DNA from: Pseudomonadota bacterium
GTDB lineage: Bacteria > Bdellovibrionota_B > Oligoflexia > Oligoflexales > CAIYRB01
Length of the DNA stretch: 34,792 nt
NCBI GenBank assembly: GCA_026390435.1
Contig: JAPLFY010000033.1
Span: 1-34,792 of the forward strand
Direction of reading: 5' to 3'
Made by a program: the position numbers and the translations under genes. Numbering within the stretch: the first letter of the stretch is position 1; the number at the start of each line of letters is the position of its first letter. Below are positions 1-34,792 of the stretch, in pieces. The notes beneath the pieces were generated by a model. That model did no database searches. It was not told the origin of the DNA and saw only the letters and a program-made list of their open reading frames with translations.

Positions 1-1
1 C

Positions 2-478
2 GGCAACGTCGGCATCGGCTCAAGTGCCCCTACAGCTGCTCTCGACGTTAACGGCACGATCAAAGGCAACACGCCTGCCGTCGCTGCCTACTCCGAGACG
101 GGCCAAACGACCACGACACGCAACGCATGGGTCACCTCGACAGCCGTGCAGGTGACGGTGCCGGTTACGGGCAAATATTTGGTGCAGGCTAGCGCGCGCG
201 CGTACGTCATCGGGGCTGCGGACAATTGGTGGAAGGCCCGGGTCTATAACCAGACCCAAGGCACGCAAGCGTGCGTCTTCCTTGGATTCGGATACGCGAG
301 TACGGGAGGCTTCAGCAAAGGCGATGGCACCGCCAGTCAGACGACCATCGCGTCGTTTAACGCGGGGGATGTTGTCGTCCTTCAGTTCTCAATAAATGGC
401 AGCGATACCGGCTCGGTCTATCTCGTCGGTGACGGCAACGGCGGCTCCAGTTTATCGCTTGTCCGGGTCAGTAACTGA
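2..478 (+). CDS. Fibre/adhesin-like protein, C-terminal part (C1q-like tip)
   Basis: The reading frame is open from the left edge, so the gene starts outside the window; 158 residues are visible. It begins in a shaft motif (GNVGIGSSAPTAALDVNG), the repeat typical of phage tail-fibre-like and S74-type bacterial surface proteins. A roughly 120-residue beta-rich tip follows, containing VTVPVTGKYLVQASARAYV and ending SLSLVRVSN. The pattern of a 'VPVTGKYLVQ' strand and a final hydrophobic strand resembles C1q/TNF-like jelly rolls. The role is probably binding of a surface or host ligand (inference). Just after the stop lies a scrap of a different, S74-type tail, so this tip appears to have replaced an older one. 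Confidence 0.75.
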   Translation, partial: GNVGIGSSAPTAALDVNGTIKGNTPAVAAYSETGQTTTTRNAWVTSTAVQVTVPVTGKYLVQASARAYVIGAADNWWKARVYNQTQGTQACVFLGFGYASTGGFSKGDGTASQTTIASFNAGDVVVLQFSINGSDTGSVYLVGDGNGGSSLSLVRVSN

Positions 479-503
479 AGACGGGCGCTCGCGATCCCCA
501 GTG

Positions 504-650
504 CCAGAGGTGGTGACAACCGGCTCCGATGGTGTCAAACGGGTGAAATACACCGACCTGATTCCCTGGTCATTGAAGCGATGCAAGAGCAAAATGCCGA
601 GCTCCAGCTCATCAAGTCAGAGAACCAGCAATTAAAGGCTGATGCCGCCA
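504..650 (+). pseudogene. Remnant of a peptidase S74 (endosialidase chaperone) tail
   Basis: Beginning 26 bp after the preceding stop, one frame reads PEVVTTGSDGVKRVKYTDLIP, the usual end of an S74 intramolecular chaperone domain. At 564-569 the frame breaks. Reading on one base shifted gives VIEAMQEQNAELQLIKSE and then NQQLKADAA, the coiled-coil that normally ends these proteins. A single lost C in the CCC run at 564-566 (CCCCTG to CCCTG) restores one continuous frame with P-L-V-I-E. There is no start codon and the catalytic part is missing. The 3' end runs into the end of the minus-strand antitoxin gene at 651. Family assignment rests on the SDG.KRVKY..LIP pattern. Confidence 0.7.
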
Positions 651-938
651 TCAGGCCTGTTTACGTGCCATTTTTGCTAGAAAATGTTGGTCGACTTCAC
701 GTTGGACGAATAACTTGATCACTGCCTGCCGGCTCACATTCAACTCGGCCGCGATTTGGTCAAGCTCCGTCAACGTAACATTGCCAAAGTCAACATTGAC
801 CCGTTGCACTTGTTCGGATTTTGATGGCATCATCCGTCCACGCGTGAAGTGGGCATTCACATCCTCCCCTCTGAGGGCGCGCTCCTCAATCTCTTCAATG
901 CTTACCTTAGCGACCCTTTGCTTCTTAGGCTTTTTCAT
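651..938 (-). CDS. BrnA-like (ribbon-helix-helix) antitoxin
   Basis: The 95-residue protein has a basic N-terminus (MKKPKKQRVAKVS). Its C-terminal half has the short beta-strand and two-helix pattern of a ribbon-helix-helix DNA-binding domain (QRVNVDFGNVTLTELDQIAA, then ELNVSRQAVIKLFVQRE). It follows and overlaps by 14 bp a BrnT-like toxin gene on the same strand, the usual brnT-brnA order. In that family the antitoxin neutralises the toxin and represses the shared promoter. The stop codon abuts the S74 tail remnant on the other strand. Assignment to BrnA rather than another CopG-type family comes mainly from the partner. Confidence 0.7.
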   Translation of the reverse strand: MKKPKKQRVAKVSIEEIEERALRGEDVNAHFTRGRMMPSKSEQVQRVNVDFGNVTLTELDQIAAELNVSRQAVIKLFVQREVDQHFLAKMARKQA

Positions 939-1200
939 AGAGTCTCCGTTCTGCCTTGGTCGACCGCCAATAAGTCACCAGGTGATAGTACTCGCCCTTA
1001 TCGTCTTCACGATGCTCAAAAATTAAAGTTACCAATTGAGCGTTTACAAATCCTATCGCCCTATATTGTTCGGGGTCGTCATTTTTCTGATCCAGGAAAT
1101 AGGGTCGGTTAAAGATCTGAGTGACGACTTCAAATCCCATTCCTCGCTGAGAATCGTCTCTCAGCTTTCGATCTTTGGCTATATCCCAGCGATATCTCAT
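925..1200 (-). CDS. brnT: BrnT-like toxin
   Basis: The 91-residue protein has the BrnT/DUF497 layout: an N-terminal strand with aromatic and Asp residues (RYRWDIAKDRKL), a central strand-rich part, and a C-terminal S-T-K-A-E-R-R-L-Y-E motif very like the family's ARKA.R.ERR.YE ending. BrnT toxins are RelE-fold ribonucleases that inhibit translation. The ATG at 1200 is preceded on the minus strand by an A-run with no Shine-Dalgarno sequence and, only about 10 bp upstream, a TATTAT box inside a palindrome, so the mRNA leader may be very short. It overlaps the antitoxin by 14 bp, suggesting translational coupling. Confidence 0.75.
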   Translation of the reverse strand: MRYRWDIAKDRKLRDDSQRGMGFEVVTQIFNRPYFLDQKNDDPEQYRAIGFVNAQLVTLIFEHREDDKGEYYHLVTYWRSTKAERRLYEKA

Positions 1201-1213
1201 TTTTTTATGGTAT

Positions 1214-1228
1214 AATAGTTATACTATT
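1214..1228. promoter_or_regulatory. Palindrome upstream of minus-strand brnT, probable operator
   Basis: AATAGT-TAT-ACTATT is a perfect inverted repeat with 6-bp arms and a 3-bp centre, 14 bp upstream of the brnT start codon. It overlaps the A/T-rich TATAAC/TATTAT stretch that would serve as the -10 region on the minus strand. The position fits autoregulation by the ribbon-helix-helix antitoxin (inference). Confidence 0.5.
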
Positions 1229-1407
1229 TTGGCAAGAGCAGCTCCCCTGCCAGACACAAACAGTGGCGGCTCTACTTGTTCTTATCCACGTTTAAGACGG
1301 CTGTCCAAGGTAAGCGACAGTATGTCAAATGGAGCCGCGTGATTGACACGCTCCCTTTGCAAGGAGGCCTGGTACCTCAGGTATTAACAGTGGATCCGGC
1401 ACTGTGA
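1219..1407 (+). pseudogene. Headless open frame, unrecognised
   Basis: Sixty-two codons are open between a TAG at 1216 and the TGA at 1405-1407, with no ATG or GTG start in frame. The translation includes QWRLYLFLSTFKTAVQ and VKWSRVIDTLPLQGGLVPQ, which look like genuine protein sequence rather than noise. I do not recognise the family. Its stop overlaps the GTG of the next frame in a GTGA junction, the arrangement of translationally coupled genes. The likeliest reading is the 3' end of an older gene cut off when the neighbouring TA module arrived. Confidence 0.25.
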
Positions 1408-1568
1408 TTGTCGAGCAGCTGAAAACCTCAGAACTGATTCTATGCCAGCAGCGGCTACAGCTAGATCAAAGTTTAGACAGAATACGAAGTGGTTTATCGG
1501 CTCTGATGGGGCGGGCATTTGATGATCAACTTCGAGTAACCGCGATAATCAGCAATCAAATTATTTGA
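1404..1568 (+). CDS. Possible small protein, 54 residues, unrecognised
   Basis: This frame starts at a GTG that overlaps the previous stop (GTGA) and ends with the TGA at 1566-1568. It encodes a mostly helical, charged-hydrophobic sequence (for example QLKTSELILCQQRLQL). Its stop codon lies inside the -35 box of the downstream brnT promoter. No good Shine-Dalgarno sequence precedes the GTG, so expression would depend on coupling. It may be a decayed remnant together with the preceding frame. Confidence 0.25.
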   Translation: MIVEQLKTSELILCQQRLQLDQSLDRIRSGLSALMGRAFDDQLRVTAIISNQII

Positions 1569-1593
1569 CAAACTAAATGTAGTGTCCTACACT
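1565..1593 (+). promoter_or_regulatory. Sigma70-type promoter for plus-strand brnTA
   Basis: TTGACA at 1565-1570 is a consensus -35 box. With a 17-bp spacer it is followed by TACACT at 1588-1593 as the -10 box (4 of 6 matches). Transcription would start near 1600, about 24 bp before the brnT ATG at 1624. Confidence 0.6.
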
Positions 1594-1596
1594 ACA
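1578..1596. promoter_or_regulatory. Palindromic operator overlapping the brnTA -10 box
   Basis: TGTAGTGTCCTACACTACA is a perfect inverted repeat with 8-bp arms and a 3-bp centre. It covers the -10 element of the predicted promoter, so a bound dimer would block RNA polymerase. The natural candidate repressor is the BrnA-like antitoxin encoded downstream (inference from the family). Confidence 0.6.
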
Positions 1597-1623
1597 AATC
1601 ACATGCATTGATTTGGGGATCCA

Positions 1624-1914
1624 ATGGCTAAAGTCATTGAATTTAACTGGGACCAGTGGAACAGGCAAAAAAATGAAATAAAGCACGGAGTGTCATCCTT
1701 AGAAGCTGAAAGTGCCTTTTTCGATTCAAACTACAGGCTTTTTCGGGACGTGAAGCACTCTACATCTAAGGAAGAGCGATTGATTCTATACGCGCGCAGT
1801 AGTGAAAATCGAGTTCTAATGATCGGCTTTACTATCCGAAGTGGTTTGGTTCGCATTATCACTGCTCGAGCGGCATCCAAGAAAGAGAGAGCTGTTTATG
1901 AAAAAGAAAACTAA
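1624..1914 (+). CDS. brnT: BrnT-like toxin
   Basis: The 96-residue protein is a standard BrnT/DUF497 toxin. It starts EFNWDQWNRQKNEIKHGVS, matching the family's F.WD..K...N..KHGVS N-terminus. The middle carries R-D-V-K-H-S and the end reads ITARAASKKERAVYEKEN, the conserved R.A...ER..YE motif. It is closer to the family consensus than the minus-strand copy at 925-1200, so the two are distant paralogues rather than a recent duplication. The ATG has a weak ribosome site (GGGGAT). The 3' end overlaps the antitoxin by 17 bp. Confidence 0.85.
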   Translation: MAKVIEFNWDQWNRQKNEIKHGVSSLEAESAFFDSNYRLFRDVKHSTSKEERLILYARSSENRVLMIGFTIRSGLVRIITARAASKKERAVYEKEN

Positions 1915-2179
1915 GAAGGCGACTGTAATCAGTGACTACGACGAAAATGACACAACTTCGATGATTGACAGCAGAAGGCCAATAAGCTTCGAAGATTTGG
2001 GATTGAAGCTCCCTGAAGTCCCCCCAACGCAAGTCATCTCGATTCGTTTACCAACAGCTCTTTTGAATGAGATAAGAGCCCTTGGATCCCGAGATGACGT
2101 ACCTTATCAAGCTCTGATTAAGATTTTCTTGACCGAGGCTGTACAGCAAAAGAAAACCAAACCAAAGCGCTCAGCTTGA
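1898..2179 (+). CDS. brnA: BrnA-like (CopG-type) antitoxin
   Basis: The frame is open from 1841, but the ATG at 1898 (MKKKTKKATVISDYDEND) is the likely start because it gives the normal short overlap with the toxin stop and a typical Lys-rich antitoxin N-terminus; 93 residues result. A flexible acidic middle precedes a C-terminal ribbon-helix-helix motif (TQVISIRLPTALLNEIRALG and YQALIKIFLTEAV). It should neutralise the upstream toxin and bind the operator at 1578-1596. Thirteen bases after its stop an open fibre frame without a start codon begins. Confidence 0.8.
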   Translation: MKKKTKKATVISDYDENDTTSMIDSRRPISFEDLGLKLPEVPPTQVISIRLPTALLNEIRALGSRDDVPYQALIKIFLTEAVQQKKTKPKRSA

Positions 2180-2192
2180 AATGACTATTTAA

Positions 2193-2849
2193 AAAAAGCG
2201 CCTACCTCGGTTTCGGACCGTCAACGTCGGTATCGGCACTACTGCTCCTGTCAATAAACTCACCGTCAGCGGTTCAGCTAATTTCACAGGCAACGTCGGG
2301 ATCGGCACTACAACGCCTGGGAACAAGCTGACTGTCACCGGAAAAATCGAGTCCACTGTTGGAGGTATCGTCTTACCAGATGCTACAACGCAGACGACCG
2401 TCGCCGGATCGGCTTACGCGACAGTATTTCGCAAGTCGAGTCTATCCTTCGCTTTCGCTTCAACCTGGTACAATGTGCCCCTCGATAATGAGTCATATAA
2501 AGTAAACATCACTCATAGCAACACAACAAACCCAGAGCGTGTAACTGTAAATGCTACCGGACTTTATCAGATTTCCTATTCAGCAATACATCTGGGCGGT
2601 GCCGGGACAGGATATACCCGCTTAGTAGTCAATGGCACGACAGAGATGCCAGGAAGTTACGTCATCGGGGCGGTGAGCGCAGCGAGCTATTCCGTTAGCA
2701 CGTCAACTACTGTTGTTATTCCGCTCAGTCAAAACGACTTTGTGACATTACAGGGAGCAACTACCGCTACCACTTACATTAGTAATTATGCTGGCCCCAC
2801 AGCGACGAATGCATCGACTGCAGTTATGACTGTCGTGAGGTTAAATTAA
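2193..2849 (+). pseudogene. Orphan fibre C-terminus, no start codon (C1q-like tip)
   Basis: The frame is open from just after a TAA at 2190-2192 to the TAA at 2847-2849, but it has no plausible start or ribosome site. A GTG at 2475 lies inside the domain and is not a convincing start. The first residues are not fibre-like. From 2220 the text is two shaft repeats (VNVGIGTTAPVNKLTVSG and GNVGIGTTTPGNKLTVTG), then LPDATTQTTVAG. A ~140-residue tip follows with the C1q-like features VTVNATGLYQISYS and STAVMTVVRLN. It differs from the tip at 2-478. It is best read as a displaced, silent tip cassette or gene remnant, separated from any N-terminal part by the TA module. Confidence 0.7.
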
Positions 2850-2863
2850 GCTTTAGCTCTTCT

Positions 2864-2970
2864 TGGGATCACGCACTGCTAGCAACTCATTGACACCATT
2901 AGAACACCACAAAACATGACTACAAAAGATATCGGGCTTTCAGCAGCTTAGCGCCAGTGCCTGACCCCCT
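2864..2970 (-). repeat. Dispersed ~110-bp repeat, copy D (inverted)
   Basis: This is a diverged copy, in the opposite orientation, of the 111-bp element at 31573, 32530 and 33611. It shares the block CAACTCATTGACACCATTAG, the ACAAAAGAT segment and the end AGCGCCAGTGCCTGACCCCC. It begins 15 bp after the stop of the orphan fibre tip. Confidence 0.8.
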
Positions 2971-3079
2971 GCACAAAACCTGTGGTAACATGAACAAAAC
3001 ACGCAAAATTTAGTTCGGCGAATCGCCTATCCCCCCAGACCTCAATTTAGCAATAACATAAAAAACGCAGAGGATTACC

Positions 3080-4702
3080 ATGAGACAAGGGGCCTTGTGC
3101 TCGCTAGCGGTAGTTGTCCTAGCCGTCGGCGCATGCAAAACGACTAAGCAAACGGGTGCGTCAAGTACAACTGAAGCTAGTGGTGTGGAGAATCCTTATT
3201 GCCGCTCACTTGGACTACCGACACGTCCATTCATCAACGCCCCAGAAAGTGCAAAGCTTGGCACCGTTGCCGCAGACTTCCAACTGCTGACGACGCAGGG
3301 GTCCTTTCAGTTATCGAGCGCCTTCACTGGCTGTGATAACTATCTGATCGTGCAAGATATCCCGCGGCAAACTCGGGAATTTAAACAGCCTATTTGGTTG
3401 CGAGATGGAGCAGCCTTACTGAAGGCGCTGCCTAAGAACACGCACGTGTTTTTTGTCTCTGTTGGCAACGATCAAAATCTAATACAGATGTCTCTCCAGT
3501 CGATTACCGACAACGTCGAAGATGCTCTAAAAGCTATGCCCGCTGCTGACGCCGACTTTTGGCGCTCCCACCTTCACTATGTCACGGTGCCAGTTGCTGA
3601 GATCAAGGGGTGGCTAGGCGAGGCTATGGTCAGTCCAGGGTGGGGGATTGGCATCGACCGCTTCCAAAAGATTCGCTACGTCGGCAATTACAGCGACCCG
3701 CATCGCTACGAAGCTAGCTTAGATGATTTTGGTCCAAACCTGGCCATGCTTGCTAACGAACCCATTTACTATAATTTTGAGGCAAAACGCGAAGCCACTC
3801 TCGCAGCGGAAAAGGCGACCATCGTTCCCATTTTTCAAGGCCAACCTGTAATCGAGCAAAAAGACAAAATTTTCTCCGAAGTTGAGCTTCCGGATGCTGC
3901 AACCATGGCTAAATTTGATGGCCTAGAGCTCGATATGACGGCTGAATGTAAAGGCGACGGTGAAGTTGGTGAATGTCCAGCTTGGGATGAGGCACTGGTC
4001 TTTTATCTTTGCGACCTAAATAAACCGGACTCTTGCACCACGGAAATTGGTCGCTGGATTTCCACCTATCACCGCATCGGACGCTGGGTGCATGATATCA
4101 GCCCCTTTCTTCCCTTGCTAAAGGACGGTGGCAAACGTCAGTTTGCCATTAAGGTTGGTCAACCTTACGAGTTGCATTTGAATATGCGTTTTCTGACTCG
4201 CAATCAACCAATCAAGCCCGTAAAAACCACTCTCTTATTTCAAGAAGGTTTTGGTGCCAACTTCGACCTAAACTATAACAAAAAGCGCCAATCCATCACG
4301 ACACTGATCCCGGCGACCGCTAAGCGCGTCGAACTCATAACTGTGATCACAGGCCACGGCATGTCGGAGCCTGGTAACTGTTCTGAGTTTTGTGACACGA
4401 CGCATCGCTTTTATATAAATGGATCCAAGATTGAGCGTAGCTTTCCAGAAACTGCGGACGACCAGAATTGCATGAAAGAAGTGGTTAACGGGACAATTCC
4501 GAACCAGTTCGGCACGTGGTGGTACGGTCGTAGTGGGTGGTGTCCGGGGCGAGAGGTGCAAATGGTGCGTCACGACGTAACCAAGTTTGCTTTGTTAGGC
4601 AAAGACAATGAGTTTCGCTACGAGGGCCTATTCCGTGGCGAACCGTATCCTGCTGTTGGCGCCGGGTTTCTCCTAACCTCGGCATTGGTCATCTACGAGT
4701 GA
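3080..4702 (+). CDS. Lipoprotein with thioredoxin-like and PNGase F-like domains
   Basis: This 540-residue protein has a lipoprotein signal (MRQGALCSLAVVVLAVGAC; Cys19), so it is probably outer-membrane anchored. Residues ~55-220 resemble a redoxin/AhpC-type fold (LGTVAADFQLLTTQGSFQLS) with no CxxC. Residues ~280-540 match peptide-N-glycosidase F, which cleaves N-glycans from asparagine. The six PNGase F disulfide cysteines have counterparts in order: CKGDGEVGEC, NCSEFC and the pair ending in GWCPG. The catalytic Asp fits the D of CPAWDEA, and Glu206 fits the E of NCSEFC. The counterpart of Glu118 is not clear because that loop is shorter, so activity is uncertain. AGAGGA precedes the ATG at a good distance. 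A terminator follows at 4720. Confidence 0.8.
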   Translation: MRQGALCSLAVVVLAVGACKTTKQTGASSTTEASGVENPYCRSLGLPTRPFINAPESAKLGTVAADFQLLTTQGSFQLSSAFTGCDNYLIVQDIPRQTREFKQPIWLRDGAALLKALPKNTHVFFVSVGNDQNLIQMSLQSITDNVEDALKAMPAADADFWRSHLHYVTVPVAEIKGWLGEAMVSPGWGIGIDRFQKIRYVGNYSDPHRYEASLDDFGPNLAMLANEPIYYNFEAKREATLAAEKATIVPIFQGQPVIEQKDKIFSEVELPDAATMAKFDGLELDMTAECKGDGEVGECPAWDEALVFYLCDLNKPDSCTTEIGRWISTYHRIGRWVHDISPFLPLLKDGGKRQFAIKVGQPYELHLNMRFLTRNQPIKPVKTTLLFQEGFGANFDLNYNKKRQSITTLIPATAKRVELITVITGHGMSEPGNCSEFCDTTHRFYINGSKIERSFPETADDQNCMKEVVNGTIPNQFGTWWYGRSGWCPGREVQMVRHDVTKFALLGKDNEFRYEGLFRGEPYPAVGAGFLLTSALVIYE

Positions 4703-4719
4703 CTTATCTTGGTCGATGA

Positions 4720-4740
4720 CCCTGCAATCCAGGGCTTTTT
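4720..4740 (+). terminator. Rho-independent terminator after the PNGase F-like gene
   Basis: Stem CCCTG/CAGGG with a 5-base loop is followed by C and five Ts. It lies 17 bp downstream of the stop codon and separates the gene from the next one. Confidence 0.7.
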
Positions 4741-4854
4741 CAGCGGAGTGAGCTGTTTCGATTACTATGTTGTGCCTAACTTTTAGTCGAAATTTTTCTA
4801 TCGCTCCGCGGCTAAGCCTCTAATTCGACAAGATCTCATCTCTGAGCACGCTTT

Positions 4855-4886
4855 GTGCAACAGGTCCTGCGTGGGTCCTGTTGCAC
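4855..4886 (+). promoter_or_regulatory. Perfect 10-bp stem-loop directly before the ribosome site
   Basis: GTGCAACAGG and CCTGTTGCAC form a perfect stem around a 12-base loop. The Shine-Dalgarno AGAGGTG begins at 4887, immediately after the stem. No U-run follows, so it is not an ordinary terminator. It could stabilise the mRNA 5' end or control access to the ribosome site (inference). Confidence 0.6.
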
Positions 4887-4896
4887 AGAGGTGAAT

Positions 4897-6444
4897 ATGT
4901 CGTTAGTTAGTGGAATTCTCCCACAGAGAATACAGAGCAGATTAAGCGCACTTGTATTTATTGGCCTTGTGTTTAGTGGCTGCAACCGCGCTCAATTTGG
5001 CGGTCAGCAATACAGGGCGGTAGATCCAAACAGCACGAGCACTCAGAATGGTAGTGGCACTCCGGCTGTTCAGTATGATCAAAATGGTGAGCCTCTGCCC
5101 TTTGGTACGCCAATTTCTCCAGCCGTGGAGCAACCGGGGTGGGTTGGTAACGAGATCAAAAATTCCGTCGATGGCTTGTTTAAGACTGGTGAAGTCCCCG
5201 CATCCACTGATCCTGGAGCCGATCCTTCAGCTCCTGGTGGCCCCGGAACTCCCGGTAATGGCAGTATACCCGGCGGCTCGGGTGCTCCCAATACAGCCCG
5301 CACTGATGGCAGATTCGGTAATGGCAGCATACCCGGCCTCGGCAACATACCCGGCCTCGGTGGTATTCCTGGTATCGGCGGTATTCCCAGAATTGGTGGC
5401 ACGAACACTCCCGGACGTACAGATGCCTCCGCTGGCGGCGGCAACATCTTAACGGATTCTGCTGGTGTCCTTTGGTTACCTTGTCGTGCTGACGGCGAAG
5501 ATGCAGGGCAGTTTCCTGCCGATTTTTATGCAAAATTAGGCTCGAGAGTGCGAGTCGCTGGAGAATTTTGTCCCAAGGCTAAAGTCAGCAGCGACGTTAC
5601 GGTGTTGTTCCTTATTGATCGCTCTGGCTCGATGGAAGGTGTGATTACTGAAGGTCCGAATGACAAAACCACTAATGGTAGCTGTGGGCGCCTTCGGGCC
5701 TCTGAGCTCCTAGTAAAAAAATACCAGACCATGGTCGGTACTAACGTGCGAGCTGGCGTGATCCGCTTTGGAACACAAGCTTCAGTCCGCTTACCAGTCG
5801 CTGGTATCGATACTGTTGCGGCTAACTTAAATGCAGATGTGTTCTGCGGCTCAGAGGCTGGTGCAGCAGGACTAACGAATTATTATGCCGCCTTCAGCAG
5901 CGCCGCTGAACAGATTGCAAGTATTCCAGGCGATAAAGTTGTGTACTTGATCTCTGATGGTTCGCCAACCGTTGGTTTGGGTGATCCGCGTCAGTCAGGT
6001 CTAGCAGCAGCACAAAGATTACGGTCAATCCCGGGTGTGAATTTATTTGCTCTCTTTGTCGGCTATAACGCTGGTAGTGCAGTCAACCCTCGCGGTTACC
6101 TTGAGCAGGTTGCCGGTGATGCTAAGTTGGTACGCGTTACAGCCAATGCCGAAGAACTAGTAAAAGCAGCGGCAACTCTAGGTACTATCCCAGTCATTAT
6201 GAAGGCCGCAGATGCCTCTGCTACTTTGGAAAACCCATCGGGCATCAGTCCACTGCGGATCGAGCGCTTTGAACCACGTCAGGACGTTGCGAACCGTTAC
6301 TACTGGATCACTGAGCCATTCATTCTGGTCGGGTCCTCAAATCCAGTGACACTCAATAAAGTCACCGTGACGGCGAAGACATCGACGGGAGAGACCCTGC
6401 AGTCGGTATCCAATATTGGCTACCATGAGTTGAAAGCGAAGTGA
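4897..6444 (+). CDS. Lipoprotein with von Willebrand factor A domain
   Basis: The start is the ATG at 4897 because AGAGGTGAAT lies just upstream; an earlier in-frame start would read through the leader hairpin. The 515-residue product has a signal ending in a lipobox-like VFSGC (Cys29). A Pro/Gly-rich linker (~100-190) carries imperfect I-P-G-L-G-G repeats at about 145-167. A vWA domain follows with a complete metal site: DRSGSM at ~241-246, a Thr in LTNYYAAF and an Asp in LISDGSPT. Such domains bind ligands through a divalent metal. A beta-rich C-terminus (~430-515) follows. It is probably exposed on the outer membrane; the ligand is unknown. Confidence 0.8.
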   Translation: MSLVSGILPQRIQSRLSALVFIGLVFSGCNRAQFGGQQYRAVDPNSTSTQNGSGTPAVQYDQNGEPLPFGTPISPAVEQPGWVGNEIKNSVDGLFKTGEVPASTDPGADPSAPGGPGTPGNGSIPGGSGAPNTARTDGRFGNGSIPGLGNIPGLGGIPGIGGIPRIGGTNTPGRTDASAGGGNILTDSAGVLWLPCRADGEDAGQFPADFYAKLGSRVRVAGEFCPKAKVSSDVTVLFLIDRSGSMEGVITEGPNDKTTNGSCGRLRASELLVKKYQTMVGTNVRAGVIRFGTQASVRLPVAGIDTVAANLNADVFCGSEAGAAGLTNYYAAFSSAAEQIASIPGDKVVYLISDGSPTVGLGDPRQSGLAAAQRLRSIPGVNLFALFVGYNAGSAVNPRGYLEQVAGDAKLVRVTANAEELVKAAATLGTIPVIMKAADASATLENPSGISPLRIERFEPRQDVANRYYWITEPFILVGSSNPVTLNKVTVTAKTSTGETLQSVSNIGYHELKAK

Positions 6445-6522
6445 AAGAGCGTTGAGATTATGCTCGCGTTGTTAGCCTGAATCAGTTCAAATGTCGGCAG
6501 AACTTCAACATTGAGGATGTTC

Positions 6523-6777
6523 ATGCCGATATTTTTGCGCCGACTTTTGTTTGCTCCGATTTCTTGCGTCGTGTTTGCTGGTATTAGCTATGCTGAACTG
6601 CCGCCGATTATGAACCCGCCGAATGCTCAGTGGTACTTGTGGAGCTGCTACGGAACATCGACGCAGAACGGCCAAAATTTGATGTGTGGCCAGGCGTATG
6701 GATACAACGATTACTGGGCGCGCCTTAATTGTGGCGGCACTTTCTCCGATATCAAATGTTGGCCTACAGGACTCTAA
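6523..6777 (+). CDS. Small secreted cysteine-containing protein
   Basis: The 84-residue product begins at the ATG at 6523, which sits 6 bases after GAGG; an ATG at 6517 touches the GAGG and a TTG at 6511 is less likely. It has a clear Sec signal (MPIFLRRLLF, hydrophobic core, then ISYA-E). The ~57-residue mature chain is rich in Trp, Tyr, Asn and Gly and holds four cysteines (WSCYG, LMCGQ, LNCGG, IKCWP), which suggests two disulfides. I do not recognise the family. It follows the vWA gene by 78 bp and may be co-transcribed. Confidence 0.55.
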   Translation: MPIFLRRLLFAPISCVVFAGISYAELPPIMNPPNAQWYLWSCYGTSTQNGQNLMCGQAYGYNDYWARLNCGGTFSDIKCWPTGL

Positions 6778-6795
6778 GCATGGCGAGTCTGAGGC

Positions 6796-7689
6796 TCATA
6801 CTAATGTCCTAGGTATCACATCACTAATTGTATTTAGGGATCTGAATAACTGATCGGTGTAAGCCAAAGGCACTAAGGTCTGGGCGTCCATTAAGTCGAT
6901 AGCTGCGCCTTCTGGGTCCTTACTAATCGTCACATTCAGATTCTGCAGCAGCCGGCGCCACTGCACCGTTGGTTTTTCTTCTAGGACTACCTGTAGCTGA
7001 GCCGAAGGTAGTGCTTGCCGCGCTAAGACCAGAATCACTGCCGCATGTTTATTTAATTCGCTGAGCCGAAAAATTGCCTCTTTCTGCTGTGCTACATATT
7101 TAACGCGCATAGCCGCGAGTAGGCAGCGATGCGTACGTTGATCTCCCGTGGAATCTAATTCATACGTGGCGCTTAGCGGTAATCCCTTATGGTTGGAGGC
7201 GACAGCCATGGGTATGAGCAAGCCACCGTTGCCACCAGCAGGAAGAAAACTTGCCAGTAATCCGTCCTGATCGACATGTGCCAGGGGTCCATCAAACCAT
7301 TGTTCGTCAATAAACCCGAGCAGACTCAAGACCATAGTCCGTCGCCCAGGCCTTAACCAGGTGGTCCAAGGCATGGGATCATTCCACTGTCTTGCTATCG
7401 CAATGATGTCTAAATTTATATTGTTTAGAATAAATCGGCGGCAGCCAGCCGCGAGGATTTCGTCCGTCTCAACGGCCTCGGTAGTTAATCCGTGACAATG
7501 CGGCGACAGCATCAAATCGCGGTCGCACGTGATAGTGAGTGTTGGCGAGAGATCTGACTCTCGCGCGGTAACTTCATGACCAGCGTAGGCGATCCCAAGA
7601 GATAAACCTATCTCGGCATCGGTTGGCGTGTCTATGGCGCCCCGTTTTAGCCACAAATACTTACTTGATTCGCTGCTGACAGATCTCAA
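6796..7689 (-). CDS. Unrecognised 297-residue protein coupled to the enoyl-CoA hydratase gene
   Basis: The start is a TTG whose bases overlap the stop of the upstream gene (TTGA), with GAGG seven bases before it, so translation is probably coupled. There is no signal peptide or membrane segment, and I recognise no family. Visible pieces are an Ala/Leu-rich soluble protein with a Gly-rich turn (LPAGGNGGLLIPMAVA) near the middle and a helical part around 190-230. Coupling to a crotonase-fold gene suggests it acts in the same acyl-CoA-related step or is its structural partner. It converges with the small secreted protein gene, leaving 18 bp between. Confidence 0.6.
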   Translation of the reverse strand: MRSVSSESSKYLWLKRGAIDTPTDAEIGLSLGIAYAGHEVTARESDLSPTLTITCDRDLMLSPHCHGLTTEAVETDEILAAGCRRFILNNINLDIIAIARQWNDPMPWTTWLRPGRRTMVLSLLGFIDEQWFDGPLAHVDQDGLLASFLPAGGNGGLLIPMAVASNHKGLPLSATYELDSTGDQRTHRCLLAAMRVKYVAQQKEAIFRLSELNKHAAVILVLARQALPSAQLQVVLEEKPTVQWRRLLQNLNVTISKDPEGAAIDLMDAQTLVPLAYTDQLFRSLNTISDVIPRTLV

Positions 7690-8480
7690 CTTTTAGCCTC
7701 ACTACTGCGCGCTTTAAATTGGTCGAGAAAGGCACTGTGCCCAGGGTTGCGCCACAAGGTCGCGAATAGTTCGAGTTCAGCGCTACGGGCACTGCTGGGG
7801 TGGCTGCGCACGGCGTGCCAGAGCATGCGCTTTTGCGCCGCTAGTGCTGCAGGGTCTAACTCCGCTAGGTCAGCACATAATTGGCTCACAGTCGCCTCCA
7901 GAGCTGCGGCATCGGCGACGACTTGATGGATCAAGCCATACTCTGCTGCTTGAGCTGCGCTAATGGTTGAGGTGCGGTAGAGCAGGCCCTGGGTGCGGCT
8001 CAGGCCGATGAGCTCGACGAGGCGTCGCGACGTGCCGTAACCAGTGGCCAAGCCGGCCTTGAGTTGACGGAATTCGAGCTCGGAGCGTGCCGTGGCTAAG
8101 CGCAGATCGCCGGCTAGAGCTATTTCGGCACCGCCGCCGATGGCGGCGCCATCAATGGCAATGATCACTGGCAGCGGTAGCTCGTCCAAAGTCTGCAGGG
8201 CATCGCTCAGGAGGGCCACGTAGGTTCTGGCCTCTTCGGGTGTGTGCAGGTCGGCTAGTTCTTTGAGATCCCCGCCAGCGATCCAGGTGCACTGCTGCTC
8301 CTTCACGAGCGGCGTGGCGGTGATGACTAGAGCGCGTGGCTTGTGGACGCTGTCGCGCAAATTATGTGCGGATTGAAGGAGGTCCTTGGCGATCGTCGGG
8401 CCTAGGGCATTGCCGCGCTCCGGCCGATGAATCCGCCAAATTTGATGGTTTTTCTGGTTTTCGATGCTGATGTAACTCAT
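7686..8480 (-). CDS. Enoyl-CoA hydratase/isomerase family protein
   Basis: This 264-residue protein is of normal crotonase length. The oxyanion-hole segments are present (WIAGGDLKELAD and IDGAAIGGGAEIALAGDLRLA). The first catalytic Glu of classical hydratases is kept in GGGAEIALA. In the segment that should carry the second Glu (FRQLKAGLATGYGTSRRL) there is none, so it may be an isomerase, decarboxylase or hydrolase-type member rather than a standard hydratase. The specific substrate cannot be read from sequence. AGGTGAG precedes the ATG. It is the first gene of a two-gene minus-strand unit. Confidence 0.8.
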   Translation of the reverse strand: MSYISIENQKNHQIWRIHRPERGNALGPTIAKDLLQSAHNLRDSVHKPRALVITATPLVKEQQCTWIAGGDLKELADLHTPEEARTYVALLSDALQTLDELPLPVIIAIDGAAIGGGAEIALAGDLRLATARSELEFRQLKAGLATGYGTSRRLVELIGLSRTQGLLYRTSTISAAQAAEYGLIHQVVADAAALEATVSQLCADLAELDPAALAAQKRMLWHAVRSHPSSARSAELELFATLWRNPGHSAFLDQFKARSSEAKS

Positions 8481-8740
8481 TTACTCACCTGCCTTTAAAG
8501 GGCGAATTTTGTAATGCACCCAAAATAGGCCTGCGTTATCCTTCAGGCTAGTCTGAAATTCAAGCGCAGGAGTAGGCGAGTTGGCGGATAGGCTCAAAGG
8601 GTTGAGGTGGGGTGTGCTATTTTGCCCCAACCTGGGTTAAAATGAGGAGACACACCCTTATTCCTTTACATCCCCCAGCTATCATCCAGGGCCAAATGCC
8701 CGCTCTCATGCGACTTTTGGTACAAAGTTAGGAATATATC
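8481..8740. other. Divergent intergenic region, crotonase gene and aroK
   Basis: It must hold promoters for both directions, but I see no convincing -35/-10 pair. An imperfect hairpin (AGGTGGGG at 8605-8612 with CCCCAACCT at 8625-8633, one bulge) lies about 110 bp before aroK. AGGA lies 7 bases before the aroK GTG. Confidence 0.3.
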
Positions 8741-9412
8741 GTGGTTTTAGAGACGGACACTCACGCACATCATGAACCTTTTGTGGGGACTCACCCCGAC
8801 AAAAGTGGGTCAAATATTATCCTGATCGGTGCCTCAGGTGCGGGTAAATCGGCTGTTGGTGTCGAGCTGGCGCGCCTTTTGGGCTATGGCTGCATCGATT
8901 TAGACCATGAAGTCGAGGTGCGGGCTAAGCAATCTGTAGCGGAGATCTTTGCAACTCACGGCGAAGAGCACTTTCGCGAGCTTGAGAGCCAAATGATCAA
9001 GCGCCTTCACGGCATGCGCAGTCATGTCGTGGCCACAGGTGGCGGTGCTGTGATGGACGACGAAAACTGGGCCATGCTCCTCGAGCTGGGGACTACGGTT
9101 TGGCTCAGTACACCGGCGGAAGAGATTGGACGGCGCCTGCTTGCCAATGAAACTGAGCTGGCCGGTCGTCCTTTGCTGGCCGATGTCCTTACCCACAAAG
9201 ACCTCGAGACTAGGTTGAAACTTCTGACCGAGCGTATCAACGCCCTAATCGGCAACCGCGCCGGGCGTTACCGGCAAGCTCAAGTCACGGTCACTGACCG
9301 CTTCTCCACCCCTCAGTCGACGGCACATCTGGTCCGGGCGACATTAATCCACTCTGGTGTCCTTAATCTATCCACAGAATCTAGACCTTATGATCGGTGG
9401 CACATCCTTTAA
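8741..9412 (+). CDS. aroK: Shikimate kinase
   Basis: It phosphorylates shikimate at the 3-hydroxyl with ATP in the aromatic amino acid pathway, in the cytoplasm. Signatures are in order: Walker A GASGAGKS at 30-37, the DLD of CIDLDHEVE, the shikimate-binding GEEHFRELE, the Gly-rich ATGGGAV, and R-P-L-L in the lid (LAGRPLLADV). The 223 residues exceed the usual ~170 through a ~24-residue N-terminal extension and a C-terminal tail. The GTG start is chosen for AGGA seven bases upstream and the lack of an alternative before the P-loop. It is the first gene of the plus-strand run leading into the T2SS genes, 57 bp before gspC. Confidence 0.9.
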   Translation: MVLETDTHAHHEPFVGTHPDKSGSNIILIGASGAGKSAVGVELARLLGYGCIDLDHEVEVRAKQSVAEIFATHGEEHFRELESQMIKRLHGMRSHVVATGGGAVMDDENWAMLLELGTTVWLSTPAEEIGRRLLANETELAGRPLLADVLTHKDLETRLKLLTERINALIGNRAGRYRQAQVTVTDRFSTPQSTAHLVRATLIHSGVLNLSTESRPYDRWHIL

Positions 9413-9469
9413 AACGCGAGCCTGAGCTTGCAGCGCGGTCATGGATGGCCGCGTAGCGTGAAGGGAATC

Positions 9470-10456
9470 ATGTTCGACGTCTCGAAAGCTATGGGGAAAG
9501 TCGCGGAAGGTCCGTGGCGGGCTGGCCTTACAGTGGTCGGTGCCAGCTTTCTTGCAGCCACTGCCGTATCGACGGTGGTTGGCTACGTCGTGACTCCAAC
9601 TCTGTCTAAATCCTCGATCAGCCGTTCGAGTAGCGGACCTAGTGCTATCAGCGTGCCAGAACCAACAGCCACGCTAAATCAAAAAGCGATCGATACGATC
9701 GTTAATCGGAATATTTTTAGCTCTGAAGGTAAGGCTCAAGACGGGGCCGGTGCCAAAGTCGAGGGTCGACTCCCGGGCGAGAAGCAGGTGGAGATCGTCA
9801 AATCCGACTTGCCGATTTCTTTGACTGGGACGATTTATGGTGGTGATCCTTTGTCCGGGATTGCTCTCGTCGAAAACACGACTAAAAAGACCATAAACAG
9901 CTTTATGGTAGGGGATTCGCTACTTAAAGATGTAACTCTTAAAGAAATTCATAAACAAAAAATAATTATTGATAACAACGGTCGTACCGAATTCGTTGAA
10001 TTAGTGCAGGAAAAGTTAAGTCGTAGTCGTAGGCAAAAAAAGCAAGCTGTTGCATCGACTAGCGACAGCGTGGCTCCGATCGCCACAGAGCCGCCACCGC
10101 CATCATTTAAAGAAGAGGGCTTTGAGCGTAAAGACCGTGACATGACTATGTCGCAGTCATACCGTAGTAAGCTCCTGACGGCTGATTTCACCAAAGTCTT
10201 ACAAGATGCCAAAGCCAGTCCAAATATGGTCGATGGAGAGCTAAAAGGTTTTGTCATGACTCGGATCCGGAAGGATTCCATCTACGAAAAAGCCGGTCTA
10301 CAAAATGACGATATTGTGACTGAAGTTAATGGAGTGCCGCTTACAGACACAGCGCAGTCGATTCGTTTGCTGCAGTCTTTGCGTGGCGAGAGTGAGATCG
10401 AAATTCGCATCGTGCGCGGTGGCAGTCCGCTTAAATTCAATTTGAACGTTAAATGA
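9470..10456 (+). CDS. gspC: T2SS inner-membrane protein GspC (HR and PDZ domains)
   Basis: The start is the ATG at 9470 (AGGGA just upstream) rather than an upstream in-frame start, giving 328 residues. A single membrane segment lies at ~17-40 (AGLTVVGASFLAATAVSTVV). The periplasmic homology region begins with IVNRNIFSSEG and continues PISLTGTIYGG and FMVGDSLL. This part contacts the GspD N0 domain in known systems. After a Lys/Arg- and Pro-rich linker comes a PDZ domain (~230-328; KGFVMTRIRKDSIYEKAG and DDIVTEVNG). It is followed after 36 bp, in the same frame, by a second GspC-like gene. Confidence 0.85.
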   Translation: MFDVSKAMGKVAEGPWRAGLTVVGASFLAATAVSTVVGYVVTPTLSKSSISRSSSGPSAISVPEPTATLNQKAIDTIVNRNIFSSEGKAQDGAGAKVEGRLPGEKQVEIVKSDLPISLTGTIYGGDPLSGIALVENTTKKTINSFMVGDSLLKDVTLKEIHKQKIIIDNNGRTEFVELVQEKLSRSRRQKKQAVASTSDSVAPIATEPPPPSFKEEGFERKDRDMTMSQSYRSKLLTADFTKVLQDAKASPNMVDGELKGFVMTRIRKDSIYEKAGLQNDDIVTEVNGVPLTDTAQSIRLLQSLRGESEIEIRIVRGGSPLKFNLNVK

Positions 10457-10492
10457 CCAACGGAGCTCCGTATTAACCCACGCCTAGAACAA

Positions 10493-11464
10493 GTGCTAGA
10501 TCGCATCAACATCACGCCTGAGCGGCTGACGTTGGCTACGCGTTGGCTTGGTCGGGCGGCGATCATCATGGGTGTGGCTTACGTCGCGGCGAGCTTTATC
10601 TCGGCATATTTGATGAGCAGTATGCTCACTTCGGCAGTGACTATCTTCAACAGCATGAGCATGAAAAAGGTGGCGACTGCGTCTATTAACGTATCCAACA
10701 CGATCAACTATCGCGATATTGAGCACATAATTGAAGATCGCAATCTCTTCAATTCTGCTGGCGCCTTTCCCGACGAAAAGAGCACCGGCGGCGGTGGTGG
10801 TGATCAAAAGCCGACTAATACTTTTGACATTAACGCCCAGTGCAACAAGCCTAGCCTGGATATCGAGCTGGTAGGCACAATTTACCTAGGTAGCAAGGAC
10901 TCAGTCGCCACTGTCCAAGAAAAAGGCTACAGCGAGTCGGATGCATATAGGGAGGGGGATCTCATCGTCGGATCCGAGCAGGCGACGGTAGTCAAAATCG
11001 AAAGAAATCGCGTCATCCTTAATAATAAAGGCGTTAAGGAATGTCTCGAACTTGCGTCTGAGGTCAAGCGTCGCGATTCTGGTAGTGGCTTTCCCGATGC
11101 TCAGGGCGGTGCTAGTCCACCACCACAGGGGCAGGTCGTGAACGAATGTGTACTCGATGAAAAATATGTTCATGACGAACTTGGGCCAGGCTTTGGTACA
11201 ATCATCCAGAAGGCCCGCCTCGTCCCCAATACAGTCGATAATCAAATGAACGGCTTTAAGATCTTCGCCATAGACCGTAGTAGTCTATACGGTAAGACCG
11301 GACTCCAGGATGGTGACATCATCACCCAAGTGAATGAAACGAGTTTGAAGTTACCGGAGCAGGGATTTGCGCTCCTGCAATCGTTTCAAGATGAGAAGGA
11401 AGTAAGGATCCATATTCTACGCAATGGTACGACGCCCATGACTCTGACGTGCCGCATTAAGTGA
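10493..11464 (+). CDS. Second GspC-like protein (HR and PDZ domains)
   Basis: It has the same plan as the gene before it: a membrane segment (RAAIIMGVAYVAASFISAYL), the homology-region opening IIEDRNLFNSAG, the strand ELVGTIYLGS, and a C-terminal PDZ (MNGFKIFAIDRSSLYGKTG, DGDIITQVN). Identity looks low, so the duplication is old. Unlike the first copy it has four periplasmic cysteines (NAQCNK, VKECLE, NECVLD, LTCRIK), allowing disulfides. The GTG at 10493 lacks a ribosome site. An ATT at 10472 in the same frame has GGAG six bases upstream, so the true start is uncertain. The two proteins may form mixed GspC rings or serve different substrates (inference). Confidence 0.75.
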   Translation: MLDRINITPERLTLATRWLGRAAIIMGVAYVAASFISAYLMSSMLTSAVTIFNSMSMKKVATASINVSNTINYRDIEHIIEDRNLFNSAGAFPDEKSTGGGGGDQKPTNTFDINAQCNKPSLDIELVGTIYLGSKDSVATVQEKGYSESDAYREGDLIVGSEQATVVKIERNRVILNNKGVKECLELASEVKRRDSGSGFPDAQGGASPPPQGQVVNECVLDEKYVHDELGPGFGTIIQKARLVPNTVDNQMNGFKIFAIDRSSLYGKTGLQDGDIITQVNETSLKLPEQGFALLQSFQDEKEVRIHILRNGTTPMTLTCRIK

Positions 11465-11524
11465 TAGAGCAGAACCGCAAGAAGATTTTGTGACTCGAGT
11501 ACGAATAGGGAAGAGGAGTACTGA

Positions 11525-14158
11525 ATGTTTGCCCCTTGGGAAATTGCCAGCAGTTGGATTGCAGCGCGCTTGTTCGTGCCCGTGATCGCATGTGGTCTGC
11601 TGATTGCAGCTGAGTCGGCATCTGCGGCGCCACCGACTGGGGCCGCAGCGTCATCAAGATCGGTTAGCACGAAGGCTGCGGCTGGTGCGCCACGCGCTGC
11701 TGCAGCGAAATCGGCTGACCCTGCTGGTACCGCTGCTTCTGCAGCGCCCGCTGGCAGTCCTGAATTACCGGCAGAGGAAGGCGACTTGCCAGCCGGTAAC
11801 AATGAAGTCACCGATGTCGACGAGGCGAGGGCGCTTAAGGGCGGCAACGCTAAGACTGGTGCAGCTTTAGTAAAGGTGCCGTCGCGTCGCGGCGCTGCGG
11901 CAGTGGCGGCTGGTCAAGAGCTAGTCAACATCGACTTTCCCGAGCCTACAGAGATTAAGGACATCATTAAGGCGGTCGCCCTGTGGACGGGCAAAAACGT
12001 GATCCTCGATCGTAACGTCAATGGCAAGGTTCAGATTATCTCGCCGCGCAAAGTGACCAAAGAAGAGGCCTACCAGGCCTTTTTGTCGGCGCTTAACTTA
12101 CTCGGCTTAACCACGGTTGAGACCGGTAAAGTGATTAAGATCATGCCAGTACGGACAGCTGTGAAAGGTAACTTAAAGACCTTTCTTGGTTCTAGCTGGA
12201 CCATGATGACTGATGAAATCATCACCCAAATCGTGCCACTCAAATACATCGATGCCAAAGAGATTCAGTCGACGCTGTCGCGGATTGTCTCATCTAACTC
12301 CATGATCGCCTACCAGCCGACTAACACGTTAATCATCAGCGATTCAGGTTATAAAGTGCGCCGGGTCCTTGATATTCTCGAACTGCTCGACGTCCAAGGA
12401 CAGCAGGCGCAGGTAGCGATTGTGCCGATTCGGTTTGCCGAGGCCAAGAGCATCACGGAAAAAGTGTCGGAGATTTTCAAGAGCAGTGCCGAGGCCAAAA
12501 AGGGTGCGGCAGGATCTGGTGGCTACCGTAGCTATAAGATTATGACGGATGATCGCACTAATTCAGTCATTATTTTTGGCCCACCCAGGACCATTGCCGA
12601 TGTGAAGGCGCTGGTGCGAAAATTTGATGTGCAGCTTGATGATCCGTCGCGGATGACGACGATTCACGTGCGTCCGCTCGATTATGCTGATGCTAAGAAG
12701 TTGGCTTCTACCTTGCAGGCGCTTGCTACCGGTAAGAAGCAACCTGGCGCTGAATTTATGGCTAGGCCACCAGTGAATATGCCAGGCGGCGCAGGTGGTA
12801 ACGTAGGTCAGCCCATCAGCGTTGCGGCACTGAGTGACGACGTCAAAATTGCTCCGGACGATGCTACCAACTCTCTACTGATTACGGGTAGCCGGGCTGC
12901 TTACCAGACGATCAATTCACTGATCCGTAAATTAGACCTACGGCGCTCACAGGTGTTTGTTGAGTCCGATATCCTCGACATCAACATGGACAACAACTTC
13001 CGCTTTGGCTCTTCAGTATTTGCGGGACGGGGTGGCCCAAGCAATACCTCGATCGCGACAGGTTGGCAGGCGGGTCAATTGGCTCCGCTGATCGCAGCTC
13101 AGGCGGCGGCAAACGTTCCGGGAGCTTCCACTGTATCCACGCAGACTGTGACACAAGCCGCGGCACCGTTTGCCGACGAAATGACCATCGGTATTTTGTC
13201 TGGCAAACAGGTGAGCATCCCCGGTCTTGGTACCTTTAGTCCGGGCGCTCTCATTAAGATGATGAAGCAAGACGCAAATGCGCGAGTCTTATCAACTCCT
13301 AACATCCTGACGTCTAATAATGAAGAAGCACAGATCGTGGTCGGTCAGACGCTTTACTTCACCAGCAGAGAGATTACCCCATCGACCGGGGCGATCGCGA
13401 ACAGACCAGAAAAAGTTGATGTCGACCTGACCTTAGCCGTCAAGCCGAACATCAGCCAATCTGATTACGTCACGCTTCAGGTCACCATCGAGTCTAACTC
13501 GATCCAAAGTGTGGATCCGACCACGGGCTTGCCGTTGCTCAATAAGCGTAAGAGCAAACAAATTGTGACGGTCAAGAATATGCAGACGGTGGTGGTGTCG
13601 GGACTTGTGCAGACGACTGAGATTCAAAGTTATCAAAAAATACCGCTACTTGGTGACATCCCGTTGATCGGATTTTTATTCCGCAATACCACGTCGCGCA
13701 AACAGCGTAACAACCTGATGATCTTCCTGACCCCGCATATTATTCACGGAGCGGACGATCTAGCAGCGATTTATAAAAAGAAATTGGACGAGCGCGACGA
13801 GTTCTTGCAATCGATCTTTGGATCCGGGCACGTCAAAGACGATTTCTATGCGCTGCTGCCGACCAAAGAGGACGGACAGTACGTTCCTGATGAGTCTGAT
13901 AAGGATGAGAAAAAGCGCCGCGAGGAAATGCTGCGGGATATTGCCGCTGACGCCGAGCAGCCGAACTACCAGAAAAAAGATGACGAAAAAGATCGTGAAA
14001 AAGAGCCTCAGAATAACGCCAAGCCTGATGACAGTCCGACCTATGTACCGATGTCGGCAGATGGCGACGGGGGCGGCGGTGATGTCGGTGGCGGGGATTC
14101 AGCACCCGCCGAGGCACCACCACCACCACCTCCTCCACCAGAGGGTGGCGGTGAGTAA
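11525..14158 (+). CDS. gspD: T2SS outer-membrane secretin GspD
   Basis: This 877-residue protein has a signal peptide followed by an Ala/Pro-rich region. The N0 domain starts at ~132 (LVNIDFPEPTEIKDIIKAV) and is followed by N1-N3. The secretin core runs from ~550 to 745 with VLSTPNILTSNNEEAQIVVG and the hallmark PLLGDIPLIGFLFR, then NNLMIFLTPHII. It forms the multimeric channel through which substrates leave the periplasm. The C-terminal ~130 residues are unusual: highly charged, then Gly-rich, ending in an eight-proline run before EGGGE. GAGGAG precedes the ATG at 11525. A pilotin-binding S-domain is not obvious in this tail. Confidence 0.95.
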   Translation: MFAPWEIASSWIAARLFVPVIACGLLIAAESASAAPPTGAAASSRSVSTKAAAGAPRAAAAKSADPAGTAASAAPAGSPELPAEEGDLPAGNNEVTDVDEARALKGGNAKTGAALVKVPSRRGAAAVAAGQELVNIDFPEPTEIKDIIKAVALWTGKNVILDRNVNGKVQIISPRKVTKEEAYQAFLSALNLLGLTTVETGKVIKIMPVRTAVKGNLKTFLGSSWTMMTDEIITQIVPLKYIDAKEIQSTLSRIVSSNSMIAYQPTNTLIISDSGYKVRRVLDILELLDVQGQQAQVAIVPIRFAEAKSITEKVSEIFKSSAEAKKGAAGSGGYRSYKIMTDDRTNSVIIFGPPRTIADVKALVRKFDVQLDDPSRMTTIHVRPLDYADAKKLASTLQALATGKKQPGAEFMARPPVNMPGGAGGNVGQPISVAALSDDVKIAPDDATNSLLITGSRAAYQTINSLIRKLDLRRSQVFVESDILDINMDNNFRFGSSVFAGRGGPSNTSIATGWQAGQLAPLIAAQAAANVPGASTVSTQTVTQAAAPFADEMTIGILSGKQVSIPGLGTFSPGALIKMMKQDANARVLSTPNILTSNNEEAQIVVGQTLYFTSREITPSTGAIANRPEKVDVDLTLAVKPNISQSDYVTLQVTIESNSIQSVDPTTGLPLLNKRKSKQIVTVKNMQTVVVSGLVQTTEIQSYQKIPLLGDIPLIGFLFRNTTSRKQRNNLMIFLTPHIIHGADDLAAIYKKKLDERDEFLQSIFGSGHVKDDFYALLPTKEDGQYVPDESDKDEKKRREEMLRDIAADAEQPNYQKKDDEKDREKEPQNNAKPDDSPTYVPMSADGDGGGGDVGGGDSAPAEAPPPPPPPPEGGGE

Positions 14159-14205
14159 GACTAGTCTTATGTTTCTCATCGGTCGACAACAGCAGGACCT
14201 AGCGC

Positions 14206-16017
14206 ATGAGTGATAAAAATTACGACCCTAGTGAAGCGGATCAGGAAAAGGTCGAAGGCGGGGCGAACCCGAAGTGGAGCAATCTACCCACGGTGTCGTT
14301 CCGTAAGCTGCAGCGTAAAACGCTCGGCCAGATCTTGGTGGAATCTGCCGCTCTCACTGAGGAGCAACTCGAGCTGGCTCTGAAAAAGCAAGCACAGTCT
14401 TCGGCCAAAATAGGCGAAATATTGGTCGAGGAAGATCTGCTGACCGAAGAGGACGTCCTCAAAGCACTGGCCTATCAGCTAGATTTGCCTTACTACGCCC
14501 GTCTACCGACTAATGATATCGATCCGAGTCTTGTCGATAGTATCCCGATTCAGTTTTGCCGTGATCATAAGATTCTGCCCGTTGCCAAAGATGATTTCAA
14601 TGTCACTGTGGCCGTAGCTGATCCGCTCAATATTTTTCCTCTCGATGATTTGCGCCTGATTCTATCGACTAATATCAACATGATCGTTAGTCCTCCGGCG
14701 GTGATTGAGAACAGCATCAACCGGGTTTACGAGCGTTCCAATGATGCATCGCAGAAGGTACTCGACGATTTAAATGCACCAGATGTTGGTGCCGACGATG
14801 ACCTGGAAGAGACGCGGGACTTACTCGAATCTACGGATGACGAGAAGCCGATTATCCGCTTGGTGAATGGTCTACTCGCTCGCGCAGCGAAAGAACGAGC
14901 CTCTGATATTCACATTGAGCCGTATGAAAACGAGATCATGGTCCGGTTTCGGATCGACGGTGCCTTGCAAGATAAAATGCAAATACCGCGGCGCCATGCC
15001 TCTACGCTAGCTACTCGAATCAAGATCATCGGCAAATTGAATATTGCCGAAAAGAGGGTGCCGCAGGACGGTCGTATTGCCTTTCGCGTTGCTGGTAAAG
15101 ATATCGACGTTCGACTTTCTGTACTGCCGACGGCACATGGTGAGCGCATCGTGATGCGTCTACTTGATAAATCTACCGGTGCTAAGCGTCTGGAAGATAT
15201 GGGCCTGGATCCCGAGATTTTTAAGAGATGGATTCACCTTATCGAGCAGAGCCACGGCATTATTTTGGTAACGGGTCCGACGGGTTCCGGTAAGACGACC
15301 ATGCTTTATGCATCACTTATGCATATCAATACCTCAGATATCAATATCGTGACGATTGAAGATCCGGTCGAATACCAGCTTGCCGGCGTGGGTCAGGTTG
15401 AGGTGAAAGAAAAGATCGGTCTGACCTTTATGGAAGGTCTCAGGTCGATTCTTCGCCAGGATCCGGACGTCATCATGATTGGTGAGATTCGCGACGGTGA
15501 GACCGCTGGTATCGCTATTCAGTCATCGATGACTGGTCACTTGGTGTTCTCTACCCTTCACACCAACGATACCGCGACGACGGTTACTCGATTCCTAGAT
15601 TTAGGCATACAGCCCTTCCAGGTATCGTCGACAGTACTTGGTATTATGGCGACGCGACTGATTCGGAAGTTGTGTCAGAATTGCCGGGACGCTTACGAAC
15701 CTCTCGATGGTGAGCTGACTCTAATGGGGCTCACGCGAGAAGAGCTAGCTGGCCGCAAGATCTACCGAGCGGGGGATGGTTGTGAGGAGTGTGGTGGTCA
15801 GGGGTACATCGGACGAATGGGTGTCCATGAATTAATGATTCTGGACGACGATATTCGGGACGTGTTGCTCCTGTCTCAGGACTCTAACAAGATCAAGAAG
15901 AAGGCTATTGAGAAGGGGATGAAGACGCTTCGTGATTCGGCGATTCTCAAGGTGCTTGGCGGTCTGACCTCGCTAGAAGAGGCGCTGGCAAACACACAGA
16001 CAGATGATTTGCGCTAA
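14206..16017 (+). CDS. gspE: T2SS ATPase GspE
   Basis: This 603-residue cytoplasmic ATPase powers pseudopilus assembly. An N-terminal MshEN/GspE-N domain (GQILVESAALTEEQLELAL, then KIGEILVEEDLLTEEDVLKA) is followed by an N2 domain. The motor domain has Walker A GPTGSGKTT at ~357-365, an Asp box (TIEDPVEY), Walker B (DPDVIMIGEIRD) and a His box (GHLVFSTLHTND). A zinc-binding four-Cys motif (CQNC at ~490, CEEC at ~526) is typical of GspE and PilB. It starts 47 bp after gspD and ends 22 bp before gspF. Confidence 0.95.
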   Translation: MSDKNYDPSEADQEKVEGGANPKWSNLPTVSFRKLQRKTLGQILVESAALTEEQLELALKKQAQSSAKIGEILVEEDLLTEEDVLKALAYQLDLPYYARLPTNDIDPSLVDSIPIQFCRDHKILPVAKDDFNVTVAVADPLNIFPLDDLRLILSTNINMIVSPPAVIENSINRVYERSNDASQKVLDDLNAPDVGADDDLEETRDLLESTDDEKPIIRLVNGLLARAAKERASDIHIEPYENEIMVRFRIDGALQDKMQIPRRHASTLATRIKIIGKLNIAEKRVPQDGRIAFRVAGKDIDVRLSVLPTAHGERIVMRLLDKSTGAKRLEDMGLDPEIFKRWIHLIEQSHGIILVTGPTGSGKTTMLYASLMHINTSDINIVTIEDPVEYQLAGVGQVEVKEKIGLTFMEGLRSILRQDPDVIMIGEIRDGETAGIAIQSSMTGHLVFSTLHTNDTATTVTRFLDLGIQPFQVSSTVLGIMATRLIRKLCQNCRDAYEPLDGELTLMGLTREELAGRKIYRAGDGCEECGGQGYIGRMGVHELMILDDDIRDVLLLSQDSNKIKKKAIEKGMKTLRDSAILKVLGGLTSLEEALANTQTDDLR

Positions 16018-16039
16018 TCCAGCGCGGAGTAGGTGAGCG

Positions 16040-17260
16040 TTGGCAATTTATTTATACAAAGGCTACGACGCGAAGACCGGTGCTGTCCGTAAGGGCAAGA
16101 TCGAGTCCGATACACCAAAAAATGCTAAGACGCGCCTACGGCAAAAAGATAAGATCATCGTCTCTGAGATCAAAGAAGAGGTCTCAATCGACAAAATCCG
16201 AGCGAAGAGGTCACTCTTCGCCCAGAGTGTCAAAGCGATGGATATCGCCATCATGACACGCCAGTTTGCCACGTTAGCGAACGCCCACATCCCGCTTGAC
16301 GAGTCTCTGAAGGCTTTGACCGCTCAGGTCGAGAGTGATGTTCTCCAGGGTACTTTGTCGGCGGTGCGCGAACAGGTATCTGAGGGTAAGAGTCTGGGTG
16401 ATTCGGTCTCGCAGTTTCCGGCCGTATTTAATCGGCTCTATGTGAATATGGTGCGGGCCGGCGAAAGCTCGGGGACCTTGGGTTTGGTCCTGGACCGGCT
16501 GGCGGTTTACATGGAAAAGCAGGAGAAGGCCAAGGGTCAGGTCATTAGCGCGATGATGTACCCATCGGTGATGATCTTGGCGCAGTTGTCACTGATTGGT
16601 TATCTCTTAGTTAGTCTCGTGCCTAAGCTGCAAAAAATCTTTGCAAGCCTTAAGGCGCCGCTACCCTGGTACACCAAGCTGACTATTGGCATTTCCGAGT
16701 GGTTGCAGAATTATTGGTTTCTGCTGCCGCTGATTGGCTTTGGTGTCTACACTTTTACTAAGCGTTGGCTCACTTCTGAAGCGGGGCGCCGCAAGTTTGA
16801 CCAGATGTCATTAAATTTGCCAATCTTTGGTCCCCTGATTATGCGGATGCAGGTGTCACGCTTTACCGAGACGCTGTCAACGCTGCTCGCGTCTGGTGTG
16901 CCGATCATTAAAGCGTTGGAGATCACGAAAAACGTCATCACCAATGTGGTCATAGCGGAAGTGCTAGAGGCCGCGAAAATCTCCGTGCAAGAAGGTCGGA
17001 GTTTAGGTCAAACTATCGAAAAAAGTAATCAATTTCCGCCACTTGTGTGCCATATGATCATGACCGGTGAACGTACCGGACAGCTAGAAGAGATGCTTGC
17101 CCACGTCGCCGTTGCCTACGATGCGGAAGTTCAGAGGAAGATTGAGGGCATGATTTCTTTGATCGAGCCGTTGATGATTGTCATGATGGCCGTATCTGCG
17201 GGTGGCATCATTGGGTCGATCATGGTTCCGATGCTTTCGATCATGAATCAAATCCGTTAA
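16040..17260 (+). CDS. gspF: T2SS inner-membrane platform protein GspF
   Basis: This 406-residue polytopic protein has two copies of the T2SSF domain. The first is around 70-190 (TRQFATLANAHIPLDESLKAL, then VNMVRAGESSGTLGLVLDRL) and the second around 275-395 (SRFTETLSTLLASGVPIIKAL, then HMIMTGERTGQLEEMLAHVA). Membrane segments follow each, the last near the C-terminus (MIVMMAVSAGGIIGSIMVPM). The start is a TTG at 16040 with GGAGTAGGTG upstream. GspF couples GspE to the growing pseudopilus. Confidence 0.93.
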   Translation: MAIYLYKGYDAKTGAVRKGKIESDTPKNAKTRLRQKDKIIVSEIKEEVSIDKIRAKRSLFAQSVKAMDIAIMTRQFATLANAHIPLDESLKALTAQVESDVLQGTLSAVREQVSEGKSLGDSVSQFPAVFNRLYVNMVRAGESSGTLGLVLDRLAVYMEKQEKAKGQVISAMMYPSVMILAQLSLIGYLLVSLVPKLQKIFASLKAPLPWYTKLTIGISEWLQNYWFLLPLIGFGVYTFTKRWLTSEAGRRKFDQMSLNLPIFGPLIMRMQVSRFTETLSTLLASGVPIIKALEITKNVITNVVIAEVLEAAKISVQEGRSLGQTIEKSNQFPPLVCHMIMTGERTGQLEEMLAHVAVAYDAEVQRKIEGMISLIEPLMIVMMAVSAGGIIGSIMVPMLSIMNQIR

Positions 17261-17360
17261 TCTATTACTAATGGCGCAGTGCTTAGACTGACTGTAGAGT
17301 TTGGCCAGAGAAGTAACTAACTCTGTTTCCTTCTGACCGGTTATTCTCAAGGAGAGTGGA

Positions 17361-17840
17361 ATGGTAGTCGTAATTCGTGCCGTAAAGAAAATTAAAGCTC
17401 GTTTAGATAGCGTCTTGCACCCGCAGTTCATCGCTCAGGGTGAGCGTGGGATGTCGCTGATTGAGATCATCATCGTCGTGGCGCTGCTCGGTACGCTCAT
17501 GGCTTATATGGTGTCCAACTTGATCGGTCAGTCGGAAGAAGCGAAGAAAGATGAAACCAAACTGGCGCAAGGGGTCATCTCCCAGAGCCTGCAGATGTAC
17601 CGGATTCATAACAACAAGTACCCTGGGGACTTGAAGGGAATGCTGACAAACCCAGGTGACGCGAAGAACTGGCGCGGGCCCTACATCGAGTCGAATAAGT
17701 TGAAAGATCCGTGGGGCAACGACTTCCACTACGAGTCAGATGGTCGCAATTATAAGATCATCTCACCTGGTCCCGACGGCACGGCTGGCAATGAAGATGA
17801 TATCAGTTACCCGGCTGAAGATAAGCCGAGTGGGACCTAA
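17361..17840 (+). CDS. gspG: T2SS major pseudopilin GspG
   Basis: The 159-residue precursor has a prepilin peptidase site after Gly30 (GERG then MSLIEIIIVVALLG), with Met at +1 and Glu at +5 as expected. The 30-residue leader is long for a major pseudopilin. The mature domain keeps the GspG features NKYPGDLKGM, KDPWGNDFHY and the Asp-rich PGPDGTAGNEDDIS, the loop that binds calcium in characterised GspG proteins. AAGGAG precedes the ATG. The 100-bp gap before it is the largest inside the T2SS run, so extra control of this abundant subunit is possible, but I see no clear promoter. Confidence 0.95.
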   Translation: MVVVIRAVKKIKARLDSVLHPQFIAQGERGMSLIEIIIVVALLGTLMAYMVSNLIGQSEEAKKDETKLAQGVISQSLQMYRIHNNKYPGDLKGMLTNPGDAKNWRGPYIESNKLKDPWGNDFHYESDGRNYKIISPGPDGTAGNEDDISYPAEDKPSGT

Positions 17841-17893
17841 GCCAGACTGCTGATGTAATTTCAGGTAGGCGGGAACTTCACCAAAAGGGCGTC

Positions 17894-18673
17894 ATGATCA
17901 AAGCTGCGAAGGAACGTAAGGGCCAGAGCGGCTTCAGTTTGATCGAAGTGATCGTCGTGATTGCCCTGATTGCTTTCGTCTACTCCGTGGCGATCCCTCA
18001 GTTCAATCTCCGCACCGGTGCTGAGGTGTCAACCAAGATGTCGCAGTTGGCCGGCGATGTGAGGGGTGCCTATGACATGGCGGTGCTCACTGGCAAGGCC
18101 TACCGAATCGTCTTTAAATTTAATTCTGGTGATTATTGGCTGGAAGAAAGCGATCGAGTTGATTTCCAGCTACCCGCAGATAAGATCGATCGCGAGATGA
18201 GTGAGTCCGAGGAAAAAGACGAGCATACGACGTTTGATTCTAGGTTCCAGCAGTTCACCGAGCTTGCTGGCCCGTCCGTTGCTGATCCGAAGGGAGATAA
18301 AGAAATACCACCGGCATCCCCTCTGCTTTCCGCTAAGTCTCGGTTGCGGCTACCATCTTGGTCTCGGGTCGAAGGCACTGAATGGGGGTCGCGAAGCATA
18401 GGGCCTTATTTGATGATCAAGGATATGCAGTGCGAGCATCACGGTCATAAACTCGATCTTGGTGAATTAGGAGCAGATGCTCATGCTATGCTTTATTTTT
18501 TCCCCAAAGGCTATGTTGAACGCGCAGTGATTCATGTCGCCTTTAAGAAAAGCGATATGGTCATAGACGAATCTCAAGAGCCATACACTATCGTCACCAA
18601 CCCTTTTGAGGGCACCGCCGAAGTGCTGCCAGGATACCGCGACATTGATGTTCACCAAGACAGAGACGACTAA
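17894..18673 (+). CDS. gspH: T2SS minor pseudopilin GspH
   Basis: Precursor of 259 residues. Cleavage is predicted after Gly13 (GQSG then FSLIEVIVVIALIAF), with Glu at +5. It is longer than the usual ~170-190 residues because of a polar, acidic insertion at roughly 95-165 (for example REMSESEEKDEH) in the globular domain. Assignment to GspH comes from its place between gspG and gspI and from the single N-terminal helix. Its 3' end overlaps gspI by 26 bp. Confidence 0.85.
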   Translation: MIKAAKERKGQSGFSLIEVIVVIALIAFVYSVAIPQFNLRTGAEVSTKMSQLAGDVRGAYDMAVLTGKAYRIVFKFNSGDYWLEESDRVDFQLPADKIDREMSESEEKDEHTTFDSRFQQFTELAGPSVADPKGDKEIPPASPLLSAKSRLRLPSWSRVEGTEWGSRSIGPYLMIKDMQCEHHGHKLDLGELGADAHAMLYFFPKGYVERAVIHVAFKKSDMVIDESQEPYTIVTNPFEGTAEVLPGYRDIDVHQDRDD

Positions 18674-19370
18674 GCGTCATCGTGAGGGAAGCTTTACGTT
18701 GATTGAGACGGTGATTGCTTTGGCGATCATTGCATTTCTTATTGTTGAAGTTGCGGTTGTTCAAGGCAATGCGATTATATTTTCTGACTACAGCCGCAAC
18801 ATCGGGCAGGCCACTTACCTCGCCCGGCGTGTCATGTCACAGGTGGATTATCATTGGCATACCAAGCCGTTTAAAGACTTGATTGTCAACCAAACAGCTC
18901 AGAAGTTTGAGGATTTTGACGAATATAATTATTCGCTTGAAATCAGTGAGTGGAAGTTCCCGTTTGTTAAACTGCTCGAGACGGCCCTCACGGGTGGCGG
19001 GAAGAAAAAAAAGGAAAAAGACTCCTACGAGAGTCGGGTCAGCGAGGTCGACACCAGTGGCATGAGTGGCATGGTTGAGCAGGTGGTAAAGCAGATCTTT
19101 GCGGACGAGCCGATTTTCTTGATCGCTAAGGTTGAGGTCTCCTGGCCGGAAGGAGCTCAGAGAAATTCCACGTCGATGACCTATTTACTCACGAATCAGC
19201 TCAAGTTGGATGAGGCGATCGGCAGCATGAAGGCGGTTTATGATCGATTGACCAAGCCACCGCCGAAAGCAGTCGTACCTGGGCAACCGGTACCTCCGCC
19301 ACCGCCACCGCCACAGAATTCAGATTATGATAATTCGGGTCAGCCGCCGCCGCCGCCGCAGGCAGAGTAG
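18648..19370 (+). CDS. gspI: T2SS minor pseudopilin GspI, proline-rich tail
   Basis: The start is taken at the ATG at 18648, giving a 15-residue basic leader and 240 residues in total. The hydrophobic segment FTLIETVIALAIIAFLI has Glu at +5 if Phe is +1, but the residue before it is Ser (REGS), not the usual Gly. The protein is far longer than typical GspI (~125) because of an internal charged stretch (GGKKKKEKDSYE) and a Pro-rich tail with runs of seven and five prolines. It overlaps gspH by 26 bp. GspI normally nucleates the tip complex with GspJ and GspK. Confidence 0.8.
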   Translation: MFTKTETTKRHREGSFTLIETVIALAIIAFLIVEVAVVQGNAIIFSDYSRNIGQATYLARRVMSQVDYHWHTKPFKDLIVNQTAQKFEDFDEYNYSLEISEWKFPFVKLLETALTGGGKKKKEKDSYESRVSEVDTSGMSGMVEQVVKQIFADEPIFLIAKVEVSWPEGAQRNSTSMTYLLTNQLKLDEAIGSMKAVYDRLTKPPPKAVVPGQPVPPPPPPPQNSDYDNSGQPPPPPQAE

Positions 19371-19439
19371 GTTTAGGGTAGGGGCGGGTAAGGGTTGGCG
19401 ACAGGGTCGCCTCAAGTGCAGTTAGATGGGAGCAGTAGT

Positions 19440-20216
19440 TTGGCAGATCGGTTCAGTCAAAATCAAATGAAGGCAGAATCCGGCTTTTCGCTGATCGAAG
19501 TAGTGATCACGATTGCGATTCTGATGACGTTGACTGTGGCTGTAGCCATGATGATGCGCAACGGCTTCGATGTTCGGCAGGGATTGTCAGATAAAGCTCG
19601 GGTAATGCATCGTTTGACTGTGAGCATGGAAAAGATCGGCAACGACCTGCAGCATACCTTTTATGTGTCGCCGCGTGACGGTGACCGCAACGGTATCGAT
19701 CGCACCGTGAAAACGCTGTTCAAAGTGGAAAAGTCCGGAGTTAATGGCGATAAGTTGGGGCTGACCACCATGACCCATCAACCGATGTTGGCGAATGCCT
19801 ACGAGTCAGACCTGACGATGGTTGTCTATCAACTGAAGGACTCCAAGACGGCGCCTGGCCGGCAAGATCTATATCGGGCAGAGACTCCGGTGATTCCGCT
19901 AGACATTAAAGAAGATCCGGCACCTCGGGTATTAGCTTCTGGTGTGAAGTCCTTTACCGTTGAGTGTTGGAACGGCGATCGCTGGTCAAAAGACGGCTGG
20001 GACACTAGTCGCAGCGAGACTCGCAATTTAATCCCCCGGCTTGTACGCGTTACAGTCGAAGCATACGTGATGGACCGCTTTGATGGGGATAGTCAGGATC
20101 CGGCCGTTGCTGACATAGCGACCGAAAAAATTAATACGGTGATTTATCTGACTCGTTCGATCGACTTTGCAGAGCTCAAAGAGCGCGATAAAAATATCCG
20201 CTGGGGAGCCTTGTGA
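19440..20216 (+). CDS. gspJ: T2SS minor pseudopilin GspJ
   Basis: Prepilin cleavage is predicted at AESG then FSLIEVVITIAILM, with Glu at +5. The TTG at 19440 is preferred because GGGAG lies seven bases upstream and it gives a 15-residue leader. The frame also allows a TTG at 19395 with no room for a ribosome site, or an ATG at 19467 without one. The mature domain contains GspJ-like strands such as SFTVECWNGDRWSKDGWD. Its TGA overlaps the GTG of gspK (GTGA). Confidence 0.88.
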   Translation: MADRFSQNQMKAESGFSLIEVVITIAILMTLTVAVAMMMRNGFDVRQGLSDKARVMHRLTVSMEKIGNDLQHTFYVSPRDGDRNGIDRTVKTLFKVEKSGVNGDKLGLTTMTHQPMLANAYESDLTMVVYQLKDSKTAPGRQDLYRAETPVIPLDIKEDPAPRVLASGVKSFTVECWNGDRWSKDGWDTSRSETRNLIPRLVRVTVEAYVMDRFDGDSQDPAVADIATEKINTVIYLTRSIDFAELKERDKNIRWGAL

Positions 20217-21529
20217 CTGATAAGAATGACAAATTAAACTCTTCGGCTGAGTCAGCCTCGCATAAGGTGCGGCGGCGCTTTCCGAAGGTTTATTTTGGCT
20301 TTCCGGTAGCCGATGATGTCGACGAAAATCCCTCGGATGGCGCCTCTCTCAGTTCCCAGAAACCTGGGCAAAGGGGCATTGCCCTGTTGATAGCGATCAT
20401 GATTACTTCCATCATGATGCTGTTTACGGGCGATCTAATTCTGTCTTCACGTGTGAATGTAACCTTAGCGACGCAGGTTAAGGACAACGTCAAAGCTGAG
20501 TACATGGTCAAGTCGGGCATGAATATTGCGACTCTGCTGCTCTCGTCAGATTTAGCCTATAAACTTTATCAGGCCCAACAAGACCCAAAGGCGCAGTTGA
20601 GTACGGGACTAGGTGATATTTGGACTGTCATGAACGGGTTGCCGCTGGGCGGTGAGACAGCCGAGATGATGTCCCAGTTTCAAAAAGAGTTTAATCTGAA
20701 CGCCGTCATGGATGATGACGTGCTCGCCAAGCTAAAAGAATTCGACGGTTTCTTCACGATTAACGTGACCGACGAATCCCAGCGTATCAACGTCAATAAC
20801 TGTTTTAGCGGTAAGTGCAGTCAGGTCATGCTGATGCTGGAGGCGCTCTTTTCCTGTCCGGCAGAAAAACAGTTCCTTGAGCAAAAGAAGTTGAACCCGC
20901 GGGAGCTTGCTTACCGCATTAAAGATTACATCAAAAAAGATCCAAAAGCTGATGAGCAATCGGGCTTTAACGACAAGAACGAGCCCTATCAGAGGCGTGT
21001 CCCCAAACAGATGGCTAAGTCCGCTCCGATCGATTCTGTGGAAGAATTACGCATGGTCGAAGGCTGGGACGCCGAACTACAGGCGGTGTTTGGACCGTAC
21101 ATTACGGGCTTTCCTCTGCAGCATGGATCGACGGATGCGAGTTCGTTTCAGATGAACATCAATACCTCTCAGCGCGGACTGCTCCAGTGTTTATTCCCGG
21201 AGACTAGGGGGGACTGCGCGGAGAAAGTCGCCCTGGCTTTGAAAAAGCGTGATGAAGAAGGTAGCAACATTAGTCAACCGGGCGAAAAGATCGCAGATAC
21301 CCTAAGGAACCTTTTGTGTTACGCCGGTGGTGATAATAATGGGAACACCGGCGAAGCAACCAATCGTGGCGGTTGGTTTAAGCAGTACAGCATGACCTAC
21401 CGTATTGAGGTCGATGGCACGGTGGGTGGCAGTAGCAAGCGACTGACTGCTGTGATTGAGCGGGTGATGCCGAATCCGCAGAAAAACGAACCCTTTGCTT
21501 ACCGTATCCTTTACTGGAAGGTGATCTGA
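20213..21529 (+). CDS. gspK: T2SS tip pseudopilin GspK
   Basis: This 438-residue precursor starts at the GTG overlapping the gspJ stop, with GGGGAG just upstream. Cleavage is predicted after PGQRG, leaving IALLIAIMITSIMMLF. The absence of Glu at +5 is normal for GspK, which caps the pseudopilus. The leader is about 55 residues, much longer than the usual 6-10, and charged. The large globular part contains the family segment FTINVTDESQRINVN. A ribosome site for gspL lies 40 bp downstream. Confidence 0.92.
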   Translation: MTDKNDKLNSSAESASHKVRRRFPKVYFGFPVADDVDENPSDGASLSSQKPGQRGIALLIAIMITSIMMLFTGDLILSSRVNVTLATQVKDNVKAEYMVKSGMNIATLLLSSDLAYKLYQAQQDPKAQLSTGLGDIWTVMNGLPLGGETAEMMSQFQKEFNLNAVMDDDVLAKLKEFDGFFTINVTDESQRINVNNCFSGKCSQVMLMLEALFSCPAEKQFLEQKKLNPRELAYRIKDYIKKDPKADEQSGFNDKNEPYQRRVPKQMAKSAPIDSVEELRMVEGWDAELQAVFGPYITGFPLQHGSTDASSFQMNINTSQRGLLQCLFPETRGDCAEKVALALKKRDEEGSNISQPGEKIADTLRNLLCYAGGDNNGNTGEATNRGGWFKQYSMTYRIEVDGTVGGSSKRLTAVIERVMPNPQKNEPFAYRILYWKVI

Positions 21530-21572
21530 TGAGAAAATGTAACATATGAGAAAATCAGGGAGATAGTCTCGG

Positions 21573-23246
21573 ATGCAACGCATCATCGGACTCGATATAG
21601 GCAGTTATTCGATCAAAGCGGTCGAAATTGTCAATACGTTCAAATCGTATGAGATTGCCAATTTTTACGAAAATATCATTCCACATGTGGATGAACTCGA
21701 CCCTGACGTCGTGATTCCCGCGTGTATGGAGCAGCTGTTTCAGGAAAATAATCTGAAGGCAGACCGGATTATCACGGCCATGCCTGGTCAGTATATTTCC
21801 AGCCGTGTGATGTCATTTAATTTTGCTGACCCACGGAAGATCGAAGCTGCGATCATGTCCGAGTTAGAGGATGCCGTACCGTTCAACATGGACGACATGA
21901 TCATCGACCACCAGGTCCTTGGTACCATGAATGGCATGACTGTGGCCTTGGCCGTACTCACAAGAAAGAACTTTCTTCGCAGTTTTCTCGAGCATTTGCA
22001 GCGGATAAATATCGATCCAAAGCTGGTTGATGTAGATAGCTTAGCGTTTTATAACCTGGCTCCTTATATCGAAGCGGCACCAGGTGAGTGTTGTGCTTTG
22101 ATCGATGTTGGCCATGAGAAGACGTCGCTTTGTATAGTCCAAGACGGCGTCTTACGGATGTTTAGGTCCATCAATCTTGGTGGCCGGTATTTGACTGAGT
22201 TTTTAGCACGCGATCTTGAAACTAATTTCTCAGAGGCGCAAAGAGTAAAGCACCGCGTCTCGCGAGTACTGTGCGACCAAGACTCTGGCTCTGACCTGAG
22301 TGGTGACGATAAAATGGTGGCTGAGCGGATGACTTTGGCAGCGAATGCCATAGTTAAAGAGCTCGGCCGAACATTTTATGCGTTCAAAACTTGGGAAAAA
22401 ACGCCGTTATCGCGTCTTTACGTATCTGGTGGCACGAGCCGAATTAAGAACTTTGACATCTATCTTCAAGAGCAGCTAGAGATTCCGGCTGAGCCCAATC
22501 GGATTGATAAAACAGATTTGCAGATTAACCCCGACCTAGCCAAGCACATGGCAATCATGCCTCAGAGTATAGCCATAGGTATGCGGGCGGTTGGGTCGGC
22601 CAAGAGGCACTCGCAGATTAACCTTCGTCAGGGTGAATTTGCCTTTGTCCAAAACTATGAATCAATACTGAAGAGTTCGGCCGTAGCCTTTCGGGTGGTG
22701 GCGGCAGCCATCGTCTTGATGTGCGTTAGCTATAGTGTGAAATACTGGTTTTATAAGCGCCAAATTGATGCCTTGCGGGTGCAGTATTTGAAGGAATACG
22801 TGCAAATCTTTCCTTCGGCAAAGAGTCAGTATGTTGCGGGTAAGTTCACCTTTGACAAGCTACGCAACGACTCCGTGCAGAAGCTGCAAAAAGAGATCAC
22901 TCTCAAGCACTCGGCCGTCGCCACATTTATCGAGGAAAACGCAGCAAGTCCAGCCCTTACTTTGCTGAAATCGCTGAGCGAGGTCATTCCGAAAGATGTT
23001 AAGCTGGACGTGACTCTTTATCAGTACAATACCCTGGCTACGGGCGGTGGTAAGTTGGTCATGCGCGGTGAAACCGACAGCTACGCATCAGTAGACAAGA
23101 TCCTAGACTCGGTGAAAAAATCTGCACTACTCAAAACTGTAGAGAATAAGCAGTCTAGCCCTAAACCAGGCACGGATAACAAGGTTATTGAATTTACTAT
23201 TAATGCGGACTATGCCGGGGATCCGGCCGCCGGTGCCAAAGCCTAA
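21573..23246 (+). CDS. gspL: T2SS platform protein GspL, PilM-like with PilN-like C-terminus
   Basis: Of 557 residues, the first ~350 form an actin-like cytoplasmic domain very close to PilM of type IV pili (IIGLDIGSYSIKAVEIV; AIMSELEDAVPFNMDDM; ALIDVGHEKTSLCIV; LYVSGGTSRI). One membrane segment follows at ~368-390 (VAFRVVAAAIVLMCVSYSVK), then a periplasmic ferredoxin-like part. This is the GspL layout, equivalent to a PilM-PilN fusion. It anchors GspE to the membrane and binds GspM. GGGAG lies 11 bases before the ATG. Confidence 0.88.
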   Translation: MQRIIGLDIGSYSIKAVEIVNTFKSYEIANFYENIIPHVDELDPDVVIPACMEQLFQENNLKADRIITAMPGQYISSRVMSFNFADPRKIEAAIMSELEDAVPFNMDDMIIDHQVLGTMNGMTVALAVLTRKNFLRSFLEHLQRINIDPKLVDVDSLAFYNLAPYIEAAPGECCALIDVGHEKTSLCIVQDGVLRMFRSINLGGRYLTEFLARDLETNFSEAQRVKHRVSRVLCDQDSGSDLSGDDKMVAERMTLAANAIVKELGRTFYAFKTWEKTPLSRLYVSGGTSRIKNFDIYLQEQLEIPAEPNRIDKTDLQINPDLAKHMAIMPQSIAIGMRAVGSAKRHSQINLRQGEFAFVQNYESILKSSAVAFRVVAAAIVLMCVSYSVKYWFYKRQIDALRVQYLKEYVQIFPSAKSQYVAGKFTFDKLRNDSVQKLQKEITLKHSAVATFIEENAASPALTLLKSLSEVIPKDVKLDVTLYQYNTLATGGGKLVMRGETDSYASVDKILDSVKKSALLKTVENKQSSPKPGTDNKVIEFTINADYAGDPAAGAKA

Positions 23247-23267
23247 GTCATCGGGCGCGGAGATATC

Positions 23268-23924
23268 ATGAGTGTCGTTGCGACATTTGCCGACAGATTA
23301 AAAGGTCAAATTCAGGTTAACCTGAAGGTGGCACAAAAACGCCTATTCGGCGTGAATAATGAAAAGCTAGATTTTCTCATGGACAGCTTTTACAAGCTGT
23401 CGTCGAATCAGCGTACGGCAGCGCTGGCTGGTAGCATAGGTGTCGTGTTTTTATTGGTCGTCATGGTCTTCGGGCTTTATTTTTCCCTGGTATCCCACCT
23501 AAAAAATGATCTGTCCTCTAGCTTTGCTGCGCTGCACGAGCTGCAGTCCAAAAAAGCGATGTATGAACAAGAAAATCGTAACTTTGAAAAGTTAGTGGAC
23601 ATGGTCGAGCGCAAGACCAAGCAAGTCAGTTTGAAACCATTTTTTGAGAAGATTGCCAACGAGCAGGGTGTCACTATCGAAGGATTAAGCGATAGCAAGT
23701 CGCCGCTCCCTGCGGATAATCCACTCGCCGAACGCTTCCAAGAAGTGCGCGTCGAGATGCGGATGCCCAATATTTCGATACCGCGCTTGCTGAGCTTTTT
23801 GGTCGAAGTGGAAAAGTCGAATAAGTACCTGCGAGTCCAGGATTTGCAGATCCGTGCCCGTTACGGCACGAAGCTGTATTTTGACAGTCAGGCAAAAGTG
23901 CGCGGATACGATAGCGACCGTTGA
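23268..23924 (+). CDS. gspM: T2SS platform protein GspM (PilO-like)
   Basis: This 218-residue protein has a cytoplasmic N-terminus, one membrane segment at ~49-75 (SIGVVFLLVVMVFGLYFSLV), a coiled-coil (ELQSKKAMYEQENRNFEKL) and a ferredoxin-like periplasmic end. That matches GspM/PilO. Identification rests on topology and on its place between gspL and gspN. GGAGATATC precedes the ATG. Confidence 0.8.
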   Translation: MSVVATFADRLKGQIQVNLKVAQKRLFGVNNEKLDFLMDSFYKLSSNQRTAALAGSIGVVFLLVVMVFGLYFSLVSHLKNDLSSSFAALHELQSKKAMYEQENRNFEKLVDMVERKTKQVSLKPFFEKIANEQGVTIEGLSDSKSPLPADNPLAERFQEVRVEMRMPNISIPRLLSFLVEVEKSNKYLRVQDLQIRARYGTKLYFDSQAKVRGYDSDR

Positions 23925-23999
23925 GATCGTTGAAATCGTTGAGATACTGCACTGATTTTCAGCAGCAGGTGAAAGATAGTGCTGCGCAAAGGGAGTCTC

Positions 24000-24944
24000 A
24001 TGAACATGCGAACGCGCAGGACGCTGCAAATTACCCTAATGAGCTTGCTGTTTGGGCTTAGCTTTATGCTGTTCCTTTTTTTGACCTTCCCCTACGAAGT
24101 GCTGAAAGAGGCAGTAGCGGCACAGATTTCAAAGGCCACCGGCTATAACGTACAAATCGGTGATATGTCAGCGGCATTGCCCTTGGGCGTGAAGGCAGAA
24201 GATATTCGGGTGGATTCGCCAAACGGATCAGCCAGTCTTGAAATCAAGGGACTGAAGGCGCGAGTTAGTGTGCTTGGCTTGTTTGCTGGCCAACTTGGGC
24301 TATCACTGGATGCCTCTGCGGGGAAGGGTGATCTAAGCGTCTCCGTAAACTTTAGTATTTTTGATTTGGTGGGCGGTAATCCGGCCCCCAAACGGCTGAA
24401 TATCGAAGCAAAAAACTTCCCTCTCGATGGTTTGGTGTCGTTTGCGCTGAACCTAGCGGCGTCGTCACCCACAGCCAATCCCATGGTGGCACCTCTGCTT
24501 TCCGCGGTTGGCGTATCAGCACTGCTTAACGGTAGTGCTGATTTCAAATTGGATGCAAAAAATCCAATTCAATCGACCGGAAATGCGGATTTGCATCTGA
24601 CTAACGCTGTTTTAAAGCTAAGCCATCCGTCTTTGGGTTTGCCGGATCAAGTATTTAAAAAGGCTTTGATTAAGGCAAAAGTTGAGAATGGGAGTGTGGT
24701 CATCGATCGTAGCTCTGGATTTATTGCGGAGGAACTCGAATTATTAGCGGATGGCAAAGTCATGCTGCGGTCTCAGCCAGGGGCCTCACAACTAGATATG
24801 AAAATTATTTTTAGGCTAAATGCGGGTTTAAAAGAGAAATTCGGCTTTTTGATCGATGCTATGACGGGTAGTGCCACCAGTGAGGGTAGGCTGACCATGC
24901 AGGTTCGTGGGTCACTAGACGAGCCGGCAGTGACCACTTTCTAA
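24000..24944 (+). CDS. gspN: T2SS protein GspN
   Basis: The ATG at 24000 is chosen over an in-frame GTG at 23979 because GGGAG lies four bases upstream. The 314-residue product has a membrane anchor at ~11-32 (TLMSLLFGLSFMLFLFLTFP) and a periplasmic part of repeated beta-strands with patterns such as VQIGDMSAALPLGVKAEDI and FAGQLGLSLDASAGKGDLS. This is the AsmA-like style of the GspN family found with many deltaproteobacterial-type T2SS. It closes the operon; a hairpin follows at 25002. Confidence 0.82.
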   Translation: MNMRTRRTLQITLMSLLFGLSFMLFLFLTFPYEVLKEAVAAQISKATGYNVQIGDMSAALPLGVKAEDIRVDSPNGSASLEIKGLKARVSVLGLFAGQLGLSLDASAGKGDLSVSVNFSIFDLVGGNPAPKRLNIEAKNFPLDGLVSFALNLAASSPTANPMVAPLLSAVGVSALLNGSADFKLDAKNPIQSTGNADLHLTNAVLKLSHPSLGLPDQVFKKALIKAKVENGSVVIDRSSGFIAEELELLADGKVMLRSQPGASQLDMKIIFRLNAGLKEKFGFLIDAMTGSATSEGRLTMQVRGSLDEPAVTTF

Positions 24945-25001
24945 AGTCTTTTACCGTCTGCCTAGTAACTATGGGCAGCCGGAAATCCGTACCTCTTTGA
25001 A

Positions 25002-25020
25002 GCCCGCTCCGGGCGAATTT
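25002..25020 (+). terminator. Possible terminator after the T2SS operon
   Basis: GCCCG-CTC-CGGGC is a perfect 5-bp stem followed by GAATTT(T). The T-run is short, so termination may be weak. It touches the -35 box of the next promoter. Confidence 0.45.
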
Positions 25021-25049
25021 TGACTTCACTCACCTCCATGCCCTAGAAT
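25020..25049 (+). promoter_or_regulatory. Sigma70-type promoter for the 25093-28008 genes
   Basis: TTGACT at 25020-25025, an 18-bp spacer, and TAGAAT at 25044-25049 fit a good -35/-10 pair. An A/T-rich stretch follows, and the first start codon is at 25093. Confidence 0.55.
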
Positions 25050-25092
25050 ATTATATAGATCATAAAATCTCATCATCACACGGCGTACCTCT

Positions 25093-25470
25093 ATGGCGGA
25101 TTTCGCCCATCAAGTTAGGTGTATTTTGCGCGTCTATCGCGATCGCGGCGCGGCGGCGTTAGCCAGCCTCGAAGCCGGTCGGATTGACGAGGGCAATACC
25201 TGGCTTAAACGGCGTACTGCAGCGTTTCATAATCTTAGGGTGGCAGAAACACATCTACCGTCGGGCTCGCTCATCGAACTCAGTGAAGACGCGGAAGTAT
25301 CAGCCATCTGGCAAGACATCCGCAAGATTGATGAGCGAATAGCCGCAGCAGTCACCGCTGCGCATGCCAATACTGCTGAACTAGTCAAAAAGCTGCAAAT
25401 CGCGCGTCAGAAAATCACCTGCTATCGTTCCGGCGAGCCGGAACTTCCACGTTTTGAGCAGTCGGCCTAA
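25093..25470 (+). CDS. Small helical protein, FliT/FlgN chaperone-like
   Basis: This 125-residue, nearly all-helical protein has no signal peptide. The helix with WLKRRTAAFHNLR, the acidic middle, and the last helices (DIRKIDERIAAAVTAAHANT, then LVKKLQIARQKITCYRS) resemble FliT/FlgN flagellar export chaperones in length and pattern, but no invariant residues prove it. The next gene is a glycosyltransferase with TPRs, a combination that would fit flagellin handling and modification. No other flagellar gene is present, so this remains an inference. No Shine-Dalgarno sequence is seen before the ATG. Confidence 0.5.
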   Translation: MADFAHQVRCILRVYRDRGAAALASLEAGRIDEGNTWLKRRTAAFHNLRVAETHLPSGSLIELSEDAEVSAIWQDIRKIDERIAAAVTAAHANTAELVKKLQIARQKITCYRSGEPELPRFEQSA

Positions 25471-25505
25471 TCAAGGCGCTTTTCCACGGCCTCAAGGAGG
25501 TTCTC

Positions 25506-27356
25506 ATGGTGTCCAACAGCGGAGCTCAAAAAAAACTCGCACTTGTGTACGGCACGTTGCCGTCGGTCGAGGAAATTGATCAATTTCTTCTGACTGCATC
25601 CGAGTACGAGGTCACAGTAATTACCTCCGAGTCGATCGTAGGTTACTTGACGCAGACGAGTAGGTTCGATCAGCTGACCTGCATAGCCTTACCCGACCAC
25701 AGTGAAAATACGACGTATCTTCCTGGGCTGGAAAAGGCTTTGACTGGATTTGACATCGTGATCGTCAAGGAACGCCTTGGAATGTATGCATTCCAAGCCG
25801 TCAAGGCGAAGTGGCGCAATCGCTTCCGTCTCATCGTATGGATCGACAACTTAACGCCAATGCCGGGCGAAGATATCACCCACATGCGGACGATTCGTAG
25901 CGAAGTCATGAACGCAGCGGACGCCTTCTTGGTTCAGACGGAAGCGGCACGCCAAGCGCTGGTGATCGAGGGTGTCGAGGCTCAGCGCATCGTTTCATTC
26001 CCGCCTTATGTTGAGCCCCGCATTCAAAGGCAAGCCAAGGCTCGGGGCAAGGCTGTAGCTAAGTTAGGTTTAGCCGACACCGATTTCGTCGTCGTGCACT
26101 TTGGTCAGATCGAGTGGGAAGAGTCGCTGCTGGATTTAGTGCATGCGATGAAGCTACTTGAGTATTCGGATAAATCGTTAGCTGCCCGCATGAAGATCGT
26201 CTTCTGTGGTATTGGTAGTTTCTCAGCGGAGATCCGTGACCGCTTGGTTACCCTTGGTCTCGATCGTCAGGCTGTCTATGTGGCACCGAGTAGAGATGCG
26301 TTCCAAGAGGTTTTGACTGCCGCTGATCTTCTGTTCTACTCACCAAACCCAGCACGTGACCGCGTCGATGGTGACCCATACCGACTCGCTGTAGCGACAG
26401 CCAACGGTGTCCCGGTTATTGCGGCGCGAGGTCCCATCGTTGAAGAAATGATCGGCAAACATCGCATTGATTTTTGCCAGGGGTCACCGGAGTCTTTAGC
26501 TAAGGCTATCCGCAAAGCGGCTACTACTCAAAGTCTCCGTATCGACATCGCGGCTAAGAATTTGCAGCTGCTAAAAAACGCCAAGGCGAAAGTCAGTCGC
26601 AACATGACGGACGTGTTTGCCGCAGTGAATCGTCAGACACCGACGATCGATGTGAATGCGCTCGATCATCAAGTTCTTGAAGTGGAGACGCAGGTACACT
26701 CGAAGCAGTACCTGGCGGCGATTGACGTGATTGAGTCTATCTTCCAGATTAAAGATATTCCGATTCACCACAAAGCAAATCTGTATCGCTTGATTGGCGA
26801 CTGTTTCACTAAGTTGGGCGATGGTGACGGCGGTAAACAGGCGTATATGAAGGCAATTGAGTTCGATGCATACTCATCGAAGGCATTTGTTGGACTTGGT
26901 ACCATCAGTTTGACTCGCGGCACCTATGATACAGCGGTACTGCACTTCCAAAAAGCTGTTAGCCTTGCGCCTGACGACGAAATGGCCAACCTTGGCTTGG
27001 GCCTTGGGTTTCAAGGCATGGGTGAGCTTAATGAAGCCAGCCGTTGGGTGGTGAAATCATTGGAATGCAACCCAGAGAACACCGCAGCACTTTTCACCTT
27101 GGTGCAAATTGCTAGCGAGCGTAGCAAATTCAACGAGGTTCAGCAGGCTTTAGCAACGTACATTGGCTTGCATCCACACGATCACAACATGCTCTACACC
27201 TTGGCTGTGATTAAATTCAAAGTCGGGGACCATCAGTCGGCGAAGAACTTAGTCGATCGAATTGTTTCCATCGATCCATATAATGAGCGGGCACAGGCAT
27301 TGTCGCAGCAAATTGCGCGTCTGGCTGACCCCGTAGCAGGTACGCTAAACGCCTGA
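25506..27356 (+). CDS. Glycosyltransferase (GT-B fold) fused to TPR repeats
   Basis: This 616-residue cytoplasmic protein is preceded by an ideal AAGGAGG. Residues ~1-370 have the shape of a family 1/4 glycosyltransferase: a Rossmann-like N-terminal half, then FVVVHFGQIEWEESLLDLVHA, KIVFCGIGSF, AVYVAPSRDAFQEVLTAADL and a donor-site segment ANGVPVIAARGPIVEEM. Residues ~390-605 carry tetratricopeptide repeats (for example SKAFVGLGTISLTRGTYDTA and ANLGLGLGFQGMGELNEASR). The TPR part probably recruits the protein acceptor. Substrate unknown; flagellin is a possibility from the neighbours. Confidence 0.75.
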   Translation: MVSNSGAQKKLALVYGTLPSVEEIDQFLLTASEYEVTVITSESIVGYLTQTSRFDQLTCIALPDHSENTTYLPGLEKALTGFDIVIVKERLGMYAFQAVKAKWRNRFRLIVWIDNLTPMPGEDITHMRTIRSEVMNAADAFLVQTEAARQALVIEGVEAQRIVSFPPYVEPRIQRQAKARGKAVAKLGLADTDFVVVHFGQIEWEESLLDLVHAMKLLEYSDKSLAARMKIVFCGIGSFSAEIRDRLVTLGLDRQAVYVAPSRDAFQEVLTAADLLFYSPNPARDRVDGDPYRLAVATANGVPVIAARGPIVEEMIGKHRIDFCQGSPESLAKAIRKAATTQSLRIDIAAKNLQLLKNAKAKVSRNMTDVFAAVNRQTPTIDVNALDHQVLEVETQVHSKQYLAAIDVIESIFQIKDIPIHHKANLYRLIGDCFTKLGDGDGGKQAYMKAIEFDAYSSKAFVGLGTISLTRGTYDTAVLHFQKAVSLAPDDEMANLGLGLGFQGMGELNEASRWVVKSLECNPENTAALFTLVQIASERSKFNEVQQALATYIGLHPHDHNMLYTLAVIKFKVGDHQSAKNLVDRIVSIDPYNERAQALSQQIARLADPVAGTLNA

Positions 27357-27357
27357 T

Positions 27358-28008
27358 ATGCTGAAAAAGATCATCATCAACAATAAAAAAGTACCGGTTC
27401 CGGTTCCCGTCCGGACCCTGCGTGAAGCCATTGTGTGGGTAGAGTCTACCCTCGTGCCGGCTGGTCACATGATCACGCGTGTAGTGCTAAACGAAGCGTT
27501 GGTGAATGATCACGCTAATCTTGGGGCTAGCGGCAAGGCGGAACTGTCAGAGGCGACAAAGTTAGAGTTTCAGATTGATTCACCGGCTGAGTTGACAGCG
27601 CAGACGCTGGATGCGATGCGCAACCTGGCTAGTGCGATCAGTGCTGGTCTAAAGACTCTAGCGGTCTCCTGTTGGCAGGCGCGAGGCACTCAGCGACCAA
27701 AAGAGCTGGATTCAATCAACCAAGATTTAAATTTGATCTGCGAACTGCTCGAGCATATTAGCGGGTTAATCGACTCCAGTTATCCCGAGATGGCGGCCAT
27801 CCAGGGTATAGCAGGTCTGATGCGCCGGGTCTTGATGCAGGTGACTTTGGCCCGCGCTAACTCCGACTGGAAAGCCTGCGCCCGTCTATTGCTCAATCGC
27901 CTCGAGCCTCTGCTGCAGGATTTATCGAGCGAGGCCGAAGGCCTGCAGCACCGGCTATTAATCCAAGCGGAATCCGGTGTGGCTATGGTTGGCACTGGAA
28001 AAATATAG
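27358..28008 (+). CDS. Unrecognised 216-residue protein after the glycosyltransferase gene
   Basis: The ATG begins one base after the upstream stop, so translation is probably coupled. The first ~45 residues start with MLKKIIINNKKVPVPVPV, which looks like a small beta domain. The rest is helical (LDAMRNLASAISAGLKTLAV; LNLICELLEHISGLIDSSYP; LLNRLEPLLQDLSSEAEGLQ). There is no signal or membrane segment. I do not recognise the family; it probably works with the two genes before it. Confidence 0.6.
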   Translation: MLKKIIINNKKVPVPVPVRTLREAIVWVESTLVPAGHMITRVVLNEALVNDHANLGASGKAELSEATKLEFQIDSPAELTAQTLDAMRNLASAISAGLKTLAVSCWQARGTQRPKELDSINQDLNLICELLEHISGLIDSSYPEMAAIQGIAGLMRRVLMQVTLARANSDWKACARLLLNRLEPLLQDLSSEAEGLQHRLLIQAESGVAMVGTGKI

Positions 28009-28026
28009 CCATAATAAAGGCTTTAG

Positions 28027-28055
28027 CTGATCTTTACTGGTTTTGGCGAGATCAG
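28027..28055. terminator. Weak hairpin between convergent genes
   Basis: CTGATCT and AGATCAG form a perfect 7-bp stem around a 15-base loop, between the stop of the plus-strand gene and the end of phoU. It overlaps the phoU stop and has no strong T-run, so a role as a shared terminator is only tentative. Confidence 0.3.
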
Positions 28056-28744
28056 TCTTGCTCAACTACTTGGCCTTTGCGCTTCTCATGGCGGATCTGG
28101 CGAGCTTGGGCTACGAACACAACGCTTTCGGCGATGTGGGAGCTGATGTCGGCAATGCTCTCTAATTTGTTGGCTATCAGCACGATTTCTAGGCCTAGTT
28201 CTACGTCGATGGTGTTGGCGCGTACCTGCTCAATCATGAGAGCCCGCGCCTGCTTTTGCAGCGTGTCGACTTCGTCATCTTGATGGGGTAGGCGCTCCGC
28301 CAGGCGGACATCCGTGCGTTGCCATGCGGAGTGTGCCAGCTCGAGTAGTTCGCGGCATTTGTACATCATCGTGGAAAGGAGCTGCCAGCCCTGCGGCAGT
28401 AAGGTTTTAAGCTTGAGACTGGCGCTGACATGCCGCGCCACATATTCAACGCAGTCACCTATGCGTTCAAGATTTCCGGCGATCTCCAGCACCATCATCA
28501 TATAGCGAAAATCAGGCCCGAGTGGCGCCCTGAGCTCCATAAAGCTGCGAGCCAGACGGTCAATCGTCAATTCGAGGGTGTCAATCTCGCGGTCGCGTTC
28601 GACAATCAGCCTTAGGCGGGCTGTGTCGTCTTGCGTCGACGCTTCCTCTAGCGACTTTAGCTGATCCAAGACATTGGTGCTTAAACGCTCCAGAAGTACC
28701 TGAATTTGATCGAATTCTTTAGCAGCTAGGTTGCGTTCTTTCAT
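28052..28744 (-). CDS. phoU: PhoU family phosphate regulator
   Basis: This 230-residue, all-helical protein has the two PhoU repeats. Each carries the metal-binding E-x-x-x-D pattern: LERIGDCVEYVARHV in the first and LESIADISSHIAESV in the second. PhoU links the Pst phosphate transporter to the PhoR/PhoB system and limits phosphate uptake. No pst or pho genes are adjacent, so it stands alone here. A clear promoter upstream could not be fixed. Confidence 0.9.
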   Translation of the reverse strand: MKERNLAAKEFDQIQVLLERLSTNVLDQLKSLEEASTQDDTARLRLIVERDREIDTLELTIDRLARSFMELRAPLGPDFRYMMMVLEIAGNLERIGDCVEYVARHVSASLKLKTLLPQGWQLLSTMMYKCRELLELAHSAWQRTDVRLAERLPHQDDEVDTLQKQARALMIEQVRANTIDVELGLEIVLIANKLESIADISSHIAESVVFVAQARQIRHEKRKGQVVEQD

Positions 28745-28952
28745 AAGGTACCCCGAGTATTTGACACTTCTAACATTACTGACAATTTAGTGCCTGTAAA
28801 GCACTTCGTTACAAGAGATTAGCAGTACACACCGTTACTGCTCTAGGCAGGCCTGGCCATCGCCAGCTATGATGGCTTGAGAGAATTATTCTGCCTTAAG
28901 CTCAAGGTTGGTAGCTTTCTTCCGACCTAAGGTACCATAGGTACACATTGCG

Positions 28953-31454
28953 ATGAATGGGCCAAGTCGTATGAGCGTTCGCCTAGTTTTCATTTCTGGT
29001 GCGATATGTGTGGGCGTTGGGGCGCCGACTCTGCATGCCTCAGCTTTACCTGATAGTTACCCTCTAAACCGGGCTACTTCAGGCCCGACTCCAGTCGATC
29101 CGGCGCTTGATGCGTGGCTGGCGGAGCACGAGATTAAGCCGTCGCCAATGGAGCTACCCGAGGACAAATTTACCGAATTTGTCGCCAAACAGGACCAAGT
29201 TACCGCTGCCTTTTTGAAGCTAGCGCGGCTGAATGCATCTGAAGTGGAAGACGAAGACGCCGATGACCCGACCGAACTGGTTGGCCCGCCAAAGTCCGCC
29301 GCTATGTCGGCAAAGCCTAAGGAAACGCCTCGCAGCATCATTGACGCAGCGCTCACTCAACTTAAAGCTGATGCTGCGAGCGGCCAGTTATCAACGCAGA
29401 ATCATCCGCTCTTGCCCTTTCTCTATCTAAATATGTTGAAATCGCCGGAGTTGGATCCGACTGCTAGGGCCGACGTGGCGCAGCGATTTGCGAAGACCGC
29501 CGCTGGCACCTGTGCCAGTAAGCAGAGTTTGTTGACTGAAGTTAATAGGGATAACTTATCGCATCTGAGTGACGACGATCTTAAAGCGCTGCTATTACGT
29601 GTGGATCGTTATCGTTCGCGGAGCTTCAAGCAGGTTGTGGTGCGTCGGATTGTGGCCAATATTGCAGACCAGAGCCAGAAGGCTATCGGTGAACAGCTGC
29701 TGGCGATGGCGCAGCCTTATCCCGCATTGATAAAGTCGACTCCTTGGCTGAGTAAACTCGCCGAGCAGACTGGTAAGGCTATTGATAATCACGAGCCCGA
29801 ATTGAGCTTCAATAAGGCGCGGCAGTTTGCCGGAAAGAAGCTGTGCGCTAAGGCTAAAGACTCGATGCTTGAGGGCTTGCGCCTGACCAAGGGCTTAGGG
29901 TCGCTGACGGATGCGACCAATACTGGCAAAGTGATCGATGGCTGCTTTCGCGCAAGTGACACTCAATTGCGGGCAGAATTCTGGCGCAACATCACCAAGG
30001 CAATGAATGACACCTATGGCTTTGACGGATGGGCCGAAGCTCGACTTCGGCTTGGTTTCATCGATTGGTCCCACAACAAATTCGATGACGCCAGAGCCGC
30101 TTTTAAAGAAGTAGCGGAGAAGGCGAGTGGCAAGTTTACGAAGTATGAAGCGAGGGCTTTGTATTCGTTGGCACGGATCGCAGAAAATGAAGGCGATCAA
30201 GAGCTTGCTGCAAACCTATATCAAGATTATTTAACTCGCTACGCTAAACAAGAAAATTACGACGAGGCATTGATGGCACTCGGCGTAATTCGTGCTAGTC
30301 GCGGCGAGTGGAGCAAGGTACTCGTGCCGCTCAAAGGTCTGATTGACAGTCAAACAGACGTTCCTGTCGACGAACGCTCCGCTTCAGTATTGTCTTTCGC
30401 TCTCTTTTGGTCGGGGCGGGCGTATTTAGAGCTAAATAAATTTAGCGAAGCCAGTGAAATGTGGCGTCGTGTCGCATCGGAATATTACTCGACTTACTAC
30501 GGTGCGCTCGGGCACTACATGCTAGAGAAAGCTATCGGCCAGCATCTAGCGTTGCAGCCAGCAAGAACACCAGCATTTCGACCGGAAATGCTACTTGAAC
30601 CCTTTTCGTCCGAAGATCAACAAAAGGTACGTCGCGTTGATGCACTGATGCGCATTGGCATGCACCAAGATGCTATTTGTGAGATGGAAGAAGTCGACAT
30701 CGCCGACGGAAAACCGGAAAAGCTGGTGATCAAAGCCCTTGTTATGCATGCATCAGGGCGTTGGCTGGATGCGGTGAAAATATATGATGTGCTGCCAAGG
30801 TCTTACCGCGGCAGTTTACCATCCGGTTTTGAGCGCATTCTTTATCCACAAAGTTATGCACAGGAAGTCAGATCTTTAGCGGCTAAGGCTGGTGTGGATC
30901 CAGATTTTGTATTCGCGATTATTCGCCAGGAAAGCGTATTTAACCCCTTAGCTCGGTCACCCGTGGGCGCTATGGGGCTCATGCAGATTATGCCCCAGAC
31001 TGCAGAATTAGAAATGCGACGCATCGGTTCCGGCTACATGCCACCAGATTTACGTCGCGAGGTTGTGCGGCGCATTTCATCGCCACTGGGGCTCCTTACT
31101 GCCGATACCAACCTCCAAATTGGAGTGCATCATGTGCGGTCGCTCCTCGAGAAGTATCTAAGCCCGATTTATGTGTTATCAGCATATAATGCTAGCCCAG
31201 CAGCAACGCAGCGATGGATCACCAACCTGCCGACCAAAGATCCTCTCGTCTTTGTAGAGCGTATTCCCTACAAAGAGACGCGTGGTTACGTGAAGCTGGT
31301 CTTGCGCAACTACTTCTACTACAAACGTTTATATAGCGATGCTAAACAGGATTTGCGTCACTTCGATGTGGTAGCTAATTCACTGATGGCGATTGTAAAG
31401 TCTGATGCGCCGGGGCGGCCAGTTGCTGGGCCACCCAAGCCTCCGAGGACTTAA
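28953..31454 (+). CDS. slt: Soluble lytic transglycosylase, Slt-type
   Basis: This 833-residue periplasmic enzyme cleaves peptidoglycan with formation of 1,6-anhydromuramic acid. A signal peptide ends around LHASA. A second in-frame ATG at 28971 starts nearer the signal core; neither ATG has a strong ribosome site. A long helical region (~60-610) with TPR-like repeats (FTKYEARALYSLARIAENEG) corresponds to the U-shaped ring of Slt70. The C-terminal SLT domain has the catalytic Glu at ~660 in IIRQESVFNP, then GAMGLMQIMPQTA and YVLSAYNASPAATQRW. At 833 residues it exceeds the ~620 of E. coli Slt70. Repeat copy A follows 119 bp after the stop. Confidence 0.88.
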   Translation: MNGPSRMSVRLVFISGAICVGVGAPTLHASALPDSYPLNRATSGPTPVDPALDAWLAEHEIKPSPMELPEDKFTEFVAKQDQVTAAFLKLARLNASEVEDEDADDPTELVGPPKSAAMSAKPKETPRSIIDAALTQLKADAASGQLSTQNHPLLPFLYLNMLKSPELDPTARADVAQRFAKTAAGTCASKQSLLTEVNRDNLSHLSDDDLKALLLRVDRYRSRSFKQVVVRRIVANIADQSQKAIGEQLLAMAQPYPALIKSTPWLSKLAEQTGKAIDNHEPELSFNKARQFAGKKLCAKAKDSMLEGLRLTKGLGSLTDATNTGKVIDGCFRASDTQLRAEFWRNITKAMNDTYGFDGWAEARLRLGFIDWSHNKFDDARAAFKEVAEKASGKFTKYEARALYSLARIAENEGDQELAANLYQDYLTRYAKQENYDEALMALGVIRASRGEWSKVLVPLKGLIDSQTDVPVDERSASVLSFALFWSGRAYLELNKFSEASEMWRRVASEYYSTYYGALGHYMLEKAIGQHLALQPARTPAFRPEMLLEPFSSEDQQKVRRVDALMRIGMHQDAICEMEEVDIADGKPEKLVIKALVMHASGRWLDAVKIYDVLPRSYRGSLPSGFERILYPQSYAQEVRSLAAKAGVDPDFVFAIIRQESVFNPLARSPVGAMGLMQIMPQTAELEMRRIGSGYMPPDLRREVVRRISSPLGLLTADTNLQIGVHHVRSLLEKYLSPIYVLSAYNASPAATQRWITNLPTKDPLVFVERIPYKETRGYVKLVLRNYFYYKRLYSDAKQDLRHFDVVANSLMAIVKSDAPGRPVAGPPKPPRT

Positions 31455-31814
31455 GAGCGAGTATATTTCGGCAATCAAGCGGCGCTACTTTTCCAACCGG
31501 AAGTGGTCGTCTGAAAGCTCATGCGCTTGCTCGTCTTGCTGGAATCTTTGCCAAATTCTCGCAACTTCTGGGAGCTAGGGGGTCAGGCACTGGCGCTAAG
31601 CTAGCGAAAGCCCTAGATCTTTTGTAGTCAGGTTTTGTGATGTTCTAATGGTGTCAATGAGTTGCCGTAAGTGCCCGACCCCATTATCTATCCATTATCG
31701 ACAGTCCCTGCGTTTGTCGTTCCCAGACATCCAAGAAAGATTTGCTGATGTCGCTTCTTTCCGATGATTTGCTGCTGTTAAGAGTCTTTCGTTGCGTAGA
31801 GTGGAGGACCCTTG
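31455..31814. other. Intergenic stretch containing repeat copy A
   Basis: Apart from the 111-bp repeat at 31573-31683 I see no gene, RNA or clear promoter here. The last bases contain the ribosome site (GGAGG at 31803-31807) of the next gene. Confidence 0.4.
31573..31683 (+). repeat. 111-bp repeat, copy A
   Basis: It runs from AGCTAGGGGGTCAGGCACTG to GTAAGTGCCCGACCCCA. The ends form imperfect terminal inverted repeats (GGGGTCRGGCACT). An inner CGCTA-AGC-TAGCG hairpin sits near the left end. It differs from copy C at about two positions and from copy B at about seven. Size, inverted ends and lack of coding capacity fit a REP-type or MITE-like non-autonomous element. Confidence 0.85.
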
Positions 31815-32156
31815 ATGCAGATACCAACACAGAAGATTGGCACAGCCCGTAGTGGCAAAGTTATAAACACGTTTACGACTGATGACTGGGAGATAGTAAA
31901 GCAGCAGATAGAGAACTACAGCTCTGAAGATCACTTTGATGCTTGGGTTATATTTGAACGATTGACAGTGCGTGAGATTCGGAGGCTTGGTGAGCATTCC
32001 ACCGATTATGCAATATTCTTAAGGTATGCGAATCTTCATCGCAAAAAAATCCCCATCAAATTCATCCAGGCTGAAAAATCACGGCTTGGGCTTACGACGT
32101 CTCCGGATCTGGTCAGGTTCGCGGCCAAGCTGACTGAAGACGTCTTCCTCGATTAG
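31815..32156 (+). CDS. Unrecognised 113-residue protein
   Basis: GGAGG lies seven bases before the ATG at 31815, good support for a real gene. The product is soluble with no signal: WEIVKQQIENYSSEDHFDAW, RLTVREIRRLGEHSTDYAIF, then a basic C-terminal part. I do not recognise a family. It lies in the ~1-kb interval between repeat copies A and B and overlaps the convergent gene on the other strand by 78 bp. Given the other TA modules nearby it could be part of a similar small system, but the sequence does not show this. Confidence 0.5.
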   Translation: MQIPTQKIGTARSGKVINTFTTDDWEIVKQQIENYSSEDHFDAWVIFERLTVREIRRLGEHSTDYAIFLRYANLHRKKIPIKFIQAEKSRLGLTTSPDLVRFAAKLTEDVFLD

Positions 32157-32480
32157 GTGATGTTTTGGATTTATCCACGGGTTGTGGGCCAAATATGGAT
32201 TTTTATCGCCTTTAGCCAGCATATAGATCTGCTGGCCTGGCACAAAACGGTTAACGTAGCAGTCGCTCGAAGTGTACGTCACGATATGGTATTCAGAGTT
32301 GCCCGCGCAAAAAGCTAATAGAGCAGGGACATCATCTTGTTGAAACATGCCAATTTGGCTGAATGGATCAAAACCTAGCCACAGTATTTCGTCGCGATCA
32401 ACGATGATACGCACCGCCTTATGGAAGACTTCGCTGTCTACCGTCAGTTCCACTCGGTTGTCGTTAGCCACTGCGCCCAT
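32079..32480 (-). CDS. Unrecognised 133-residue protein
   Basis: The ATG at 32480 has GAGGG ten bases upstream. The protein is soluble, with a strand-rich middle (DEILWLGFDPFSQIGMFQQD; EYHIVTYTSSDCYVNRFVP) and a basic end (RRRRKPKP). No family is recognised. Its size, position in an accessory interval and lack of a signal would suit an immunity or antitoxin-like protein, but this is speculation. Its last 26 codons overlap the convergent gene. Confidence 0.5.
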   Translation of the reverse strand: MGAVANDNRVELTVDSEVFHKAVRIIVDRDEILWLGFDPFSQIGMFQQDDVPALLAFCAGNSEYHIVTYTSSDCYVNRFVPGQQIYMLAKGDKNPYLAHNPWINPKHHLIEEDVFSQLGREPDQIRRRRKPKP

Positions 32481-32529
32481 CGATCAAAGCCCTCGGTAAG
32501 GCTATCGGTATGATTGATGGTGGCCCTTT

Positions 32530-32640
32530 AGCTAGGGGGTCGGGCATTGGCGCTAAGCTAACGAAAGCCCTAGATCTTTTGTTGTCATGGCTTGTGATGT
32601 GCTAATGGTGTCAATGAGTTGCCGTAAGTGCCCGACCCCA
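32530..32640 (+). repeat. 111-bp repeat, copy B
   Basis: Same orientation as copies A and C and 957 bp beyond A. Its right edge continues into AGAAGCCCTAGATCTTTTG (32641-32659), which repeats part of the element's own middle, as if it inserted into or recombined with an older partial copy. The stop codon of the fibre fragment on the minus strand lies inside this repeat. Confidence 0.85.
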
Positions 32641-32912
32641 AGAAGCCCTAGATCTTTTGGCGACACAGTGGCAGTGAAGACGGAGCGCGTGGAGTTGACA
32701 TAGTACGTGGTTGCCAAGGTTTTGTTGGCGGTAACCTGAAAGCTACCATCCGGAAACTTGATTCCGTCTGTGAGAGCCGTTCCACTAATTTCCAACTTCT
32801 GTGCCGGATTCGTCGTGCCAATCCCGACGTTGTTGCTAGAATTTATTACCACGGGAAAACCGCCAGCGCCGTTACCAATGTAGAACTGATTAGCTAAGGT
32901 TGAGTCTTTAAG
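32553..32912 (-). pseudogene. Decapitated fibre fragment ended by repeat copy B
   Basis: The minus-strand frame opens where the antitoxin gene ends (their bases overlap) and has no credible start; TTG at 32915 is preceded by no ribosome site of its own. Residues read DSTLANQFYIGNGAGG, then NNVGIGTTNPAQKLEISG and GIKFPDGSFQV, all typical of fibre shafts and tail necks in this family. After TATVS at about 32659 the frame runs into the 111-bp repeat and stops in it, so no natural tip remains. Clearly a gene remnant. Confidence 0.75.
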
Positions 32913-33225
32913 CAACCCTCAGGACCACCTTAGGATTCAATTTTTCCAAATAGCTCAACAAACGATCAACGGTAAACTTTTCGATTCGATAGTGAACGAT
33001 CTCGCTTACCCTTGTCTCCGGAATGCCAATCTTTTTAGCCAAATCCCGTTGTGAAATATCCTTCGCATGTATGAAGATGACGATCTGCCGGCACAGCTCG
33101 TACTTGGTTCGAGCCACAGCATCAGCGTCTGGTGGTAAGAGAAAGGATGCCTGGCCCTTCTTTAATTTCTTATCCATCGCGCGCATCGTCTTTTTCGATG
33201 GCATTTTTATTTTACTTCCTGACAT
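32908..33225 (-). CDS. XRE-type HTH antitoxin (HTH_37-like)
   Basis: The 105-residue protein has a Lys-rich N-terminus and a C-terminal helix-turn-helix: FIHAKDISQRDLAKKIGIPE, TRVSEIVHYRIEKFTVDRLL, ending LNPKVVLRVA. This is the pattern of XRE-family antitoxins that follow RelE/HigB-like toxins. AGGAG lies 6 bases before the ATG, and the gene overlaps the toxin by 14 bp. It probably binds the palindrome at 33529-33550. Its last codons overlap the start of the fibre fragment, so the module sits directly against interrupted fibre sequence. Confidence 0.8.
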   Translation of the reverse strand: MSGSKIKMPSKKTMRAMDKKLKKGQASFLLPPDADAVARTKYELCRQIVIFIHAKDISQRDLAKKIGIPETRVSEIVHYRIEKFTVDRLLSYLEKLNPKVVLRVA

Positions 33226-33514
33226 AAGGTCTCCTATAGCAATTGACGATCCCTAAATAGTCTCCTTGTTCTGGAAGCAGCCAGATGAGGCGGTAGGGTT
33301 TGCCTTCATAGAAATGAGGCTCGGTCGCATAGTATTCGAAACCGCCGTCCACGGCCTTAGCGGTAAATTGTATCCCGTCCAATCGATCAACGAGCGTCAT
33401 GATGATAGTGTCGGAGACCGACGATGCATGTTTCTCCTCATAATGAGGATCAATCACAATTTTTGTAATGCGCCGTTCATTAACAAATAGGTTTGCATTG
33501 TAAACGCGACGCAT
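33212..33514 (-). CDS. Probable toxin paired with the XRE antitoxin
   Basis: The start is the ATG at 33514 (CGGAGTGAA just upstream), giving 100 residues. The frame extends upstream into repeat copy C but has no ribosome site there and would read through the operator. The sequence (ITKIVIDPHYEEKHASSVSD; FEYYATEPHFYEGKPYRLIW; YLGIVNCYRRPYVRK) has the size and strand pattern of small RelE-fold-type toxins and the toxin-first gene order of higBA-like modules. I cannot assign a specific family. The toxin call rests largely on the partner and the operator. Confidence 0.6.
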   Translation of the reverse strand: MRRVYNANLFVNERRITKIVIDPHYEEKHASSVSDTIIMTLVDRLDGIQFTAKAVDGGFEYYATEPHFYEGKPYRLIWLLPEQGDYLGIVNCYRRPYVRK

Positions 33515-33528
33515 TTCACTCCGTCCTA

Positions 33529-33550
33529 TACTTACATAATAATGTAAGTA
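33529..33550. promoter_or_regulatory. Palindromic operator of the third TA module
   Basis: TACTTACAT and ATGTAAGTA are perfect 9-bp arms around a 4-base centre (AATA), 14 bp upstream of the toxin start. Position and symmetry suit autorepression by the XRE antitoxin. Confidence 0.6.
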
Positions 33551-33610
33551 GTCCATGCCGTCAACTAGTTGATCCAAGGCGAGTTTTAAGATAGTTATCC
33601 AAAGCTTAGT

Positions 33611-33721
33611 AGCTAGGGGGTCGGGCACTGGCGCTAAGCTAGCGAAAGCCCTAGATCTTGTGTAGTCAGGTTTTGTGATGTTCTAATGGTGTCAATGAGT
33701 TGCCGTAAGTGCCCGACCCCA
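33611..33721 (+). repeat. 111-bp repeat, copy C
   Basis: Same orientation as A and B, 1081 bp beyond B. It is almost identical to copy A, suggesting recent movement or gene conversion. It lies between the operator of the third TA module and a fibre scrap. The flanking AAGAAGCCCCCAAGAAGCC is a short tandem duplication. Confidence 0.85.
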
Positions 33722-33730
33722 AGAAGCCCC

Positions 33731-33844
33731 CAAGAAGCCTGGCTACCGTTCAAAAGTATCGAGCCAGTCGGCAACGCAGCAAGCTTGGAGATCGAGGTGT
33801 TTAGAAAAGAGAATCCAAAGCTATGCGAAATTATGGGCGTGTGA
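33731..33844 (+). pseudogene. Short open frame, possible gene end
   Basis: This stretch reads QEAWLPFKSIEPVGNAASLE, then IEVFRKENPKLCEIMGV and a stop. It looks like protein sequence but has no start, because the frame comes out of repeat copy C. The family is not recognised. It may be the 3' end of a gene cut by the repeat, or chance. Confidence 0.2.
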
Positions 33845-33894
33845 GTTTAGGAGTCGCCCGAAGGGCACGGAGCGAAGCGGAGGGCACGTCGGGC

Positions 33895-34018
33895 TTAGTT
33901 CAGTTCAGTACCCGTTGAATAGCCCCGAATAGCAACTGTCTGACCATCGGCTGCCCCAGATCCCACTTGCAACAAGTGACCTGGGTTAGTAGTCCCAATC
34001 CCGACGCGCCGCTGCGTA
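33895..34018 (-). pseudogene. Fibre scrap downstream of the right-hand fibre gene
   Basis: Immediately after, and in another frame from, the stop of the fibre gene at 34019, the minus strand reads APNTQRRVGIGTTNPGHLLQ, then VGSGAADGQTVAIRGYSTG and a stop at 33895-33897. This is a shaft repeat and neck of another fibre gene without start or tip. It mirrors the S74 remnant behind the left-hand fibre gene. Confidence 0.65.
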
Positions 34019-34792
34019 TTAGGGGCGGAAGCTGATATTATCAAGGCTGATCCAACCGTTGCCGCAGTTTGAGTAAGTTACAACGGACCCCTCCGGTAGT
34101 ATTTGCAAAACGCAAAAAGCACCGGTCGCTACCGTCGCGAAGTGTTTACCCAACGAGGGTCGATAACTTGCGGGCAAATAGAAGATGACCGCGCCCGCGG
34201 TGCCGCTAGCGACAAGCCCTTTTAGACGCACCACCCCTTCTTTGTCCCTATAGTAACCCGCGGTCTCCCAACTACCGCCGTAATTGGCCCAGCTATTCAC
34301 AAACGTCGGCGTGCTCCACGCATCCTGGGTAATGTTGCCGCCGACGCGTACATCACCTGCCACATCAAGGGCTGCGGCAGGGGTCGTCGTCCCTATCCCG
34401 ACGTTGCCGGCAGCATCAAGGCGCAGCCCAGAAGTCGCACCAGCCCATGGGGCAATCACAAAACCACCACCAGGGTTACCAATACTGGCGCTACCGTAAA
34501 TGAGAGCACGGTCAGCACTTTGCGTCATACTGTTGTATGCTCCGGCAGTTGCGTTACTGATTAACATCAACCAATTGCCATTGTTACTATTCAAGAAGAT
34601 GCCATCGTTGGTCGTGGTGGTTGTAATGTTCAGCTTTAACCCAGGCGCTGTAGTCCCAATGCCCGAGGTTGGGGCGACTGGCCATACTCGGCGGTAGTTG
34701 CGGTTGCGGCGCTGCTTATGACCGATGGCGGTCAGCGTGATCATTGGGCCTGTCGCCTCAAGCTGGATTGGGACGTCCCTATGGGGATTGAG
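34019..34792 (-). CDS. Fibre/adhesin-like protein, C-terminal part (phage receptor-binding-like tip)
   Basis: The minus-strand frame is open to the right edge, so the start lies outside; 257 residues are visible. Shaft repeats occur (SGIGTTAPGLKLNITTTTT; AAGNVGIGTTTPAAALDVAG). The final ~105 residues read WSTPTFVNSWANYGGSWETA, then YYRDKEGVVRLKGLVASG, IFYLPASYRPS and NGWISLDNISFRP. This matches a module seen at the ends of phage tail fibres and some bacterial proteins (Y.KD..GVV.L.G and LPA.YRP), thought to bind receptors. Residues near HKQRRNRNYRRVWP fit poorly with the shaft, and a shifted frame gives a more shaft-like ISSAATATTAEYG, so a compensated frameshift is possible. No phage structural genes are near. 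Confidence 0.72.
   Translation of the reverse strand, partial: LNPHRDVPIQLEATGPMITLTAIGHKQRRNRNYRRVWPVAPTSGIGTTAPGLKLNITTTTTNDGIFLNSNNGNWLMLISNATAGAYNSMTQSADRALIYGSASIGNPGGGFVIAPWAGATSGLRLDAAGNVGIGTTTPAAALDVAGDVRVGGNITQDAWSTPTFVNSWANYGGSWETAGYYRDKEGVVRLKGLVASGTAGAVIFYLPASYRPSLGKHFATVATGAFCVLQILPEGSVVTYSNCGNGWISLDNISFRP

Follow-up and report, generated by a model that had tools for sequence, protein, structure and literature searches.

Candidate fibre-tip exchange loci with toxin-antitoxin cargo on both flanks of a type II secretion operon in a lake bacterium

In the pilE/pilS system, silent cassettes of C-terminal variants carry short shared homologies on both sides, and chromosomal integrons hold arrays of cassettes in which toxin-antitoxin (TA) cassettes are thought to stabilise the array. 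PMC4927057 describes the CDI/Rhs systems as long repetitive surface proteins in which a newly acquired C-terminus pushes the previous one downstream without changing its orientation, giving tandem orphans, with orphan fusion by homologous recombination proposed. Each of these C-termini is a toxin that has a cognate immunity gene. The tips of the mosaic adhesive trimer (MAT) fibres of Bdellovibrio bacteriovorus were exchanged during evolution according to PMC10769870. The fibres are proposed to aid prey recognition by predatory bacteria, and the account of them drawn on here gives no swap mechanism.

The window, the whole stretch of 34,792 nucleotides analysed here, is one entire contig of a lake MAG near Oligoflexales, and its features are given below.

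2–478 (+): C-terminal part of a MAT-like fibre gene, with one NVGIG motif and a tip; cut by the contig start
479–661 (+): frame-broken scrap, coiled-coil-like by eye, ending at an antitoxin stop
651–938 (−): BrnA-like antitoxin (NF047399, E = 1.7e-12, below cut-off)
925–1200 (−): BrnT-like toxin, weak match (PF04365, E = 1.4e-4, below cut-off)
1624–1914 (+): BrnT toxin (PF04365, E = 1.2e-19)
1898–2179 (+): CopG-type antitoxin (CopG_antitoxin, PF12441, E = 4e-9)
2220–2849 (+): orphan fibre tip starting at an NVGIGTT motif, with 185 codons from the last motif to the stop
2857–2972 (+): 111-bp REPIN, 7 bp past the stop of the orphan tip; left end of the match to the sister species
3080–31454 (+): core block, identified by eye as a type II secretion operon with neighbouring genes
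31573–31687 (−): 111-bp REPIN, right end of the match to the sister species
31812–32156 (+): gene of a 115-aa family, convergent with and overlapping the next
32079–32480 (−): gene of a 133-aa family, the other member of the convergent pair
32530–32647 (−): 111-bp REPIN overlapping the end of an orphan tip
32553–32915 (−): orphan fibre fragment, motif at 32831–32814, running into the REPIN and overlapping an antitoxin stop
32908–33225 (−): HTH_37 antitoxin-like gene (E = 5e-13)
33212–33514 (−): toxin-like partner of the HTH_37 gene, 39% identical to the gene adjoining an HTH_37 gene on contig C132; no match in a family search
33611–33728 (−): 111-bp REPIN
33895–34008 (−): scrap with a VGIGTTNP motif and 37 codons to the stop, coming after the fibre stop at 34019
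34019–34792 (−): MAT-like fibre gene including its tip, truncated where the contig ends (PDB 8ol4, E = 1.1e-5)

The initial annotation of this sequence had reported three TA modules in the two accessory flanks, and family matches, some of them below cut-off, bear this out with a BrnA/BrnT-like module, a BrnT/CopG module and the HTH_37 gene with its partner. Antitoxin genes end at or within about 15 bp of a fibre fragment, as claimed, at the 479–661 scrap, at 2193, where the frame of the orphan tip opens 13 bp past the antitoxin stop with 10 open codons before its first motif at 2223, and at 32915. The S74 identity given to the 479–661 scrap went unconfirmed, the sole Pfam match being SIKE (E = 0.005, below cut-off), and tblastn of this scrap on the fetched fibre loci returned nothing similar. 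Scraps do follow the fibre ends at 478 and 34019; the genes themselves, which had been called intact, are both cut by the contig ends because the window is a whole contig.

Judged by sequence, the window fibres appear to be relatives of the Bdellovibrio MAT fibres. The match to MAT structure 8ol4 extends over 65 residues, with weaker matches to 8ojn, 8oml and 8ond, and the motif fits the capping-loop consensus V-G-G/N-x-x-x-P-x-x-x-L of PMC10769870. The fibre shaft is made of repeats bearing NVGIGTTxP, followed by a variable tip, and the N-termini of the loci compared with one another, on C46, C83, G2C181 and G4C36, are alike by eye (C, G2C and G4C denote contigs of the source genome, the sister species and a further relative, respectively). 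Both here and in PMC10769870, S74 and non-S74 members are found; PF13884 (S74 domain) has nine matches in the source genome, every one above cut-off, and none in the window. In contrast to these loci, the account of MAT fibres drawn on here from PMC10769870 mentions no TA genes, orphan tips or exchange mechanism, and words beginning with "toxin" number zero in its main text. The likeness to Rhs tip swapping that had been suggested holds for the displaced C-termini, which here also lie downstream in the same orientation; it does not extend to their content, which consists of fibre heads with TA cargo of several unrelated families and not of the toxin and immunity pairs of PMC4927057. Neither of the fibre ends in the window matches a family, and no toxin C-terminus paired with an immunity gene was found there.

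With pilE/pilS the loci share silent C-terminal variants flanked by short homologies, but TA cargo and tip differences from locus to locus are features here. Integrons likewise have cassette arrays with TA cargo, whereas the boundary here is a coding motif. An integron reading was rejected because no integron integrase in the genome scored above cut-off (best 43.4 bits against a cut-off of 265) and the repeats have REP ends with no attC boxes recognisable by eye.

A genome-wide search for NVGIGTTxP genes with scraps and TA genes, which had been proposed with the initial annotation, gave largely the expected association. All 25 contigs with a strict-motif match were sampled by the stretches around the matches, and 25 orphan-like fibre pieces were then counted by a relaxed motif, which overlooks tips without it, on all sampled stretches of the source genome, including the REPIN-centred ones from which the C111 and C141 orphans come. 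Of the 25 pieces, 17 have TA-like genes at most about 330 bp upstream (families assigned by profile matches and in a few cases by eye, the C141 piece being the most doubtful), two have the convergent pair there, and six have neither as cargo. Labels given by eye are those of the C111 toxin, the antitoxin partners on C122 and C152 and the C141 toxin partner, and the ParE-like match on C32 lies below cut-off. The genes behind fibre ends include BrnT, PemK, PIN, Gp49, DUF4258 and similar families. ORF sets were picked by a greedy longest rule that admits some shadow ORFs, one of which was swapped by hand for a VapB gene in protein set A. In 20 random control stretches, drawn from long contigs that are poorer in repeats, 17 small proteins fell into 10 families with no TA family among them (ORFs above about 200 aa and one shadow ORF having been removed from the small-protein sets, the control's included); for all 59 control proteins, the sole TA-named entry among the first 25 families listed was AAA_21, with a protein count equal to that of ABC transporter.

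The NVGIGTT motif is itself the site of many breaks, a point absent from the initial annotation. At 24 cargo junctions from two genomes, scored with one TA-preceded piece excluded (C32, first motif 140077), fibre homology mostly begins at the motif: after it all 24 score as fibre, while before it 17 score no better than random DNA, compared with 3 of 76 intact motifs, so that shaft-like residues precede the motif in 73/76 intact contexts and 7/24 junctions. In chimeric fibre pairs the changeover lies between −5 and +27 bp of the motif in every case (11/11). A motif stands no more than 10 bp away from 19 of the 160 collapsed alignment ends (shifted control 3.0%, P = 5e-7), and a REPIN no more than 15 bp away from 16 (shifted control 3.2%, P = 7e-5); the remaining 125 are at neither.

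The 111-bp repeats belong to the ordinary REPINs, and the genome also carries a RAYT gene. Their ends are inverted copies of GGGGTCRGGCAC about 104 bp apart, they carry outer GGGGTC stems, and 12-mers of the GGGGTCRGGCAC type occur 133 times in the genome against 0 for the reversed control. The RAYT (Y1_Tnp) gene at C6:17607–17948 is flanked by copies of GGGGTCAGGCAC at 17416 (+) and 18118 (−). Of three repeat copies folded as hairpins, two gave z scores between −2.6 and −3.2, in one case for both strands, and the copy at 2858 gave z = 0.9. The inverted REP ends and the RAYT-type gene flanked by the same 12-mer are as in known REPIN/RAYT elements; unlike those, one size class here associates with fibre ends and TA genes. 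The window holds four copies of the repeats, which the initial annotation had set beside TA modules and tips. Its view of them is not supported as stated: they are generic REPINs whose relatives of other classes directly follow the stops of ordinary genes. The REPIN as sole boundary was weakened by these relatives and by the many junctions that have no REPIN. TA genes were also found near other REPINs (HipA_C, DUF4160/DUF2442).

The region was aligned with that of the sister species, both genomes being fragmented MAGs. The core is 91–92% identical in the aligned parts, window 2859–9003 and 27000–31570, an alignment that leaves out 9004–26999. The match ends at 111-bp REPINs on both sides, and beyond them lie other tips and other TA-like genes; the core is kept where compared and the flanks differ, in favour of the initial annotation. 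Among breaks between the two genomes, 9 of 18 fall within 30 bp of a 111-bp REPIN, and counts for the sister species are biased because its loci were fetched around REPINs. Exchange as units, also raised by the initial annotation, is supported by some cassettes that stand at different loci in the two species: the MazEF and REPIN cassette of C69 is found at G2C122, while the C69 flank is found at G2C239, where the break lies 28 bp away from a REPIN. For this cassette dS is 0.037 (MazF) and 0.079 (MazE), and for the 133-aa gene at C152/G2C168 it is 0.057, each low value resting on 3 to 5 synonymous changes, compared with 0.177–0.456 across 16 core genes. The MazEF cassette and one gene-pair cassette, standing at different loci with low dS, therefore probably moved after the species split, whereas the pair cassette at C104/G2C207 (dS 0.284 and 0.473) is no younger than core genes. 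The further relative has a DUF4160/HTH_37 unit that matches at 93% identity over 1009 bp and ends at the motif, while its core SLT protein is 71% identical. The SLT place was not seen as a fibre locus in other species, since none of 19 SLT loci, several of them short or one-sided, carries a fibre motif.

Drawing on the array layout, the motif junctions, the chimeric pairs that switch at the motif, the REPIN breaks and the cassettes at differing loci, we consider it likely (roughly 70%) that the window flanks are fibre-tip exchange loci, in which recombination at the motif brings in a tip with cargo and leaves the old tip behind. Recombination at an NVGIGTT motif would give a MAT-like fibre gene a different C-terminus. 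The DNA brought in would supply a new tip and stop codon and then cargo, mostly a TA module and sometimes the convergent pair or a gene for an ATPase, frequently preceded by a REPIN. The former tip would be left behind the cargo as an orphan starting at its own motif, without a shaft, and repeated events would build head-to-tail arrays of motif, tip, optional REPIN and cargo. Insertion, rather than deletion or conversion, would be the usual direction, RecA may use the motif repeats and the REPINs as short stretches of homology, and the TA module would fix the new tip by punishing its loss through reverse recombination. Counting against this reading, the motif is the most conserved part of the fibre, so that breaks there would also be expected from short-homology recombination that involves no dedicated system.

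It is quite improbable, in our judgement, that the flanks are a passive hot spot that collects TA genes, REPINs and broken fibres independently, with decay and no exchange of units. The concentration of junctions at one motif, the frequency of TA-like genes before orphan-like pieces and the cassettes seemingly younger than the species split at different loci argue against it. It draws support from the other-class REPINs behind ordinary stops, from the majority of alignment ends that lie elsewhere, and from the tips of only 27–54 codons, decayed in appearance, in 8 of the 23 orphan-like pieces with a stop. Another point in its favour had been named in advance by the initial annotation as speaking against exchange, namely TA modules mostly far from fibre genes, and this is partly the case: of 29 toxins tested, 14 lie more than 1.5 kb from any fibre motif, in families chosen for an earlier sighting near fibres and with several loci cut by contig ends.

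Two further explanations were weighed. In one, any DNA flanked by two REPINs would be moved by the RAYT transposase, and the REPINs would be the true recombination sites. In each of the five mapped arrays with several copies (window right flank, C75, C111, G2C1, G2C207), the full 111-bp REPINs share one direction, REPINs at fibre stops are oriented like the fibre in 15/15 cases, and the REPIN breaks between the two species and the 12-mers flanking the RAYT gene also speak for it; yet TA-orphan junctions on C118, C122, C152 (right stretch), C32 and C82 have no 111-bp REPIN between TA genes and orphan, and the loci yielded no example of a unit having both outer ends together with a target junction. 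We hold this explanation to be unlikely. In the other, a dedicated recombinase would use the NVGIGTT coding DNA as attachment site. Unrelated cargo does join at one place, with the Gly before the motif retained in 21/24 junctions, and tyrosine-recombinase-like genes or fragments lie near fibre loci on C46 and C104, but such genes were seen at few loci with weak matches, and visual comparison of the cargo sides showed no common sequence. Breaks at this position would equally be predicted by homologous recombination. We regard a dedicated recombinase as very unlikely.

The tip-exchange reading would make tip switching testable, with loci that reveal the break points of swaps, their fellow travellers and their remnants. 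It also offers a specific case for the long-standing question of why TA modules are so numerous on chromosomes, as the module sits in the exact stretch whose loss would reverse the switch. A tentative extension, which we hold to be rather doubtful, is that NVGIGTT serves as an in-frame attachment site for a unit of tip, stop and addiction module, the first cassette being expressed as the fibre head and later ones silent; the switch would be one-way until the next cassette, because the addiction module would make the reverse event costly. If so, the convergent 133/115-aa pair would represent an addiction module of a new type.

For this pair, searches of Pfam, NCBIfam and PADLOC with one or two copies of each gene returned nothing at E ≤ 0.1, and no PDB fold matched at E ≤ 0.001, the mean pLDDT of the 133-aa model being only 76.5; its assignment to a known TA or defence family was dropped on these searches. 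The pair, absent from the initial annotation, is recurrent and takes the place of TA genes before orphans. Of ten pair-module ends compared, three (L069, L127, L138) have no clear motif, and seven run into an intact or slightly altered motif, with tips behind it that differ.

At its right end the window carries a fibre gene that resembles a solved Bdellovibrio fibre of the mosaic adhesive trimer (MAT) type (8ol4, E 1.1e-5), and the shaft motif, NVGIGTTxPxxxL, agrees with the MAT capping-loop consensus V-G-G/N-x-x-x-P-x-x-x-L (PMC10769870), a study according to which MAT tips were swapped in the course of evolution. The window covers the whole of contig C126 of a 4.28-Mb draft genome in 153 contigs; a type II secretion operon with neighbouring genes makes up its core (3-31 kb), as read by eye from translations, and its outer fibre genes are truncated at the contig ends on both sides. 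Many contigs of this metagenome-assembled genome (MAG), among them C36, C56, C82, C122, C126, C133 and C135, end in or near fibre genes, which would be expected of repeated shafts. A search with the SLT protein, used as a core gene for relatedness, returned as named relatives MAGs, several with lake names, including bins labelled Oligoflexales and Pseudobacteriovorax, the nearest being CAIWTN010000252.1 (Loclat_bin-10810) at 95% identity.

To count shaftless tips (orphans), all 25 contigs with the strict motif were sampled, the relaxed motif being counted there and also on stretches sampled because of their REPINs, and a piece with fewer than 120 open codons ahead of its first motif was scored as orphan-like. 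This gave 25 pieces, 23 with a stop in the sampled DNA and two without. Toxin-antitoxin (TA)-like genes lay 15 to ~330 bp upstream of 17 pieces, a pair of genes of 133 and 115 aa lay upstream of two (C122, C152), and six had neither.

TA-like genes upstream of orphan-like pieces, by contig of the source genome
BrnT: C122, C126, C152 (two), C32, C82
HTH_37 pairs: C126, C132
MazEF: C69
Gp49/HTH: C71
PIN: C83
PIN/Phd: C75
DUF4258/HTH: C135
DUF4160/HTH_37: C118
RelE-like/HTH pair, by eye: C111
ParE-like gene, match below cut-off: C32
Match-less gene adjoining DUF433, the most doubtful case: C141

Eight of the 23 orphan tips looked decayed. Related tips, compared in three pairs of which two include an orphan, gave dN/dS of 0.17-0.25, in line with constraint on both members and with reuse. 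On C32 the S74 end occurs in three similar consecutive copies (L082:5403-5774, 6817-7189 and 9953-10402; 97% and 88%), the first two separated by a BrnT gene.

Across 20 random stretches, 17 small proteins matched 10 families, with no TA family among these; among 25 of the 110 families matched by all 59 proteins, AAA_21, whose description names AbiEii, matched three proteins, the same as ABC_tran. Among the matches listed, the surroundings of the 111-bp repeats, a type also present in the window flanks and taken here to be REPIN-like, held BrnT (2), PemK (2), PIN (2), Gp49 (1) and DUF4258 (1), together with AbiEii and Fic, and those of other REPIN classes held HipA_C (three members), DUF4160 (one) and DUF2442 (one). 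For BrnT, Gp49 and PemK, chosen because they had already been seen near fibres, a fibre motif lay within 1.5 kb of 15 of 29 toxins in the source genome and its sister species G002 (BrnT 11/15, Gp49 2/9, PemK 2/5), leaving 14 without. In the source genome alone, the strict motif lay that near to 7 of 18 toxins, compared with 2.1% of bases.

The sequence ahead of the motif scored as shaft-like in 73 of 76 intact contexts versus 7 of 24 cargo-orphan junctions (18 from the source genome, six from G002), and all 24 junctions scored as fibre-like after it. In 11 of 11 pairs of fibre contexts alike on one side and different on the other, the changeover fell -5 to +27 bp from the motif; motif conservation pulls this estimate to the motif edges, and the way the pairs were chosen favours nearby breaks, so the pairs place the break at the motif without base precision. 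With no motif anchor, a motif lay within 10 bp of 19 of 160 alignment ends (3.0% in the shifted control) and a REPIN within 15 bp of 16 of them (shifted control 3.2%), the other 125 lying away from both. Seven of ten listed ends of 133/115-aa modules entered an intact or slightly changed motif with various tips beyond, and three had no clear run into it.

Incoming DNA of the form motif-tip-cargo-motif probably recombines with the motif of a resident fibre, whereby the shaft would gain a new tip, and the cargo and displaced tip would remain downstream. Insertion at the motif would explain both why orphans start there and where the cargo lies. The two motif copies flanking the inserted stretch would be direct repeats, and recombination between them would delete the new tip and the TA pair jointly, a loss against which the TA pair may select. 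Displaced C-termini 3' of an active gene are known in CDI and Rhs systems, where, in contrast, the unit is a toxin/immunity pair (PMC4927057). Among the open-licence papers listed on REPIN/RAYT, Rhs orphans, Bdellovibrio/S74, silent cassettes and MAT recombination, no title or abstract describes a TA-bearing fibre-tip arrangement.

In the parts compared (2859-9003 and 27000-31570), the window matched G002 contig C252 at 91-92% identity, the left limit lying within a common REPIN, preceded in G002 by a different tip, and the right limit 3 bp off a REPIN, beyond which G002 carries a DUF4258-type gene and its neighbour, followed by a 133/115-aa pair and finally a REPIN. Four further contig pairs (C111/G2C207, C71/G2C107, C3/G2C55 and C69/G2C239, G2C denoting G002) share a flank and continue differently. 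The C69 MazEF cassette, which includes its REPIN and stops at the motif, recurs on G2C122 at 96% identity; dS is 0.037 and 0.079 for its genes and 0.057 for a 133-aa gene of C152/G2C168, against 0.177-0.456 (median 0.241) for 16 core genes, but only three to five synonymous changes underlie each of the low values. The C104/G2C207 133/115-aa pair is older (0.284, 0.473). In more distant genomes, the C118 TA unit has a counterpart of 93% identity in G004, a genome with 71% identity in the SLT protein, and a PIN/Phd pair also precedes a motif in G003 (L137). A stretch of the source genome with a 211-aa gene (L077:4766-5502) is 98% identical in G003 (L137:667-1403), whose SLT protein is 64% identical, and was probably transferred recently.

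Full copies of the 111-bp repeat have inverted GGGGTCRGGCAC ends ~104 bp apart; the genome contains 133 copies of this 12-mer and the reversed control none, and the 12-mer flanks a Y1 transposase gene on C6 in inverted orientation. A 111-bp REPIN overlapped or lay within 20 bp 3' of the stop in 7 of 39 stop-bearing fibre pieces of the source genome and likewise in 8 of 20 from G002, a sample centred on REPINs; all 15 were oriented like the fibre. REPINs of other classes lie a few bases 3' of ordinary-gene stops (L179, L180, L193), so a preference of the element itself partly accounts for the post-stop location.

The window carries the 133- and 115-aa genes as small, convergent, overlapping genes (31812-32480), neither with a family match. 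The 115-aa family is present in 8 of 56 genomes searched, including the source genome, with 37 matches there and, among sister species, 5, 16, 21, 25 and 3 in five of them; its confident predicted model (pLDDT 92) had no match at E <= 0.001 in a PDB fold search. Arrays of the pair occur on G004:C34, G004:C126, G002:C3 and source contigs C6 and C139, the 115-aa genes of G004 standing in tandem at ~1.1-kb spacing. In G002, ATPase genes occupy the cargo place 3' of fibre stops and REPINs:

L131:3967-5130, ATPase gene, AAA_14/DUF4143, confirmed by family match
L134:3617-4792, ATPase gene, AAA_14/DUF4143, confirmed by family match
L131:554-1723, ATPase gene, by eye

Tyrosine-recombinase-like genes or fragments adjoin fibre and pair modules on C46 and C104 (L065:6984-7373, L060:3939-4460), and these stretches are 94% identical over 161 bp.
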